NCBI RefSeq assembly: GCF_946478785.1
Contig: NZ_CAMLDD010000005.1
Location: 124,001 to 188,000 of the forward strand
DNA length: 64,000 nucleotides
Origin: an uncultured Flavobacterium sp.
GTDB lineage: Bacteria > Bacteroidota > Bacteroidia > Flavobacteriales > Flavobacteriaceae
Reading direction: 5' to 3'
Each line of letters starts with the position of its first letter. The stretch's first letter is position 1. A model generated the notes under the pieces. The model was not told where the DNA came from. It saw only the letters and a list, made by a program, of their open reading frames with translations, and searched no databases. Below, piece after piece: positions 1 to 64,000 of this stretch. Both the position numbers and the translations under genes were made by a program.

Positions 1-11
1 CAAATTAGTAA

Positions 12-662
12 TCAGAGTCCTTTTTTAATGTGTAAATAATAATAACAAATATCATTCAAAACGCATTCCTCGCATTTAGGTTTTGGCCTGCATATTTCCC
101 TGCCATGAAACGATATTGCCATACCAATTTCTGACCAAATTTTTTTCGGCAATACTTCCATTAATTGTTTTTCAACCTTATTGCCATCTTTGCTTTCCTG
201 AACAATTCCAATTCTGGGAGCAACCCGTATCACGTGTAAGTCTGTAATAATTCCTTCGGCAGGCTGATGGGTTTCTCTCATGATAACATTAGCAGATTTT
301 CTTCCCAAACCTTTTAAAGCTGTCAATCCATCCATAGTTAAAGGGATATCTTTATCATTCTGAATGGTTTTTGCAATTTCCAGCAGCCATCCTGCTTTGG
401 TGGCATGATTTCGAACCTTGCTTACATACGGCATGAAAGTTTCTGAATCTGCTTTTGACAGACTTTTTAATGTCGGAAATTCATCAAAAAGGGCGGGAGC
501 AATGTTGTTGATATTAGCATCAGAATCCTGAGCCGACAAGACTACCATGACCAACAACTGATACGTGTTCTTATATTCCAAAGGATGTCTCTTTCCTTTG
601 TATTTCTTTAAAATGGGTTTTAAAACGTTTTCCCAATTCTTGTTTTCTTCAAATAGATTCAT
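12..662 (-). CDS. Endonuclease III-like DNA glycosylase (HhH-GPD, 4Fe-4S)
   Basis: A 216-residue protein of normal endonuclease III length. This family excises oxidised pyrimidines and nicks at abasic sites in base excision repair. The LSAQDSD motif lies near residue 42, and the helix-hairpin-helix GLGRKSANVI carries the expected Lys122. The catalytic Asp is Asp141 in the TDLHVIRV motif. Four C-terminal cysteines (191, 197, 200, 206) match the iron-sulfur loop, but the first gap is CX5C rather than the usual CX6C of E. coli Nth. The final residues are Lys-rich. The gene lies 10 bp downstream of the hydrolase gene on the same strand, so the two may be co-transcribed. It could be an Nth paralogue with altered substrate range; the family call is firm. 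Confidence 0.85.
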   Translation of the reverse strand: MNLFEENKNWENVLKPILKKYKGKRHPLEYKNTYQLLVMVVLSAQDSDANINNIAPALFDEFPTLKSLSKADSETFMPYVSKVRNHATKAGWLLEIAKTIQNDKDIPLTMDGLTALKGLGRKSANVIMRETHQPAEGIITDLHVIRVAPRIGIVQESKDGNKVEKQLMEVLPKKIWSEIGMAISFHGREICRPKPKCEECVLNDICYYYLHIKKGL

Positions 663-672
663 CTTTTTAATT

Positions 673-1536
673 TTAAGGTTGAATGAATTCGATAATTTTT
701 TGAATAACAGCCTGATTGCCTAAAATTTTTCGATGTCCCAATCCTTCCGTTAAAAAAAGAGTGCCGTTTTTTAGATGCTTATGTATGTGCACTCCTGCTT
801 TTACAGGAACTTCAGGGTCATTTTTGTCATGGATAACCAAAACAGGAATTTCTAATTCTTTTGCCGCTTTGTAAGCAGAAAAATCATTCATCTTTACCTG
901 ATATTTTGCTTCGAAATAATCACGTAGCCGAATACTAATTTCGGGTTTTAATTTCAATTTAAAAATAAAATCATCCAAAATATCCTGTACAATATCACCA
1001 CTGCCAATCACCACTGCTTTTTTTACAGCCAAACCATTTTTGAGCGCATTCAAAACTGACATTCCACCTAATGAATGACCAATTGCAATTTCAAAGGGAC
1101 CATATTGTTTTTCAATTTCAAGAACAGATTCTATGAACTCAGACATAATCGTAGATTTTCCTTCTGATTTTCCATGAGCCGGAGCGTCAAAACTCACTAC
1201 TGAATAACCATTTTCTAATAAGGTATCGGCTATTTTAAATAACTGTGTGCCTCGACCTGACCAGCCATGAACCAGCAATATTTTTTTATTACTTTTTCCA
1301 TATTCATAAACGGTAATTTTTTTATTGATGGAAGGAATTTGAATCGTTTTTTGAACACTTTCCGAATCCATTTTCAATTCTCTTTTTGGAATTTTATGTT
1401 TTACCGGTGTTGTAAAAAGTTTTGCGGCATATACGGTAACGAGTTTACGGGAAATAAGAGCACATAATTTGGTAGAAAGAAGAATAAATAATGGGATTTT
1501 TAAAGATTTTGTAGGATTAGGTGTTTTTTTTGGCAT
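673..1536 (-). CDS. Alpha/beta hydrolase
   Basis: A 287-residue protein with a complete alpha/beta-hydrolase triad: nucleophile Ser155 in GHSLGG, Asp240 in HDKNDPEVP and His268 in EGLGHRK. An HGWSG oxyanion-region motif sits near residue 90. The N-terminal 45 residues are basic and hydrophobic (IPLFILLSTKLCALISRKL), which could be a membrane anchor or an uncleaved signal. The substrate cannot be deduced; such proteins are often carboxylesterases or lysophospholipase-like. It is transcribed divergently from glgA across a 131-bp gap and is followed closely by the endonuclease gene. I see no link to glycogen or pectin metabolism. Confidence 0.8.
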   Translation of the reverse strand: MPKKTPNPTKSLKIPLFILLSTKLCALISRKLVTVYAAKLFTTPVKHKIPKRELKMDSESVQKTIQIPSINKKITVYEYGKSNKKILLVHGWSGRGTQLFKIADTLLENGYSVVSFDAPAHGKSEGKSTIMSEFIESVLEIEKQYGPFEIAIGHSLGGMSVLNALKNGLAVKKAVVIGSGDIVQDILDDFIFKLKLKPEISIRLRDYFEAKYQVKMNDFSAYKAAKELEIPVLVIHDKNDPEVPVKAGVHIHKHLKNGTLFLTEGLGHRKILGNQAVIQKIIEFIQP

Positions 1537-1667
1537 AATGATAATTTTTATCTGAAGGCTATATTCTATTTATTTTTTCCTAAATTTAAAAAACATAAAA
1601 GTACCACAATTACCAATAGTTTGCGTATAAATTTAGTGGTTTCCCAATTTTAAAATAATAGTTTTAA
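1537..1667. promoter_or_regulatory. Divergent intergenic region, hydrolase / glgA
   Basis: An AT-rich 131-bp gap between the divergent hydrolase and glgA genes must hold both promoters. A TAAATTTA sequence near 1628-1635 resembles the Bacteroidetes -7 box (TAnnTTTG) about 32 bp upstream of the glgA ATG. No CAGGA-type decamers occur here, unlike in the pectin locus. The promoter assignment is weak. Confidence 0.35.
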
Positions 1668-3095
1668 ATGAAAATAGTTCATATCAGTGCAGAATGTTAT
1701 CCAATGGCCAAAGTCGGCGGTTTGGCCGATGTGGTTGGTGCATTGCCAAAATATCAAAAAAATGCAGGTCATGAGGTTAAGGTGATTGTTCCGTGTTATG
1801 ATACAAAGTTTAAAAACGAAAATGTTTTTGAAAATGTATATTCAGGGAATGTCAAATTAGGAAATTTTGATTTTCCTTTCAGTGTTTTAAAAGAAACAAC
1901 TGATAAATTGGGATATGAATTATACCTTATCGAAATCAAAGAATTATTTGATCGTCCCAATGTATATGGTTATGAAGATGATATTGAACGCTTTTTATCC
2001 TTTCAAATCGCAACTTTAGATTGGTTTTTGGCGGAAAATTTTATTCCGGATGTCATCAATTGCCACGATCATCATACAGGATTGATTCCGTTTATGCTTA
2101 AATACAGTTATAAATATGAAATCTTAAGTAATGTAAGAACTGTTATTACCATTCATAATGGACTATATCAAGGTTGGTTCGATTATGATAAAATGAATTA
2201 CCTGCCTGAGTTTGATGTACGCCACGCCGGATTTTTAGAATGGGATAACTCCCTGAATTCATTAGCCGTAGCGGTCAAATGCGCACATGCTGTTACGACT
2301 GTTTCTCCCAGTTATCTGGATGAAATCAATATTTCGGCAAATGGATTAGAATCATTATTCAATAGTGTACGCAGTAAATCCAAAGGAATTCTAAACGGCA
2401 TAGACATCGAAGTCTGGAATCCATTAACAGATAAAATGCTTGAAGAACATTTTTCTATTGAGAATTTTGAAGAGGGAAAACAAAGAAATAAAGAAAAATT
2501 ATGCGAGCGTTTTGACTTAGATCCCACGAAACCATTATTTAGTTTTATTGGACGATTGTTTGATGAAAAAGGAGGTGATCTTTTGCCACAGGCTTCGGCA
2601 ATAGCTTTATCTGAAAACTTTGAAAATATCAATATCTTAATTTTAGGTTCAGGAAATCCGGAGATTGAAACACAATTATTACAATTAAAAGAAGAATACA
2701 AAATAAATTACAATGTTTTTATAGGATATAATGAAGAATTAGCGCACTTGATTTACGCAGGTTCCGATTTTATTTTAATGCCGTCTAGAGTAGAACCTTG
2801 TGGACTAAATCAGATGTATGCTTTGCGTTACGGAACAGTTCCGATTGTAAGAAGAACAGGAGGTCTTCGTGATACTGTAATTGATTTTGGTGACGATGGA
2901 AATGGAGTTTGCCATGATCAGGCTTCGGTGGGCGATGTATGTTATTCAATTAATCGAGCCGTAAAACTCTATGCTGATAATGAGGTATTTAATAACATAA
3001 GAAAAAAAGGAATGGCAATCGACCATTCGTGGGAAAGAGTTTGTCAAGAATATATCGAAATATACAATCAAATAATTCAGAAAAATGAAAACTAA
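1668..3095 (+). CDS. glgA: Glycogen synthase (ADP-glucose type, GT5)
   Basis: Transfers glucose from ADP-glucose to the non-reducing end of an alpha-1,4-glucan in the cytoplasm. The protein has 475 residues, typical for bacterial GlgA. The ADP-glucose-binding motif KVGGLADVVGALPK lies at residues 15-28. The C-terminal half carries the GT-B motifs FIGRLFDEKGGDLL and PSRVEPCGLNQMYALRYGTVPIVR (the latter split here by position around residue 370), containing the conserved Glu of the retaining GT5 family. It is first in a plus-strand block glgA-glgC-glgB-GH31 and overlaps glgC by 11 bp, which suggests translational coupling. Confidence is very high. Confidence 0.97.
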   Translation: MKIVHISAECYPMAKVGGLADVVGALPKYQKNAGHEVKVIVPCYDTKFKNENVFENVYSGNVKLGNFDFPFSVLKETTDKLGYELYLIEIKELFDRPNVYGYEDDIERFLSFQIATLDWFLAENFIPDVINCHDHHTGLIPFMLKYSYKYEILSNVRTVITIHNGLYQGWFDYDKMNYLPEFDVRHAGFLEWDNSLNSLAVAVKCAHAVTTVSPSYLDEINISANGLESLFNSVRSKSKGILNGIDIEVWNPLTDKMLEEHFSIENFEEGKQRNKEKLCERFDLDPTKPLFSFIGRLFDEKGGDLLPQASAIALSENFENINILILGSGNPEIETQLLQLKEEYKINYNVFIGYNEELAHLIYAGSDFILMPSRVEPCGLNQMYALRYGTVPIVRRTGGLRDTVIDFGDDGNGVCHDQASVGDVCYSINRAVKLYADNEVFNNIRKKGMAIDHSWERVCQEYIEIYNQIIQKNEN

Positions 3096-4365
3096 TAAAA
3101 AAGGAGTAGTTGCAATTATTTTAGGAGGCGGTCAGGGATCACGTTTGTATCCGTTAACAGAAACGAGATCGAAACCGGCCGTTCCCATTGGAGGAAAATA
3201 CAGATTAGTAGATATTCCGATATCCAATTGCATCAATTCAGATATTTTTAAAATATTCGTGTTGACTCAGTTCAATTCGGCATCATTAAACGCACACATC
3301 AAAAACACTTTTAATTTTAGTATTTTCAGCGAATCATTTGTTGATATTTTAGCCGCAGAACAGACTCCGGACAACCCAACGTGGTTTCAGGGCACTGCAG
3401 ATGCTGTTCGCCAATGTATGTCACACTTTTTAAAACATGATTTTGAATATGCCTTAATTTTATCAGGTGATCAGTTGTACCAAATGGATTTTAACGAAAT
3501 GCTGGACGCACACATTGCTGCTAATGTGCAAATGTCAATCGCTACTTTACCAGTAAACGCTAAAGACGCCCCAGATTTTGGAATCCTTAAAAGCAATAGT
3601 GAAAGTTGTATTGAAGCTTTTATAGAAAAACCACATACTACACTTTTGCCTGAATGGGAATCTGAGGTTAGTGAAGAAATGCAGGCAAAAGGAAAGATAT
3701 ATTTGGCATCAATGGGGATTTATATCTTCAACCGTCAATTATTAGAAGATTTGATGGCAGATCCGGATACCAAGGATTTTGGAAAAGAAATTATTCCGCA
3801 AGCAGTTGGAAAACACAAAATTCTCAGCTACCAATATGAAGGGTATTGGACAGATATCGGAAATATAGAATCGTTTTTTGAAGCGAATATTGGTTTAACA
3901 GCTGATATTCCTGAATTTAATCTGTTTGATAATGATAATAAGATTTTCACACGTCCAAGGTTATTGCCGCCGTCAAAATTCAGAAATTCAAATATCAATC
4001 AATCTTTAATTTCCGAAGGATCTTTTATTAATGCCAAGGAAATAAAAAGTTCAGTAATTGGTATTCGTTCCCGAATTGGGAACGGAACTGTAATTCAGCA
4101 TTCATATGTAATGGGTAATGATTTTTATCAGGATCTTGATGAAATGAATCAGGATACTATCAACGGTAAAAATCATATCGGAATCGGGGAGAATTGTTTT
4201 ATAAAAAATGCTTTGATTGATAAAAATGTACGTATAGGAAACAATGTTCATATTAATGGAGGCAAGCATTTAGAAAATTTCACAAATGAATTATACAGTA
4301 TAAAAGACGGTATTGTGGTTATCAAAAAAGATGCTATTCTTCCGGATAATTTTCGTATTGATTGA
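3085..4365 (+). CDS. glgC: Glucose-1-phosphate adenylyltransferase
   Basis: Makes ADP-glucose from ATP and glucose 1-phosphate, the committed step of bacterial glycogen synthesis. The protein has 426 residues. The N-terminal nucleotidyltransferase signature is intact: GGGQGSRLYPLTETRSKPA near residue 13, then VPIGGKYRLVDIPISNC. SGDQLYQMDF near residue 130 supplies the metal-binding Asp. EKPHT and YWTDIGNIESFFEAN are conserved sugar-phosphate contacts. The C-terminus is a left-handed beta-helix with hexapeptide-type repeats. The ATG sits inside the last codons of glgA (11-bp overlap). Cytoplasmic; the partner genes glgA and glgB flank it. Confidence 0.97.
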   Translation: MKTNKKGVVAIILGGGQGSRLYPLTETRSKPAVPIGGKYRLVDIPISNCINSDIFKIFVLTQFNSASLNAHIKNTFNFSIFSESFVDILAAEQTPDNPTWFQGTADAVRQCMSHFLKHDFEYALILSGDQLYQMDFNEMLDAHIAANVQMSIATLPVNAKDAPDFGILKSNSESCIEAFIEKPHTTLLPEWESEVSEEMQAKGKIYLASMGIYIFNRQLLEDLMADPDTKDFGKEIIPQAVGKHKILSYQYEGYWTDIGNIESFFEANIGLTADIPEFNLFDNDNKIFTRPRLLPPSKFRNSNINQSLISEGSFINAKEIKSSVIGIRSRIGNGTVIQHSYVMGNDFYQDLDEMNQDTINGKNHIGIGENCFIKNALIDKNVRIGNNVHINGGKHLENFTNELYSIKDGIVVIKKDAILPDNFRID

Positions 4366-4369
4366 TGTT

Positions 4370-4522
4370 TTAGTCCTTAGCAATTAGTTCTTAGTCCCGA
4401 GTGATTAGGAAAGAGTTTTACTTTGAACTAAAAACTAATTATTATGGGCTAACGACTACTAATCAACAAAAAACAACTAATTACTAAGTACTAGGTACTA
4501 ATTACTAAGAACTAAGAACTAA
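4370..4522. repeat. AGTTA/ACTAA-type simple repeat tract between glgC and glgB
   Basis: Almost the whole glgC-glgB gap consists of degenerate copies of ACTAAGAACTAA / TTAGTTCTTAGT words, in both orientations. The tract runs up to the glgB start codon, so it is in the transcript if glgB is read from upstream. No ORF or clear promoter is visible. Similar tracts occur at 39776-39852 and 49094-49232. Confidence 0.75.
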
Positions 4523-4523
4523 T

Positions 4524-6431
4524 ATGTCCAACGTTATTACGCATTCTCTATTTACTGATTTTGATATCGACTTATTCAAAGCAGGGAAACACTTCAAATT
4601 ATACGAAAAGCTCGGTGCACACTTAGTGGAAGTTGATGGAGTAAAAGGCGTTTATTTTGCCGTTTGGGCACCTACAGCGCAATCTGTTTCGGTTGTGGGT
4701 GATTTTAATTATTGGACGCAAGGCGAACATTTGCTTCAGGTGCGTTGGGACTCTTCGGGGATCTGGGAAGGTTTTATTCCGAATTTAACCAAAGGGGCAA
4801 TTTACAAATATAAAATCCAGTCAAATATTGATGGAGTTGTAACAGAAAAAGCAGACCCATTTTCTTTATACTGCGAAAAACCGCCTCATACCGCTTCTGT
4901 AGTTTGGGATCTAGACTATAACTGGAAAGATGAGAACTGGATGAAATCGCGTCAGGAACATAATGCTTTAGACAAGCCTTATTCGGTGTACGAAGTGCAT
5001 TTGGGATCCTGGAAACGTGGCGATCATAATCGGTTTTTAACGTATTTGGAATTGGCTGATGATCTGGTAGCTTATGTTAAAGAAACAGGTTTTACGCATG
5101 TAGAATTTATGCCTATTATGGAATATCCTTATGATCCTTCATGGGGCTATCAATTGGTAGGTTATTTTGCACCGACTTCCCGTTTTGGTAAACCGCAGGA
5201 TTTTATGGTTTTGGTAGATAAGCTGCATCAGGCTGGGATTGGTGTGATTCTGGACTGGGTTCCATCGCATTTTCCCGATGATGCACACGGATTAGGATTT
5301 TTTGACGGCTCGCATTTATATGAACATCCTGACCGCAGAAAAGGCTATCACCCGGATTGGAAAAGTCTTGTTTTTAATTACGGACGTAATGAAGTACGTG
5401 CTTTTTTAATCAGTAATGCTGTATTTTGGCTTCAGCATTATCATGTAGATGGTCTGCGTGTTGACGCTGTTGCTTCGATGTTATATTTAGATTATTCCAG
5501 AAATGAAGGCGAGTGGGAACCTAATATTTATGGTGGAAGGGAAAATCTGGACACCATTAGTTTTCTTAAGGAATTTAATGAAGTTATTTATGCCAATTTT
5601 GATGGAGTTCAGACAATTGCCGAAGAGAGCACTTCGTTTCCAATGGTTTCCAGACCAACATTTACAGGAGGTTTGGGCTTCGGAATGAAATGGATGATGG
5701 GATGGATGCATGATACTTTAAAATACTTCCAAAAAGAAACTGTTTATCGAAAATACCATCAAAATGATTTGACATTTTCAATGACGTATGCTTTTACCGA
5801 AAATTTCATGCTGCCATTCTCACATGATGAAGTAGTCTACGGAAAGCAATCTATTCTGAATAAAATGCCCGGTGACGAATGGCAGAAATTTGCCAATTTA
5901 AGATTGCTTTACGGCTATATGTTCACGCATCCCGGAACAAAATTATTGTTCATGGGAGCTGAATTTGGGCAAAGTGCCGAATGGAATTTTGAAAACAGCC
6001 TGGATTGGCATTTACTGCAATACGATTATCATTCTGGAATTAAAAAAGTGATTACAGATTTGAACCAGTTATACAAATCACAGCCAGCTTTGTATGAAAA
6101 ACAGTTTATCGGAGAAGGTTTTGAATGGATTAATTATTCTGATCATCAAAACGCTGTTTTATCCTATATACGAAAAGGAAATAACCCAGAAGAAAATTTA
6201 ATTATTGTATGTAATTTCACTCCGGTTGTGCGTGAAAACTACAGAATTGGAGTTCCTCAAAAAGGAAAATTGAAAGAAATTTTTAATAGTGATTCACATC
6301 TTTACGGTGGCAGCGGAATAAGTAATTCAGGAGTATTCAATATTGAATCTTCAGCATATGATGGCAGGGATTATTCTGTCGAATTGATTTTGCCTCCATT
6401 AAGTGTTGCTGTTTATTCTTTTGATAAATAA
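4524..6431 (+). CDS. glgB: 1,4-alpha-glucan branching enzyme (GH13, CBM48)
   Basis: Introduces alpha-1,6 branches into glycogen. The protein has 635 residues, shorter than the 728-residue E. coli enzyme because it lacks the extra N-terminal N1 domain; this short form is common. A CBM48 domain spans roughly residues 30-115 (VYFAVWAPTAQSVSVVGDFNYW). The GH13 catalytic barrel follows, with nucleophile Asp in DGLRVDAVASM, acid/base Glu in IAEEST and the third acid in PFSHDEVVYGK. The C-terminal all-beta domain ends in LSVAVYSFDK. It lies 158 bp after glgC, separated by a simple-repeat tract, and 149 bp before the alpha-glucosidase gene. Identification is secure. Confidence 0.97.
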   Translation: MSNVITHSLFTDFDIDLFKAGKHFKLYEKLGAHLVEVDGVKGVYFAVWAPTAQSVSVVGDFNYWTQGEHLLQVRWDSSGIWEGFIPNLTKGAIYKYKIQSNIDGVVTEKADPFSLYCEKPPHTASVVWDLDYNWKDENWMKSRQEHNALDKPYSVYEVHLGSWKRGDHNRFLTYLELADDLVAYVKETGFTHVEFMPIMEYPYDPSWGYQLVGYFAPTSRFGKPQDFMVLVDKLHQAGIGVILDWVPSHFPDDAHGLGFFDGSHLYEHPDRRKGYHPDWKSLVFNYGRNEVRAFLISNAVFWLQHYHVDGLRVDAVASMLYLDYSRNEGEWEPNIYGGRENLDTISFLKEFNEVIYANFDGVQTIAEESTSFPMVSRPTFTGGLGFGMKWMMGWMHDTLKYFQKETVYRKYHQNDLTFSMTYAFTENFMLPFSHDEVVYGKQSILNKMPGDEWQKFANLRLLYGYMFTHPGTKLLFMGAEFGQSAEWNFENSLDWHLLQYDYHSGIKKVITDLNQLYKSQPALYEKQFIGEGFEWINYSDHQNAVLSYIRKGNNPEENLIIVCNFTPVVRENYRIGVPQKGKLKEIFNSDSHLYGGSGISNSGVFNIESSAYDGRDYSVELILPPLSVAVYSFDK

Positions 6432-6580
6432 ATGACTTTTTAGAGTACTGTGATTTATGTTGTTTTTTAGGTTATAAATTACTGAATCATCGATTTTTTG
6501 ACAAGCAATTTATCACTACATCAGAAATAACGTTTTCGTGAATAAAAAAACTGAGTGGGTTTAATTAATATTTTAGCAAT

Positions 6581-8980
6581 ATGATTGTAAATACACAATT
6601 AGAATATAAAGGGGATTTATATCCGTCAAAAATTGTGTCGTTTGAACAACAGGGTGATTCCATTTTTTTCAATACGGACAATAAAGTAATCCTGAAAGTT
6701 ACTGTTCTTAGAGATAGTTTGATTCGGTTTCGATTTACGACTAAGGGCTATTTTAGTAATGATTTTTCATATGCAATAGATAAAAGCCAATTACATGGCT
6801 ATAATTTTCTTGAACTTACAGAAGAAGAAACTTTTTTCGAGATCAGGACCAGTAAGGTAAAATGTAAAATTCAGAAAACAGATCTTCGCTTATCTATTTA
6901 TGATTTAAATGATCTGTTGATTCTGGAAGATGAACTTGGATTTCATTGGGAGGAAAGCTATGAATATGGCGGAAATATTGTAAAAATGAGCAAGTCTTCA
7001 AAAGATGGAGAATGTTTTTATGGCCTTGGTGACAAAGCTACCCAAATGAATTTAAAAGGCAAAAGAGTAGAAAATTTTGCTACCGATCAATACGCTTATC
7101 AAAAAGATCAGGAGCCTTTGTATAAGGTCGTCCCTTTTTATATTGGCTTGCATAATAAACAATCTTACGGTATTTTCTTTGACAATACCTTTAGGACCTT
7201 TTTTGACTTCTGTCAGGAAAGACGAAATGTAACAAGTTTCTGGGCTGAAGGCGGCGAAATGAATTACTATTTTGTTTATGGCCCGCAAATGCAGGATGTG
7301 GTAACGACTTATACCGATTTAACAGGGAAACCGGAATTACCACCTCTTTGGGTCTTGGGATACCATCAGTGTAAATGGAGTTATTATCCTGAAAGCAAAG
7401 TCAAAGAAATCACATCTAAATTCAGGGAATTAAAAATTCCATGCGATGCCATTTATCTGGATATTGATTATATGGAAGGTTTTCGATGTTTTACATGGAA
7501 TAAAAATTACTTTCCTGATCCAAAGAAAATGGTCGCTGAATTAGCCGAAGATGGTTTTAAAACCGTTGTAATCATAGATCCGGGAATCAAAATTGATAAA
7601 GATTACTGGGTTTATAAAGAAGGTTTAGAGAAGGATTATTTTTGCAAAAGAGCCGATGGTCCTTATATGAAAGGAAAAGTCTGGCCAGGAGAATGTAATT
7701 TTCCTGATTATACAAATCCTGTCGTTCGCGAATGGTGGGCTGGATTATTTAAAGAATTAATTTCGGATATTGGTGTAAAAGGTGTTTGGAACGATATGAA
7801 TGAGCCTGCAGTTATGGAGGTTCCCAATAAAACTTTCCCAATGGATGTTCGCCATGATTATGATGGAAACCCTTGCAGTCATAGAAAAGCACACAATATT
7901 TACGGCACTCAGATGGCAAGAGCTACCTATCATGGTGTAAAACGATTTGCTTATCCAAAGCGTCCGTTTGTTATTACGAGATCAGCTTATTCAGGAGCTC
8001 AGCGTTATACATCATCCTGGACAGGAGATAATGTAGCAACCTGGGAACATTTATGGATAGCCAATATCCAGGTGCAGCGTATGTGTATTTCCGGAATGGG
8101 TTTCACAGGTTCAGATATTGGTGGATTTGCGGAACAGCCAACAGGTGAATTATACGCACGCTGGATTCAGCTAGGTGTTTTTCATCCTTTTTGCAGAACA
8201 CATTCATCCGGTGATCACGGAAACCAGGAACCTTGGGCTTTTGATGAGGAAGTAATCAATATTACCAGAAAGTTCGTGAGCTTGCGTTACCAGTTATTGC
8301 CTTATTTGTACACCATGTTCTGGCAATATATCGAAGAAGGAATTCCAATGCTGAAACCTTTAGTTTATTACGATCAGGAGGATACACAAACGCATTATCG
8401 CAACGATGAATTTATATTTGGAAACCAAATATTAGTGTGTCCTATTCTTGAGCCTAATGCTGTTGGAAGAAGAATGTATATTCCAAGAGGGGAGTGGTAT
8501 AACTACTGGACAAATGAATTATCAACTGGCGGCAGGGAAGTATGGATTGACACAAAATTCGATGAGATTCCGCTTTTTGTAAAAGCAGGTGCTATTATTC
8601 CGAAATATCCCGTTCAGCAATATGTGGGAGAGCTTGAATTTGATGAATTGACACTTGATCTATATTTCAAAATTGGAAAAGAACAATCATTTGTATATGA
8701 AGATGCTCAGGATGGTTACGATTATAAAAAAGGCCGTTACAGTTTTTTATCTTTCCGAACTATTGGAAAAGAAAAGGAACTTATTGTTCAGTTGCATAAG
8801 GAAGGCAAATATGATACACCATATAGTAAATACAAAATCAACTTAATTGGACTGCCTTTTAAAATTACTGAAATACAAATTGATAATGAAAAAGTCGAAT
8901 TTGATTCAGTTACTTTAGAAGCAAATCATTTTTTAATTGTTGATAAAGAGTTTAATGAGCTTCATATTAGTGGGGAATAA
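6581..8980 (+). CDS. Alpha-glucosidase, GH31
   Basis: A 799-residue GH31 enzyme, expected to release glucose from alpha-1,4-glucans or related oligosaccharides. An N-terminal beta-sandwich precedes the barrel, which starts near residue 250 (PPLWVLGYHQCKWSYYPES). The retaining nucleophile Asp is in GVWNDMNEPAV near residue 405, and the acid/base Asp is in SSWTGDN near 484. The sequence SAYSGAQRYTSSWTGDN matches alpha-glucosidases well. No signal peptide is visible, so it is probably cytoplasmic, fitting its position behind glgB in a storage-glucan block. GH31 also includes alpha-xylosidases, so glucosidase specificity rests partly on context. A bidirectional terminator follows 11 bp after the stop. 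Confidence 0.9.
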   Translation: MIVNTQLEYKGDLYPSKIVSFEQQGDSIFFNTDNKVILKVTVLRDSLIRFRFTTKGYFSNDFSYAIDKSQLHGYNFLELTEEETFFEIRTSKVKCKIQKTDLRLSIYDLNDLLILEDELGFHWEESYEYGGNIVKMSKSSKDGECFYGLGDKATQMNLKGKRVENFATDQYAYQKDQEPLYKVVPFYIGLHNKQSYGIFFDNTFRTFFDFCQERRNVTSFWAEGGEMNYYFVYGPQMQDVVTTYTDLTGKPELPPLWVLGYHQCKWSYYPESKVKEITSKFRELKIPCDAIYLDIDYMEGFRCFTWNKNYFPDPKKMVAELAEDGFKTVVIIDPGIKIDKDYWVYKEGLEKDYFCKRADGPYMKGKVWPGECNFPDYTNPVVREWWAGLFKELISDIGVKGVWNDMNEPAVMEVPNKTFPMDVRHDYDGNPCSHRKAHNIYGTQMARATYHGVKRFAYPKRPFVITRSAYSGAQRYTSSWTGDNVATWEHLWIANIQVQRMCISGMGFTGSDIGGFAEQPTGELYARWIQLGVFHPFCRTHSSGDHGNQEPWAFDEEVINITRKFVSLRYQLLPYLYTMFWQYIEEGIPMLKPLVYYDQEDTQTHYRNDEFIFGNQILVCPILEPNAVGRRMYIPRGEWYNYWTNELSTGGREVWIDTKFDEIPLFVKAGAIIPKYPVQQYVGELEFDELTLDLYFKIGKEQSFVYEDAQDGYDYKKGRYSFLSFRTIGKEKELIVQLHKEGKYDTPYSKYKINLIGLPFKITEIQIDNEKVEFDSVTLEANHFLIVDKEFNELHISGE

Positions 8981-8991
8981 TTATAATGCCT

Positions 8992-9030
8992 AAACAAAAC
9001 AGCGAAGCTTAAAGCTTCGCTGTTTTGTTT
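8992..9030. terminator. Bidirectional terminator between GH31 and the esterase-GH43 gene
   Basis: A near-perfect 19-bp inverted repeat (arms 8992-9010 and 9012-9030) has core GCGAAGCTT / AAGCTTCGC. It is flanked by A-rich sequence on one side and T-rich on the other, so it can terminate both converging transcripts. It separates the glycogen block from the pectin locus. Confidence 0.9.
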
Positions 9031-9042
9031 GTCCAAAAGAGT

Positions 9043-10854
9043 TTATTTTACTTCTTTTAAAGCATTAATTTCAGTCGCAGAAACTTTAATTACCGTTCCA
9101 TGTCGTGTCCCTGAAGGAAAACTAACCTGCTCTGAAATATCTTCCCAGCCTTTAGAAGTTTCTCTTACCGCGCCATATTTTTTTTGGGTGTACTTATCAA
9201 AATAAACAATCCATTTGTTGTCTATTTTGATGGCTGTTGGACCTTCAGCCCAATAATCTCCTGTGATAGGCTCGCTCGCTTTTGTGTATTGTCCTTCCAG
9301 TTTTTTACTGGTGGCTATTTTTAAATTTTTCTGAACCGGTACTTTTGTTTCGTCTTTCAGATACATCGTAAATCCATTATCTGTTTTTACAATTGAAGCG
9401 TCTATGACATTAAATCCGGGTTCGTAAAGCAATTTAGTTTTGGAGAATTTTTTAAAATCTTTTGTGGTAGTGTAATAAATCCTGTGATTATACCCTTTTT
9501 CTTCCTCTGATTTTGTTTCTAAAAATTTCCCGTCAATTGTAGAAGCCCAATAAATCATATATGTTTTTGATTTTTCATCGTATGTAATTTCAGGAGCCCA
9601 GGTATTTCTTGTTTTTTCTTCATGAACCATCACGGGAATGAATTCCTGCTTAGACCAATGAATCAGATCTTTTGAAGAAGCGTAACCAATTCCCTTATCT
9701 GTCCAGCTCACTGTCCAAACCATGTGGTATAATCCGTCGCCACCTTTGATGACACAAGGGTCTCTCATTAGTTTGTCTTTTCCAACTTCAGGAGTTAAAA
9801 AAGAAGCATCGTTTTTTAAAGCATTCCATTTATAACCATCTTCACTATAAGCTAAGTGTAAACCATCTTCTCCATTACCTTTAAAATAGGTGAATACATA
9901 GCCGTCTGATTTTAAAATGTAATTATTGACAGCCAGCCATTTTTCACAAGTTTTTGGCCACGATGCATTGGTTCCTTTTACTCCTAAACCAAAACCATGT
10001 CCTCCGTTTTCATACAAATGCATTTCTGCTAAAACTTTTTCTTTTTTTAGGGCTAAATAATAATTAATACTGTTTTCTACAGGAACAGCTTTATCATTTG
10101 TAGCGTGAACTAAAAATGTCTTTGGAGTATCAGCTGTTATTTGTTTTTCATTCGAATATTTTTCGACTGTTTCGTTGTCAGCATTTTTTCCTAACAAATT
10201 ATCTTTGGAGCCTTGATGGGTAACTCCTTCCTGCATGGATATTACAGGGTAAATTAAAATTGAAAAATTAGGTTTAGCACTTGTTGTATCAGAAGGAATA
10301 TACACTTTATCATTATAATGCGTAGATAAAGTAGCAGCCAAATGGCCACCAGCCGAAAATCCCATAATACCAATTTTGTTAGGATTCAGTTTCCATTTAA
10401 CAGCATTTCGGCGTAGCAATCTTACCGCTTCCTGAGCATCCTGCAAAGGGGCAACCGTTTTGTTTTTCATAATCAAATCGCTTGGCAGTCTGTATTTTAA
10501 AACAAAAGCATGTATTCCTAAACTGTTAAACCATTCTGCAACCTTATAACCTTCTTTGTCAATGGCCAGCATTCCGTAAGCGCCTCCGGGGCATATTATA
10601 ACAGATGTTCCGTTTGATTTTTCTGCATCTGCAAAATAAACTGCCAGGGTAGGTGTTGTTACTTTACGCACATCCACAGCAATGCCTTCTTTATTGGTAA
10701 CTATTTTCTCTGTATATTCTTTAGATTCAAGAGCATCAGGGACTTTATCCCATAACTGAATTTCCTTTTTTTGAGAGAAAACAGAAAGGCTCATCCCTAA
10801 AGAAAGACAAAATACTACTGCTTTGATTCGGTTTAAATTATTTGATTTTTTCAT
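9043..10854 (-). CDS. Acetylesterase fused to GH43-like glycosidase, exported
   Basis: A 603-residue two-domain protein. A signal peptide spans about residues 1-28 (ending VFSQKK). Residues 30-310 form an acetyl-esterase-like alpha/beta hydrolase: CPGGAYG oxyanion motif, Ser167 in GFSAGG, Asp254 in HATNDKAVP and His286 in NGGHGFG. Residues 318-600 form a GH43-like five-bladed propeller, with candidate base Asp365 in MRDPCVIK, candidate acid Glu422 in TWAPE and a VIDAS motif. Specificity is unknown; arabinofuranosidase or galactosidase action on an acetylated pectin fragment is plausible. Its ATG overlaps the end of the upstream GH2 gene by 17 bp, indicating translational coupling. It is the last gene of the GH106-GH105-GH2 operon. 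Confidence 0.82.
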   Translation of the reverse strand: MKKSNNLNRIKAVVFCLSLGMSLSVFSQKKEIQLWDKVPDALESKEYTEKIVTNKEGIAVDVRKVTTPTLAVYFADAEKSNGTSVIICPGGAYGMLAIDKEGYKVAEWFNSLGIHAFVLKYRLPSDLIMKNKTVAPLQDAQEAVRLLRRNAVKWKLNPNKIGIMGFSAGGHLAATLSTHYNDKVYIPSDTTSAKPNFSILIYPVISMQEGVTHQGSKDNLLGKNADNETVEKYSNEKQITADTPKTFLVHATNDKAVPVENSINYYLALKKEKVLAEMHLYENGGHGFGLGVKGTNASWPKTCEKWLAVNNYILKSDGYVFTYFKGNGEDGLHLAYSEDGYKWNALKNDASFLTPEVGKDKLMRDPCVIKGGDGLYHMVWTVSWTDKGIGYASSKDLIHWSKQEFIPVMVHEEKTRNTWAPEITYDEKSKTYMIYWASTIDGKFLETKSEEEKGYNHRIYYTTTKDFKKFSKTKLLYEPGFNVIDASIVKTDNGFTMYLKDETKVPVQKNLKIATSKKLEGQYTKASEPITGDYWAEGPTAIKIDNKWIVYFDKYTQKKYGAVRETSKGWEDISEQVSFPSGTRHGTVIKVSATEINALKEVK

Positions 10855-13804
10855 AAAATTCTATTTCAACAATACGTAATTGTCCTTTAGCATTTACTGC
10901 TGTTGGGTCTTTAAATAAATCTAAATCTTTGTTGGCTTCCACTTCAACAATTTTAGAAAACCCATCTTTTTCAGTGTTTGATCCGATGAGTTCAATTGTA
11001 ATTTTTTCAGCTAAAACGGGTTCTAAAGGAATCGTAATATATCCTAAACTTTGCGTTGTATTGCCTTTAAAAGCTTCTTTTCCATCTGCTAAAATACGAA
11101 TTGGATAGATTTTAGATCTCCAACCCGTTAATTTTATTACACATTCGTTCACCATTGACGGTTTTGATAGTGTATAGGTTATTGAACCGTTTTTTGCATT
11201 CCCATCATTTTTCCATTCAGTCAGTTCGTTGTCATCATAACTTTTAAAAGTATCATCATTATTTGAAGGTGATGAAGCAATTGCAATAGCAACAGTATTT
11301 CTTTTTAATGTGTAAGATGGTGTTTTAGGAGTTGGTCCTCTTTCTAAATTTGAAGCTAAATTAACACCGGGAATTGCTGTAGAAAGGCCATTTTGAGTTT
11401 TAATAGGCTTGCTTTCAAAAGTCAGGTTTGCCGATTTTAATCCTTTGGCTGTAGCCGAAATTTTTATTCTTCCGCTGGTTGTCATGGATTGTAACATCAC
11501 TCTGTTGATACCATTTTCAACTGGAATATCTTTGGAAAGGATATAATTTTTAGGACCTTGAGCAATTCCGCCTAACCATGTAACAGGACCATCAACAGAA
11601 AATGAAATCATGTCATTACTGATTGGACAGCGATTTCCATTTTTGTCAACAACTTCAACATCAATCAAAGCTATATCTGCACCATCGGCTAAAAATCCTT
11701 GTTGCTGGGTAGTTAATTTTAGTTTAATTTCTGCGGGGTTTCCAACAGTTATTTTTGAATCTTCACTCAAAATTTTTCCTTTTTCATCATATCCAATAGC
11801 TTTTATAGTACCTTCTTTAAATCCGATATTTTCGAAAGTAAATAGAAACTGACTACTTTGTTTTCCAAAACCTTGTGATGTTTCATTGATAAAAAGTTCA
11901 ACTTTGGAAGCCGTTGAAACTACATAAATATTTTTGGCCACTTTATCAGCGTAGTTCCAATGTCCCATGATGTGAGTACGGTGTTTTTCGATATCAACCC
12001 AACCATCCCACATGACCTGATGAGCCCAGAATCCGTCTTTTGGAATACGCATGGCATCTACTTCGCCACTGGTTCTGTAATTCGATTCGCCTCTGTGATG
12101 TGTATTAGAATCAGAAAAAATAATATTAACACCACCTGAATTTACTCTTTTTCCCGTACCCGGTCTTTCTCTGTAATAATCATACCAGCGTACAACATTT
12201 TCGATTGCATGGCGGTCCTGATTGTGATTGTAATCTTCGGCAGGTTTGTCTCGATATAAAGGACCAACACCTTCTTTGTGGAAAGGAGGTGAGAATTCGT
12301 CCCAATATTTGCGCAAGCCTTCATCTCGGGAATATTCGGTAGCCCACAAAGGTATTTTAGCACTTTTATTAATGTAAAGCATTTCTCCGCCATATTCGGC
12401 TTCTTTGCTGTCGAGCATTTCACGGGAACCAATAGCGCGTCCGCCATTAGGATCATAGAGATTTCGAATGGCTTTCATCTCTTTCATATGTTCCTCGCTG
12501 ATAGACTCGTTGCCGCTTTCATAAAAAATAATACTTGGATTGTTTCGATTGTAAATGATAGCATCGCGCATCAGATTAACACGCTGAATCCATTGTTCGC
12601 CTTTGGCATCTTTTTCGGCATCTCCGGCAGGCATTGCTTGCAGTAATCCAACTCTGTCACAGGATTCTACATCTTGTTTCCAGGGTGTCACATGCATCCA
12701 TCGCACTAAATTTCCGTTGCCTTCGACTATCAGTTTATTGCTAAAATCACTTAACCACGGCGGAACTGACATGCCGATTGCCGGCCATTCATTGCTGGTT
12801 CGTTGCGCATATCCTTTTACCTGAATAACACGGTCATTCAGCCAGATTTCACCATTTTTAAAAGCTGTTTTTCGAAAGCCTGTTTTAGTCGAAACTTCAT
12901 CAACGACTTTTCCATCGACTTTTAAAATGGTTTTTACTGTGTATAAATAGCCATAACCCCAACTCCAAAAATGTAAATTATTAATCAGGTTACTAGCTTT
13001 TATAATTTTAGTTTCATTTGGAAGAAGGTTTATTTTCTCACCGGAAAAAGAAGCGACTACTTTGCCCTTAATATCTGCAACAACAACATTATATTCCAGT
13101 TTTTTTGTCGTTCCAAATTCATTGCGAACCTCCGCTTCAGCATGAATAACCGCACTTTGTTTTTGGATATTTATATCAGATGGATAAATGTAAACTCCAG
13201 TAGTTTTTAAGTTGGAATAGAGTGGAAGTGTCTGGTATAATTTACTCGTAATATGAAGAAAAACATTTTTTGGAATTCCGCCATAGTTAGCATTAAAATT
13301 CATATTATTCCATTGATAAGTAGCATTTGTGGCTATTTCTCGGTATTTCCAGTCATTGTCAATTCTTAAAGCAATCGTATTTTCTTCAGGGAAAGGTCTT
13401 ACAATTTTAGAAATATCAAAACCAAAAGCCATTACGCCATTTTCATGAAGTCCTACTTTTTGCCCGTTAACATAAATCACACCGCCTTGGCGAATACCTT
13501 CAAATTCAATAAAAACCTTATTATCTTTTATCCCTTTTGGAAGTTTGAAATTTTTACGATACCAGACGATTCCTGTAGTATGGTTGTCAATATCTTTTTC
13601 AAAAGCTTCTTCCTGATTATAGGCATGAGGCAATGTAACTTTTCTCCATGCAGTATCATCAAAAACAGGAGATTCTGCATTTTGGGAATCTCCTGTTTTT
13701 AGTTTCCAATCGGAATTGAAATTGTATTTTTCTCTTTTAAATTCTTGTGAAAACAGGTTTGAATTTAAGAGTATCAAAACAAGATAAAAGAGTGTTTTTT
13801 TCAT
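10838..13804 (-). CDS. GH2 beta-galactosidase-like enzyme with C-terminal accessory domains
   Basis: A 988-residue exported GH2 protein (signal peptide MKKTLFYLVLILLNSNLFSQ). A sugar-binding jelly roll, an immunoglobulin-like domain and the barrel follow in order. The acid/base Glu is in YESGNESIS near residue 431 and the nucleophile Glu in LWATEYSRDEG near 487. After the barrel come a DUF4982/Ig-like region (ADGADIALIDVEVVDKNG, near 700) and a C-terminal discoidin/F5-8-like beta-sandwich (about 840-980). Family members remove beta-galactose or beta-glucuronate; in this setting galactose from RG-I side chains is most likely. It is the third gene of the minus-strand operon, overlapping the next by 17 bp. 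Confidence 0.88.
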   Translation of the reverse strand: MKKTLFYLVLILLNSNLFSQEFKREKYNFNSDWKLKTGDSQNAESPVFDDTAWRKVTLPHAYNQEEAFEKDIDNHTTGIVWYRKNFKLPKGIKDNKVFIEFEGIRQGGVIYVNGQKVGLHENGVMAFGFDISKIVRPFPEENTIALRIDNDWKYREIATNATYQWNNMNFNANYGGIPKNVFLHITSKLYQTLPLYSNLKTTGVYIYPSDINIQKQSAVIHAEAEVRNEFGTTKKLEYNVVVADIKGKVVASFSGEKINLLPNETKIIKASNLINNLHFWSWGYGYLYTVKTILKVDGKVVDEVSTKTGFRKTAFKNGEIWLNDRVIQVKGYAQRTSNEWPAIGMSVPPWLSDFSNKLIVEGNGNLVRWMHVTPWKQDVESCDRVGLLQAMPAGDAEKDAKGEQWIQRVNLMRDAIIYNRNNPSIIFYESGNESISEEHMKEMKAIRNLYDPNGGRAIGSREMLDSKEAEYGGEMLYINKSAKIPLWATEYSRDEGLRKYWDEFSPPFHKEGVGPLYRDKPAEDYNHNQDRHAIENVVRWYDYYRERPGTGKRVNSGGVNIIFSDSNTHHRGESNYRTSGEVDAMRIPKDGFWAHQVMWDGWVDIEKHRTHIMGHWNYADKVAKNIYVVSTASKVELFINETSQGFGKQSSQFLFTFENIGFKEGTIKAIGYDEKGKILSEDSKITVGNPAEIKLKLTTQQQGFLADGADIALIDVEVVDKNGNRCPISNDMISFSVDGPVTWLGGIAQGPKNYILSKDIPVENGINRVMLQSMTTSGRIKISATAKGLKSANLTFESKPIKTQNGLSTAIPGVNLASNLERGPTPKTPSYTLKRNTVAIAIASSPSNNDDTFKSYDDNELTEWKNDGNAKNGSITYTLSKPSMVNECVIKLTGWRSKIYPIRILADGKEAFKGNTTQSLGYITIPLEPVLAEKITIELIGSNTEKDGFSKIVEVEANKDLDLFKDPTAVNAKGQLRIVEIEFYEKIK

Positions 13805-13917
13805 GATGGTTGTTGGTTAGTTAGCGTGAGGGATGGAAGTGGAGCTCTCCCGATTTTTCATCGGGAAGCGGGAACGTACAGCCCGACCCGACCTTTTTCG
13901 GGAGGGGCACGCCCAAA
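13805..13917. repeat. GC-rich REP-like element inside the GH105-GH2 operon gap
   Basis: This 113-bp gap has base composition unlike its surroundings. On the minus strand it reads GGGCGTGCCC, then CCTCCCGAAAAAGG, GGGTCGGGCTGTACG and CTTCCCGATG / CATCGGGAAG-type inverted words (the hairpin CTCCCGATTTTTCATCGGGAA lies at about 13846-13866). Such GC-rich palindromic elements recur between genes in Flavobacterium as far as I recall. It would sit in the polycistronic mRNA and could act as a processing or stability element. Confidence 0.6.
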
Positions 13918-15042
13918 TTATTTCATTTTATAAATTTCTGATCCGGCCAATAAAAAACAACCTAATCCGTAATCTTCAAAATCAGGGATTTTATCATAAG
14001 ACAATGGTTGTCCGTCTTTAGGTTCTTTTCCTGTTGATTGTAAGTATCCTAAAAATCCAGTATCATGTAAAGCATCTTTTGTGATGGCATTCCATGCTTT
14101 TTCAATTACAGGTAAATACGTTTCTTTTTTTAAAATTCCGCTGTTGATTCCATATGCCATTCCGTAAACGAATAGTGCAGTTCCTGAAGTTTCTTTTTCA
14201 CCAAAATTTGTGGGATCATGTAAACTTACATTCCAGAATCCATCCGCTCTTTGAATCGGAACTAAAGCTGCAGCCATTGCTTTTAAATCTTTTACATATT
14301 GATCTCTGTGAGGCGCATTTTTAGGAATTATAGTCAATACTTTTGCCAAAGCGCCAATTACCCAGCCATTACCACGGCTCCAGTAGCAATCTTCACCATT
14401 TGGTTCTTTGTATGGAGGATCAAAATCGGCATCACGCCACCATAAGCCATCTTTTGGATTAAAAAGACCATTATCGCCATGTTTATTTCTTGAATACATA
14501 TACATTTCGTACATCTTTTCGTAGTAACGATTATCGTTTTCAAGAACACCTAATTTAGCAAAAACCGGCATTCCCATTTGGATGGCATCAATCCAGGACC
14601 AGTCGTCTAGTTGAGGCGTATTAAGCAACATGTTGATGTTGGCTTTTGTGTTTTTTAATTTTTTCGCATCCGGCTCTAAATTATATAAATCAATATAAGT
14701 TTGAGCTGCACAATAATTGTCTGCATTACGAGTAACATTTCCACCGTTAAATCCCCATTTATGAAATTCTGACCAGTCGTAAGCATATTTGTAATAGGCT
14801 TCTTTTGGGAAAATTTCGTGCAAAGCCATTAGTCCTTCATAATAAACGCCACGTGTCCAGATATTGCTTGGGCGTTCCTTATTAGTAATAATTGTTTTAC
14901 CTGTTTCAGGCCATTTTTGCATAAAATAATCGTTAGCCAAAATCATTTGTTTCAGTACTAATTTTTTATCAAATGGCTGTTGTGCGTTTGTAGTGTTTGT
15001 ATATGAAAGGCATATTACAAACAATAAAAGTAATTTTCTCAT
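13918..15042 (-). CDS. Unsaturated rhamnogalacturonyl hydrolase, GH105 (YteR-like)
   Basis: A 374-residue enzyme with a signal peptide (cleavage near Ala20-Gln21). GH105 enzymes are (alpha/alpha)6 barrels that hydrate and release the 4,5-unsaturated galacturonate left at the non-reducing end by rhamnogalacturonan lyases. Hallmarks are RGVYYEGLMAL, WSWIDAIQMGMPVFAKLG with catalytic candidate Asp152, YWSRGNGWVIGALAK, DGFWNVSLHDP and ETSGTALFVYGMAYGIN. Length is typical. It lies 22 bp after the GH106 gene and 113 bp before GH2 in one operon. It complements the two PL11 lyases, whose products have exactly this unsaturated end. Confidence 0.93.
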   Translation of the reverse strand: MRKLLLLFVICLSYTNTTNAQQPFDKKLVLKQMILANDYFMQKWPETGKTIITNKERPSNIWTRGVYYEGLMALHEIFPKEAYYKYAYDWSEFHKWGFNGGNVTRNADNYCAAQTYIDLYNLEPDAKKLKNTKANINMLLNTPQLDDWSWIDAIQMGMPVFAKLGVLENDNRYYEKMYEMYMYSRNKHGDNGLFNPKDGLWWRDADFDPPYKEPNGEDCYWSRGNGWVIGALAKVLTIIPKNAPHRDQYVKDLKAMAAALVPIQRADGFWNVSLHDPTNFGEKETSGTALFVYGMAYGINSGILKKETYLPVIEKAWNAITKDALHDTGFLGYLQSTGKEPKDGQPLSYDKIPDFEDYGLGCFLLAGSEIYKMK

Positions 15043-15064
15043 TTTATATTCTTTTAGAAGGGAA

Positions 15065-17860
15065 TTAATTTTGTTGTTTTAAAGGTGTGATAGTAACAGG
15101 GCCTAATAATCCCGATGGCATCGGACTCCATTTTGTGGCGTCGAATTTTTTATAGTCTTTGTCAACCATATTGATTTCGTAGAAAATTTTCCATTCTTCG
15201 CCTTTTAATTCTTTATCACGAATTCGGTTGGCTGAAAGGTTTGTTACCTGAATTTTTAAAGTGTTTTTCCCGTGTTTTAATTTTCCGATATTTAATTTAT
15301 AAGGAACAGACCATGCAGTACCAATTAATTCATCGTTTAACCAAACTTTTGCGCTTTCGCGAACATCGCCTAAATTTAAATTCCACGATTCTATTTTAGA
15401 ATTCGGATTATTAAATTCTAAAGTGTATGTTGCAGATCCTGAGAAAGCTTCTGCATCAGGACTTAATTTTGTCCATGATTCTAAATTTGATACTGTGGCT
15501 GTCGGAGGTAATTTTGGGCCACCTTTGTCAAAATTAATTTTCCAGTTTCCTTTTAATGCGATAGCTTCAGCAGTTGGTTCATAATAATTCCATTTTTTTT
15601 GGGAAGCAGAATTCTCTGTTTTTAGGAAATAGGATTGTCCCGGTTCGATTTTTATTTTTACCAAAGTGTTTTTGTCTGTTTTTTGAACGATTGCATTTCC
15701 GTAATTTCTGTTTAATGGATCAAAAATCACGACTTCTTTGTTTCCAATTTCTAATGGAATAAATCCATCAATGGTTTTTGGTGTATGATTTACCAGATAA
15801 TATATTTTTTCACCGTCAACATTTCTTCGAATGAATTTTAAACCTGTATTTACAAGTGTTTCAGGGTATATCTGAGCATTTTCCAACGTTTCAAGAATAT
15901 TCGAAACAGGCTTTACAGCTTCTTTATTTTCAGCTAAAACTGATTGAAGTTTTGCTTCCTGATCTTTATAATCATTAAAACCGGGAACAGATTCCGGCAA
16001 TCCCTGAAAAATAATTTTACCGCCGGCATTTTGTAATTCGATCAGTTTTTGCAGAGTTGCAAGAGGCATTTTTTTACATGAAGGAATAATTAATGATTTA
16101 AAAGTACCCCCTGGAAGGCTAATTTTTCCGTCTATAACCTTTGCTTCGGCAATAAAATTATCAGAGATAAAATCAACACCGTAGCCTTTTTTCATTAACT
16201 CTTTTGTAGTTTCATAAAATGACGTTCCGTAAAGCCATTCTGACAAAGAATGTATTTTGAATTGAAAAAATAAAGATCCATTTTGATATTTGTCCCAAGT
16301 GTCAAAAATTGGCCAGTAAAGTAATATTTCATTATCAGGTTTTCCTTCTTGCAGCATCGACTGGCAGTTGGAAATATATGAAAATAGTGAAGGTGCATCC
16401 TCCCAGATATTGTTATTGGCATTAAAATTTACAGAAGCATAAAATTTCCATCCCGGCCAAACGGCTCGTTCAGGTGAATAAGTAGAGCCATGAAGAAAAA
16501 TATGATTGACTCCGTTAAGCATTAAATCCTCAGCTTCCGGTTTGCATTGTGATAAAGCGGTTTTAAAGTGTTCTCTTAACCAGGTAAAAGTTTCAGATGA
16601 AACCAGATTTTTTCCTGAAATATGTGCTGCCGATGAAGAGAATTTAAGCATTACCGGATCAGCATCGCCTTCGCGGATATCATCTTTCTCACGTCTAAAA
16701 CCCGGAATATCAAAAGGCATAGAACCAAATGTTTCACACTCAGGAATATCTGCAGAAGCGTATAAATCAATTAAATTTCCCGGAGATCCATGTGCCTGAA
16801 GCTTGGTTTTGAAGTTTTTTGAATTTGCCCATTGCGTCCATGGTTTATCAAATTTATTCAATAATAAGTCGGCTATCGTTTGTCTGTAATCGCTTCTTAT
16901 TCTGTTGGCAATTTCATTGTCGGATTCACTTAATAGTAATGGTAATTGTTTTTTAAGATCGTAGCCTCTTCGGTTTTGGAATTCTTCAAAGAAATTCGGG
17001 GTAAAATCAGTTCCATAAACTTCATAACTATCGTTAAAAATAGCCCTGATTTTTCCTTCACGGCCTTTTAATGCATTGTTAAACGGAACCACATAGGCGT
17101 TCAAAGCCTCTTCTGAATAATGGTCTAAAGTGTATCCTTTGCCACCCGGAGCAGATCTTTTTACCTGCTGACCGGTTTTACCGCTAAAAACAGCATATAT
17201 AGTATAATCTGTTTTTTTTGCTTTCCATTTTAATTTGTTTGGTTCTAAAGTGTTAGGTATTGCTACAGAAGACCCTTCTATACCTTTGTCACTAAGTTTT
17301 GAATTTTTGTTTTTTAACTGATCGGTTAGGTTTACGTAACTTCCATCACTACCATACGCCACAACATATAAAAGTTCCGCTGGAGTTTTTTCCTTAGTGT
17401 CTTCCAGTTTAATGGTCCTGTCTATTGTTTCGTTCTTTTTTAACTGGTATTTTTCTACAATCAGTTTTGTGGCCGCATGAGGCAAAGTAACATGTGAGCC
17501 TCCGTAAGGCCATCCAGTTCCTAAAACCATGTCAACCTGCATATGAAGACTATCCGAAATATGAATAGTATAATCGAGCATTTCCATCCATTTTGGGGAC
17601 AAATAGTCAATGAAATTATTTTCCTCACCTTTTACACCATATATAGGAGTGATTTCTACACCGCCAATTCCAGCTTTATGAAAATCTATAAGACTCTTTT
17701 TTAAGTTAGGCTTATCAACGGCACTTCCCATCCACCACCAACGGCCCCAAGGCTGATTTATATTGCTGGATTCTGGCCATGGAGATGCATATTGTGAATG
17801 ACTATTGACGCTCATGAATAGCGAAAAAAGCAAAAAAAGTTGTGTTTTGATAAGTTTCAT
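15065..17860 (-). CDS. Alpha-L-rhamnosidase, GH106
   Basis: A 931-residue exported protein (signal peptide through SVNSHSQ). The N-terminal signature WGRWWWMGSAVDKPNLKK, the GIGGVEITPIYG barrel strand and LGTGWPYGGSHV are characteristic of GH106, which includes alpha-L-rhamnosidases acting on RG-I oligosaccharides. The C-terminus carries a jelly-roll accessory domain (ESWNLNLGDVRESAKVWLNDELIGTAW, near 830) typical of the family. It is the first gene of the minus-strand operon and has its own copy of the shared decamer-pair promoter at 17936-17980. Its expected role is to remove rhamnose from the non-reducing end after GH105 has removed the unsaturated uronate. Confidence 0.92.
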   Translation of the reverse strand: MKLIKTQLFLLFSLFMSVNSHSQYASPWPESSNINQPWGRWWWMGSAVDKPNLKKSLIDFHKAGIGGVEITPIYGVKGEENNFIDYLSPKWMEMLDYTIHISDSLHMQVDMVLGTGWPYGGSHVTLPHAATKLIVEKYQLKKNETIDRTIKLEDTKEKTPAELLYVVAYGSDGSYVNLTDQLKNKNSKLSDKGIEGSSVAIPNTLEPNKLKWKAKKTDYTIYAVFSGKTGQQVKRSAPGGKGYTLDHYSEEALNAYVVPFNNALKGREGKIRAIFNDSYEVYGTDFTPNFFEEFQNRRGYDLKKQLPLLLSESDNEIANRIRSDYRQTIADLLLNKFDKPWTQWANSKNFKTKLQAHGSPGNLIDLYASADIPECETFGSMPFDIPGFRREKDDIREGDADPVMLKFSSSAAHISGKNLVSSETFTWLREHFKTALSQCKPEAEDLMLNGVNHIFLHGSTYSPERAVWPGWKFYASVNFNANNNIWEDAPSLFSYISNCQSMLQEGKPDNEILLYWPIFDTWDKYQNGSLFFQFKIHSLSEWLYGTSFYETTKELMKKGYGVDFISDNFIAEAKVIDGKISLPGGTFKSLIIPSCKKMPLATLQKLIELQNAGGKIIFQGLPESVPGFNDYKDQEAKLQSVLAENKEAVKPVSNILETLENAQIYPETLVNTGLKFIRRNVDGEKIYYLVNHTPKTIDGFIPLEIGNKEVVIFDPLNRNYGNAIVQKTDKNTLVKIKIEPGQSYFLKTENSASQKKWNYYEPTAEAIALKGNWKINFDKGGPKLPPTATVSNLESWTKLSPDAEAFSGSATYTLEFNNPNSKIESWNLNLGDVRESAKVWLNDELIGTAWSVPYKLNIGKLKHGKNTLKIQVTNLSANRIRDKELKGEEWKIFYEINMVDKDYKKFDATKWSPMPSGLLGPVTITPLKQQN

Positions 17861-17935
17861 TATGATGATTGTATTCGATGATTGATAGTAAATTTAATTT
17901 GAAGTTAGTTACAAAAGCAAAAAAATCATAAAAAG

Positions 17936-17980
17936 TAAATGTAAATGCGATTTGCGAATTTGCTATCCTGTTCCATCCTG
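17936..17980 (-). promoter_or_regulatory. Decamer-pair promoter a (GH106 operon)
   Basis: Read on the minus strand: decamers CAGGATGGAA (17980-17971) and CAGGATAGCA (17970-17961), then 17 bp, then TACATTTA (17943-17936), which matches the TAnnTTTG -7 box except the last base. It lies about 75 bp upstream of the GH106 ATG. Confidence 0.8.
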
Positions 17981-18201
17981 CTGTTTATTATTCTCAATAA
18001 TTTAGTAAATAAATAATGAAGTATATTTTTTTTAATTTGTCATTTTTTTATGTAAAAAAGTATGAATCTATAAAAAATAATTTAGTTAAATTTTAAATTT
18101 CATATGGAGAAGAACAGGGTGAATTTGTATTGTTAATCAGTATGTTGTCCAAGTATTGTTAAATAAAAATTAAATTAAAAACATAATATACTGAAAGTTA
18201 A

Positions 18202-18246
18202 CAGGATACTACAGGATGCTGTCGAAAGTACTTCTGAATAAATTTG
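18202..18246 (+). promoter_or_regulatory. Decamer-pair promoter b (first susC)
   Basis: CAGGATACTA (18202-18211) is followed directly by CAGGATGCTG (18212-18221), then 17 bp and a perfect -7 box TAAATTTG (18239-18246). It is 34 bp upstream of the susC ATG. No -33 TTTG is seen, because the second decamer occupies that position, as expected for an activator-dependent promoter. Confidence 0.87.
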
Positions 18247-18280
18247 GTTAAACTATTTTAATTAACCAAAAACATTTTTT

Positions 18281-21200
18281 ATGAAAAACAAATTTAGTCT
18301 TTTGCTGATTTTGGCCATGTTTGTGTTATTGCATACATCAGGTTATGCGCAAAACAAAGTGGTTAAAGGAACAATCACTGACGGGTCAGGATTACCAATA
18401 CCGGGAGCTAATGTTCTCCTCAAAGGGACCAGGACGGGTACTAGTACTGATTTTGATGGTAAATACTCTATAAGTGCTGCACCGGGACAAGTATTGGTTT
18501 TTTCTTCTACTGGCTCAAAAACAGTAGAGATGACCGTAGGTCAGAATTCTGAACTTAATGTAAAACTTGCCGAAGAAATATCTCAACTGAATGAAATTGT
18601 AGTTGTTGGATATGGAACTCAAAAGAAATCTGATGTTACTGGAGCTGTTTCAAGTGTAAATGCTGAGCAATTAATGAATCGACCAGTACCTAATGCTGTA
18701 GAAGCATTGCAGGGTAAGGTTGCAGGGGTTGATATTACCACTAACGAACGCCCTGGAACTGTTGGTAGAGTACGTATTCGTGGCCAGCGTTCAATAACCG
18801 CAGGTAGTGATCCATTATATGTTGTAGATGGTGTGCCTTTGTTGTCTGCATCTGGTATTGAAACGCTAAATCCAAGAGATATAGAATCTATGGATATTCT
18901 TAAAGATGCTTCTGCTACAGCTATTTATGGTTCACGTGGAGCTAATGGAGTTATTATTATAACAACTAAACAAGGAAAATCGGGCAGGTTTACCATGAAC
19001 TATGCAGGTACGGTAACCACTTCAGATATAGTGGACAGAGCCCCATCAATGAGTGCATCTGACTTTATTACCTTCAGACGTTGGGCTGCATACAATAGCC
19101 CTGAACGTATTGTAGGAGGTGTTGCAATTCCATGGGCTCACCCTGATTCACCAACTTATGAAAATGATAAATTCATTTTTGGTAGTGGTTTAGATGGCGA
19201 GACATCTAGAGATAATGTGTTGAAAGGATGGGAAAGTGGTACATGGGATGCTTCTAAAGTAACTAACACAAACTGGACTGACATAGTTACTCAAACAGGA
19301 ATTTCCACAGAACATGTTTTAAGTGCAAGCGGAGGTTCTGAAAAAGTAAATACGTATGCTTCTTTAGGTTATTTAGATAATACCGGTACCCAAAAAGGAC
19401 AATGGTATAAACGTTATACTGCAAAACTTAGTTCAAATATTAATCCTGTTCCATGGTTTAAAATGACTGCTTCTTTAAATGGATCATGGAGCGAACAGGA
19501 TTATGGTATGTCAACTTTGAGTGCAAGAAGCAGCTCAGTACCTGATGCGATATATGGCGTTGCTAAACAACTTTTTAATCATGCAGTTCCTTATGATGCA
19601 AATGGTAATATTATTATTAACCCAGGAGGAGAATCTGGTATTTATAGCATAATGGATGAATGGAACAGAAGTACTCAGCAATCTCAAACCTTTCGTCTTT
19701 TAGGTAATTTTTCTACAACTGTTGATTTTGGTAAGATTTGGAAACCGATAGAAGGACTTACTTATAAGATAAATTTCGGACCAGATTTTCGTCATTGGAG
19801 AGAAGGGGTTTATATTGATGGAACATCATCACTTAAGGTAAACGCTAACGGTAGTGCCGGAGTTAATTTTGCGAGACTTCAAAATCGTCGCGATTTGTCA
19901 TGGACTTTGGATAACATGATTAACTACGATCGTACCTTTGCTGCGAAACATAAAATAGGAGTAACTTTACTGCAGACAGCATCATCCTGGGATATTGAGA
20001 GCTCCTCTATGAGTGCGAATAATATTCCAAAACCTTCTTTCTTATGGAATGCTATGGGGCAAGTAGATGTTACAAATGCTAATAATAAAGCTTCTATGGG
20101 GTCTAATCTCATACAAAGCGGACTTACTTCTTACATGGCTCGTTTAAATTATGGTTTTGATAACCGTTATTTATTGACTTTTTCAGGTCGTTGGGATGGT
20201 GCTTCAGTATTAGCCGAAGGGAATAAATGGGACTTTTTCCCTTCTGCAGCATTGGCTTGGCGTATCAATAATGAGGATTTCTTAAAAGAGGTAAACTGGA
20301 TTGAAAATCTAAAACTTAGAGTTGGTTTTGGTACAGTGGGTAACTCTGCTGTTGATCCTTACGGTACATTAGGAAACCTTCGTACTGTATATCTTCCTTT
20401 TAATGGTATCAGTAACCAAATGGGGCAAGTAACAAACGAACCTTATTATACCGCCCCTAATGATTTGACAGGAATGCCTAATCCTAATTTGAAATGGGAA
20501 AAAACCAAACAATATAATCTTGGACTTGATTTTAGTTTGTTAAATAATAGAGTTAGTGGAACTATCGAAGCATATAAAAGCTTTACAGAAGATTTACTAT
20601 TAAGAGCAGTTATACCAACTGTAACAGGATATCCTTTTATAGTTGATAATATTGGTAAAACACAAAATGAAGGTGTTGAAGTAACTCTTAATCTTATTCC
20701 TGTACAAACGGCTGATGGATTTACCTGGGAAACTAACTTAAATGGTGCATGGCAAAGGGACAAAATTGATGAACTGGTAAACGGTAGGCAAGATATGGTA
20801 GGTAATTCATGGTTTATTGGAGAATCTATTAATGTTCGTTATGGTTTTGATAATCAGGGATTATGGCAGGACACTCCTGAAGATCAGGCTGAAATGGCTA
20901 AATGGAATGCTAATGGAGAGAAATTTTCACCAGGTAGAGTACGTCCTGTTGACCAGAATGGAGACTACAGAATGACTCCTGAAGATCGTGTTGTTTTGGG
21001 AAATAATAATCCTAAGTGGACAATGGGATGGAATAATAACTTTACCTATAGAGGGATTGAATTAGGAGTAAATATTTACGGACGTATGGGCTATACTGCT
21101 AATTTGGGAGGTCAGGCAATGACTGGTCGTGCGAATCAAATTCAGGTAGATTACTGGAGACCGGATAATACCGATGCAGAATTCCAAAAACCAATTTTGG

Positions 21201-21463
21201 GTCAGGCATCGTCAGGTTCGCAGGATGCTTATGCCGGACTTCTTGGTTTTCAAAAGGCGTCATTTGTAAAAATTCGTAATATTTCCGTGGGATATAATTT
21301 ACCTAAAGATGTTACAAGCAATATTGGACTGGCAAATATGAAAATTTATGCTCAGGCAATAAATCCTGGAAGTATATATCAGTCGTTAGACTGGTATGAT
21401 TTTGATACAGACAGAACTTATTTCAATCGCAGTTTTGTTATGGGTATTGAAGTTGGGTTTTAA
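18281..21463 (+). CDS. SusC/RagA-family TonB-dependent outer-membrane transporter (pair 1)
   Basis: A 1060-residue SusC-like transporter that, with its SusD partner, imports oligosaccharides across the outer membrane using TonB energy. The order is signal peptide (ends GYAQ), carboxypeptidase-regulatory-like domain (VVKGTITDGSGLPIPGANVLLKG, about 28-100), TonB-box-like region with LNEIVVVGYGTQKKSDVTGA, plug (about 115-235, including ILKDASATAIYGSRGANGVI) and beta-barrel. It ends with an aromatic C-terminal strand (VMGIEVGF), as expected for an outer-membrane barrel. It starts the main plus-strand operon under promoter b. The ligand is inferred to be RG-I oligosaccharide from the surrounding enzymes. 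Confidence 0.95.
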   Translation: MKNKFSLLLILAMFVLLHTSGYAQNKVVKGTITDGSGLPIPGANVLLKGTRTGTSTDFDGKYSISAAPGQVLVFSSTGSKTVEMTVGQNSELNVKLAEEISQLNEIVVVGYGTQKKSDVTGAVSSVNAEQLMNRPVPNAVEALQGKVAGVDITTNERPGTVGRVRIRGQRSITAGSDPLYVVDGVPLLSASGIETLNPRDIESMDILKDASATAIYGSRGANGVIIITTKQGKSGRFTMNYAGTVTTSDIVDRAPSMSASDFITFRRWAAYNSPERIVGGVAIPWAHPDSPTYENDKFIFGSGLDGETSRDNVLKGWESGTWDASKVTNTNWTDIVTQTGISTEHVLSASGGSEKVNTYASLGYLDNTGTQKGQWYKRYTAKLSSNINPVPWFKMTASLNGSWSEQDYGMSTLSARSSSVPDAIYGVAKQLFNHAVPYDANGNIIINPGGESGIYSIMDEWNRSTQQSQTFRLLGNFSTTVDFGKIWKPIEGLTYKINFGPDFRHWREGVYIDGTSSLKVNANGSAGVNFARLQNRRDLSWTLDNMINYDRTFAAKHKIGVTLLQTASSWDIESSSMSANNIPKPSFLWNAMGQVDVTNANNKASMGSNLIQSGLTSYMARLNYGFDNRYLLTFSGRWDGASVLAEGNKWDFFPSAALAWRINNEDFLKEVNWIENLKLRVGFGTVGNSAVDPYGTLGNLRTVYLPFNGISNQMGQVTNEPYYTAPNDLTGMPNPNLKWEKTKQYNLGLDFSLLNNRVSGTIEAYKSFTEDLLLRAVIPTVTGYPFIVDNIGKTQNEGVEVTLNLIPVQTADGFTWETNLNGAWQRDKIDELVNGRQDMVGNSWFIGESINVRYGFDNQGLWQDTPEDQAEMAKWNANGEKFSPGRVRPVDQNGDYRMTPEDRVVLGNNNPKWTMGWNNNFTYRGIELGVNIYGRMGYTANLGGQAMTGRANQIQVDYWRPDNTDAEFQKPILGQASSGSQDAYAGLLGFQKASFVKIRNISVGYNLPKDVTSNIGLANMKIYAQAINPGSIYQSLDWYDFDTDRTYFNRSFVMGIEVGF

Positions 21464-21503
21464 TAATTGTGACGAATTGAAGTATAACAATAAAAGTAAA
21501 AAA

Positions 21504-23609
21504 ATGAATAATATTAAAAATATAGGAATAGGTCTTTTGTTAATGACCGGGTTATTTTTTAGCTCCTGTTCGGAAGATTTTCTGGACGAAGAGCAAACAA
21601 ATGCTTTTTCGACAGCTTATTATGATACACCTGAAGGGCTTCAAGCCTTGACAGTATCGCTATATGGGAACATTCGTTGGCATTTCGGCTTTGAATGGTC
21701 TTATGGTACTACACTTTATGGAACTGATGAGTTTACGAATGCAAACGACCTAACTAACGAAATGTGGAATACTTATGATAATCGTTTGAATCCATCTGGG
21801 GCTAGACCAGAGACAGGAGCAGCTAACGGGAATGCTACAGGGCCAACAGATCTTTGGGATCAAATGTATTTTGGTATTGCATCAGCAAATACAATAATTG
21901 CTAAAGCTGAAAAGGTAATCCCCGATTTAAAAATCAGAAACCGTTGTTTAGCACATGCTTATTTTTTAAGAGGTTATAATTATTATAAACTTGCTGCTCA
22001 GTATGGTAGCGTTGCTCTTCAAACTGTTCCTTTAGAAGGTGTTGTTGTTCGTAATTACACACGTTCTACAGAAGAACAATGTTGGGAACAGGTAATATCT
22101 GATTTCCGTCAGGCTTATTCTCTTTTTGAAGGTGAAGTTTTTACTTATGGTAAAGGTATAACCTGGACTAAGGCAACTGCAGCACATTTTCTTGCAAAAT
22201 CATTGCTATTCCGTGTTTCTGAACGTAATAATAAATGGAATAGTTCTTACAAAGATGCAGATCTTAAAGAGGCAATTGATGCCTGTACCTATGCTATTGG
22301 TGCACGTGGTGCATTAACGCCAAATTATAGTGATCTTTATGCTAACTGGACAGGAATTGACAACCCGAATGAGCAGTTGAATGAAATTTTAATGGCAGCA
22401 GGTTTTAATGGTGATGCAGCTACTGCCGGTCGTTACGAAAACCGTACATTTAGTTATTTTACACCTCAGTTTTCCGCCTTTTCAGGAGGTTGGGTTGCAC
22501 GTGGTGTATGGATAGGCGCTATGGACTTTCAGCGTTGTCGCCCTACTGAGTATGCTTATGCAGTTTATGACCACGTAAATGATGCGCGTATGTGGAAAAC
22601 CTTTAAAACTGTTTATGGTGTGACTACTTTGAGAACACCAAATCCAACCGGCATTAAACTTGGTGATCCGGCTATTGTTATGATATTAAATAATAAAAAT
22701 GACAATACTTATAACTCGTATAAATTTGGAGCCGCACCTCAAGGACCAAACTGGAAAGATGATGCAGGACGTTTACCTGAGTGGACTGTTGGAAACAGAC
22801 AAACGCCAACTAATGGTGGTTTGACAAGTAAAGTAGGCCAGTTTGTTCCTAATTCATTGGTTCTGTACCAAAACGGAACTTATGTTGCACCAACATTTGG
22901 AAGTGCTACTGTTTGTAATTTCTTTGCAGGTATAAATAAGGCAGATTGTGGTTCTCGTACCGGAGAAAGATCAAATTCTAACCGTGACGGGATTATGGCT
23001 CGTCTTGCAGAAACTTATTTAGTACGTGCAGAATGTTATGTTCGTCAGGGAGATTATGGAAATGCCATGAAAGACATAAACACTGTTAGAGAAAGAGCGC
23101 AATGGAAAAGTGGTGAAAACAGATCTTACTATAGTGATGGTTCTCAAGCTTTTAAAGCAAATCCACTAAATACAGGTTCTTTGGCAACAAATTTCATAAA
23201 TGCAAATTTAGATATGAATACCTATTATTTATCAAATCCGACTGTTCCAGTTACAACAGCAGCCTCAAATTTGAGATTAATAACTTTCCCTGCTAATCTG
23301 CCAGCTGAAGACGAAGAAATTCTTACAAAAGTAGAAGCAGGAAGTGATTATGAGCGCGCATTGCATTTTGTGCTTAATGAGTATAGCCGTGAATTGTTAG
23401 GTGAATTTCTAAGATGGGAAACGCTATCCAGAACAGGTACTTTGATTAAAAGAGCAAAAGCTTTTAATCCGGAAGCAGCACCTAGAATTACAGCAAACAA
23501 ACATGAGTTACGCCCTATTCCTCAAACATTTATTGATGTATTGTCTAATGCAGACGGAACGAATTTATCTGCAGAACAAAAAGCTGCTTGGCAGAATCCT
23601 GGTTACTAA
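21504..23609 (+). CDS. SusD/RagB-family surface glycan-binding lipoprotein (pair 1)
   Basis: The partner of the preceding SusC. I use the ATG at 21504, which gives a 701-residue lipoprotein precursor (MNNIKNIGIGLLLMTGLFFSSCSED) with a lipobox ending at Cys. An earlier in-frame start would overlap susC and bury the signal peptide. SusD hallmarks include FLDEEQTNAF after the lipobox, the TPR-like segment AHAYFLRGYNYYKLAAQYG, RLAETYLVRAECYVRQGDYGNAMKDINTVRERA, and the C-terminal LNEYSRELLGEFLRW and LRPIPQTFID. It is long for the family, with insertions in the ligand-binding half. An intrinsic terminator follows 30 bp after the stop. Confidence 0.94.
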   Translation: MNNIKNIGIGLLLMTGLFFSSCSEDFLDEEQTNAFSTAYYDTPEGLQALTVSLYGNIRWHFGFEWSYGTTLYGTDEFTNANDLTNEMWNTYDNRLNPSGARPETGAANGNATGPTDLWDQMYFGIASANTIIAKAEKVIPDLKIRNRCLAHAYFLRGYNYYKLAAQYGSVALQTVPLEGVVVRNYTRSTEEQCWEQVISDFRQAYSLFEGEVFTYGKGITWTKATAAHFLAKSLLFRVSERNNKWNSSYKDADLKEAIDACTYAIGARGALTPNYSDLYANWTGIDNPNEQLNEILMAAGFNGDAATAGRYENRTFSYFTPQFSAFSGGWVARGVWIGAMDFQRCRPTEYAYAVYDHVNDARMWKTFKTVYGVTTLRTPNPTGIKLGDPAIVMILNNKNDNTYNSYKFGAAPQGPNWKDDAGRLPEWTVGNRQTPTNGGLTSKVGQFVPNSLVLYQNGTYVAPTFGSATVCNFFAGINKADCGSRTGERSNSNRDGIMARLAETYLVRAECYVRQGDYGNAMKDINTVRERAQWKSGENRSYYSDGSQAFKANPLNTGSLATNFINANLDMNTYYLSNPTVPVTTAASNLRLITFPANLPAEDEEILTKVEAGSDYERALHFVLNEYSRELLGEFLRWETLSRTGTLIKRAKAFNPEAAPRITANKHELRPIPQTFIDVLSNADGTNLSAEQKAAWQNPGY

Positions 23610-23639
23610 AATTGCCCCCTATCTATAAATTGTTTTTTG

Positions 23640-23670
23640 AAACCGTCTCAACATTGAGGCGGTTTTTTTG
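23640..23670 (+). terminator. Intrinsic terminator after susD (pair 1)
   Basis: Stem AACCGTCTCAA / TTGAGGCGGTT (one G-U pair) with a 2-base loop, followed by seven T. It closes the first SusC/SusD unit. Its sequence closely resembles the terminator behind the second pair. Confidence 0.88.
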
Positions 23671-23877
23671 TTTAAATTGGTATTGAAAAAATGGAGATGG
23701 ATGTATACTTGATACAATTTATTTTTTCAAATATTAAATACTCATTTTTCTTTTAATGATTTTTTGAGTTATTAATTTCCTTTATGTTAAAAAGTGATTA
23801 ATTAAGTATTTTTTGGTTAAAAAAGACAACGACTCATGTAGAATGTTGATATTTAGGTATATATGGTATTGTGTGTG

Positions 23878-23922
23878 CAGGACAGTACAGGACACTACAG
23901 AAAATTCTTCTAAATAAATTTG
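23878..23922 (+). promoter_or_regulatory. Decamer-pair promoter c (second susC)
   Basis: CAGGACAGTA (23878-23887), CAGGACACTA (23888-23897), 17 bp, then TAAATTTG (23915-23922). It is 34 bp upstream of the second susC ATG, the same distance as promoter b from its gene. CAGAAAA immediately after may be a vestigial third repeat. Confidence 0.87.
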
Positions 23923-23956
23923 AGTTAACTAATTAATTAACCAAAATTTAACATTT

Positions 23957-26900
23957 ATGAAAATTAAATTAAATCTTCTGCTGATTGTAGCGATAATGGC
24001 ATTGCTCAGTGCCTCATCTTACGCACAGGGTAAAGTAATTAAAGGTGTCGTAAAGGATGCTTCAGGATTACCGGTGCCTGGAGTTAATGTACTTATTAAA
24101 GGAGGACAAAGAGGTGTAAGCACGGATCTTGACGGAAGTTACTCTATCAATGCGGCTCCTGGAAATATTCTTGTTTACAGCTTTATTGGTTTTAAGAAAC
24201 AGGAAATTACCATTGGTAATGCAAATGTTTATGATGTTGTACTTCAGGAAGAAGATAATTCGCTTGAGGAAGTTGTTGTTGTTGGTTACGGGGTAAGAAA
24301 GAAAAAAGACCTGACTGGATCTATTGTGAGTGTAAGTTCTGAAGTCATAGATTCCAGACCGGTTCAAAATGCAGTTCAGGCAATGCAGGGAAAAGCTGCA
24401 GGGGTTGATATTACCTCAAATGAGCGTCCTGGTACTGTAGGAAGAGTAACAATCCGTGGCGCACGTTCAATTTCCGCTTCAAACTCACCACTTTATGTAG
24501 TGGATGGAGTTCCAATTAATAATTCAAAACCATTAGCCGGGGCATTAGGTAAATCAATCAGTGATGTGAGTGATTCCAATGCGGGAGGTATTGATTTCTT
24601 GAATCCCAGCGACATTGAGTCGATTGATGTTTTAAAAGACGCATCTGCGACTGCAATTTATGGTTCACGTGGAGCAAATGGAGTTATTATTGTAACCACT
24701 AAAAAGGGTAAAAATGGTAAATTTACATTAAACTATAACACTTCGCTTACTACAGAAGATATTCGTGAGAATGCTCCAATGATGTCTGCTGGTGAATATA
24801 TAGATTTTCGCAGATGGGCAAGATATTATTCAAATCCATCAGCTTTCCCAAAAGGAGATGCCCCTACTATTGCAAACGATGAATTGATTTTCTTAAAATC
24901 TGCAGATCCTTCTGCATGGGCAAACATTTCGAAAGGATGGGAGAATGGTACATGGGATGGTTCGAAAGTAGCAACTACAGACTGGGCAAAGTTTGTAACC
25001 CGTACAGGAGTTACTCAACAGCATACTGTAGCTGTTAGTGGAGGAACAGAAAAAATGAAAGGATACGGCTCATTTGGTTATACAGGAAATACAGGAGTTT
25101 TAAAAGGCCAAAGTTTTAAACGTTATAATGGTGTAGCAAACGTGGACATTACAGCAACCGACTGGTTTTCTATGGGAGCTAATTTAAACACGAGTTATAG
25201 CATAAATGAGTATGGGCAATCCAATATAGGAAGATCAGCTGTAAGCAGTACAACCGGAATATATAATTCGGCACGTCTTAACCTTCCATATGCAGTTCCG
25301 TACGACAGTAACGGTAATAGAATAGATAACCCGGGAGGAGACAATACTATCAGAACGGTTATTGATGAAGATAAATATTCTCAGGATCAACGTTTAACAT
25401 TACGGGCTTTTGGTAGTTTGTATGCTCAATTAGATTTAGGAAAACTTATTCCGGTATTGGATGGTTTAAAATACAGATTAAATTTTGGACCGGATATCAC
25501 TTCCTATCGTAATGGTGTATTTTTAGATGCCAGATCTGCTGCGCGTTCAGGAACAAGTTTTGCTTCATTGATTAAATCGCAAACAATATCGTATACATTA
25601 GATAACCTGCTTTTTTACAATAAAACTTTTGGAAAGCATGATTTAGGTCTGACATTTTTACAGAGTAAAACCGGATATGAATATGAAGACAGCATGATGG
25701 CGGCAAATGATGTTAAAAATCCAGAGAACAAATGGAACGCTTTAACTCCTGCAAATGTAACTCTTAGCAACTATTCAACTAATTTAATTGAGTCAGGCTT
25801 GCTGTCTTATATGGCAAGAGTAACGTATGGCTATGACAATAAATATTTGTTAACTGCCTCTGGTCGTTATGATGGGGCATCACAATTAGCTGATGGAAAA
25901 AAATGGGACTTTTTTCCAAGTGCTTCATTAGCCTGGAATATGAATCAGGAGAATTTTTTAAGTGATGTTTCCTGGATAGATCAGTTAAAGCTTCGGGTAG
26001 GTTTTGGAATTACCGGTAATGCTGCCGTTGATCCTTATTCTACACAGCCTCCATTGGCTGGTATTGTTTATCCTAACGGTTCCGGTTTAGTAAATAATGC
26101 AACCTTAGGAAATCCAGATCTGGGATGGGAAAAAACAAAACAAATTAACTATGGTATTGACTTTTCTTTTGTGAATAGCAGAATATCAGGAACTTTAGAG
26201 TATTATACCAGTGATACAACAGATTTATTGTTAAGGAGAAGCGTACCTACACCTACAGGGTTTAGGGATACTTTTGAAAATGTTGGTGAAACAGAAGGAG
26301 AAGGTGTAGAGCTTACATTAAATACTATAAATGTAAGAGCAACAGATTTTGAATGGAGTTCAAATTTGAGTTTTTCTTATCAACAAAGCAGAATTGTGGC
26401 ATTGGCAACTGGCAAATTCGATGATATAAATAATAATTTATTTATAGGTCAGCCACAAAATGTACTTTATGGGTATGAGTCAAATGGAATTTGGAAACCA
26501 GAAGATGCTACAGAAATGGCTAAGTTTAATGCAAATGGTGCCGGATTTACATTTGGTAATGCAAGGCCTGTGGATCAAAATGGTGATTATAAAATTGATG
26601 CTAATAATGACCGTGTAATAATTGGCAGTGCTGATCCTAAATATATTGCCGGGTTAACCAATACATTTAGATATAAAAATGTAGAATTATCAGTCTTTAT
26701 TTACGGCCGTATGGGGTATACATATAATACAAATGGAGAAAATTCAGGTGCTAAGGGCAGTCAGAGATCTATCGATTATTATACAGATAACAATACGAAT
26801 GCTGAATATCAAAAACCAATTTACTCTGCGGGTACAGGAGATGCTTTTTTTCCAATCTTGGGTTATCGTGATGGTGATTTCTTAAAAGTGCGAAATATAT

Positions 26901-27079
26901 CTTTAGGATACAATTTTACAAATGAGATGGCTGAAAAAGCGGGAGTTTCAAAGTTGAGACTATATTTTCAGATTATGAACCCGGGCATGATTTATAATAA
27001 AGTAAAGTGGATGGACTTGGACACACAGTCAACCGCTTCTAACAGAGGATTTGTTTTAGGTTTAAATGTTGAGCTTTAA
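23957..27079 (+). CDS. SusC/RagA-family TonB-dependent outer-membrane transporter (pair 2)
   Basis: A 1040-residue paralogue of the SusC at 18281, with the same domain order: signal peptide (ends SSYAQ), carboxypeptidase-regulatory-like domain (VIKGVVKDASGLPVPGVNVLIKG), LEEVVVVGYGVRKKKDLTGS, plug with VLKDASATAIYGSRGANGVIIVTTKKGK, and barrel ending in FVLGLNVEL. Long stretches are nearly identical between the two (for example ITSNERPGTVGRV against ITTNERPGTVGRV), so they arose by duplication or belong to one close clade. It has its own promoter (c) and its own SusD 24 bp downstream, so the pairs can be expressed separately and may handle different oligosaccharides. Confidence 0.95.
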   Translation: MKIKLNLLLIVAIMALLSASSYAQGKVIKGVVKDASGLPVPGVNVLIKGGQRGVSTDLDGSYSINAAPGNILVYSFIGFKKQEITIGNANVYDVVLQEEDNSLEEVVVVGYGVRKKKDLTGSIVSVSSEVIDSRPVQNAVQAMQGKAAGVDITSNERPGTVGRVTIRGARSISASNSPLYVVDGVPINNSKPLAGALGKSISDVSDSNAGGIDFLNPSDIESIDVLKDASATAIYGSRGANGVIIVTTKKGKNGKFTLNYNTSLTTEDIRENAPMMSAGEYIDFRRWARYYSNPSAFPKGDAPTIANDELIFLKSADPSAWANISKGWENGTWDGSKVATTDWAKFVTRTGVTQQHTVAVSGGTEKMKGYGSFGYTGNTGVLKGQSFKRYNGVANVDITATDWFSMGANLNTSYSINEYGQSNIGRSAVSSTTGIYNSARLNLPYAVPYDSNGNRIDNPGGDNTIRTVIDEDKYSQDQRLTLRAFGSLYAQLDLGKLIPVLDGLKYRLNFGPDITSYRNGVFLDARSAARSGTSFASLIKSQTISYTLDNLLFYNKTFGKHDLGLTFLQSKTGYEYEDSMMAANDVKNPENKWNALTPANVTLSNYSTNLIESGLLSYMARVTYGYDNKYLLTASGRYDGASQLADGKKWDFFPSASLAWNMNQENFLSDVSWIDQLKLRVGFGITGNAAVDPYSTQPPLAGIVYPNGSGLVNNATLGNPDLGWEKTKQINYGIDFSFVNSRISGTLEYYTSDTTDLLLRRSVPTPTGFRDTFENVGETEGEGVELTLNTINVRATDFEWSSNLSFSYQQSRIVALATGKFDDINNNLFIGQPQNVLYGYESNGIWKPEDATEMAKFNANGAGFTFGNARPVDQNGDYKIDANNDRVIIGSADPKYIAGLTNTFRYKNVELSVFIYGRMGYTYNTNGENSGAKGSQRSIDYYTDNNTNAEYQKPIYSAGTGDAFFPILGYRDGDFLKVRNISLGYNFTNEMAEKAGVSKLRLYFQIMNPGMIYNKVKWMDLDTQSTASNRGFVLGLNVEL

Positions 27080-27103
27080 AATTAAAATTTAATAATCATA
27101 ATT

Positions 27104-29047
27104 ATGAAAAAATATAAAACACTATATATAAATTTAATATTGATTGCTGCATTAGGTCTTGGCAGTTCTTGCAGTGATGACTTTTTAGACGAAAAGCTAA
27201 CAACAGCTTATACTAAAGATTACTACAAAACCGAAGCTGGTATTAAGGCTTTAGCAGTTGGAACTTATTATCAGTCTTTTGCTTTAGAATTTGCATTAGA
27301 AGTACCTCTAACTGCTACACAATCTGGTACTGATGAGTTTCATGCAGGAGGTGATCCTTCAAACCATATTTGGAACTCTTATGCCTCAGGACTGAACTCT
27401 TTTGTAACGGTTTCTAATGCAAATACTGTGGCAGCCAATACAAATTGGGATAATTTATATGTTGCAATAGGAAATGCAAATCAATTAATTGAATCTGCTA
27501 CAGCAATTGTTTCAACTAATGAGGCTATCAAAAAAAGAGCCTTAGGAGAAGGTTATTTTTTAAGAGCATTCAATTATTTAAAATTAGTTAGTCAGTATGG
27601 TGGTGTTCCATTAAAATTAGATTTGAGTACTATTGTTGAGGTTGAGTTTGCAAGAGCCTCTGCAGAAGAAGTATTTACTCAAATCATAGATGATTTTACT
27701 AAGGCATATGACTTACTGGATAATGCAGGCGGCTCAGCAAAAATCACAAAAGATGCTGTTGCACACTATTTGGCAAAAGCTTATTTATCTCGTGCGAGTG
27801 AAATAAACGATGATTGGAATTCAGCTACAAAAACTGCTGATCTACAAAAAGTAGTTACCTTGGCAGATGAAGTGATTGCTCATCATCCTCTGGCGCCTAA
27901 TTTTGTTGATTTGTGGAATTTTACTGCTCCTGATGGTCCAAATGAAAAATTGTCAGAAATAATATTAGCAGGCCAATTTAATTCTAGTCAGTTAAATACA
28001 GGATCGAATTGGCAACATCTTTATTTCCTGTCAACTTATGATCAATTGCCTGAAATGAAGCGTAATCTGGCAGGGGGAAGACCATTTAGCCGTTTGGCTC
28101 CGACATATTTTACATATGATGTGTTTGATAAGGTTAACGATTCCCGTTTTTGGAAAAGCTTTCAGACAAAAAGTATTGTTAATAATAAGTCGACTGGATC
28201 AGATTATGTAAATGGCGACTTAGGTATTATCTATATAATGAATGCCCCAAGTGATACTCGTTTTGCTAACACTAAAAATACAAATTTTCTCATTCCGGGA
28301 GCGGTAAAAAAAATCCCTAGTGTTTATGTACAATATGCAGCAGATAACGTTGGTTTAATGGCAGATGTAAGGTTTCCGTCCCTAAGCAAATATATGGATG
28401 GATCAAGAATCGATTTAACAAGTCAAAGGGGTTCAAGAGATATTATATTAGCGCGTTCTGCAGATACCTATTTAATAGCTGCCGAAGCAAAAGTGCGTTT
28501 GGCAAAACAAGGTGCCGGAACGTTTGCTGATGCTTTGCCGTACATTAATGCAGTCCGAAATCGTGGTGCTTATAAAGCTGGCGAAAATCGTGCTGCTTAT
28601 GCAGATGGATCGGCATCATGGACAACTGCTGGGCAGGCTGGCATTCCGATTTCCTATATTCCTGAAAATTCTTATTATGAGTCTAATAATATTGCCATTT
28701 CAACTGCAGCGACAAATTTAACTATTAATAGCATTGGTATGTTGCCTGCAGAGGATGAAGCTGTTATTTCAAAACTGGGTTATGGAAGTGATTATGACCG
28801 TATGTTATGTCTAGTATTGAACGAGCGCACTAGAGAACTTTGTGGAGAATTTCATCGCTGGCAGGATTTAAGCAGAACTAAAACTTTGGTTGCAAGAGCG
28901 AAAGCTTATAATATTGAAGCTTCTCCAAACGTTCAGGATTTTCATGTCTTACGTCCAATTCCTCAAACTTTCCTTGACGGAATATATGCCAATGGAAGAC
29001 CGTTAACAGCTGCAGAAAAAGATGCAATGCAGAATCCTGGTTATTAA
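27104..29047 (+). CDS. SusD/RagB-family surface glycan-binding lipoprotein (pair 2)
   Basis: A 647-residue lipoprotein precursor (MKKYKTLYINLILIAALGLG then SSC lipobox) followed by SDDFLDEKLTTAYT. TPR-type segment GEGYFLRAFNYLKLVSQYGG and the C-terminal signature LNERTRELCGEFHRWQDLSRT, with LRPIPQTFLDGI, identify SusD. Both SusD proteins of this locus end in the same residues (MQNPGY / WQNPGY), supporting common origin with pair 1. It forms an outer-membrane complex with the SusC encoded 24 bp upstream. A strong terminator follows directly. Ligand specificity cannot be read from the sequence. Confidence 0.94.
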   Translation: MKKYKTLYINLILIAALGLGSSCSDDFLDEKLTTAYTKDYYKTEAGIKALAVGTYYQSFALEFALEVPLTATQSGTDEFHAGGDPSNHIWNSYASGLNSFVTVSNANTVAANTNWDNLYVAIGNANQLIESATAIVSTNEAIKKRALGEGYFLRAFNYLKLVSQYGGVPLKLDLSTIVEVEFARASAEEVFTQIIDDFTKAYDLLDNAGGSAKITKDAVAHYLAKAYLSRASEINDDWNSATKTADLQKVVTLADEVIAHHPLAPNFVDLWNFTAPDGPNEKLSEIILAGQFNSSQLNTGSNWQHLYFLSTYDQLPEMKRNLAGGRPFSRLAPTYFTYDVFDKVNDSRFWKSFQTKSIVNNKSTGSDYVNGDLGIIYIMNAPSDTRFANTKNTNFLIPGAVKKIPSVYVQYAADNVGLMADVRFPSLSKYMDGSRIDLTSQRGSRDIILARSADTYLIAAEAKVRLAKQGAGTFADALPYINAVRNRGAYKAGENRAAYADGSASWTTAGQAGIPISYIPENSYYESNNIAISTAATNLTINSIGMLPAEDEAVISKLGYGSDYDRMLCLVLNERTRELCGEFHRWQDLSRTKTLVARAKAYNIEASPNVQDFHVLRPIPQTFLDGIYANGRPLTAAEKDAMQNPGY

Positions 29048-29062
29048 TACATTTATATTTTT

Positions 29063-29092
29063 AAACCGTCTCGATTTGAGACGGTTTTTTTT
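29063..29092 (+). terminator. Intrinsic terminator after susD (pair 2)
   Basis: Perfect 10-bp stem AAACCGTCTC / GAGACGGTTT, loop GATTT, then a T run. It is homologous in sequence to the terminator of the first SusCD pair. Confidence 0.92.
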
Positions 29093-29103
29093 ATTTAATA
29101 AAG

Positions 29104-29148
29104 CAGGTTACAACAGGATTGTTATCAGTGATTTAATAAATAAATTTG
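29104..29148 (+). promoter_or_regulatory. Decamer-pair promoter d (orphan, no gene directly behind)
   Basis: CAGGTTACAA (29104-29113), CAGGATTGTT (29114-29123), 17 bp, TAAATTTG (29141-29148). All elements and spacings match the other sites. What follows is non-coding and ends in a terminator about 100 bp downstream. Confidence 0.8.
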
Positions 29149-29154
29149 AATATT

Positions 29155-29251
29155 AAATTTTTCAAAGATAGTTTGGATTTTTAATGGTAATTGATAAAAA
29201 TTAAGTGGTTTTAATTTTACGGGGCAGTAACATTTGTTATTGCCCTTTTTT
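29155..29251 (+). ncRNA. Candidate small RNA between promoter d and a terminator
   Basis: A transcript starting about 6 bp after the -7 box of promoter d would run to a strong intrinsic terminator at 29221-29251, giving an RNA of roughly 95-100 nt. The sequence between is AT-rich and contains only a 6-codon ORF. It could be a small RNA co-regulated with the locus, an attenuated leader of the esterase gene, or the relic of a lost gene. The promoter and terminator are seen; the RNA is inferred. Confidence 0.45.
29221..29251 (+). terminator. Intrinsic terminator downstream of promoter d
   Basis: Stem GGGCAGTAAC (29222-29231) / GTTATTGCCC (29236-29245), one G-U pair, 4-base loop, followed by six T. 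No gene ends immediately upstream of it; the susD before it already has its own terminator. Confidence 0.85.
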
Positions 29252-29321
29252 ATTGGTCTCAGAAATAGTTTAAATCTATGCACTTTAGTGCATTTAGCTT
29301 TAGCTTCTAAAAATATTTTAA

Positions 29322-29377
29322 CCACAAATTACACAAATTAGCGCTAATTAATTTGTGAAAATTTGTGTAATTTGTGG
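29322..29377. repeat. Palindromic intergenic repeat, 18-bp arms
   Basis: Perfect inverted repeat: arms CCACAAATTACACAAATT (29322-29339) and its complement (29360-29377), with a 20-bp loop containing TAGCGCTA. It has no T tail and no coding content. The CACAAATT wording recalls dispersed Flavobacterium repeats. Confidence 0.75.
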
Positions 29378-29475
29378 CTAATAAATAAGTATTGCAACCT
29401 TGCAGACTTTCAGTCTTCCAACCAAACCTCTGCCCTTTACAGTGCAGAGTGGTTTAGTTCATTTTCCAATTTAAG

Positions 29476-29520
29476 CATGGAAGGGCAGGATACCGATATT
29501 GATTTAGTACGTTATCTTTA
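29476..29520 (+). promoter_or_regulatory. Decamer-pair promoter j (SASA esterase gene)
   Basis: Degenerate first decamer CATGGAAGGG (29476-29485), then CAGGATACCG (29486-29495), 17 bp, TATCTTTA (29513-29520), one mismatch to TAnnTTTG. It lies 29 bp upstream of the esterase ATG. The weakest half-site of the set, but position and spacing are exact. Confidence 0.68.
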
Positions 29521-29549
29521 AAGTTTTAGTATCTAAAATTAAAATAAGA

Positions 29550-31052
29550 ATGGTTAATTTAAAAAAACTTTCATTATTTATAGCCTTAGGGGTACAACTT
29601 GTACTCAATGCCCAGGTCAAATTACCTGCTTTGGTAAGTGACAATATGATTTTGCAGCAAAATGCAAAAGTTAACCTGTGGGGATGGGCCTCTCCAGACG
29701 AAAAAATAAGCATTCAGTTAGGCTGGCAAAATGCTCCTGTAGAAGTTAGTGCAGACTCAGCCGGAAATTGGAAAGTAGCTGTTGATACCCCACAAGGAAA
29801 CGAAAAACCCTATTCAATAACAATTAATGCGACGAACAAAATCGTACTCAATAATATTCTGATAGGAGAAGTATGGATTTGCTCCGGTCAGTCGAATATG
29901 TATTTCCCTGTTGGAAAAGAAGAAGGAACCTGGAAAACCGGCGTAAAAAATTATGAAGAAGAGATTATTAATGCAAATTACTCAAATATCAGATTGTTTA
30001 CTGTTTTAACAAACGCTTCCCAAAAGCCGCTTGACGATGTTAAGGGAAGCTGGTCTGAATGCTCACCTCAAACAATAAAAACGTTTTCTGCTGTAGCCTA
30101 CTTTTTCGGCAGGGATTTGTATCAGAAATTAAAAGTTCCAATTGGTTTAATTTCAAGTTCATGGGGAGGCACAAAAGCCGAAGCCTGGACACCGCAAAAT
30201 GTTTTAGAAAGCAATACCGATTTTTTAGCCATTCTGGAGGAAGATGCTAAAAACGAAAAAATATATCAGGAAAAACTGGAAGCTTTTTATTTGAATTTGA
30301 GAAATGAACAATCAGCTAATAACGGATTAAAAAAGGAACTTAAAAAGCCCAAAAAAGAGGCAAACAAAACCTCGTATGTGCTTTACAATGCCATGTTACA
30401 TCCATTAATAAATTACACAATGAAAGGTGTAATCTGGTATCAGGGAGAAAGTAATTCGGGTAAGGCACAATTGTATCAGACCTTATTTCCGGCTATGGTA
30501 AAAAGCTGGCGGGATGATTGGAAACAAGGTGATTTCCCTTTTTATTATGTACAGATAACACCTCACAAAGGACAAACCCCGGAAATAAGAGAAGCGCAAT
30601 TAGTATCCTTGAAAAAGATAACCAATACCGGAATGGTTGTAACGACAGATGTTGGCAATGCAACAAACATTCATCCAATTGACAAACAGACTGTAGGTCA
30701 TAGATTGGCTTTGATTGCCAGAGCGAAAACATATGGTGAAGATAAATTAGTCTATTCAGGACCTATGTATAATCATCTGAAAATTAAAAAAAATCGTATT
30801 CAGTTGTTTTTTGATCATGTTGATTCGGGTTTTAAAAAGCCTTCTGAAGATTTAAAAGAATTTGAGATTGCAGGTGAAGACAAAATCTTTTATCCTGCCG
30901 AAGCTAAAATTGATGGAAAAACAATTTTGGTTTCTTCCGAAAAAGTAAAAAAACCTCTGGCAGTTCGTTTTGCATGGAAACCAATACCAGAACCCAATTT
31001 ATTTAATGCGGAAAGTTTACCGGCATCTCCTTTTCGTACTGATGATTGGTAA
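29550..31052 (+). CDS. Sialate O-acetylesterase-like (SASA/SGNH) carbohydrate acetylesterase
   Basis: A 500-residue exported esterase (signal peptide through LVLNAQ). An N-terminal beta domain (about 22-100, LPALVSDNMILQQNAKVNLWGWA) precedes the SGNH catalytic domain. The nucleophile Ser is in ICSGQSNMYFPVG near residue 113. GVIWYQGESNSGKAQLY supplies the conserved Gly/Asn block and NIHPIDKQTVGHRLA the catalytic His. The SASA family deacetylates sialate, xyloglucan and other plant glycans; here acetylated RG-I or its side chains is the likely substrate. It sits between the SusCD pairs and the PL11 gene under its own promoter j, with a strong terminator behind. Confidence 0.87.
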   Translation: MVNLKKLSLFIALGVQLVLNAQVKLPALVSDNMILQQNAKVNLWGWASPDEKISIQLGWQNAPVEVSADSAGNWKVAVDTPQGNEKPYSITINATNKIVLNNILIGEVWICSGQSNMYFPVGKEEGTWKTGVKNYEEEIINANYSNIRLFTVLTNASQKPLDDVKGSWSECSPQTIKTFSAVAYFFGRDLYQKLKVPIGLISSSWGGTKAEAWTPQNVLESNTDFLAILEEDAKNEKIYQEKLEAFYLNLRNEQSANNGLKKELKKPKKEANKTSYVLYNAMLHPLINYTMKGVIWYQGESNSGKAQLYQTLFPAMVKSWRDDWKQGDFPFYYVQITPHKGQTPEIREAQLVSLKKITNTGMVVTTDVGNATNIHPIDKQTVGHRLALIARAKTYGEDKLVYSGPMYNHLKIKKNRIQLFFDHVDSGFKKPSEDLKEFEIAGEDKIFYPAEAKIDGKTILVSSEKVKKPLAVRFAWKPIPEPNLFNAESLPASPFRTDDW

Positions 31053-31094
31053 CTAAAAATGATACTGGCGAATTTTCTTTTGTCTTATTCAAAT

Positions 31095-31140
31095 TCCCTG
31101 TTATTTCTAAGCTTTGAGAAATAACAGGGATTTTTTTTTT
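31095..31140 (+). terminator. Strong intrinsic terminator after the SASA esterase
   Basis: Perfect 14-bp stem (arms 31095-31108 TCCCTGTTATTTCT and 31117-31130), 8-base loop, followed by ten or more T. Confidence 0.93.
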
Positions 31141-31333
31141 TCGATATATCCTGATTTTTAATTTCTTAGATATTTTATAAAAATCAGAAATAAAAAATTG
31201 CAATATTAATTTTGTTAAAATTTAGATCAATAAAGTTAATGAAAACAACAGAATGTAAGTTATTGATTTTTAGCTATTTAAAATTTTATTATCGTTAGAA
31301 AATGCTGTAAAAACTTAATTTACAGAAAATTAG

Positions 31334-31378
31334 CAGGGTAGAGCAGGACAGTATTAAATAATTATCCAGATAATTTTA
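31334..31378 (+). promoter_or_regulatory. Decamer-pair promoter e (T9SS-secreted PL11)
   Basis: CAGGGTAGAG (31334-31343), CAGGACAGTA (31344-31353), 17 bp, TAATTTTA (31371-31378), one mismatch to TAnnTTTG. It lies 27 bp upstream of the ATG, so the leader is very short. Confidence 0.78.
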
Positions 31379-31405
31379 GACTACTAACCTTTTAACCAAC
31401 CTTTT

Positions 31406-34400
31406 ATGAAAGAACAAGTACTTTTAACGTCTACAACGATTCTTTTTCGGAAAACAATCTTCGGAATTATTTTTTTAACAATTTTAAGCCTTTTGACTTC
31501 TCAAAACTCATTTGCACAAAATTGGAATATTCTTGGAAATGAATCACAATTATCTTCGGATGCCTCTGCTTACACCTCTATTGCCATTTTGAATGATGTT
31601 CCTTATGTAGTTTTCAGGGAAGCTACCGGACTTGCTGTTAAAGTAAAAAAAAGAGATCCTTCCACAGGAAATTGGGAACAGCTAGGCAATGATATCGGAA
31701 CAAATCTTTCGTTCTCAAGAATTTTATTTGACAAGACTAACCGATTGTTTGTTACTTATGTGGATGTAGCAAATGAGAATAAATTAGCAGTAAAAGTTTA
31801 TAATTCGGTTACAGATAGCTGGGAACCATTAAATGATGATACCAATAATCTGTATGTTTCTACTGGTTCAGTTACCAATAGTGTATCACAATACGGTTCA
31901 ACACCTCGTTGTTCATTAACTTTTGACTCAGATAATAATCCCTATATTGCTTTTGGAGAAGGTACTTCATTAACGCCTACTGTAAAAAAGTTCGATGGAA
32001 ATTCGTGGGTTACCATAGGTACAATTCCTTTAAACACTACAACAAATGCTTCACAAATAGCTGTGGCGGTTAGTCTTGTAATTGATGAAGCTGATGTACC
32101 ATGGCTGGTATTCTGTAGTTTGGCTTCATCTACATCTTCAACCGGAACTATGGCTTTTTACCAATTTAGCGGAGGTATCTGGAATTATATTACGCCAACA
32201 ATTAATGCCAGTATTCGTCATACGAGTATGGTAATAAATTCAGTTGGCAATCCTGTTATTGTTTATTTTAATACAGCAGATTCTAACAGAGCTACTGCTA
32301 TTGAGTATAATAAAACTACTGCTGTGTGGAGCTCAACTACAAGAATAGCTTCGAGAGATTCACCAAGTTTAAGTCTAATCAAAGATATTTCAGGTAACTT
32401 ATATTGCTCTTTTATTGATAACGTAAGCAGCACACCTACCTATTCGGCTCGTGTTTTTAAACAAGCAGCCGGCGCAACTGCATGGACAGAAATGAAGGAT
32501 CCGACAGTAACAAGAGGAATTGACGAACCTGCAGGAAATTTGACCATTGCAGCAGGAAGTTTACACCCTTTTGTCGTTTATACAAAAGCAAATACAGCAG
32601 GAATCATAACTCCTATTGTTAGAACCTATGTTCCGGCTCCTCCGCCAGCAGTATTGACCACAAATGTTGTCACTAATCTTACTTCAACGACGGCAGAAAC
32701 CGGAGGTGATATTACCTCAGATGGAGGAACGGCAATTACAGAAAGAGGAATCGTTTACAGTACAGGCAATAATCCAACTGTAGCCAATACTAAAATTGTA
32801 GCCAGTACAGCAGGTACAGGCAGTTTTTCAGTAAATATTCCGGGGCTTACACCTGCCACTTTGTATTATGTTAGAGCCTATGCTATTAATGGTGGTACTA
32901 CTTATGGTGAAACCATTAGGTTTAACACTCCGGCATTGCCAGATGCGGTAGTCAATACACCTAAACAGGTTGAATTTTTAAATAGAGGTGTAGTAGCTTT
33001 GCGCAAATCTGCCAATGAAGTTTTTATTAGCTGGCGATTGTTAGGAAATGACCCTTCAGATATTGCTTTTAATGTGTACAGAGACAATGTAAAAATCAAT
33101 CCAACACCTGTTACAACTTCTACAAACTTCATTGATAACGTTTCAACAAACGGTACTTATGCAATAAAAACAGTTATCAATAATACGGAAGGAATTGCAA
33201 CAGCACCAGTTTCGGTATGGTCAAATAATCAGTTGTCAATTCCCTTACAAATTCCTTTGGGAAGCACTATTCCGGATGGAACAGCATATACTTATACAGC
33301 AAATGATGCCAGTGTTGGTGATGTTGATGGGGACGGAGAATATGAAATTTTCTTGAAATGGGATCCTACTTTATTAAATCATAACGGAGGAGGATTCTCG
33401 GGAGAACAAATTTTCGATTGCTATAAGTTGGATGGTACTTTGCTTTGGCGTATCAACTTAGGCAAAAATATGAATGCAGGTCCCCATTTCAGTCAATTTA
33501 TGGTATATGATTTTGACGGAGACGGAAAGGCAGAAATGATTTTAAAAACGGCTGACGGAACCATTGATGGTACTGGAGTTGTTATAGGAAACGCTACTGT
33601 CGATTATCGAAATTCAGGCGGATGGGTGCAGCAAGGTCCTGAATTCCTGACTGTTTTTAATGGTTTAACAGGTGCTGCAATGGCAACGGTTACTTATCAG
33701 CCAGCCAGAGCCAATACTGCAGATTGGGGAGATACTTACGGAAATCGCCAGGATCGTTTTGTTTCTGCAGTTGCTTATTTAGATGGTGCTCGTCCGAGTC
33801 TTATTGTAGGGCGTGGCTATTATGATAAACTGATGCGTGCCGCTTATGACTGGCGTGATGGACAATTGACACTTCGATGGATTTTTGACAGTAAAGATGC
33901 AAGTGATCCTGCCAATAATGCTTATTCAAGTCAGGGAAATCACCAAATGACTATTGGAGATGTAGATGGCGATGGAAAAGACGAAATCATCAATGGTTCA
34001 AGTGCTATTAATGACGATGGAAAACGTCTTTGGACATACGGGCAGGGGCATGGAGATGCGCTTCACATGTCGGATATGGATCCCGATCGTCCAGGACAGG
34101 AAATTTGGCAATGTCTGGAATCTGAAGGTCAATATAGCCCTTACGGAATCAGACTTAATGATGCTAAAACAGGTAAAATGATTTTTGGAGCAGTTACTAC
34201 CGGAGATGTCGGTCGTGCCTTAGCCGCAGATATTGATCCGAATCACAGAGGTTACGAAATGTGGAGTTCAGCAGGAAATTTGTATAATGTTCAGGATGGA
34301 CAAATTGGTACCAGCAAACCAACTAACGGAAGTCAGGCAGTGAATGGTGCTGTTTGGTGGGATGGAGATTTAGGTCGTGAATTATTAGATGGAACTATTA

Positions 34401-35041
34401 TGGACAAATGGAATCCTACGACACAATCATTGAATCGTTTGTTTACTATTTATCAGGCAGCTCCGGTGTCTTCAAATAATGATACTAAAAAGAACCCGGC
34501 TCTTACTGCTGATATTTTAGGCGACTGGAGAGAGGAAATTATGCTGCGCAGAACAGATAATACAGCCTTGATTCTTTTTACGACTAATATTACCACAGAT
34601 CATAGAATCTATACTTTAATGCATGATCCTCAATATCGTACGGCAATTGCTTGGCAAAATTCGTCTTACAACCAACCACCGCATCCAGGTTTTTTTCTTG
34701 GTTATGATATGGCTCCGGCTCAGGTACCAAATATTGTTATAAAAGACATTTCGAATTTAGGAGTTAAAAAAACAGCTGGCTCAGTAACGACAGAGGTATT
34801 GGTTTACCCAAATCCTTCATCGGGACAATTTAATGTTCGATTTAATGGTTTTAAATCATCTAAAGCTACTGTTGTGATTTCAAATATTACCGGACAAATT
34901 GTAGTACAAAAAGATGTTGAACTTACAGGCAATGATCAAACTATAACACTTAGTATTCCTAACCATAATCATGGTGTGTATATCTTAAAAGTAACCAGTG
35001 AAGAAGGAACAAGAACACTTAAAATTTTAATTGAAAAATAA
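31406..35041 (+). CDS. Multimodular rhamnogalacturonan lyase PL11 with T9SS sorting domain
   Basis: A 1211-residue secreted protein. A signal peptide (ends NSFAQ) is followed by a repetitive, probably beta-propeller-like N-terminal region (about 35-410). A fibronectin-III-like domain follows at about 415-510 (TTNVVTNLTSTTAETGG), then a complete PL11 lyase domain at about 520-1120. PL11 hallmarks are VEFLNRGVVALRKSANEVFISWRLLG, the repeated acidic Ca-binding motifs DVDGDGEYEI, DFDGDGKAEM and DVDGDGKDEI, and LMHDPQYRTAIAWQNSSYNQPPHPGFFLG near the end. The last 80 residues (VLVYPNPSSGQFNVRF through VYILKVTSEEGTRTLKILIEK) are a type A T9SS sorting signal, so the enzyme should be released or cell-surface anchored. 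It would initiate RG-I backbone cleavage outside the cell. Confidence 0.93.
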   Translation: MKEQVLLTSTTILFRKTIFGIIFLTILSLLTSQNSFAQNWNILGNESQLSSDASAYTSIAILNDVPYVVFREATGLAVKVKKRDPSTGNWEQLGNDIGTNLSFSRILFDKTNRLFVTYVDVANENKLAVKVYNSVTDSWEPLNDDTNNLYVSTGSVTNSVSQYGSTPRCSLTFDSDNNPYIAFGEGTSLTPTVKKFDGNSWVTIGTIPLNTTTNASQIAVAVSLVIDEADVPWLVFCSLASSTSSTGTMAFYQFSGGIWNYITPTINASIRHTSMVINSVGNPVIVYFNTADSNRATAIEYNKTTAVWSSTTRIASRDSPSLSLIKDISGNLYCSFIDNVSSTPTYSARVFKQAAGATAWTEMKDPTVTRGIDEPAGNLTIAAGSLHPFVVYTKANTAGIITPIVRTYVPAPPPAVLTTNVVTNLTSTTAETGGDITSDGGTAITERGIVYSTGNNPTVANTKIVASTAGTGSFSVNIPGLTPATLYYVRAYAINGGTTYGETIRFNTPALPDAVVNTPKQVEFLNRGVVALRKSANEVFISWRLLGNDPSDIAFNVYRDNVKINPTPVTTSTNFIDNVSTNGTYAIKTVINNTEGIATAPVSVWSNNQLSIPLQIPLGSTIPDGTAYTYTANDASVGDVDGDGEYEIFLKWDPTLLNHNGGGFSGEQIFDCYKLDGTLLWRINLGKNMNAGPHFSQFMVYDFDGDGKAEMILKTADGTIDGTGVVIGNATVDYRNSGGWVQQGPEFLTVFNGLTGAAMATVTYQPARANTADWGDTYGNRQDRFVSAVAYLDGARPSLIVGRGYYDKLMRAAYDWRDGQLTLRWIFDSKDASDPANNAYSSQGNHQMTIGDVDGDGKDEIINGSSAINDDGKRLWTYGQGHGDALHMSDMDPDRPGQEIWQCLESEGQYSPYGIRLNDAKTGKMIFGAVTTGDVGRALAADIDPNHRGYEMWSSAGNLYNVQDGQIGTSKPTNGSQAVNGAVWWDGDLGRELLDGTIMDKWNPTTQSLNRLFTIYQAAPVSSNNDTKKNPALTADILGDWREEIMLRRTDNTALILFTTNITTDHRIYTLMHDPQYRTAIAWQNSSYNQPPHPGFFLGYDMAPAQVPNIVIKDISNLGVKKTAGSVTTEVLVYPNPSSGQFNVRFNGFKSSKATVVISNITGQIVVQKDVELTGNDQTITLSIPNHNHGVYILKVTSEEGTRTLKILIEK

Positions 35042-35056
35042 CATCATAATTAACTT

Positions 35057-35092
35057 AAAAAGAGGTTTTGCAGTTTTGTAGATCCTCTTTTT
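35057..35092 (+). terminator. Possible terminator after the secreted PL11
   Basis: A 9-bp stem AAAAAGAGG / CCTCTTTTT with an 18-base loop and a short T tail. Long loop and AT-rich stem make it weaker than the others. Confidence 0.5.
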
Positions 35093-35106
35093 ATACTTTA
35101 AAATGA

Positions 35107-35151
35107 CAGTATAGCACAGGACAGTATTGGAATAATAAATAAATATATTTG
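35107..35151 (+). promoter_or_regulatory. Decamer-pair promoter f
   Basis: CAGTATAGCA (35107-35116), CAGGACAGTA (35117-35126), 17 bp, TATATTTG (35144-35151), a perfect TAnnTTTG match. The next intact gene is rhaM, 470 bp downstream; gene remnants lie between. Confidence 0.8.
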
Positions 35152-35271
35152 AAACAACTGTTATTGCATTTTTATGAAATTTATTTTTGTAAGCTTCAAA
35201 AAAATAGACAAAAGCTTATGTCTTTTATTTGCACATCCGTGAAGAATACCTGAAATAAAAGAATAGACAAT

Positions 35272-35370
35272 TTCGAAACCAGAAGAAGTTCGATACAGGT
35301 CGCAGAATTAGAATATATAAATGGCGAAATTATCTGTAATCGTGACAAGCCGGTTCAAGTTAAGTTAAAA
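35272..35370 (+). pseudogene. Possible C-terminal fragment of a lost gene
   Basis: An open frame without a start reads FETRRSSIQVAELEYING and continues to a stop after PVQVKLKH near 35370. It has the look of a beta-rich enzyme C-terminus but I cannot name the family. It lies just downstream of a perfect promoter (f), suggesting a gene was deleted here. Confidence 0.3.
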
Positions 35371-35414
35371 CATTAATTATAACGTTTTGCTGTTGATTTT
35401 TATAGAAAATTAAA

Positions 35415-35546
35415 ATGAATAGAAGAAAATTTATAATCGGTAATTCCCTTGCTCTTATGGGGCTGTGCATTCCGTTCCCTCTCAAGAGTAATAGTTTTAT
35501 GATTGACGGACTTTCACTGCTATTAAATCCGTTATTATCGATTTAA
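35415..35546 (+). pseudogene. Truncated Tat-signal-like N-terminal fragment
   Basis: A 43-codon ORF beginning MNRRKFIIGNSLALMGLCIP. The RRKFI motif followed by a hydrophobic stretch resembles a twin-arginine or lipoprotein export signal, and the frame closes soon after (NPLLSI). This looks like the start of an exported enzyme whose body has been lost. It may instead be a genuine tiny membrane peptide, which I consider less likely. Confidence 0.4.
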
Positions 35547-35621
35547 ATCCGCGTCATCCGTGTTCCATTCGGATAGTCTTATAAATTTCATAAAGAAGAT
35601 TATACTCAAAAAATTAAAACT

Positions 35622-35936
35622 ATGATAAGAAATGCTTTTAAAATGAAATTAAAACCGGGTTTTGAAGCGGAATACAAAAAGCGACACGATGAAATCTGGC
35701 CCGAATTAGCAAGTTTGCTTTCTGAAACAGGTATACAGGATTACAGTATTTTTTTGGATGAAGAAACCTTGATTCTTTTTGCTGTTCAAAAAATAAGTGG
35801 TGATTTTGATTTTGATTTACTGCCGAATCATCCTATCGTAAAAAAATGGTGGGCGTATATGGGGGATATCATGGAAACAAATCCGGATAATTCGCCAAAA
35901 TCGGCAGGGTTAAAAGAAGTTTTCCACTTAGATTAA
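35622..35936 (+). CDS. rhaM: L-rhamnose mutarotase
   Basis: Interconverts the alpha and beta anomers of L-rhamnose so that rhamnose isomerase receives its preferred form. The protein has 104 residues, the full length of the family. Conserved Tyr18 and His22 lie in EAEYKKRHDEIWPEL, corresponding to the active-site residues of E. coli RhaM. KKWWAYMGDIMETNPDNSP and the C-terminal LKEVFHLD are also characteristic. No signal peptide, so cytoplasmic. Its presence among exported RG-I enzymes indicates that rhamnose is the sugar being taken in; the isomerase and kinase genes are not in this window. Confidence 0.93.
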   Translation: MIRNAFKMKLKPGFEAEYKKRHDEIWPELASLLSETGIQDYSIFLDEETLILFAVQKISGDFDFDLLPNHPIVKKWWAYMGDIMETNPDNSPKSAGLKEVFHLD

Positions 35937-35997
35937 TCATGTAACAGTATCAATGCAAAATTGCTTTCAAGACTACTAAAATTTAAAATAGAAATGC

Positions 35998-37080
35998 ATG
36001 AACCGACATAAAATAAATGCTTTTTTTTGGTTGATAATGCTTTGCATATCTTTTCAAAGCTGGTCGCAGGATACGAGAACTTTTAAAGTTTTTCAATTTC
36101 CATCTAATAAAATCCCAACTATAGACGGAAAAGCCGAGGACTGGAAAATAGTTCCTGAAAGTTATACCATTGGAATGGATCAATTATGGGATGACAGTAA
36201 AAAGCATGCTAAAGCAAATCCAAAAAACTTAGATGTGAGCGTTAAAGTTGCCTGGGTAAAAGGACTGAATCGCCTATATTTTTTGTATGAAGCTTATGAT
36301 GATTATTGGGATTTTTCTCTGCCGGGACTGCACAATGATACTTTTGAGGTTATAGTCGATGCCGATCAATCCGGTGGTCCTTTTATAGACAGGTTTCATC
36401 CCAATGAAACCTTGACAAACACAATGGATGCCTATTTTTCATATCACGGAGTTCATGCGCAGAACTACCATATTTTTACTCCTGCAGAAGGAAAAGACTG
36501 GACACTGGTTTGGGGAAGCCAGCCGTGGATAAAGGAGCTGCCATATGCAAATGCTGCTTCCAATTATAATTTTAAACATGGAGAATCAGGAAAATTGACG
36601 TTAGAATTCTGGATAACTCCTTTTGATTATGCAGGTAATGATCCTTCTAGAGCTGTAGAATCTATTTTGGAAGAAAACAAAAACATAGGTCTTTGTTGGG
36701 CAATTATCGATTATGATGATGTAAATAACGAAAAAAACAACGGCTTTTGGAATCTTTCGAAAGAACATACCATGTACGGAAATGCTTCTTACAGTCTTCC
36801 TTTTAAATTAATGCCTTTAGAAGAAAAATTCAAAAAGGAAATCAGCGCTAAATGGACTTTTAACGTAATTGACAAAAATAAAAGAACAGTCGCTTTTATG
36901 AACAAGTCTGAAGGCGAAGTAAAATCATATAAATGGGATTTTGGGGACGGCACTACTTCATCAGAAGAAAATCCCGTTCATGAATACAAAGAAGCTGGAA
37001 AATATATTGTTGTTTTGGAAATTGAATGTCCAAAAGGAAAATCGAGATTGTCAAAAATCTGGGATGTCGCAGTAAAATAA
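35998..37080 (+). CDS. Exported CBM9-like / PKD-domain protein
   Basis: A 360-residue exported protein (signal peptide through SFQSWSQ). Residues about 28-265 resemble the CBM9/sugar-binding beta-sandwich fold (IPTIDGKAEDWKIVPESYTIG, then LHNDTFEVIVDADQSGGPFI). Residues about 280-358 form a PKD domain (VAFMNKSEGEVKSYKWDFGDGTTSSEENPVHEYKEAGKY, split over residues 290-330). There are no obvious catalytic residues and no T9SS tail. A periplasmic or surface carbohydrate-binding role in the locus is plausible. It lies 61 bp after rhaM and 22 bp before the DUF4861 gene, probably in one operon. Domain names are judged by eye; function is inferred. Confidence 0.72.
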   Translation: MNRHKINAFFWLIMLCISFQSWSQDTRTFKVFQFPSNKIPTIDGKAEDWKIVPESYTIGMDQLWDDSKKHAKANPKNLDVSVKVAWVKGLNRLYFLYEAYDDYWDFSLPGLHNDTFEVIVDADQSGGPFIDRFHPNETLTNTMDAYFSYHGVHAQNYHIFTPAEGKDWTLVWGSQPWIKELPYANAASNYNFKHGESGKLTLEFWITPFDYAGNDPSRAVESILEENKNIGLCWAIIDYDDVNNEKNNGFWNLSKEHTMYGNASYSLPFKLMPLEEKFKKEISAKWTFNVIDKNKRTVAFMNKSEGEVKSYKWDFGDGTTSSEENPVHEYKEAGKYIVVLEIECPKGKSRLSKIWDVAVK

Positions 37081-37102
37081 TTATCAAATAAAACTAAAAA
37101 TA

Positions 37103-38386
37103 ATGAAATCGAAATTAGGTCTGTCAATAGCTTTATCAGCTATGATTTTTATAAGTTGTGAAGCTCAAAAATCACAATCGGCTAAAATTGTTTTAACCAA
37201 TGATTCGGATTTAGAATTATCTCAAAAAGCAATTTCAATTAAAAGAAGTACGCTTAAGCTAAAGGGAATCGAAAAATCTTTTCCAATAGTTTTACAAAAT
37301 TCAGATACTATTCCGGCTCAGGTAAATGATCTTGATGGTGACGGAAAATGGGACGAACTGTTTTTTACAGCTGATTTTACAGCGAAAGAAAAGAAAACAG
37401 TGCAACTTAAATGGTCAAATACAGATCCAAAATTCACAGTAAAAACCAGTGCCCGATTCGGAAAGCGTGAAGCTGAGAATCTACCTGTCCAGCCTGCCAC
37501 AGAAGAAGTTTTGTTAGCAAATCAGGTTTATAAAAAATTAGGTTTTCAAAAATACCAGACTGACGGACCTACCTGGGAAAATGATAAAGTAGGTTTCAGG
37601 CATTATCTTGACGGAAGAAATTCTAAAGATGTATTTGGAAAGAAAACGCCCGGAATTACACCTGAAAATGTTGGAATTAACAACAAAGGCGCAGTAGAAG
37701 ATAATTACCATCAGATGCACGATTGGGGGAGGGATATCTTCCCTGTTGGAAGTTCAGCCGGATTAGGCGGTTATGGGTTGCTTGTTGGAAATGAAATCAA
37801 CAGACTCGGAGTTTTGATTAATGATACCGAAAATAATGTAGAAAAAACGACTTTCAAAATTGTCAGTGAAGGACCTGTAAATTCGGTTTTGAGCTATAAT
37901 TATCAAAACTGGGAAGCTTCAGGAAATAAATATCAGGTACAGGAAACGGCTTCTATCTGGCCGGGAATGTACGGATATAAAAATACAGTTTCCGTGAGTG
38001 GACTTAAAGGAAACGAAACTTTAGTAATTGCACTTTCTAACATCAATAATCAAAAACCATTGCAGGTTATTGAGGCCGGAGATTATGTATGCTTTATTCA
38101 GCATGATAAATTAACTTATGAAAGACAATGGATATTGGGAACGGCTATAATTATACCAAAAGACAGCTACCAAGGTTATAGCGAAGCTCCTAAAACAGGT
38201 AAATTAACAGATTCTTATTTGATAAAAATCAATACAAAAAACAACCAGCCAATCAGTTATTATCCAATCGCAGGCTGGGAACTGAGTGCTGATACAAATT
38301 TTAAAGATTCGACATACTTCAGCAATTATGTAACGAGTCTGGCAAAACAGCTTTCTGCCAAAATAAATATTGAAATAAGCAAATAA
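37103..38386 (+). CDS. DUF4861-family lipoprotein
   Basis: A 427-residue protein with a lipoprotein signal (AMIFISC lipobox, Cys19). The body matches the DUF4861 pattern: an N-terminal half with VLTNDSDLELSQKAISIKR, VNDLDGDGKWDELFF and TKEKKTVQLKWS-type strands, then a beta-rich domain with YHQMHDWGRDIFPVGSSAGLGGYGLL and ETASIWPGMYGYKNTVSVSGL. DUF4861 genes recur in Bacteroidetes uronic-acid loci (pectin, alginate); I do not know an established activity. Conserved His and Trp residues in the middle suggest an enzyme rather than a pure binder, but that is inference. It precedes the second GH105 gene by 33 bp. Confidence 0.75.
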   Translation: MKSKLGLSIALSAMIFISCEAQKSQSAKIVLTNDSDLELSQKAISIKRSTLKLKGIEKSFPIVLQNSDTIPAQVNDLDGDGKWDELFFTADFTAKEKKTVQLKWSNTDPKFTVKTSARFGKREAENLPVQPATEEVLLANQVYKKLGFQKYQTDGPTWENDKVGFRHYLDGRNSKDVFGKKTPGITPENVGINNKGAVEDNYHQMHDWGRDIFPVGSSAGLGGYGLLVGNEINRLGVLINDTENNVEKTTFKIVSEGPVNSVLSYNYQNWEASGNKYQVQETASIWPGMYGYKNTVSVSGLKGNETLVIALSNINNQKPLQVIEAGDYVCFIQHDKLTYERQWILGTAIIIPKDSYQGYSEAPKTGKLTDSYLIKINTKNNQPISYYPIAGWELSADTNFKDSTYFSNYVTSLAKQLSAKINIEISK

Positions 38387-38419
38387 ACCAATTTTACTAC
38401 TATCTAAAAATACCTAACC

Positions 38420-39772
38420 ATGAACTATAAATCAACCAAAATTATTACATTGTTTGCATTGGGAATAATTGCTTTTGCAAATGCCCAGACCAACGATGCC
38501 ACAACACCATTACACCTAATGCAGCCGGATTATCCAACGCCTTACATTATTCCCGAAAAGAAAAATATAAAAGAGGTATTGGACAGGGTGTATTTTTTCT
38601 TAGATAAAAATTCGGCGTCTAAAATTGTAAATGCCACAACTAAGGCAGAGATTACAGATTACAAAAAAAACAAGGAAGACATCATTTTTGAACCGGGCGC
38701 TTTTAGACTGACCAGTTACGAATGGGGCGTTACCTATGCCGGAATGCTTTTAGCATCTAAAGCTACGGGTGAAAAATATTTTGCTGATTATTCGAATAAA
38801 AGAATAAAACTAATCGCTGATGTAGCCGAAAATATTCAGGAGAAAAACATCAAGGATAAAGACATGTTAAAGACACTTCATCCGGAGGCTTTGGATTTTG
38901 CAGGAGCGCTTTGTGCCGCTTTTATTAAAGCCAAAAAAGAGGGTTTAAAAGCAAATATTGATCCTTTGGTAAATAATTACATCCATTTTATCAGCAAGGA
39001 ACAGTTTCGATTAAAAGACGGAACTTTAGCCCGAAACAGACCTCAGGATAATACACTGTGGTTAGACGATATGTTTATGAGCGTGCCGGCATTAGCCCAA
39101 ATGGGAAGCCACACGGGAGAAGTTAAATATTTTGATGACGCCGTAAAACAGGTTAATCAGTTTTCTAAAAGAATGTTTAACGAACAAAAAGGTATTTACA
39201 TGCACGGTTGGGTAGAGTCGATGGAAGTTCATCCACAGTTTCACTGGGCAAGGGCAAATGGCTGGGCTATAATGACTATGGTAGAATTACTTGAAGTGTT
39301 ACCTCAGAATCATCCCGGATATCCTCAGGTTTTAGCACAGCTTCAAAAACACATAGCAGGATTAGTGCAATATCAACACGGAACCGGTTTTTGGCATCAG
39401 TTACTAGACAGGAATGATTCGTATTTAGAAACTTCGGCAACTGCCATTTACACGTATTCAATTGCCAGGGCTATCAATCGTGGCTACGTTGATAAAATGA
39501 CATACGCCCCAGCCGTTTTATTGGGTTGGAACGCTGTTGCCTCAAAAGTAAATGATAAAGGTCAGGTGGAAGGAACCTGCGTAGGAACTGGAATGGGGTT
39601 TGATCCGGCATTTTATTATTATCGTCCTGTAAATGTATTTGCAGCCCACGGTTATGGTCCGGTTTTACTGGCTGGAGCTGAGGTGATTTTGCTATTGAAA
39701 GACAGCCAGTTTCAAATAAACGACAGCGCAATACAATTAAAAATAGAAGGTAAAGATAATCTTCATAAGTAA
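38420..39772 (+). CDS. GH105-family glycosidase (second copy)
   Basis: A 450-residue exported protein (signal peptide through AFANAQ) with an (alpha/alpha)6-barrel pattern of the GH105 kind: LTSYEWGVTYAGMLLASKATG, DNTLWLDDMFMSVPALAQMG with candidate catalytic Asp near residue 215, HWARANGWAIMTMVELLEVLP, GTGFWHQLLDRNDSYLETSATAIYTYSIARAINRG and HGYGPVLLAGAEV. It is longer than the first GH105 by an N-terminal extension (residues about 22-95) and diverges strongly from it, so the two probably attack different unsaturated oligosaccharides. It is the last gene before a 534-bp repeat-rich gap. Confidence 0.87.
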   Translation: MNYKSTKIITLFALGIIAFANAQTNDATTPLHLMQPDYPTPYIIPEKKNIKEVLDRVYFFLDKNSASKIVNATTKAEITDYKKNKEDIIFEPGAFRLTSYEWGVTYAGMLLASKATGEKYFADYSNKRIKLIADVAENIQEKNIKDKDMLKTLHPEALDFAGALCAAFIKAKKEGLKANIDPLVNNYIHFISKEQFRLKDGTLARNRPQDNTLWLDDMFMSVPALAQMGSHTGEVKYFDDAVKQVNQFSKRMFNEQKGIYMHGWVESMEVHPQFHWARANGWAIMTMVELLEVLPQNHPGYPQVLAQLQKHIAGLVQYQHGTGFWHQLLDRNDSYLETSATAIYTYSIARAINRGYVDKMTYAPAVLLGWNAVASKVNDKGQVEGTCVGTGMGFDPAFYYYRPVNVFAAHGYGPVLLAGAEVILLLKDSQFQINDSAIQLKIEGKDNLHK

Positions 39773-39775
39773 AAT

Positions 39776-39852
39776 TGAAGTTAAATGTTAAAAGTTAAGG
39801 GTTAGAAGTTAAGTGTTAGAAGTTAAACGTTAGAAGTTAAACGTTAGAATGT
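39776..39852. repeat. AGTTA-type simple repeat tract
   Basis: Seven or so degenerate copies of a 10-11 bp word of the kind GTTAGAAGTTA, with variants AAGTTAAACGTTAG. No coding potential. Confidence 0.75.
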
Positions 39853-39914
39853 GGTAAAACTTACGCTAAGAATAACTTAACTCACTTCCTATAAGGACGC
39901 ACAGGCGCAAAGTT

Positions 39915-40001
39915 TTTTCACGCAGATTTAAAAAAGATTTAAGCAGATGCACGCAGATCATCTCTTTAAATCTGCTTAAATCTGCAGAATCTGCGTGAAA
40001 A
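39915..40001. repeat. Nested hairpin repeat (CACGCAGATTT type)
   Basis: Outer arms TTTTCACGCAGATT (39915-39928) and AATCTGCGTGAAAA (39988-40001); inner arms AGATTTAAGCAGAT (39935-39948) and ATCTGCTTAAATCT (39970-39983). The transcript would fold into a long cruciform-like hairpin. Degenerate relatives occur at 61456-61525 and 63769-63800. Confidence 0.75.
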
Positions 40002-40021
40002 TATTTTTGATTCTTCTAAAT

Positions 40022-40323
40022 AAAACTTTACGCCTCTGAGCCTTTACGCGATTAAATTAATGAAGTAAAAAAAACTCGGTGCTTTTAAAAGATTAATACT
40101 AAAAAACATCCTATGAAACTGAGTCCAACTTAAAACAAAAGTTTGGAATTGAATAGGCTCCAGCTTTAGCTGGAGTTAAAATAAAGATCAGTTAATCGGC
40201 TTTAGCCAAATTATTCAAAGCGAAAAAAACTTTGCGACTCTGCGCGATTAAATTAACGAAGAAAAAAAAAAGGTGTCTGTAAAAGATTAATACTAAAAAA
40301 CATCCTATGAAACTCAGTCCAAC
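40022..40323 (+). repeat. Direct duplication of the PL22-like gene's 5' region
   Basis: A block at about 40022-40130 recurs at about 40222-40323, offset 194 bp, including GATTAATACTAAAAAACATC and the start codon with the first codons (ATGAAACTGAGTCCAAC against ATGAAACTCAGTCCAAC). In the first copy the frame stops after MKLSPT, so it is a dead start. Confidence 0.8.
40158..40175. repeat. Short palindrome CTCCAGCT-TT-AGCTGGAG
   Basis: An 8-bp-arm palindrome with a 2-base loop. The same GCTTTAGCTGGAG wording recurs three times at 63420-63652, marking it as a dispersed element. Confidence 0.65.
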
Positions 40324-41647
40324 AATAAATATACTTTTCCTATTATTTACCATAACAACTTTCAGCCAGATTGGAACCCGATTTCCATCGGAAAAAAAAA
40401 TTATAAAAGACCCCGTTACAGGTATCGATTTAATCTTTTTAACGACTAAATCAGCAGGTGATTCTAAAACATATCCAACGCATCCACAATGGACAGCAGA
40501 TGGGGAATGGCTAATTTTCAGAACCAGAAGGGCTAATGGGGAAGCAATGGCGGTAAATGAAAAATCAGGCGTAATGGTACAGGTCACCGAAGGCGGTTAT
40601 ACCGGAACATTATGCATGGCTCAAAAATCGATGAAATTGTATTTCATGCGCAAAGCAGAGGGCGATAAAATGCAGATCATGGAAGTAAATCTGGAAGCTG
40701 TTTTTAAAGACAGTCAGGCTGGAAAAATGAAACCTGTTTCGGCTTACGAACGTATCTGTGGTGTAACAAAAGCTGAAATGGGTGCTTCTGGTGATATGGC
40801 TTTAGACGCTGATGAAGCAAGGGTTTACTTTAGAATTGGAAAAGAAGAAGCGGCAAGATACTTAGACCCCAATATTAAAATTGAAAAAAGTTTCGGACCA
40901 AGAAATATGGGAGCAGGCCCAGGTGGAATCGCAAGTATGAATGTAAAAACTGGTGAGTTTAAGCATGTGGTTTCAGTGCCTTTTCAGGTGGGACATATTC
41001 AGTCGAATATCTGGAATCCGGGTGAGATTGTTTTTTGCTGGGAAACCGGAGGAAAATCTCCGCAGCGTACCTGGACAGTTATGGCAGACGGAACTGGTTT
41101 AAGGCCTTTGTATCCGGAATCTGATTTTGAATGGGTAACGCACGAAGCTGTAATTTCTAAAGACGAAGTAGCCATAGCAATTATGGGGCACCGAAAAATT
41201 GATATCCAGAAAGATGCCCTTGTAGAAGTGGCTGCAAACGGAGAGATTAGAAATCCGGTCAACCCTGGACAAGAAAGCAATTGGGGGAATACCGGAACCC
41301 GTGAAAAACCTACAGGTTTGGCGATTATAAATCTTAGGACGCGCGAAATGATTATTGCCGGACAGACCAAAAGCGGCAGCGGATTATGGCATGTACACGG
41401 TTCAGCTGATGGGAGGTGGGCAGTAGGAGATGATTTTTCGAGAAGTTTATATTTAATCGACAGAAAAACAAACGAAATGATGCTGCTGACGACAGGGCAT
41501 AAGGAAACTGCTGCAGATCACATTCATCCTACTTTTAACGGAGACGGGACCAAAATCCAAATTCAGTCGGCTATGCTTTCTGGAGACAATCGGACTATGA
41601 ATATCTGTATTGTTAACGTACCCAAAGAATGGCTGAAACGTAAATAA
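40307..41647 (+). CDS. PL22-like oligogalacturonate lyase
   Basis: A 446-residue protein with signal peptide (ends TTFSQ) and a repeated beta-propeller pattern. The N-terminus GTRFPSEKKIIKDPVTGIDLIFLT and the central VPFQVGHIQSNIWNPGEIVFCWETGG (around residues 225-245, with the His/Gln metal ligands expected in oligogalacturonate lyase) match the PL22 family. WHVHGSADGRWAVGDDF and ADHIHPTFNGDGTKIQIQS provide further conserved His. PL22 enzymes cleave short (unsaturated) galacturonides; export to the periplasm differs from the cytoplasmic enterobacterial Ogl. An RG-I oligosaccharide substrate is possible in this context. The start codon is duplicated 194 bp upstream (see repeat). Confidence 0.8.
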   Translation: MKLSPTINILFLLFTITTFSQIGTRFPSEKKIIKDPVTGIDLIFLTTKSAGDSKTYPTHPQWTADGEWLIFRTRRANGEAMAVNEKSGVMVQVTEGGYTGTLCMAQKSMKLYFMRKAEGDKMQIMEVNLEAVFKDSQAGKMKPVSAYERICGVTKAEMGASGDMALDADEARVYFRIGKEEAARYLDPNIKIEKSFGPRNMGAGPGGIASMNVKTGEFKHVVSVPFQVGHIQSNIWNPGEIVFCWETGGKSPQRTWTVMADGTGLRPLYPESDFEWVTHEAVISKDEVAIAIMGHRKIDIQKDALVEVAANGEIRNPVNPGQESNWGNTGTREKPTGLAIINLRTREMIIAGQTKSGSGLWHVHGSADGRWAVGDDFSRSLYLIDRKTNEMMLLTTGHKETAADHIHPTFNGDGTKIQIQSAMLSGDNRTMNICIVNVPKEWLKRK

Positions 41648-41665
41648 AAAAGACTCAAATAATAG

Positions 41666-41710
41666 CAGTATAGAACAGGATAGATAAGGCAACAGGAAAA
41701 ACTAAATTTG
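41666..41710 (+). promoter_or_regulatory. Decamer-pair promoter g (GH43-GH28-GH115-sulfatase)
   Basis: CAGTATAGAA (41666-41675), CAGGATAGAT (41676-41685), 17 bp, TAAATTTG (41703-41710). It begins only 18 bp after the PL22-like stop codon and 26 bp before the GH43 ATG, with no terminator between. Confidence 0.83.
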
Positions 41711-41736
41711 ATTTTACTCTAAATTTAAAATGCATA

Positions 41737-43161
41737 ATGCAAAAAAACAATCGTTTTACTATCAGTATCTTAGCAAGGGAAATATTTACTATTTTCTTGT
41801 TGATAGTGACATCTGTTTCATTAGCGCAACAACCGGAAAAAATGGATGCCATCTATTCTGGTACGCCTTGGTTCGACCAAAATAGAAATATTGTAAGTGC
41901 TCATGGAGCGAATATTGTTAAAGAGAAAGGAATATTTTATCTTTTTGGAGAAGCACATACAGATACGAGCAATGCATTTGTCGGATTTAATTGCTATTCT
42001 TCAAAAGATCTTTACAATTGGAAATTTGAAAGTATTGCACTTCCAATACAAAAATCAGGTAAATTAGGTCCGAACCGTGTCGGCGAAAGACCAAAAGTAA
42101 TGAAATGTCCTAAAACGGGAGAATTTATCATGTACATGCATGCAGATACCTTAACTTATAAAGATCAATTTGTAGGCTACGCAGTTTCCAAAAAAATAAA
42201 AGGACCATACCAGTTTAAAGGACCGCTTTTGTTTAACGGAAAACCAATAAAAAAATGGGACATGGGAACTTTTCAGGATAGCGATGGCTCAGGTTACATT
42301 TTGGCTCATGGTGGCGAAATTTATAAACTGAATGATGATTATAAATCGGTTGCAGAGAAAGTGAATGAAAATATTACTTCCGGATTCGAATCACCTACAA
42401 TGTTTAAAAAAGACAGTCTTTATTACTTTATAGGTTCACATTTAACAAGCTGGGAGAAAAACGACAATTATTATTATACGGCAAATTCACTCAAAGGGCC
42501 ATGGATATCTCAGGGTTTAATTGCGCCGGAGGGAACTTTAACATGGAATTCACAATGTACTTTTGTCTTGCCAATTCAGGGTACAAAAGATACAACATAC
42601 CTATTTATGGGCGATCGATGGTCTTTTCCTAAACAGGCTTCGGCAGCAACTTATGTGTGGCAGCCAATTGTCATTTCAGGAAATTTATTATCAATTCCTA
42701 ATTATAAGGATGCCTGGAAAATTGATGTCGCAACCGGACTTGCCTCTGTTACAGAAAACAGGGAGGAAATTATAAAGAATACAGGTAAACAAATTCAGTA
42801 TAATGGAAATTGGAAACACACGGATTCCGAAAGTAGATCTGATGAAAAAGATGCTTCGTTGTCGATTCAATTTAGCGGCCAACAAATAGCCTTGTATAGC
42901 GTAGTTGGCTCAGAAAATGGTTATGCAAAAATTGTTCTGACTGATAGAAAAGGTAAGATAATTGTATCTGCCCTTATTGATATGTACAGCAAAGTTTCAA
43001 TGGCAACACCAGTTTTCCGATCTCCAATATTGAAAAAAGGCAACTACAATTTAACTGTTTCCGTTACAGGAGAAAGACCCAACTGGTCAGACAAAAAGAA
43101 AACAATTTATGGAAGCAAAGCAAGCTTCATTTCTATTAATCAGATTAAAATAAAAAACTAA
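41737..43161 (+). CDS. GH43 subfamily 24-like exo-beta-1,3-galactanase candidate
   Basis: A 474-residue exported protein (signal segment through VSLAQQ; the N-terminus is long and basic). The propeller starts TPWFDQNRNIVSAHGANIVKEKG. Three motifs fit subfamily 24: GERPKVMKCPKTGEFIMYMH near 116, GFESPTMFKKDSLYYFIGSHLTSW near 217 with the candidate acid Glu, and TWNSQCTFVLP near 272 with a Gln where other GH43 have their base region. Characterised members are exo-beta-1,3-galactanases on type II arabinogalactan. A C-terminal beta-sandwich (about 345-474) is probably carbohydrate binding. It heads the operon with GH28, GH115 and a sulfatase, under promoter g. Confidence 0.75.
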   Translation: MQKNNRFTISILAREIFTIFLLIVTSVSLAQQPEKMDAIYSGTPWFDQNRNIVSAHGANIVKEKGIFYLFGEAHTDTSNAFVGFNCYSSKDLYNWKFESIALPIQKSGKLGPNRVGERPKVMKCPKTGEFIMYMHADTLTYKDQFVGYAVSKKIKGPYQFKGPLLFNGKPIKKWDMGTFQDSDGSGYILAHGGEIYKLNDDYKSVAEKVNENITSGFESPTMFKKDSLYYFIGSHLTSWEKNDNYYYTANSLKGPWISQGLIAPEGTLTWNSQCTFVLPIQGTKDTTYLFMGDRWSFPKQASAATYVWQPIVISGNLLSIPNYKDAWKIDVATGLASVTENREEIIKNTGKQIQYNGNWKHTDSESRSDEKDASLSIQFSGQQIALYSVVGSENGYAKIVLTDRKGKIIVSALIDMYSKVSMATPVFRSPILKKGNYNLTVSVTGERPNWSDKKKTIYGSKASFISINQIKIKN

Positions 43162-43184
43162 ATATCTAAAACCAAAAAAATACA

Positions 43185-44513
43185 ATGAAAAGATTATTGA
43201 CACTTGCTATCTGCATTTTGGGAATTTCCCAGTTTGCATTTTCTCAAAATTATAAAAATGACACTTTTCCGGACGGAAGCGAAATTACGCCGTGGTTTAA
43301 GGATTACACCAAACTTCAATTGAAAGATTTAGGGAAGCAATACACCATTACCGATTTTGGAGTTACGAAAGACAGCACCAAAATTCAGACCGTTGCAATC
43401 CAAAAAGTAATTGATAAAGCAGCAAAAAGCGGAGGAGGCGTAATTGTAATTCCAAAAGGAGTTTTCCTGAGCGGAGCTTTGTTCTTTAAACCAAAAACAA
43501 GCCTATATGTTTCTGAAGGCGGAACATTAAAAGGTTCTGATGATATTGCCAATTATCCAATTATGCCTTCACGAATGGAAGGTCAGAATCTGGATTATTT
43601 TCCGGCATTAGTAAATGCTTATGGCGTAGATAATTTCTCTATTTCCGGAAAAGGCACTATCAATGGAAACGGCTATAAATTTTATGAGGCTTTCTGGGCA
43701 AGACGCAAGGAAAATCCCAAATGTACCAATCTTGAAGTCTCAAGACCAAGATTAGTATTTGTTTGGAATTCAAACAACGTGCAGTTTCAGGATGTCAGAC
43801 TGATTAATTCAGGTTTTTGGACAAATCATTTTTATAAATGTAACAATGTAAAACTTCTGGATCTATACATTTTCTCTCCACATTTAGAAATAAAAGCACC
43901 AAGTACGGATGCAATTGATCTTGATATTTGTAAAAATGTATTAGTAAAAGGATGCTTTTTATCTGTAAATGATGATGCGATTGCATTAAAAGGAGGAAAA
44001 GGCCCTTTTGCCGATCAGGATAAAAACAACGGACCAAACTCAAATATTATCATCGAAGACTGCCGATTTGGATTCTGTCATTCGGCATTAACAAACGGAA
44101 GTGAATCCATCCATAACCGAAATGTAATTATGCGTAATTGCCAGATTGACGGGGCAACAAGAATGCTATGGTTAAAAATGAGACCAGATACACCGCAACG
44201 ATACGAGTACATTCGAGTTGAAGATATAAAAGGGCAGGCAAAAAACTGTCTGGTTGTTTTGGCATGGAAACAGTTTTTTGATCTAAAAGGACGTCCTGAT
44301 GTTCCGGTATCATATGGCGATCATGTGACTTTAAAAAATATCGAGATGAAATCGAATACGTTTTTTAATGTAGAAAAAGATGAAAATGTTCGTTTGTCTA
44401 ATTTTACTTTCGAAAACCTGAAAATTGAAGCGAGTAAAGCAACTGTCGACAAAAGCATTGTAGATGGAATTACTTTGAAAAATGTATATGTAAATAAGCA
44501 ATTAATAGAGTAG
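43185..44513 (+). CDS. GH28 polygalacturonase / rhamnogalacturonan hydrolase
   Basis: A 442-residue exported parallel beta-helix enzyme (signal peptide through FAFSQ). The three GH28 acidic motifs are present: STDAIDLD near residue 238, VNDDAIALKGG near 262, and the His motif CHSALTNGSE near 298, followed by WLKMRPD in place of RIK. The N-terminal block YTITDFGVTKDSTKIQTVAIQKVIDKAAKSGGG is the usual pectinase-helix start. GH28 hydrolyses alpha-galacturonosidic bonds of homogalacturonan, or of the RG-I backbone. With PL11, GH105 and GH106 nearby, exo-acting removal of galacturonate from RG-I oligosaccharides is likely. It lies 23 bp after the GH43 gene. Confidence 0.92.
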   Translation: MKRLLTLAICILGISQFAFSQNYKNDTFPDGSEITPWFKDYTKLQLKDLGKQYTITDFGVTKDSTKIQTVAIQKVIDKAAKSGGGVIVIPKGVFLSGALFFKPKTSLYVSEGGTLKGSDDIANYPIMPSRMEGQNLDYFPALVNAYGVDNFSISGKGTINGNGYKFYEAFWARRKENPKCTNLEVSRPRLVFVWNSNNVQFQDVRLINSGFWTNHFYKCNNVKLLDLYIFSPHLEIKAPSTDAIDLDICKNVLVKGCFLSVNDDAIALKGGKGPFADQDKNNGPNSNIIIEDCRFGFCHSALTNGSESIHNRNVIMRNCQIDGATRMLWLKMRPDTPQRYEYIRVEDIKGQAKNCLVVLAWKQFFDLKGRPDVPVSYGDHVTLKNIEMKSNTFFNVEKDENVRLSNFTFENLKIEASKATVDKSIVDGITLKNVYVNKQLIE

Positions 44514-44813
44514 GTAGAGGCGCACAGCAGTGCGTCTATGCAAAGTAAACATAAGTTTGTCATTGATGAGAAAACTAGAAATCTTAGCAAGAAACTAACA
44601 TCCAGTATTTCATAAATTGTCGATTTTTTCAAGGATTAAAATCCGTTTTTACAATATGTTTCAAGTGTAAGGTTCTTTAGTGTTAAAGTTCCGGAGGAAC
44701 GATATATTTTGTAGCAACGGATTTTAATCCGTTGAAATGTAATGCGAACAAACAAAAGTTCCGTAGGAACGACAAATAAAACTGCATTCTGCAATCCAAA
44801 AACAGCATTTAAT
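44514..44813. repeat. 300-bp gap made of several palindromic repeats
   Basis: Contains GGCGCACAGCAGTGCGTC (about 44519-44537), GGATTAAAATCC (44634-44645), two copies of GTTCCGGAGGAAC / GTTCCGTAGGAAC (about 44689-44701 and 44758-44770) and CAACGGATTTTAATCCGTTG (44716-44735). All are typical of dispersed intergenic elements. There is no decamer-pair promoter, so the GH115 gene is probably read from promoter g. Confidence 0.7.
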
Positions 44814-47231
44814 ATGAATAGATTCATTGCATTTATCTTCACAATTTCAACTTTGTCATTATACAGCCAGGATAAAAAATCGATAGATTTTTCGATCGCC
44901 GATTCAAATCAGCCGACTTCAATTTATATTGATAAAAACACAGATGCCTTAATTGTTTGGGCCATAAATGAATTGGCTGATGATGTAAAAGAAATAACCG
45001 GAAAAAGGCCTGAAATAGTCTTATCTGATAAAATATCAAAAAGTGGAATTTACATCGGACAAGCTTCTTCTAAACTTTTTAAATCAAAAGCGATTCAGAA
45101 AGAACTTTCAAATCAATGGGAAAAATTTTCTATCAAAAAAGAAAAAGATAATCTTTTAATCGTTGGTAGTGATGTTCGCGGAACGGTTTACGCCATTTTT
45201 GAAATTACAGAGCGTTTAGGAATCTCTCCATGGAAATGGTGGGCAGATGTAAATCCGATAAAAAAAGAAAAATTAATATTGAATATTTCACAAAGCGGAA
45301 TTGTTTCATCGCCATCAGTTCAATATCGCGGCATCTTTTTAAACGATGAAGACTGGGGATTAGAACCCTGGGCAGAAAAAACATTCGAACCGGAAGTAAG
45401 TAATATTGGCCCAAAAACCTATGAAAAAATATTTCAATTGTTACTTCGATTAAAAGCCAATACAATCTGGCCGGCAATGCACCCGTCTACAAAAGGATTT
45501 TTTACGCTTTCGGGGAATAAAGAAATGGCTCAGAAATACCATATCGTTATCGGATCTTCTCATGCAGAACCAATGCTTCGCAACAATGTTGATGAATGGA
45601 AACCGAAACTTTACGGCGATTATAATTATTTCACCAATAAAACTCAGGTCGATAAATACTGGCAGGATCGTTTAGATGAAGTAAAAGCTTTTCAAAATGA
45701 AACGATTATGACATTAGGAATGCGAGGTGTTCACGACAGCAAAATGGAAGGTGCCAAAGATCTGAAAGAATCTATTGAAATGGTTGAAAAAATCATTGTG
45801 AACCAACGAGAAATGCTTTCCAATACTTTTAAAAAGCCACTAAATGACATTCCTCAGGCTTTTGTTCCGTACAAAGAAGTGTTGGAATTATACGACAACG
45901 GACTTAAGGTTCCGGATGATATAACCCTTGTCTGGCCAGATGACAATTACGGCTATATCCGTCGTTTAAGCACTGAAGAGGAGCAAAAAAGAGCAGGAGG
46001 AAGCGGCGTTTATTACCACATTAGTTATTGGGGAAGGCCACATGATTATCTTTGGCTAAGTACGACACAACCAGGATTGATTTGGTACGAAATGACAAAA
46101 GCATATGAAAACGGTGCTAAAAAGATGTGGATTGTAAACGTAGGAGATATAAAACCTGCGGAATACGATATGGAGTTTTTTCTGGATTTGGCCTGGGACA
46201 TCAACAGCATAAAGCCGGATGGAATAAATGATTATTCGAAGAAATGGATCTCAAGGGAATTTACAGGGAAAATTGCTTCAGAGCTGAGTCTAGTTTTAAA
46301 TGAATATTACCGATTGGCATTTCTAAGGAAACCAGAATATATGGGATGGAGTCAGACAGAGCCGACAACGCCTGTAAAACTTTCTGATTTTTCTGCAGAA
46401 GAATCTTTGGTCAGAATAAAAGCATATGATGATTTGATGCAGAAAGTTGATAGCTTGTCCAATTTTATTCCATCCGAAAGAAAAGATGCCTGGTTTCAAT
46501 TAGTAGTTTATCCGTTGAAAGGAGCTGCGCATATGAATCATAAGTTTTTGTATTGGAAATTAGCTTCAACAACTTCAGATGAAAATCAAAGGAAAAATTA
46601 CGAGTTATTATCGGCGAAAGCTTATGAGAGAATAAAAGAGCTGACGAATTTTTATAACACAAAAATGAGTAATGGAAAATGGAATCACATGATGTCCATG
46701 AAACCAAGAAATTTGCCTGTTTTTGATTCTATAAAAGCGTCTGTGACTTCACAAGAAACTTCAGCAAAACAGGTTTCCAAACCAATTATAACAATTAATG
46801 GAAATAATTTTGTTACCAGCAAAGGTGCCAAAAACTACAAATGGGAAAGCATAAACGGATTTGGATACAGCAATAATGCAGTTACACTGTTTCCGTTTAA
46901 GCATTCTTATTTTAAAGAGGAGAAACCCTCGGTTTCTTATGAATTTGAAATAGAAAAGACTGGCGATTACGAAATAGAAGTGCATTTAATCCCAACTCAT
47001 GCCAATAACTTTGATCATGAAATTGGTATACAAATGGACGGAGATAAAAAGCAGTCTTTTTCAATTAACACGAAAGACAGGGATAAAACCTGGAAAGAAA
47101 ATGTATTGCGAAACAGTGCTATAGTAAAAGTTCCCGTTTCCATTACAGCTAAAGGAAAACATACCATCAACATTGAGGTAAACCAAACCGGAATTGTACT
47201 GGATTATATAACTGTAAATTCAAAAATATAA
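44814..47231 (+). CDS. GH115 alpha-glucuronidase
   Basis: Using the ATG at 44814 gives an 805-residue protein with a normal signal peptide (MNRFIAFIFTISTLSLYSQ). A longer in-frame start 72 bp upstream would begin within a repeat and bury the signal. GH115 hallmarks include the N-terminal domain around YAIFEITERLGISPWKWWADVNP, then VQYRGIFLNDEDWGLEPWAEKTF, NTIWPAMHPSTKGFF, TLGMRGVHDSKMEG, LVWPDDNYGYIRR and YHISYWGRPHDYLWLSTTQPG. A C-terminal beta domain ends LDYITVNSKI. GH115 releases glucuronate or 4-O-methylglucuronate from xylan or arabinogalactan side chains; with a GH43_24-like partner, arabinogalactan is the better guess here. Confidence 0.92.
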   Translation: MNRFIAFIFTISTLSLYSQDKKSIDFSIADSNQPTSIYIDKNTDALIVWAINELADDVKEITGKRPEIVLSDKISKSGIYIGQASSKLFKSKAIQKELSNQWEKFSIKKEKDNLLIVGSDVRGTVYAIFEITERLGISPWKWWADVNPIKKEKLILNISQSGIVSSPSVQYRGIFLNDEDWGLEPWAEKTFEPEVSNIGPKTYEKIFQLLLRLKANTIWPAMHPSTKGFFTLSGNKEMAQKYHIVIGSSHAEPMLRNNVDEWKPKLYGDYNYFTNKTQVDKYWQDRLDEVKAFQNETIMTLGMRGVHDSKMEGAKDLKESIEMVEKIIVNQREMLSNTFKKPLNDIPQAFVPYKEVLELYDNGLKVPDDITLVWPDDNYGYIRRLSTEEEQKRAGGSGVYYHISYWGRPHDYLWLSTTQPGLIWYEMTKAYENGAKKMWIVNVGDIKPAEYDMEFFLDLAWDINSIKPDGINDYSKKWISREFTGKIASELSLVLNEYYRLAFLRKPEYMGWSQTEPTTPVKLSDFSAEESLVRIKAYDDLMQKVDSLSNFIPSERKDAWFQLVVYPLKGAAHMNHKFLYWKLASTTSDENQRKNYELLSAKAYERIKELTNFYNTKMSNGKWNHMMSMKPRNLPVFDSIKASVTSQETSAKQVSKPIITINGNNFVTSKGAKNYKWESINGFGYSNNAVTLFPFKHSYFKEEKPSVSYEFEIEKTGDYEIEVHLIPTHANNFDHEIGIQMDGDKKQSFSINTKDRDKTWKENVLRNSAIVKVPVSITAKGKHTINIEVNQTGIVLDYITVNSKI

Positions 47232-47260
47232 GTAGAATAAACTCTAAATTGGAAAAAATT

Positions 47261-48628
47261 ATGAATAAGAAAATGCAATTATTTGTTCTGTTATCATTTT
47301 GTTTTTCAGTTTCTTTCAGCCAGATAAGTCAAAACACAATAACAGAAAAACCAAATATTATTTTGATTATTGCCGATGATGCCGGGTGGAATGATGTTGG
47401 ATACCACCGTTCAGTAATAAAAACGCCCAATATTGATTTTTTAGCCAAAAATGGAGTAGAGCTGAATCGGTTTTACGCCAATCCAACCTGTTCGCCTTCA
47501 AGAGCGAGTCTGTTAACCGGAAGGCCTGCAAGCCGTATGGGAATTGTAGCTCCAATAAGTGATAAAAGCCAGTTTAGGCTTCCGGATTCTATTCCGACTT
47601 TGCCAAAGCTACTATATCAGAATAATTATGAAACGGCACTTATTGGCAAATGGCATCTTGGATTGCAGCAAAGCAGCGGACCAAAGGCATACGGATTTGG
47701 TTATTCATACGGCTTTTTGCACGGACAAATAGATCAGTACACCCATCTTTATAAAAACGGAGACAAAAGCTGGTATCGAAATGATGAATTTATTGAAGAG
47801 GAAGGCCATGCAACCGATTTAATTACGAATGAAGCTATTCAATGGCTTTCAAAGAAAAGGGATTTGAAGAAAAATTTCTTTTTGGAAGTTGCCTACAGCG
47901 CACCACATTTTCCCTTGCAGGAAGAACAAAAATGGAAAGATCCTTATATGAATTCCATAAAAGACAGTTCACGCAGAGATTATGCCGCTGCTATGAGTCA
48001 TTTAGATTACAGTATTGGAATACTATTGCAGATATTAAAAGAGCAAAATCTCGATAAAAATACTTTGATTATTTTTATGAGTGATAACGGTGCGATGGAA
48101 AATTGGGATTCCAAAAATGAGTATAACGGTATTCATCCATCAAATCCTACTCTTGGAGATAATTTGCCACTCAGGGACTGGAAAACATCCAATTACGAAG
48201 GAGCAATAAGGGTTCCTTGTATCTTTTATTGGAAAGATCATTTAAAGAACCAGAAGATTGAAAATTACATTTCGGTTATAGACTTGTTGCCGAGTATTTT
48301 ATTTTTGGCCGAGGATAAAAATCTGCCACAAAGTATTGAAGGAAAGAATGTCTGGAATGCAATTTCAGGCAGTAAAACGGTAACCAATTCTGAAATTTAT
48401 ATCAGAGGTCATTTGCAGGAATCTTTAATCAATAAACCATGGAAAATAATCAGAACCAGACATGCCAATACTCCTGCAGATTATGAGCTTTATAATATCG
48501 AAAAAGACCCTGAGGAAAATAATAATATTTTATCTCAAAATAAGACCATAGCTGAAAAAATGAAAATTGACCTGGAAAACCAATTTAAAAAGGATGCTAA
48601 AAAAGTAAATTATGAGAAATTAAAATAG
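47261..48628 (+). CDS. Sulfatase of the S1 (arylsulfatase) family
   Basis: A 455-residue exported sulfatase using the ATG at 47261 (MNKKMQLFVLLSFCFSVSFSQ signal); a TTG 12 bp earlier is possible but unneeded. The formylglycine motif is CSPSRAS with Cys77, matured by a sulfatase-modifying enzyme encoded elsewhere. Metal ligands are expected in PNIILIIADDAGWNDVG (Asp39, Asp40). GKWHLG near residue 134, FMSDNGA and the APHFPLQ segment complete the S1 pattern. Its substrate is unknown; a sulfatase is unusual in a land-plant pectin locus and suggests sulfated side chains or a broader diet. It lies 29 bp after GH115, at the end of the promoter-g unit. No terminator is visible behind it. Confidence 0.92.
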   Translation: MNKKMQLFVLLSFCFSVSFSQISQNTITEKPNIILIIADDAGWNDVGYHRSVIKTPNIDFLAKNGVELNRFYANPTCSPSRASLLTGRPASRMGIVAPISDKSQFRLPDSIPTLPKLLYQNNYETALIGKWHLGLQQSSGPKAYGFGYSYGFLHGQIDQYTHLYKNGDKSWYRNDEFIEEEGHATDLITNEAIQWLSKKRDLKKNFFLEVAYSAPHFPLQEEQKWKDPYMNSIKDSSRRDYAAAMSHLDYSIGILLQILKEQNLDKNTLIIFMSDNGAMENWDSKNEYNGIHPSNPTLGDNLPLRDWKTSNYEGAIRVPCIFYWKDHLKNQKIENYISVIDLLPSILFLAEDKNLPQSIEGKNVWNAISGSKTVTNSEIYIRGHLQESLINKPWKIIRTRHANTPADYELYNIEKDPEENNNILSQNKTIAEKMKIDLENQFKKDAKKVNYEKLK

Positions 48629-48826
48629 ATTTATGGGGTAAATATCATCATATAAAGCCTTGTATTGGTAACTTTTTTATTTTTAAGTAAAATTAATCAG
48701 ATGGCTTTTTTTCATAAGTATTTGATTGTAAGTGTTAAGTTCTTGTATTTAACTTTTTATTAACTCTAACGTTAAAAAGTGTGATAATTTTAACACGAAA
48801 CTTGCGTTAACTATAAAGCAAACTTA

Positions 48827-48834
48827 TATTTTTG
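48827..48834 (+). promoter_or_regulatory. -7 box of the Hc1-like gene
   Basis: TATTTTTG matches TAnnTTTG, with a TTG-containing -33-like word (CTTGCG, 48801-48806) upstream. It is 24 bp before the ATG. No CAGGA decamers: an ordinary promoter, unlike those of the pectin genes. Confidence 0.6.
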
Positions 48835-48858
48835 CGACCTAATTTAATACATAATATC

Positions 48859-49035
48859 ATGAAAGATCTATTAGTAAAAATCAACGCCGAACTTGAAACA
48901 TTCAAAACTGAATCTGAATCATTATCTGAAAAAGGTGTTAAAGCAGCAGGAGCAAGAGCACGTAAATCATCTTTAGAGATTGAAAAACTTTTAAAAGAAT
49001 TCAGAAAAGTTTCTATCGAAGAATCAAAAAAATAA
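48859..49035 (+). CDS. Small histone H1-like (Hc1-type) protein
   Basis: A 58-residue protein, MKDLLVKINAELETFKTESE and onward, mostly alpha-helical, with KGVKAAGARARKSSLEIEKLLKEFRK. This matches the short histone-H1-like proteins widespread in Bacteroidetes, assumed to bind DNA non-specifically. I use the ATG at 48859; an earlier TTG would overlap the -7 box. The gene has its own promoter and terminator and is functionally unrelated to the pectin genes around it, so it appears to be an ancestral gene flanked by locus expansion. Confidence 0.75.
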   Translation: MKDLLVKINAELETFKTESESLSEKGVKAAGARARKSSLEIEKLLKEFRKVSIEESKK

Positions 49036-49053
49036 TATCCTTATTTCATTATG

Positions 49054-49083
49054 AAAAAACCTCGTTTTAAACGAGGTTTTTTT
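49054..49083 (+). terminator. Intrinsic terminator after the Hc1-like gene
   Basis: Stem AAAAACCTCGTTT / ACGAGGTTTTT with a small TAA loop, followed by T. Symmetric enough to act on both strands. Confidence 0.92.
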
Positions 49084-49093
49084 ATGCTTTTGA

Positions 49094-49232
49094 GTTAGGT
49101 TATAGGTTAAGAGTTATAGGTTAGGAGTTATAAGTTAAGGGTTATGAGTTATGAGTTATGAGTTATGAGTTATGAGTTAGGAGTTATGAGTTAGGAGTTA
49201 TAAGTTAAGGGTTATAAGTTAAGGGTTATAAC
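49094..49232. repeat. AGTTA-type tandem tract (7-bp and 10-bp units)
   Basis: About 140 bp of GAGTTAT units in perfect 7-bp tandem (about 49141-49180), flanked by degenerate 10-bp units such as AGTTAAGGGTTATA. The same word family occurs at 4370-4522 and 39776-39852. Confidence 0.85.
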
Positions 49233-49353
49233 TTTTCAACTTACACAATTTGTGAGACACTACCGATACTATTTAATCCTTCTCCTTTTGGAAAAGAGCC
49301 TGGGTGAAGAACCATATTATTGCCCCTAACGTATAACCTATAACACATAACTT

Positions 49354-50859
49354 TTATTTAGAAATTTCAATATAATCCTTCAGTCCGCAGTCTTTTATTT
49401 TTTTGAGACTTTCTGCAACAGCAAGCGCATTAAAAGCAGCTCCTTCAGCTCCGGTGTGCGTATGATCTTTTGGAAAAAACGGTTTCACTTTTTCTTTTCC
49501 TAAGGCTTCATACTTTAAGGCAACAATTTCATTGAGATCGATATAAAAAGCACCTTGATTTTCTGCGGCTGTTTTTGACCATTTACCATAAGAATCACTT
49601 CTGCGTTCTACTTTATCATTTGGCCATTCGTTTCTTGGCGTTTGACTCAAAACAATAGGGATTGCGCCTTTTTCTTTAGTTTCCTTAATGAATTTCTCCA
49701 TGTACCACCCAAAAGTGTGAACGGTTTCAGTTAAGCTGTCACGAACGACCTGTTGTGTCTCATCTCCATTTCCTTTTAATGAACCTCTGAATTTTTCTTT
49801 ATCAACCGCTCCGGCATCATTATGACCAAACTGAATCATGACAAAATCTCCCGGTTTTAATTCATTTTTTACAGCATCCCATAAGCCTTCTTTAGTATAA
49901 GTGCGGGTACTTCTTCCACCACGTGCTTTATTGATCACTTCAATTCTGGTGGTATCACAATATTTTGGAAATGCAACTCCCCAGCCCACAGCATTGGGAT
50001 TATTACCATTGTTTGCCATTGTAGAATCACCTATTAAAAACACTCTTTTCTTAGCTGGAAGTACAATTTTAGGATCTTTTAAAATATATTTTTTTAAGGA
50101 ATTTTTGCTTGCTTTCAGTTCATTGATAATTAAAGAAGCTGCCAATACAGCACCTTTTGCAGAGGGATGTGTATGATCTTTTTTATAGAAATAAGTTCCA
50201 GTTACTTTTTGTTGGCCTAACTTTTCCATTTCAATAGCCATTTTATCATTTAAATTGATAAAAGTTACCTTTTCCTTTTCTGCTATTTGTTTAGCCCACA
50301 ATCCGTACGATGTATCGTTACGCGGTACTTTTCCGTCTTTCCAGTCATTTCTTGGAATAGGGGAGCAAATTATCGGAATGGCACCTTTTGATTTGGCTTC
50401 CCGAACCACTTTCTGAATGTACCAGCCGTATGTATGAACGATTTCATGCTTTTTGGTCAGCATATTGTCAATTTCCTCAGTTTCGTTCCCGATTCCTTTA
50501 ATAGTGCCTCTCGCACGAAGAGTGTCATTCAAAGGACCGTTATCGTTATGTCCAAACTGAATCAGCACATAATCTCCTTTTTTGAGCTTTTTATAAACAG
50601 CCTCCCATAAACCTTTATCCTGAAAAGTTCTGCTGCTGGTTCCGCCTAAAGCGTGATTTTCGATAGTGACTTTTGTAGTATCCAAAAACTGTCCAATATA
50701 ATCTCCCCAGCCCCAGAGTCCACCGGATCCATCGCCTCTGCCGTTTTTTACGGTGGAATCTCCTACGGTGTAAACAATTGGTTTGGTTTGTGCTTTGGCA
50801 GAGAAATTGAAGAATAATAGTCCTAAAAACAGTATTGTAATTATTTTAATTGATTTCAT
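49354..50859 (-). CDS. Tandem CE12 rhamnogalacturonan acetylesterase (two SGNH domains)
   Basis: A 501-residue exported protein (signal peptide through SAKAQ) made of two complete SGNH/CE12 domains. Domain 1 (about 27-250) has Ser35 in TVGDSTVK, the HALGGTSSRTF glycine block, QFGHNDNGPLND and the DHTHPSAKGA Asp/His. Domain 2 (about 265-500) repeats these as LIGDSTMANN (Ser near 277), KARGGRSTRTY, QFGHNDAGAVD and DHTHTGAEGA. CE12 enzymes remove acetyl groups from galacturonate of RG-I. Both domains look catalytically intact. It is the last gene of a CE12-GH2-CE12x2 operon, after a 107-bp gap. Confidence 0.9.
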   Translation of the reverse strand: MKSIKIITILFLGLLFFNFSAKAQTKPIVYTVGDSTVKNGRGDGSGGLWGWGDYIGQFLDTTKVTIENHALGGTSSRTFQDKGLWEAVYKKLKKGDYVLIQFGHNDNGPLNDTLRARGTIKGIGNETEEIDNMLTKKHEIVHTYGWYIQKVVREAKSKGAIPIICSPIPRNDWKDGKVPRNDTSYGLWAKQIAEKEKVTFINLNDKMAIEMEKLGQQKVTGTYFYKKDHTHPSAKGAVLAASLIINELKASKNSLKKYILKDPKIVLPAKKRVFLIGDSTMANNGNNPNAVGWGVAFPKYCDTTRIEVINKARGGRSTRTYTKEGLWDAVKNELKPGDFVMIQFGHNDAGAVDKEKFRGSLKGNGDETQQVVRDSLTETVHTFGWYMEKFIKETKEKGAIPIVLSQTPRNEWPNDKVERRSDSYGKWSKTAAENQGAFYIDLNEIVALKYEALGKEKVKPFFPKDHTHTGAEGAAFNALAVAESLKKIKDCGLKDYIEISK

Positions 50860-50873
50860 CTTTTTTTGTTGTT

Positions 50874-50962
50874 AGTTGATGGTTGATGGTTGACGGTTTA
50901 TAGTTTTGACTTTAATCTTTTACTTTTAAAACCAACAACCATCAACTGTCAACCAACAACCA
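50874..50962. repeat. Imperfect inverted repeat of GTTGATGGTTG words
   Basis: The gap between tandem-CE12 and GH2 holds AGTTGATGGTTGATGGTTGA (50874-50893) and the complementary AACCAACAACCATCAACTGT (50931-50950), able to form a long imperfect hairpin in the operon mRNA. A short relative, GATGGTTGTTGGTTAGTTAG, is at 13805-13824. Confidence 0.65.
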
Positions 50963-50966
50963 AATA

Positions 50967-53822
50967 TTAATTTCTAAAATCAAACCACAAATTCATTTTA
51001 ATACCTTCATCTCCGCTTTTGATTCGGATATTGGTTGGCTGACTTTCCGGGCCCTGATGCTCCAGAGGTTTGAAATCTCTCATCGCCGGAATTTCATACA
51101 TAAACGAAATGTCTCCTTCTGGAAATACAGGTTGTGGATAACTTCCTGCGAAACCATTTTTTGGTAAATCAGGCGTAAATAATCTCAAAAATAAATTATC
51201 AGATTCACTGAAAACTTTAAATGATGATGCTCCGGCCTTTAAATTGGCACCTAATAAGTTGGCATGATAGCCTTTAAATTCAGGATAAACCAGATTTTCA
51301 AAACTTTCGCCTGTTATGGTGGTGTTGTAATTCTTCTCCCAAATACCGTATGTAGTTCCTTTTAATCTGTTTTTCCAAACGTGGTAAGGACCTTTTCCAA
51401 ACCATTTCATTCCGGTAACTCCTTTTTCAGGAAAACTAAAAGTAATTCCCCACGAATTTATTTTATCTTCAAAAGCAGCGCCATCAAAGCCGCCATTGTT
51501 TTGTGAGTTTTTCAAAGCAATCAATTCCATTTTGAATCTTCCATCCGGTTCCATAATCCACTTGATAGAGGATAAACCTCCCAGATATAATACTTTGCAG
51601 ATGGCTTTATCGCCTTCCTGTGAAACCTGAACTTCTTTTAGTTTGGCTTTCATCCCAATCGGGCGTGGACCATTTGTTAGCGGAATAGTGGAAGATCCGT
51701 TTTTAACAGAAGTAATTTCTCCTGTCAAAGCATCCAAAGTTACGGTTACATCGTTTCCTTTTAAAGTGATTTCATTGCCTGTTTTGACTGCTGAAGCTTT
51801 TGCTTTTGTGTTTTGAACTGCTAAGAATTTTTCAGCATAATATTTTGCTTTGTGAATAGGCCAGGTCCAGGTATAAATTTCTTTATTGAACTGATCATAA
51901 GCCGAAATGGATAAAACATCACCTTCTGCAAAATTATTCGGTACAGCGAAGTGTATTTTACGTGTTTCTCCTGGATCAATACTCGGAATTTCAATTTTTC
52001 CTGAACTGAGTTCTTTTGAAGTTCCATTAGAATAAAGCACATCTTTATCAGATTGCAATACTTTAAATTCCATTTTGCAGGAATTCAGGTTACTGAAAAG
52101 ATAATCATTAGTAATTAAAAACGATCCGTCAAAAGTAGGAGTAACCTGTTTTGGTTGAAACTGAATTGGTGCCCAAACTTCTTTTACAGTATAATAACTA
52201 CCTTCTTTTTCACGGTGTGGACCTAAAATTCCATCGGCAGCCAAAGAACCTTTTGAGTCGAATTTAGTATCTCCTGTCCAATCAGAGCGAAATACAGCTT
52301 CGTCTAACATCGCCCACATAAATCCTCCTGCAAAAAGCGGACTTTGTTTATAACGTGTCCAGAAATCTTCCAGAGCGGCTCCGTGACCGTTATCGTAAGT
52401 TCCGTGCATGAATTCGGTTGGGAAAAATACATTTTCTCCATTGTTAAAACGGTGCATTCCGGTTAGATAAGTCGGGTAGTGATGCGTGTCCCAGCCATTA
52501 AAATCAGACCAAGGGTGAATTACGATTCTTTTTTGTGGATCATTATCTTCAAAAACTTTATCAACGTTGTAATTCCATCCGCCTTCGTTACCATTGTCCC
52601 AGATAATTACAGAAGGATGATTTACGTCTCGAACAACCATTTCAGTTACTAATTTTGTTCCTGTTTCGGTATCATAAGCGTTTTGCCAGCCCGCTAATTC
52701 ATTCAGTACAAAAAGGCCTAAAGAATCACAAACTTCAAGAAAGTGCTGATCAGGTGGATAATGTCCACGAACAGCATTCATATTCATGTCTTTGATCAAT
52801 TTCACATCTAATTCGCTGATGCGTTTACTAGTGCTTCGTCCTCCTTCCGGCCAGAACGAATGACGATTGATTCCTTTCATCACGATTTTGGTACCGTTTA
52901 CATAAATTCCGTCTTGTTTTTTAAACTCCAAAGTCCTGAAACCAATTCGTTTGTCGTATTTATGAATGATGTTTCCGTTTTGTTTTAAAACTAATTCCAA
53001 ATCATATAAATTGGGACTTTCCGGATTCCATGGTTTGATGTTTTTCCACTGAGCTGCAATGGATGACTTGATACTTTTTGCTTTTACAGGAAAAGTAAAA
53101 GTTTCGAATTTTTCTCCGTTTAAACCTTTCAAAGTAGCTTCTAAAACAGCATTTTTGGAAATGTTTTTTAGATCTAAATCTACTGTAATTGAACCGTCCA
53201 TTTTCGGATTTACGGCAATATGCTTGATATGGGATTTAGGAGAAACTTCCAGCCAGACCGGACGATAAATACCGCCAAACAGCCACCAATCGGCTTTTCT
53301 TTCGGCTGCGTTGACTGATTTATTAGCAGAATGTTTCCAAACATGCACTTCTAAAGTATTTTTTGAGCCAAATTTCAAGAGTGAAGAAATATCATATTTG
53401 AATTCATAAAAACCACCCTGATGAATGGCTCCGGCCAATTTTCCGTTGATTTTTACTTCAGTATCGGTCATGGCACCTCCAAAAGCAATCAGAACCTCTT
53501 TATCCTTATAATCAGCAGGAACTTCAAATTCGTATTTGTATAAGCCTTCTTCCTTGCTTGGTTCTTTTTGGTTTAATTCCTTATACCATCTTCCATACGT
53601 ATATTCTCCAAAACCTTCCAATTCCCATTGGGATGGAACGTTTATTTTAGACCATTTTTGACTGTTATTTCCTCCGGTACAATAAAAATCCCATTGTACG
53701 GGATGTTCAAAATCTTTTCCCGAAAGGTAGATTTTATCAGTTTGCTGAGCCGCACTATTTTGGTAAGAAAACAAAGCAATGGCAGCAATAGCAAAATTTA
53801 GAATGTTTTTTTTAAGTAGCAT
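50967..53822 (-). CDS. GH2 beta-galactosidase
   Basis: A 951-residue exported enzyme, using the ATG at 53822 (MLLKKNILNFAIAAIALFSY, then QNSAAQQ); a longer frame would overlap the upstream CE12 gene. Sugar-binding domain (WSKINVPSQWELEGFGEYTYG), Ig-like domain and barrel follow. Acid/base Glu is in IWDNGNEGGWN near residue 410 and nucleophile Glu in FFPTEFMHGTYDNG near 470. A C-terminal Bgal_small_N-like beta-sandwich (about 690-950, GMKWFGKGPYHVWKNR) is the LacZ-type domain 5. This is a clearer beta-galactosidase than the other GH2 here and would act on galactan side chains of RG-I. It lies 22 bp after the CE12 gene. Confidence 0.92.
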   Translation of the reverse strand: MLLKKNILNFAIAAIALFSYQNSAAQQTDKIYLSGKDFEHPVQWDFYCTGGNNSQKWSKINVPSQWELEGFGEYTYGRWYKELNQKEPSKEEGLYKYEFEVPADYKDKEVLIAFGGAMTDTEVKINGKLAGAIHQGGFYEFKYDISSLLKFGSKNTLEVHVWKHSANKSVNAAERKADWWLFGGIYRPVWLEVSPKSHIKHIAVNPKMDGSITVDLDLKNISKNAVLEATLKGLNGEKFETFTFPVKAKSIKSSIAAQWKNIKPWNPESPNLYDLELVLKQNGNIIHKYDKRIGFRTLEFKKQDGIYVNGTKIVMKGINRHSFWPEGGRSTSKRISELDVKLIKDMNMNAVRGHYPPDQHFLEVCDSLGLFVLNELAGWQNAYDTETGTKLVTEMVVRDVNHPSVIIWDNGNEGGWNYNVDKVFEDNDPQKRIVIHPWSDFNGWDTHHYPTYLTGMHRFNNGENVFFPTEFMHGTYDNGHGAALEDFWTRYKQSPLFAGGFMWAMLDEAVFRSDWTGDTKFDSKGSLAADGILGPHREKEGSYYTVKEVWAPIQFQPKQVTPTFDGSFLITNDYLFSNLNSCKMEFKVLQSDKDVLYSNGTSKELSSGKIEIPSIDPGETRKIHFAVPNNFAEGDVLSISAYDQFNKEIYTWTWPIHKAKYYAEKFLAVQNTKAKASAVKTGNEITLKGNDVTVTLDALTGEITSVKNGSSTIPLTNGPRPIGMKAKLKEVQVSQEGDKAICKVLYLGGLSSIKWIMEPDGRFKMELIALKNSQNNGGFDGAAFEDKINSWGITFSFPEKGVTGMKWFGKGPYHVWKNRLKGTTYGIWEKNYNTTITGESFENLVYPEFKGYHANLLGANLKAGASSFKVFSESDNLFLRLFTPDLPKNGFAGSYPQPVFPEGDISFMYEIPAMRDFKPLEHQGPESQPTNIRIKSGDEGIKMNLWFDFRN

Positions 53823-53844
53823 AAAAAGGTTGTTTTTATATGGG

Positions 53845-55221
53845 TTAGTTGCCATCTGGTTTCGTAATTTCAAATCGTTCACTCATAGGGAGCGTCCAGT
53901 TTGAAATATAATTAGGTTTCTTTGGATTGTAATTTAAAACTTCTTTTCTGATTTGTTTTTTTAACGGAATATCAAGTTCACGAATTCCCTTAACAACACA
54001 AAGTGCTATTTCGTTCGCTCCAAAACTATTAAAATGAGTATTATCTTCCAAAGCTTTTACCTGTCCCGGAAAAGTATTGGCAGGATACTGCACAAAAGCT
54101 TTTCTGGAGGGCTCATCTCCCCAGGTTTCGTATAATTCGGTTGTCATTTTGGTAACGTCGATAAGGGCTACATTGTTTTTTTGTGCCACAGTTCGCATCG
54201 CAGCAGGAAAATCACCATGCGTTTCTTTTAAAGTGCCATTTTCATTAAAAGCACGGCGTTGAGTAGGTGTCACTAAAATCGGAATTGCTCCTTTATCTCT
54301 TGCAGATTGAACAAATTCGGCTAATAATGTAGAATAGGAACCCCACGCGCCGTTTCCTTCGCCTTTTATTTTTTCGTCATTATGTCCAAATTCGACAAAA
54401 AGATAATCTCCTTTTTTAATCAATGAAAGTATCTTTTTTAAACGATTTCCACCTTTAAAAGAGCTCAGTGCAGAACCTGAAACCGCATAATTGGCTACCA
54501 CAACAGTATCATCAAAATAATTTGTGATAAATTGTCCCCACGAAGCCCATGGCTCTACATCCTGATCGGTAACTGTTGAGTCTCCGGCTAAATAAACCAC
54601 GGTTAAATTGTCTTTTGGAGTAATTTTAATGCTTTGAACAGCAACTTCTCCTAAAAATTCCAGCGTGAGTTTATCATCCCAATTCAAAATATCTTTTTCT
54701 CTGTCTTTAAGGGAAACATTAAAAATGTCATCAATTTTTGGAGTTCTGACATTCACGTTGAAAACTTTTGTAACGGGTTTTCCTTTTTTGATAGAAAGCT
54801 GATCCAGCATTAATCTTCGTGATTCTGCTTTTATAGTAACATTAGATTGTTTTTCAGTGCTTCCCATAACCACTTCAATCTGATAATTTCCTTCGGGAAG
54901 TTTTACGGAAAAATAAGTTGGTTTAGTTGCTGAAAATGAATTCGGATTGATTTTTACATTGGAGGCCGAATTAATATCAAAACCGTATCCTGTTGCCTGG
55001 TTGTAAAGTAAAGCACTATTTATAAGAATTCCATTTCTATTTTTTGAAATATTTCCAAAATAAAATAGTTGCGTCACAGTATTGCTTTTTACTGAAAGCT
55101 TGTCATTAATTTTAGGTAAAGTATTGCAATCATTTAAATAGCCATTAAAATTGAAAGCAAATAAATTTACCTGTATTACAAAACAAAAAATAATCAAGAA
55201 GGAAGTTTTAATTTTTATCAA
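53845..55221 (-). CDS. CE12 rhamnogalacturonan acetylesterase with N-terminal binding domain, TTG start
   Basis: No ATG is available at the 5' end. A TTG at 55221 gives 458 residues with a clean signal peptide (M-IKIKTSFLIIFCFVIQVNLF, ending FAFN). Another TTG at 55251 is rejected because it lies inside the -7 box of promoter h. Residues about 30-195 form a CBM35/malectin-like sandwich (LLYNQATGYGFDINSASNVK). The SGNH domain follows with Ser in LAGDSTVTDQ near 216, NYAVSGSALSSFKGG, EFGHNDEKIKG and DNTHFNSFGANEIA. CE12 deacetylates RG-I. It heads a minus-strand operon with GH2 and the tandem CE12, divergent from the DUF4450 gene. Confidence 0.88.
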   Translation of the reverse strand: MIKIKTSFLIIFCFVIQVNLFAFNFNGYLNDCNTLPKINDKLSVKSNTVTQLFYFGNISKNRNGILINSALLYNQATGYGFDINSASNVKINPNSFSATKPTYFSVKLPEGNYQIEVVMGSTEKQSNVTIKAESRRLMLDQLSIKKGKPVTKVFNVNVRTPKIDDIFNVSLKDREKDILNWDDKLTLEFLGEVAVQSIKITPKDNLTVVYLAGDSTVTDQDVEPWASWGQFITNYFDDTVVVANYAVSGSALSSFKGGNRLKKILSLIKKGDYLFVEFGHNDEKIKGEGNGAWGSYSTLLAEFVQSARDKGAIPILVTPTQRRAFNENGTLKETHGDFPAAMRTVAQKNNVALIDVTKMTTELYETWGDEPSRKAFVQYPANTFPGQVKALEDNTHFNSFGANEIALCVVKGIRELDIPLKKQIRKEVLNYNPKKPNYISNWTLPMSERFEITKPDGN

Positions 55222-55248
55222 GTTTTTCTCTTTTAAATTATACAGAAT

Positions 55249-55293
55249 CAAAACTAATGGTTCCTTTTTTATATAGCATCCTGTACTATGATG
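55249..55293 (-). promoter_or_regulatory. Decamer-pair promoter h (CE12 operon)
   Basis: Minus strand: degenerate first decamer CATCATAGTA (55293-55284), then CAGGATGCTA (55283-55274), 17 bp, TAGTTTTG (55256-55249), a perfect TAnnTTTG. It sits 27 bp before the TTG start at 55221. Confidence 0.8.
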
Positions 55294-55335
55294 TTAAAAA
55301 ATTGAAAGAATATAAATTATGATATTGCAAAAAAT

Positions 55336-55390
55336 CAGGTAGGTACAGGATGCTATCCCGTAAAAAAACAAAGAAATTGCGTTAATATTG
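55336..55390 (+). promoter_or_regulatory. Decamer-pair promoter i (DUF4450 gene), atypical spacing
   Basis: CAGGTAGGTA (55336-55345) and CAGGATGCTA (55346-55355). At the usual 17-bp distance only GAAATTGC is found; TAATATTG (55383-55390), one mismatch to the -7 box, lies 27 bp away, i.e. one extra helical turn. The ATG follows at 55442. Confidence 0.68.
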
Positions 55391-55441
55391 TCAATATATA
55401 TGTGTATTTGCTTCTTATTATAAGCCTTTTGATTATTAATT

Positions 55442-58400
55442 ATGAAAACCAAAAACTATTTTATTAAAACCTTTATTTGCATGCTATTGCTGTCTTCTGC
55501 ATTAGTTATTGGACAGGAAAAACAAGCTGTGCGTAAAATACATTATGCTCCTGAAGGTAATAGTTTCGTTTTGAAAAATGGTACCCGAAAATTCAACAGG
55601 GCACTTTATGGCTCTAATACTGGTTTTAGAGTTGAAACCGGAGATTTGCCGGAATTTGCCATGTATATACCAGGAATGGGTGGGAACTTTAAATTAGGTT
55701 TGGTAAATGGAAAAGACAGCAAATGGATTACCGAGGCTTCAAAAATTAGTACTCAATATGTATTAGGAACCATGCATTATGAAATCGAAGATGCTATTCT
55801 AGGAAATGGAAAGTTGATTATTGATGTTGTTGCCTTAAAAGAAAAAGAAGGTTTTATTTTAAAAGTATATAGTCAAAATCTTCCTAAAAAGATAAATTTA
55901 GTTTGGGCGTACGGTGGTGCAACAGGCAAAAAGTTTAGTCGTGATGGTGACATTGGTGCAGACCCCGAATCGGTATTTTATCTACAGCCGGATTATTGCC
56001 TGAATAATAAATACACTTTAAAAAAGCAGTCTTTTTTATTGGAATATGGTTCTGAAAGCAACAAGCAGAAAACAGGAAATAATAAAAGCCTTGTTTGTTA
56101 TTTCCCTGAATCTCAAACGAAGTTAGCGAATGCCAGGCAGCAAAAAGTACCTTTGGAATTATACAATTCTAATGCAGCATCGTTGCCTGTAGTTACCGGA
56201 AAAAACACTTCTATTTCAAAAAAAGAAGCTTACTGGTTATTCTCAACCGAAGATTTAAAATCAGATGTTTCTCAAAAAGAAATAGCCAAATTATATGAAA
56301 AATCTGTTCAACAAACCCATCTTTTAGCCAATAGGGTTAAAGTGACAACTCCTGATCCTTACATTAATACTTTAGGGGCGGCACTTTCCATAGCTGCTGA
56401 CGGAATTTGGGAAAGCCCGGCTTATCTTCACGGAGCCATTGCCTGGAGAATGCATTTGAATGCGTGGCGTGGTGCTTACACTGCAGATCCGTTGGGATGG
56501 CATGATCGTGCGAAAACGCATTTTACAAGTTACAGTAATTCACAGGTTACAACTCCTGAAAGTGGTCCTGTTGTTTTTGATACTGTTCGAAATTTTGCAC
56601 GCCAGAAGGAAGTTTTGGGAACTTCAATGTTTAGCAGCGGTTACATTAGTCGTAGGCCAGACAATAATACAATTGCCCATCATTACGATATGAACCTGGT
56701 TTTTTTCGACCAGATGTTACGACATTTTAAATGGACAGGAGATACTGCTTTTATAAAGGAAATGTGGCCCACGATTCAAAGGCATTTAAATTGGGAAAAA
56801 AGAAATTTTGATCCTGATAATGACGGACTTTACGATGCCTATGCCTCAATATGGGCAAGTGATGCCTTGCAATATAATGGAGGAGGCGTGATTCATTCTT
56901 CGGCTTATAATTACTATGCGAATAAAACGGTTGCTGAAATTGCAAAAAAAATTAAGCAAGATGAAAATCCGTTTTCCAAAGAAGCAGATAAAATTTTAAA
57001 GGCTTCAAAAGACCAGCTTTGGATTCCGAACAAAGGTATTTTTGCCGAATATAAAGATGCTCTCGGAAACAGATTATTGCACGATGTTCCGGGAATCTGG
57101 AGTATCTATCACACTATCGATTCAGAATTATCAAATCCGTTCGAGAGTTATCAGATGCTTTCTTACGTGAATAATCAGATTCCGCATATCCCGATTTCGG
57201 TAGAAGGATTGGATAAAAAAGACCTTTACATGATAAGTACTACCAACTGGCAACCTTATACATGGTCAATTAATAATGTTGCTTTGGCTGAGCAATTGCA
57301 TACGTCATTAGCTTTTTGGCAGGGCGGACAAACTGAAAAAGCGTACACCATGTGGGAAAGTGCTTTAATCGAAAGCATGTATTTAGGCGCTTCTCCCGGA
57401 GGATTTGAACAGCTAATGTATCAGGATGCCATGCGCGGAGAATTGTATCGTGACTTTGCTGACCCAGTTGGTATGGCTTCAAGGACGCTGGTAGAAGGAC
57501 TTTTTGGAATTCAGCCCGATGCTTTGGCGGGAGTTCTGACGATTCAGCCCGGTTTTCCAGCAAAATGGAATCATGCAGCATTAGATATTCCGGATGTTTC
57601 TATTGATTTTAAAAGAGAAAATAAAACAGACTCTTACCTTATAAAAAATCAGTTTACTGCAAAAATGAACCTTAAATTGGTTGTAAATGCACCGTTCGAA
57701 AGAATTCAGGATATCACCGTTAATGGAAAACCTGTTGCATGGAAAAATGTTCCGGAAAGTATCGGAACTCCAAAAATTGCAATTGAAGTACCTTATGCTT
57801 CTAATTTCGATATAAAAATTAACTGGCAGGGAGATGGTTTAGAAGATTTACAGTTAAGTTTGCCTTCAACAGCCGGAGAATCTCTTGCTATAACAACATC
57901 GAAGGCAGAAATAGTTTCGATTTATGATCCGCAATCTATTTTGAGTGAAATTTCAAAAACAAATAAATCTTATGAGGCGATTGTTTACGGTAATAAGTTC
58001 AAAACTTTTTTTGTTCAGTTGAGACAAGGCGATTTATTGTGGTGGAAACCTGTTGAACTGGATTTGAAACCTAAAATTGAATCTCAAATCATTGATTCAA
58101 AAAACAATAACGTAGAAATTTCCCTGAAGAATAATTCAGAAAACAAGATTGAAGGAAATGTAGTTTTTGATGGTTCAACAAAAGCAGATCAGCGAAAGAT
58201 TGTTCTGGGTGTAAATCAAAAAGAAACCGTTGTAATTCCATTTCAAAAATTAGTTCCGGGAACTAATAATTTTTCTATTTATACAAATTCTAATTCCATA
58301 AAAGAAATCACTTTTACGAACTGGGACATTCCGTTTAATAGTTCAACAAAAACAGAAACAGTTTCGCTTTCTTCTTTTTTTAATTCGAAAGTGACTGATG

Positions 58401-59071
58401 TTTTTAATCAGAAATATTTATCTCCAAGACCACAAACCGTGACTTTACAGCTTCCGACAAACGGAATAGGAAATTGGTGTTACCCGAATGTATCGGTAAA
58501 TATTGACGATTCAGGATTGCGTGAAAAAGCTAAATCAAACGGAGAGATTTCAACTCCATATGGTTTCTCTTTTAAAACACCTTCTGATCAAAATCAGAAA
58601 AACATCATTTTTACATCACAGTGGGATAATTTTCCAAAAAGCGTTACAATTCCGTTGAACGGAAAAGCATCTCACATTTATTTTATGGTTGCCGGAACTA
58701 CAAATCCGATGCAAAGCCGTATTGTAAATGGTGAAATCGAGGTTAATTATACAGATGGAACATCGGAAATATTGCAATTGAGAAATCCGGAAAACTGGTG
58801 GCCAATCGAGCAGGATTATTTTGTGGATGGACTGGCGTTTACAACTGATGCACCAAAGCCTCCAAGAGTGTATTTGAAATCAGGCGAAATCTCGAGAACT
58901 TTTAAGGATTTTACATCTATAAAAGGTTTCTCAAATTACGGTATTGATGGCGGAGCTGCAACCATTTTGGATTTACCCTTAGATAAAAGTAAAACATTAA
59001 AAAGTATGACACTTAAAACTATTGCCAATGATGTCATTATTGGTTTGATGAGTGCTACTTTAGTTAGATAA
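55442..59071 (+). CDS. DUF4450-family protein with six-hairpin glycosidase-like domain
   Basis: A 1209-residue exported protein (signal peptide through ALVIGQ). The N-terminal third (about 25-300) matches the DUF4450 pattern (YAPEGNSFVLKNGTRKFNRALYGSNTGFRVE). Residues about 305-700 look like an (alpha/alpha)6 catalytic domain of the debranching-enzyme/GH78 type: ESPAYLHGAIAWRMHLNAWRG, TGDTAFIKEMWPTIQRHLNW, DPDNDGLYDAYASIWASDALQYNGGG and an FGIQPDALAGVLTIQPGFP closing segment. Several beta-domains complete the C-terminus. The activity is not established to my knowledge; a rhamnosidase or related pectin glycosidase is a reasonable guess from fold and neighbours. It is first in a plus-strand unit under promoter i. 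Confidence 0.72.
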   Translation: MKTKNYFIKTFICMLLLSSALVIGQEKQAVRKIHYAPEGNSFVLKNGTRKFNRALYGSNTGFRVETGDLPEFAMYIPGMGGNFKLGLVNGKDSKWITEASKISTQYVLGTMHYEIEDAILGNGKLIIDVVALKEKEGFILKVYSQNLPKKINLVWAYGGATGKKFSRDGDIGADPESVFYLQPDYCLNNKYTLKKQSFLLEYGSESNKQKTGNNKSLVCYFPESQTKLANARQQKVPLELYNSNAASLPVVTGKNTSISKKEAYWLFSTEDLKSDVSQKEIAKLYEKSVQQTHLLANRVKVTTPDPYINTLGAALSIAADGIWESPAYLHGAIAWRMHLNAWRGAYTADPLGWHDRAKTHFTSYSNSQVTTPESGPVVFDTVRNFARQKEVLGTSMFSSGYISRRPDNNTIAHHYDMNLVFFDQMLRHFKWTGDTAFIKEMWPTIQRHLNWEKRNFDPDNDGLYDAYASIWASDALQYNGGGVIHSSAYNYYANKTVAEIAKKIKQDENPFSKEADKILKASKDQLWIPNKGIFAEYKDALGNRLLHDVPGIWSIYHTIDSELSNPFESYQMLSYVNNQIPHIPISVEGLDKKDLYMISTTNWQPYTWSINNVALAEQLHTSLAFWQGGQTEKAYTMWESALIESMYLGASPGGFEQLMYQDAMRGELYRDFADPVGMASRTLVEGLFGIQPDALAGVLTIQPGFPAKWNHAALDIPDVSIDFKRENKTDSYLIKNQFTAKMNLKLVVNAPFERIQDITVNGKPVAWKNVPESIGTPKIAIEVPYASNFDIKINWQGDGLEDLQLSLPSTAGESLAITTSKAEIVSIYDPQSILSEISKTNKSYEAIVYGNKFKTFFVQLRQGDLLWWKPVELDLKPKIESQIIDSKNNNVEISLKNNSENKIEGNVVFDGSTKADQRKIVLGVNQKETVVIPFQKLVPGTNNFSIYTNSNSIKEITFTNWDIPFNSSTKTETVSLSSFFNSKVTDVFNQKYLSPRPQTVTLQLPTNGIGNWCYPNVSVNIDDSGLREKAKSNGEISTPYGFSFKTPSDQNQKNIIFTSQWDNFPKSVTIPLNGKASHIYFMVAGTTNPMQSRIVNGEIEVNYTDGTSEILQLRNPENWWPIEQDYFVDGLAFTTDAPKPPRVYLKSGEISRTFKDFTSIKGFSNYGIDGGAATILDLPLDKSKTLKSMTLKTIANDVIIGLMSATLVR

Positions 59072-59132
59072 AAAAACAATATCTATGACAATATCAATTT
59101 CAATAATAAAAAAAATCTCAATTAGTTACAAT

Positions 59133-61328
59133 ATGAAAAAAATACTATCTGTGTCCTTTTTGATATTATCTCTTTCTGTATTTTCACAACAAAAAATAGA
59201 CAGGAAAGCATTGATAACAAGACATAATGTTCAGATTACTGCAATTGATACTTTAGCATCTTTAACGGTTGGAAATGGCGCTTTTGCTTTTACCGTTGAT
59301 GCTACAGGCTTGCAGAGTTTTCCTGAAAAATACCAAAACGGGATTCCGCTTGGAACCCAGTCAGAGTGGGGTTGGGACAGTTATAAAAACACCAATAATT
59401 ATAAGTTTTCTGAAACTTTGAGAGATGTAGATCAGTATGGTCGTAAGATTTCGTATTCAACACAAATTAAAGAACCTGCACGAAAAAAAGAAGCTGTGGA
59501 ATGGTTTCGTCAGAACCCGCATTTATTGCAATTGGGAAATATAGGTTTTGAAATCACCAAAAAAGACGGCAGTTTGGTAAAGCCAGAAGATATTGAAGCG
59601 ATTAATCAAAAGCTGAATTTATGGACAGGAAAAATTGAGAGCTATTTTGAGGTCGAAGGCACTCCTGTGAAAGTGATAACGGCTTGCGATCAGACAAAAG
59701 ATGCTGTAGGCTTTAAAGTAGAATCGGATTTAATTCAACAAGGGCGTTTGAAAATTCGTGTTCGAATCCCTTTTCCAACAGGACTATGGGGTGATATGGG
59801 GACGAAATGGGAAGAAAAGCAGGATGTAGCTATTTCAAAGGTTGTTATTGAGGGGACTGATATGGGGAAAAAATGGGGAGGAAAACAAGATTATAAAAGC
59901 AATCTGAAAATCAAAAATAAATCAGAGGCTACCATTACACACGTAATGGACAGTATTTCGTATGATATTAATTTGAAATGGAAAGGCACTGCATCGATTA
60001 AAGAAAAAGCAAAACATTATTTTGTTGTAGAACCTTCAAAAAGCAATACAATCGAATTAAGCTGTTCGTTCGTTCAAACAGGTAAAAATAAATCTGTAAT
60101 TCCTTCTTTTGAAGCGATTGAAAAAAGTAGTATCGCTGGTTGGGAATCCTTTTGGAAAAGCGGTGCAGCAGTTGATTTTTCAGGAAGTACAGACAAACGT
60201 GCGCATGAATTGGAACGACGTGTAATTCTTTCACAATATCTGACTAAACTGCAATGTACAGGAAAAGTTCCGCCACAGGAAACAGGTTTAACGTACAATA
60301 GCTGGTACGGGAAACCACATTTAGAAATGCATTGGTGGCATGGTGTGCATTTTGCACTTTGGGACAGACCTGCATTATTAGAAAAAAGCCTTCCGTGGTA
60401 CCAAAAAATTTTTGCCAAGGCTAAAGACATTGCCAAGAGACAAGGCTTTGAAGGTGCAAGATGGCAAAAAATGACGGATTATGATGGTAATGAAAGCCCA
60501 TCTTCTGTGGGGGCATTCCTGATTTGGCAGCAGCCGCATTTTATTACCTATGCCGATTTGATTTATCAGGCGAAACCAACAACAGCTACTTTAAATTTAT
60601 ACAGCGAGCGTGTTTTTGCAACTGCTGATTTCATGGCTTCTTTTGCCAATTATGACGCTAAAACTAATCGTTATGTTTTAGGCCCTGGTGTGATTCCGGC
60701 GCAGGAACGATTCAAAGCGATAGAAACTTTTAATCCAACCTATGAATTAGCATATTGGAATTGGGCTTTGAAAACGGCTATTTCATGGAAGAAAAAACTA
60801 AACCAAAAAGTACCAGAAAAATGGGAAGATGTTTTGAAAAAGCTATCGCCATTGCCAATTGCGAAAGATGTTTATCTGGCAACAGAAAGCGCTACTGATT
60901 CCTACACTAATCCAGAATTTAAAACGGATCATCCATCAGTGTTAGGAACTTTTGGAATGCTTCCTGAGACATCCCTTTTAAATAAAAAAATCATGAAAAA
61001 CACTTTTAATCTGGTTTGGGATACCTGGTCATGGGATAAAACCTGGGGATGGGATTTTCCGATGACGGCTATGTCTGCAGCCCGTTTGCAAATGCCTGAA
61101 AAAGCCATTGATGCTCTTTTTATGAATGTGGTAACGAATACTTACTTAAAAAACGGACACAATTATCAATCGCAAAGACTGACGCTTTATCTTCCCGGAA
61201 ACGGAGGATTGCTGACAGCAGTTGCCATGATGTGCGCAGGCTGGGAAGGAAATACAACAGAAAACCCTGGTTTTCCTAAAGATGGTACATGGAAGGTGAA
61301 GAGTGAAGGATTTAAAAAGATGTTTTAG
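59133..61328 (+). CDS. Exported (alpha/alpha)6-barrel glycosidase-like protein, function unassigned
   Basis: Using the ATG at 59133 gives 731 residues with a signal peptide (MKKILSVSFLILSLSVFSQQ); an earlier in-frame ATG at 59085 would mask it. An N-terminal beta-sandwich (ITAIDTLASLTVGNGAFAFT) is followed by a helical region with EMHWWHGVHFALWDRPALLE, EGARWQKMTDYDGNESPSS and WDKTWGWDFPMTAMSAARL, rich in Trp, Glu and His as in GH65/GH95-like clans. I cannot name the CAZy family. It lies 61 bp after the DUF4450 gene and is probably co-transcribed; the pairing suggests consecutive steps on the same oligosaccharide. Confidence 0.6.
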   Translation: MKKILSVSFLILSLSVFSQQKIDRKALITRHNVQITAIDTLASLTVGNGAFAFTVDATGLQSFPEKYQNGIPLGTQSEWGWDSYKNTNNYKFSETLRDVDQYGRKISYSTQIKEPARKKEAVEWFRQNPHLLQLGNIGFEITKKDGSLVKPEDIEAINQKLNLWTGKIESYFEVEGTPVKVITACDQTKDAVGFKVESDLIQQGRLKIRVRIPFPTGLWGDMGTKWEEKQDVAISKVVIEGTDMGKKWGGKQDYKSNLKIKNKSEATITHVMDSISYDINLKWKGTASIKEKAKHYFVVEPSKSNTIELSCSFVQTGKNKSVIPSFEAIEKSSIAGWESFWKSGAAVDFSGSTDKRAHELERRVILSQYLTKLQCTGKVPPQETGLTYNSWYGKPHLEMHWWHGVHFALWDRPALLEKSLPWYQKIFAKAKDIAKRQGFEGARWQKMTDYDGNESPSSVGAFLIWQQPHFITYADLIYQAKPTTATLNLYSERVFATADFMASFANYDAKTNRYVLGPGVIPAQERFKAIETFNPTYELAYWNWALKTAISWKKKLNQKVPEKWEDVLKKLSPLPIAKDVYLATESATDSYTNPEFKTDHPSVLGTFGMLPETSLLNKKIMKNTFNLVWDTWSWDKTWGWDFPMTAMSAARLQMPEKAIDALFMNVVTNTYLKNGHNYQSQRLTLYLPGNGGLLTAVAMMCAGWEGNTTENPGFPKDGTWKVKSEGFKKMF

Positions 61329-61332
61329 TTTT

Positions 61333-61424
61333 TTGTCATTGCGAGGAACGAAGCAATCTCATCCAGAGAGCGACGAACTGTGTGGATTCAGCACAAGAGA
61401 TTGCTTCGTTCCTCGCAATGACAA
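61333..61424. repeat. Long perfect inverted repeat, 28-bp arms
   Basis: Arms 61333-61360 (including GCGAGGAACGAAGCAATCTC) and 61397-61424 are exact complements, separated by a 36-bp loop. This GAGGAACGAAGCAATCT wording is known to me as a dispersed palindrome in many bacterial genomes. It starts 5 bp after a stop codon and could also act as a transcription or mRNA 3'-end barrier. Confidence 0.88.
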
Positions 61425-61547
61425 GACTGCTCATATATATAGATAGTTTTAATTTTTTCACTCAGATTTTAAATCTAAAGCTTTGCAGTTAAGAAAAAAA
61501 ATCTTTTTAAATCTGCGTGAAACTTTATAACCAAAAAAAACCAAACC

Positions 61548-63398
61548 ATGAAATATAGAATTTTACTCCTTTTATTCCTTTTGTCCTGTACGGTTTTTGC
61601 ACAAAGGCAAATGGAAAACTTAGACCGTGGTTTAATTGCCATCAAAAATAACGGTCAGTTTTTTATCAGCTGGCGTGTTTTAGGAACAGATTCTGATGAT
61701 CTTGCCTTTAATTTATATCGAAAAAGCGGTAGAAATAAAGCAGTAAAATTAAATGAAGAACCCATTACAGGAGCCACGAATTTTATTGACACCAAAGCAA
61801 GTCCGAAGGAAGAAAATACATGGTTTGTAAAAACGATTTTAAAAGGAAAAGAAACAGAAGCTAAAGGAAGTTTTACGATTCCGGGTTCAGGCGCTGATAA
61901 AGATTATTTGTCAATAGCTATAAAACCGGTTGAAGGGTATATTCCGAATGATCTTTCTACAGGGGATTTAGATGGCGACGGAAAATATGATTTAATTGTA
62001 CACATGACTGGGAAAGCACATGATAATTCGCATACAGGAATTACGGATCCGCCAATTTTTCAGGCCTATACCTTAGACGGAAAATTTTTATGGCAGATTA
62101 ATTTAGGAAAAAACATCCGTGAAGGAGCTCATTATACGCAGTTTATGGTGTATGATCTGGATGGCGACGGAATTGCAGAATTGGTTTGTAAAACCGCTGA
62201 TGGAACTACGGACAGTCAGGGAAATGTAGTGGGTGATGCTACGAAAGACTGGGTTGAAAGAGATCCAAAATCACCCGTTTATGGTAAAATTTTAAAAGGT
62301 CCCGAGTATCTTTCTGTTTTTAACGGAAAAACCGGAAAGCTGATAACAACAGTTGATTATATTGCAGAAAGAGGCGATCTTGCAGGTTGGGGCGGACATG
62401 GAGGCAGCGGAGGAAATGATACCAAAGGCAACAGGGTCGATCGATTTACGGCTTGCATAGCATATTTAGACGGGATTCACCCAAGTGTGGTAATGTGTCG
62501 TGGCTATTATGGAAGAACGGTTTTGGCTGCCTGGGATTTTAAAAACAACAAACTGACTTCAAGATGGGTTTTTGACAGTAAAGATGCTGAGAATCCGTAT
62601 TCGGGGATGGGAAATCACGGACTTAGCGTCGCTGATGTCGACAATGACGGTAAAGACGAAATCATTTTCGGATCGATGTGTGTTGATGATAACGGAGAGG
62701 GTTTATATACTACAGGTTTTAGACACGGAGATGCATTGCATGTTACAGATCTGGATCCGGATATTCCGGGATTGGAAGCTTTTGGAATTCATGAAATTGA
62801 AAATAAAACAACAGGTCCGGGAGTAACGCTGTTTTCTGCTGCTGATGGAAAAGTGCTATTTACGGATTCTCCTAATGAAGATGTTGGCCGGGGAGTAGCA
62901 GATAATATAGATCCAGCCATAAAAGGAGCACAATGCTGGTGGTCCGGTTCTCCGTATCTATATGATATCAAAGGAAATAAAATAGGAGATGCTCCAAAAT
63001 CAATTAATTTCCTAATTTATTGGGATGGAGATACTTCAAGAGAACTTTTAAACTCTAATTATATTGATAAATATGGCAAGGGCAGATTGTTTACCGCAAC
63101 AGGAGCTGTGTCTAATAATGGTTCAAAATCAACTCCGGCACTTTCTGCTGATCTTTTGGGAGACTGGAGAGAAGAATTGATTTTAAGATCTGAAGACAAT
63201 AAAGAACTAAGAATTTACTCGACTACAATTCCAACCGAAATAAGACAATATACTTTAATGCACGATCCTCAATATCGCTTGAGTATTGCATGGCAAAATG
63301 TTGGTTACAATCAGCCACCTCATACTGGTTTTTACTTTGGAAGTGGAATGGATCCGGCTCCAAAACCTAATATTGCTTTGGTTCCCTTGAAGAAGTAA
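61548..63398 (+). CDS. Rhamnogalacturonan lyase, PL11 (single-domain)
   Basis: A 616-residue exported PL11 enzyme (signal peptide through CTVFAQ), consisting only of the catalytic propeller. It shows MENLDRGLIAIKNNGQFFISWRVLG, Ca-binding motifs DLDGDGKYDL, DLDGDGIAEL and DVDNDGKDEI, GNHGLSVADV, RHGDALHVTDLDPD and LMHDPQYRLSIAWQNVGYNQPPHTGFYFG. PL11 cleaves the RG-I rhamnose-galacturonate backbone by beta-elimination. It lacks the T9SS tail and extra modules of the PL11 at 31406, so it should stay in the periplasm and trim imported fragments. It lies 219 bp after the previous gene across the 28-bp-arm palindrome. Its last codons are part of a tandem repeat. Confidence 0.95.
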   Translation: MKYRILLLLFLLSCTVFAQRQMENLDRGLIAIKNNGQFFISWRVLGTDSDDLAFNLYRKSGRNKAVKLNEEPITGATNFIDTKASPKEENTWFVKTILKGKETEAKGSFTIPGSGADKDYLSIAIKPVEGYIPNDLSTGDLDGDGKYDLIVHMTGKAHDNSHTGITDPPIFQAYTLDGKFLWQINLGKNIREGAHYTQFMVYDLDGDGIAELVCKTADGTTDSQGNVVGDATKDWVERDPKSPVYGKILKGPEYLSVFNGKTGKLITTVDYIAERGDLAGWGGHGGSGGNDTKGNRVDRFTACIAYLDGIHPSVVMCRGYYGRTVLAAWDFKNNKLTSRWVFDSKDAENPYSGMGNHGLSVADVDNDGKDEIIFGSMCVDDNGEGLYTTGFRHGDALHVTDLDPDIPGLEAFGIHEIENKTTGPGVTLFSAADGKVLFTDSPNEDVGRGVADNIDPAIKGAQCWWSGSPYLYDIKGNKIGDAPKSINFLIYWDGDTSRELLNSNYIDKYGKGRLFTATGAVSNNGSKSTPALSADLLGDWREELILRSEDNKELRIYSTTIPTEIRQYTLMHDPQYRLSIAWQNVGYNQPPHTGFYFGSGMDPAPKPNIALVPLKK

Positions 63399-63655
63399 AG
63401 AAAAGCGATTTGAATTGCCTCCTGCTTTAGCTGGAGGTAAACTTTGGAAGCGGAATGGAGAAGGCTTCAAACAAAATATAGTTTGGTTCCTTTGAAGAAG
63501 TAAAAAAACGATTTGAATTGCATCCTGCTTTAGCTGGAGGTAAATTTTGGAAGCAGAATGGAGAAGGCTCGAAAAACGAATATTGTTTTGGTTCCTTGGT
63601 TGAAGAAGTAAAAAAATGCGCTTTGAATAGCCTCCTGCTTTAGCTGGAGGTAAAC
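63369..63655 (+). repeat. Tandem repeat (about 105 bp x 2.7) including the 3' end of the PL11 gene
   Basis: Unit 1 (63369-63474) begins in the last codons of the lyase (AATATTGCTTTGGTTCC, GAAGAAGTAA). Unit 2 (63475-63578) and a partial unit 3 (63579-about 63655) repeat them with few changes, including the TAA stop and the GCTTTAGCTGGAGGTAAA word. So non-coding echoes of the gene's end follow it. Confidence 0.85.
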
Positions 63656-63859
63656 TGAGTAGAAGGATAAAAAGGCTTTAGCCGAAAAGTTTCATTTAGC
63701 TATAGCCTTTTGTTGTATTCATTTATTAATCTCCAGCTAAGGAGATAACTTGGGTATTAGATTAAAGGTTTCACGCAGATTTAAAAAAATTTAAGCTGAT
63801 TTATTTTCTAAAGAAAAAAACTTTGAACCTTTGTCTCTCTGAACCTAAGGACCTTATTT
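63656..63859. other. Gap upstream of the right-edge regulator's 3' end
   Basis: Non-coding. It contains GGCTTTAGCC-type palindromic words (63674-63683) and a degenerate CACGCAGATTTAAAAAA repeat near 63772. No terminator or decamer-pair site is visible. Confidence 0.55.
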
Positions 63860-64000
63860 TTAAATAGAATTTCTGTCAATAAAATTAAACGGCACTTTTA
63901 CTTCGCCTTTTTCTTTGTTTAAAATCATTCGTGCGGCAATTTCTCCCATTGTGTTAAAGTTAGTAGACATAACTGTTATTCCTAATAACTCTTTTAAAGG
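63860..64000 (-). CDS. C-terminal end of a LacI/GntR-type regulator (partial)
   Basis: The last 46 residues of a gene running off the right edge: PLKELLGITVMSTNFNTMGE, then IAARMILNKEKGEVKVPFNF and IDRNSI. The pattern of MGEIAARMIL, a short linker and a final RNS resembles the C-terminus of the periplasmic-binding-like sensor domain of LacI- or GntR-family repressors in Bacteroidetes. The DNA-binding part is outside the window, so the family choice is open. It might control the adjacent sugar locus, but the direct-repeat operators seen here do not suit a palindrome-binding repressor. Confidence 0.6.
   Translation of the reverse strand, partial: PLKELLGITVMSTNFNTMGEIAARMILNKEKGEVKVPFNFIDRNSI

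What the first reader, a model, noticed from the sequence alone, without database searches (positions are those of the whole stretch)
17936..55390. A shared operator-promoter: tandem CAGGA decamers exactly 17 bp before the -7 box at ten sites
Ten intergenic sites (a 17936-17980 minus, b 18202, c 23878, d 29104, j 29476, e 31334, f 35107, g 41666, h 55249-55293 minus, i 55336) carry two adjacent decamers of consensus CAGGATAGTA and CAGGATACTA. In nine of ten the next element is a TAnnTTTG-like box exactly 17 bp on. Two 10-bp direct repeats over the -33 region, with no -33 box, suit an activator of AraC/HTCS type docking on one face of the helix. The sites precede almost every unit of the pectin locus, on both strands, and none precedes the glycogen genes. 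That defines a single regulon and a searchable motif.
Basis: partly seen in the sequence, partly recalled or inferred. Interest (0 to 1): 0.9.

Follow-up and report, generated by a model that had tools for sequence, protein, structure and literature searches.

The report
Rhamnose-pectin switch: tandem-decamer operators
Ten look-alike DNA switches stand in front of almost every gene block of a pectin-eating gene cluster in a Flavobacterium-type genome, and comparison with relatives suggests that they are read not by the usual membrane sensor but by a soluble rhamnose-pathway regulator that controls several rhamnose-containing polymer loci together.

Summary
The ten sites are the ten best matches of the window in leave-one-out scoring; nine have TAnnTTT(G/A) exactly 17 bp after the second decamer. 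Nine relatives' genomes hold 101 such sites against 0 for the reversed pattern.

The proposed AraC/HTCS regulator is not supported. The best candidate is a GntR-winged-helix plus LacI-type-sensor protein, divergent from the rhamnose operon in F. hydrophilum, with a site 113-299 bp upstream in 9 of 9 genomes. In 199 Flavobacteriaceae genomes sites and orthologue co-occur in 41, with one exception each way; the AraC candidate is in 5, the locus HTCS in 6. Two paralogous subfamilies carry their own period-10 repeats with other half-sites. The regulon follows rhamnose: RG-I, a GH141/rhamnosidase locus, rhamnose catabolism and, in one relative, an ulvan-lyase-type gene.

Binding, ligand and activation are inferred, not shown. 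The window's own genome is not held.

The parts
17936..17980 (-). site a: decamers 17961-17980, box TACATTTA 17936-17943; before the GH106/GH88/GH2 genes
   Evidence: similar sites in relatives
18202..18246 (+). site b: decamers 18202-18221, box TAAATTTG; before susC1-susD1
23878..23922 (+). site c: decamers 23878-23897, box TAAATTTG; before susC2-susD2
29104..29148 (+). site d: decamers 29104-29123, box TAAATTTG; 401 bp before the SASA-type esterase gene
29476..29520 (+). site j: weak first decamer, box TATCTTTA; 29 bp before the same gene
31334..31378 (+). site e: box TAATTTTA; before the RGL11-type rhamnogalacturonan lyase (31406-35041)
35107..35151 (+). site f: box TATATTTG; before the remnant of a gene that is full length in relatives
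41666..41710 (+). site g: box TAAATTTG; before GH43, GH28, GH115, sulfatase genes
55249..55293 (-). site h: first decamer CATCATAGTA, box TAGTTTTG 55249-55256; before GDSL, GH2, GDSL genes
55336..55380 (+). site i: decamers present, box degenerate (GAAATTGC); before the DUF4450 gene
   Evidence: same degenerate box in L008 and in F. hydrophilum
9043..17860 (-). genes downstream of a: GH106, GH88, GH2, esterase-like (co-transcription assumed)
18281..35041 (+). two susC/susD pairs, esterase, RG lyase (downstream of b, c, d/j, e)
35998..48628 (+). PKD protein, DUF4861, GH88, 446-aa protein, GH43, GH28, GH115, sulfatase (downstream of f and g)
49354..55251 (-). GDSL, GH2, GDSL genes (downstream of h)
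55442..63398 (+). DUF4450, 747-aa protein, RGL11-type lyase (downstream of i)

Best explanation
The sites are operators of a cytoplasmic GntR-LacI chimeric regulator (winged helix in front, LacI-type sugar-sensing domain behind; AraR-like build) whose gene, in F. hydrophilum, is divergent from the rhamnose transport and catabolism operon. Two subunits sit head to tail on the two decamers (about -49 to -30), one helical turn apart, where the -33 element would be, and from there help sigma-A RNA polymerase at the TAnnTTTG box (-12 to -5). The signal is most likely L-rhamnose or an early product of it. The regulator switches on the RG-I locus, a second pectin-type locus, other pectin genes and rhamnose catabolism together. 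Shown by computation: the sites, their rigid spacing, their conservation, the regulon content in F. hydrophilum, co-occurrence with the regulator, and class-specific operators of its paralogues. Inferred: binding, head-to-tail dimer, activation, ligand, and that the window's own strain encodes the regulator.
For: (1) Neighbourhood: a strong match (41-100% identity) is in 9 of 9 genomes, each with a motif site 113-299 bp upstream on the opposite strand. (2) Co-occurrence in 199 family genomes: orthologue (>=54% identity) in 42, sites in 42, both in 41, neither in 156; Fisher p = 2.8e-40; with two sites demanded, 36 of 42 against 0 of 157. Both exceptions have a motif-like site beside the regulator by looser scans (G181 = L157; G073 = L185). 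(3) Operator family: in 510 bp upstream of 112 regulator ORFs a tandem repeat plus box at spacer 15-19 is found at period 10 in 39, at periods 7, 8, 9, 11, 12, 13 in 0, 2, 1, 1, 1, 0; period 10 in ten Markov-2 sets 0-5, in downstream stretches 2, inside the gene 0. (4) Each subfamily has its own half-site and neither of the others': I CAGKAYASYR-CAGGAYA 21 of 53, II CTRGTAGG..CTRGTA 34 of 40, III CAGAACRGAACAG 8 of 8; III also in 1 of 11 unclassified. (5) Recognition helix SRDTV is near-invariant in the three classes; the next two residues read EK in I, L and mostly M, T or Q in II, FK in III. II and III are each one clade. (6) Rigid geometry: in the SusC-selected loci 53 of 56 strict sites have TANNTTTR at offset 17, none at 16 or 18. 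(7) Content: sites before rhaT, a rhamnosidase-like gene, a SusC, and, by matrix only, GH141+rhaM; in G171 before an ulvan-lyase-type and the fused aldolase/dehydrogenase gene. (8) Fold: LacI-type sensor in Foldseek.
Against: No binding, expression or ligand datum exists here. The window's genome is not held. GntR-family operators are typically palindromes, and AraR of Bacillus, alike in build, is named a repressor (PMC4494728, passages and a reference title). Direct repeats of MocR-type GntR proteins are said to lie two or three helical turns apart, not one (PMC5320631 passage). Only 21 of 53 subfamily-I genes have the strict operator in the 510 bp examined, and 23 of 30 orthologue loci have a matrix hit above 14 within the locus. 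In regulator-selected loci only 18 of 30 subfamily-I sites and 11 of 34 subfamily-II sites have the box at 17. Subfamily III fails the repeat-plus-box test (0 of 8). Genome relatedness is not corrected for in the Fisher test; orthologous sites are not independent; the pattern was widened after seeing sites beside regulators; the orthologue threshold and the hand-set classes were chosen. One site each in F. hydrophilum precedes an NrtR-like gene and an unannotated 734-aa gene.
Confidence: 0.78

Rival explanations
1. Same regulator and operators, but it is a repressor: it covers the -33 region without sugar and leaves when rhamnose or rhamnulose binds, as AraR and some DeoR-type RhaR do.
For: DeoR-type RhaR of Chloroflexus and Rhizobium are negative regulators (PMC3870299 passages); AraR repression is named in a reference title of PMC4494728; LacI-type sensors usually release DNA on sugar binding (recalled).
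Against: An exact 17-bp distance to the -7 box (53 of 56 SusC-selected sites) and decamers in place of a -33 element are more typical of activators; repressor sites usually vary in position (inference).
Confidence: 0.14
2. An HTCS or another AraC-family protein of the locus binds the tandem decamers.
For: Position over -33; HTCS are common PUL regulators; an AraC gene lies 0.1-1.3 kb from a site in the second locus of G001, G002, G003, G004 and G006; HTCS-sized AraC frames lie within about 20 kb of the RG-I sites in G005 and G007, the latter confirmed as an HTCS by its domains.
Against: Motif period 10 against about 21 for HTCS and AraC-type RhaR in the papers; the AraC protein is in 5 of 199 genomes with only weak partial matches in G008 and G009; the HTCS is in 6 of 199 at E <= 1e-200 (three candidates scored per genome). 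No ORF of 1300 aa or more in the 115 kb fetched around the F. hydrophilum RG-I locus.
Confidence: 0.04
3. Another factor, such as a DeoR-type RhaR (10-11 bp direct repeats are known for those), reads the sites and the GntR-LacI gene is merely a neighbour or a target.
For: DeoR-type RhaR operators have 10-11 bp periodicity (PMC3870299 passages).
Against: G004, with 12 sites, has one weak DeoR-HTH match, in a 323-aa frame; class-matched operators of the GntR-LacI paralogues would be left unexplained.
Confidence: 0.04

Closest known systems
AraR of Bacillus subtilis (AraR subfamily of the GntR family)
   Same: GntR winged helix fused to a GalR/LacI-type sensor domain (PMC4494728 passage); sugar-catabolic regulator; Arg at the same place of the recognition helix (aligned by eye)
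   Different: AraR is described in Firmicutes as an arabinose repressor with palindromic sites (the latter recalled); here tandem 10-bp direct repeats 17 bp before the -7 box, presumed activation, neighbours of rhamnose, galactose and FGGY-kinase genes, Bacteroidota
HTCS regulators of Bacteroides PULs (HTCS_Rgu-1, HTCS_Rgu-2)
   Same: predicted control of rhamnogalacturonan PULs; direct-repeat operators
   Different: membrane sensor of oligosaccharides, AraC-type HTH, repeats about 21 bp apart, usually co-located with their locus
RhaR of Bacteroides thetaiotaomicron (BT3768, AraC family)
   Same: activator of rhamnose catabolism
   Different: AraC family, 21-bp period, regulon of a single operon
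DeoR-type RhaR (Chloroflexus, Rhizobium, Thermotoga and others)
   Same: rhamnose operon, direct repeats of 10-11 bp period
   Different: other protein family; repressor in Chloroflexus and Rhizobium
TauR and other MocR-type GntR proteins
   Same: GntR winged helix, direct repeats (TauR CTGGACYTAA), several are activators
   Different: aminotransferase-like sensor domain; repeats said to be two or three helical turns apart; taurine/GABA/PLP genes

Membership tests
AraR subfamily (GntR-LacI chimera) | N-terminal GntR winged helix | tested here: met
   PF00392 E 2.4e-12; AraR DNA-binding domain 4egy matched at 2.2e-6
AraR subfamily (GntR-LacI chimera) | C-terminal GalR/LacI-type sensor domain | tested here: met
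   PF13377 E 3.3e-6, 27.7 bits against a cut-off of 26.5; Foldseek hits to RbsR, LacI and CcpA
AraR subfamily (GntR-LacI chimera) | palindromic operator (recalled for AraR; typical of GntR in PMC4494728) | tested here: not met
   operator is a direct repeat of period 10
AraR subfamily (GntR-LacI chimera) | repression relieved by sugar | not testable with these tools
   needs expression data
HTCS regulon | direct repeats about 21 bp apart | tested here: not met
   period 10; comparison PMC3878776 passage
HTCS regulon | HTCS gene co-located and co-occurring | tested here: not met
   6 of 199 genomes; not near the locus in F. hydrophilum, though near it in G005 and G007
AraC-type RhaR regulon | AraC-family gene co-occurring with the sites | tested here: not met
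   the one candidate tested is in 5 of 199 genomes; weak partial matches only in G008/G009. Other AraC proteins (17-84 per genome) were not tested one by one
DeoR-type RhaR regulon | DeoR-family regulator present with the sites | tested here: inconclusive
   1-4 HTH_DeoR matches per genome, only one weak in G004; not tested one by one
MocR-type GntR | aminotransferase-like C-terminal domain | tested here: not met
   LacI-type domain instead
Bacteroidota sigma-A promoter | TAnnTTTG -7 box at -12 to -5 | tested here: inconclusive
   TANNTTTR in 9 of 10; position relative to the start needs mapped starts

The most novel reading that the evidence does not exclude
Flavobacteriaceae (and at least one Lacibacter) have a family of soluble GntR-LacI activators, one per sugar (rhamnose, galactose, and a sugar entering by an FGGY kinase, possibly xylose), each with its own tandem-decamer operator, in the rhamnose class 17 bp before the -7 box. 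In them whole polysaccharide loci (RG-I, RG-II-like, ulvan-type) are wired to the monosaccharide in the cytoplasm rather than to a locus-bound membrane sensor: one super-regulon per sugar, with an operator code readable from recognition-helix residues 56-57.
Probability: 0.5. Interest if true: 0.85.

Novelty: new variant of a known kind. Interest (0 to 1): 0.72.

Why it matters
PUL control is usually told as a membrane sensor or sigma/anti-sigma pair per locus. Here up to 16 sites per genome tie several loci and the central rhamnose pathway to what looks like one cytoplasmic protein, which predicts that flavobacteria induce RG-I, other rhamnose-bearing pectin and, in some, ulvan genes together on rhamnose alone. 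The motif plus N17 box is specific enough (237 hits in 199 genomes against 1 for the reversed pattern) to list the regulon in other sequenced flavobacteria, and the paralogue/operator pairs give a ready set for working out a specificity code of GntR helices.

Tried and rejected
Rejected: HTCS as binder, AraC of the second locus as binder, DeoR as binder (see rivals). A plain CAGGA-N5-CAGGA count gave little. Subfamily III repeats (CAGAACGG) lie right at the regulator start without the N17 box in the sense tested; they may be autoregulatory. Upstream regions of the 43-45% paralogues: those of G001 and G003 showed no tandem of the tested kind with G+C content (an A+T-rich chance match in G001), that of G002 shows CAGCACAGAACAGGACACAT-N17-TACATTTG. 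Of 55 SusC-selected loci, 31 (24-39% SusC identity) have no site at two mismatches. On checking, the odds of the repressor rival went from 0.17 to 0.14 only so that the four add up to 1; no other odds changed.

Literature: searches of the held open-access library, of which I saw the listed titles and starts of abstracts (7 of 7, 20 of 97, 20 of 24, 5 of 5, 20 of 22, 20 of 39, 12 of 16, 15 of 73 papers), listed none that by title or abstract start describes such tandem operators or a GntR-LacI rhamnose regulator in Flavobacteriaceae. Of the papers cited I saw passages only, never a whole text. Statements marked recalled come from no call.
Full report
What was checked. The window is a Flavobacterium-type RG-I utilisation locus: GH106, GH88, GH2, two SusC/SusD pairs, two RGL11-type lyases, GH28, GH43, GH115, sulfatase and esterases, next to glycogen genes. 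The ten sites were read directly and scored with a leave-one-out matrix: they are the ten best positions of the window. TANNTTTR stands 17 bases after the second decamer in 9 of 10. A CAGGA-N5-CAGGA count alone is weak (3 against 0.35, 12 against 5.9, 66 against 61.6 expected at 0, up to 1, up to 2 mismatches), so the evidence rests on whole decamers and the spaced box.

Conservation. A scan of genome contigs with the second SusC gave 55 loci. 23 of them went into the matrix scan: all 21 Flavobacterium loci, Tamlana nanhaiensis (L019) and Lacibacter cauensis (L012) had hits above 14, mostly at like distances from the SusC gene; the two Lacibacter hits were weak (15.6, 15.3). With a pattern, 31 of the 55 loci (24-39% SusC identity) had none at two mismatches. 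In these SusC-selected loci 53 of 56 strict sites have TANNTTTR at offset 17, none at 16 or 18; at two mismatches 83 of 88, one at 18. In regulator-selected loci it is 18 of 30; over all loci held, which include some fetched because of the motif, 91 of 116, against 1 site for the reversed pattern. Sites of related species are not independent.

Regulon. The window's genome is not held. Nine relatives' whole genomes gave 15, 14, 16, 12, 9, 14, 10, 6 and 5 sites, and 0 for the reversed pattern in each. In F. hydrophilum (G001) the 15 are: 9 in the RG-I locus and before rhaT and the rhamnose operon (RhaT, fused aldolase/dehydrogenase, isomerase-like and FGGY kinase genes); 3 in a second locus before a rhamnosidase-like enzyme, a SusC and a BNR-repeat protein, where a further matrix hit precedes a GH141+rhaM gene; 1 before a gene with a distant match to pectate lyase PelZ and a T9SS tail; 1 before a gene with a distant match to NrtR; 1 before an unannotated 734-aa gene. 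GH141 suggests RG-II (recalled). In G171, another family member, sites precede an ulvan-lyase-domain gene, a BNR gene, a GH5-GH3 pair, GH39 and GH43 genes and the fused aldolase/dehydrogenase. Rhamnose is the common thread.

Regulator. Divergent from rhaT in F. hydrophilum lies a 346-aa protein with a GntR winged helix and a LacI-type sensor domain. A strong match is in 9 of 9 genomes (100, 98, 98, 97, 94, 93, 93, 74 and 41% identity), each with a motif site 113-299 bp upstream on the opposite strand; the divergent gene was identified only in F. hydrophilum. Over 199 Flavobacteriaceae genomes the orthologue (E <= 1e-120, >=54% identity; threshold set after seeing the gap between 54% and 47%) is in 42 and the sites in 42; 41 have both, 1 only the orthologue (G181), 1 only a site (G073, which has a 43% relative), 156 neither (Fisher 2.8e-40, relatedness not corrected). 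Demanding two sites: 36 of 42 against 0 of 157. Looser scans show a motif-like site beside the regulator in both exceptions (L157; L185). Of 30 orthologue loci 23 have a matrix hit above 14. The AraC candidate is in 5 of 199, the HTCS in 6 of 199 (three candidates scored per genome).

Operator family. 112 regulator ORFs of the GntR-LacI family from 107 loci were collected. In 510 bp upstream, tandem 6-mers plus box at spacers 15-19 occur at period 10 in 39 of 112; at periods 7, 8, 9, 11, 12, 13 in 0, 2, 1, 1, 1, 0; at period 10 in ten Markov-2 sets in 0-5, in downstream stretches 2 (3 at period 9), inside genes 0 (2 at period 8). Subfamily-specific half-sites do not cross between I, II and III: I 21 of 53, II 34 of 40, III 8 of 8; one of 11 unclassified genes carries the III type. 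The classes were set by hand from bit score, locus and before the tree; the tree puts II and III each in one clade (100/98 and 100/100), while I needs 3 changes because unclassified rows fall inside it. Subfamily III fails the box test (0 of 8). Neighbours were scanned in a sample: in II an aldose epimerase (L121, L195) and a galactokinase (L188), but a FAD protein in L120; in III an FGGY kinase (L131), and an alginate-lyase gene on the other side in L133. Residues 56-57 read EK in I (52 and 50 of 53), L36/I3/M1 with a mixed next residue in II (40), FK in III (8 of 8). In AraR the Arg of the recognition helix contacts G (PMC4494728 passages); the residue at the same place by eye, R52, is the same in all 101 classified rows.

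Fold. An AlphaFold2 model of a Flavobacterium gilvum orthologue with 57 sequences has pLDDT 90 and pTM 0.72. Foldseek's best hit is a putative regulator at 1.7e-12, followed by RbsR, LacI and CcpA; sequence search matches GntR domains including AraR.

Mechanism. With the -7 box at -12 to -5 (PMC9723704 passages), decamer 2 covers about -39 to -30 and decamer 1 about -49 to -40. A rigid one-turn repeat replacing the -33 element points to an activator touching RNA polymerase; this is inference, and a repressor reading stays open. GntR proteins are mostly known on palindromes, but direct repeats occur, for example in MocR-type activators such as TauR, there two or three helical turns apart (PMC5320631, PMC4494728 passages).

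Novelty. Open-access searches (listed titles and abstract starts only) listed no description of this operator and regulator pair. The protein build is known (AraR subfamily); the operator geometry, the multi-locus rhamnose regulon and the paralogue code look new. In F. johnsoniae a paper reports pectin-induced Sus proteins and a transcriptional regulator, WP_012022876.1 (PMC8056085 passages); whether that is this protein was not tested.

Noticed in passing
window 35152-35998: The gene after site f looks like a remnant: F. hydrophilum has a 339-aa ORF there and L001, L002, L004 and L010 full-length single-frame matches, while the window matches only residues 300-339 at E <= 1e-5. The promoter site is still conserved.
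   Followed up: partly
L120-L125, L127, L188-L222 except L190 and L202: GntR-LacI subfamily II, in sampled loci beside galactokinase or aldose-epimerase genes, with CTGGTAGGTACTGGTA or CTAGTAGGGTCTAGTAGG repeats: likely galactose regulators.
   Followed up: partly
L126, L128-L134: Subfamily III, beside an FGGY kinase in L131; repeats of the CAGAACGG type, in some flanked by a TTAGCAT...ATGCTAA palindrome right at the regulator start.
   Followed up: no
L096:4057-4805: A site with a triple CAGGAC run precedes a gene with a distant NrtR match in F. hydrophilum; look-alike sites in G002 and G003, genes there not checked. Possible link to arabinose control.
   Followed up: no
L138, L139, L144, L145, L151: Two subfamily-I regulator genes lie in tandem in several relatives, perhaps splitting rhamnose regulons.
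   Followed up: no
L227:1225-3699: A gene with an ulvan-lyase domain follows the operator in G171, suggesting the same switch for ulvan in some flavobacteria.
   Followed up: partly
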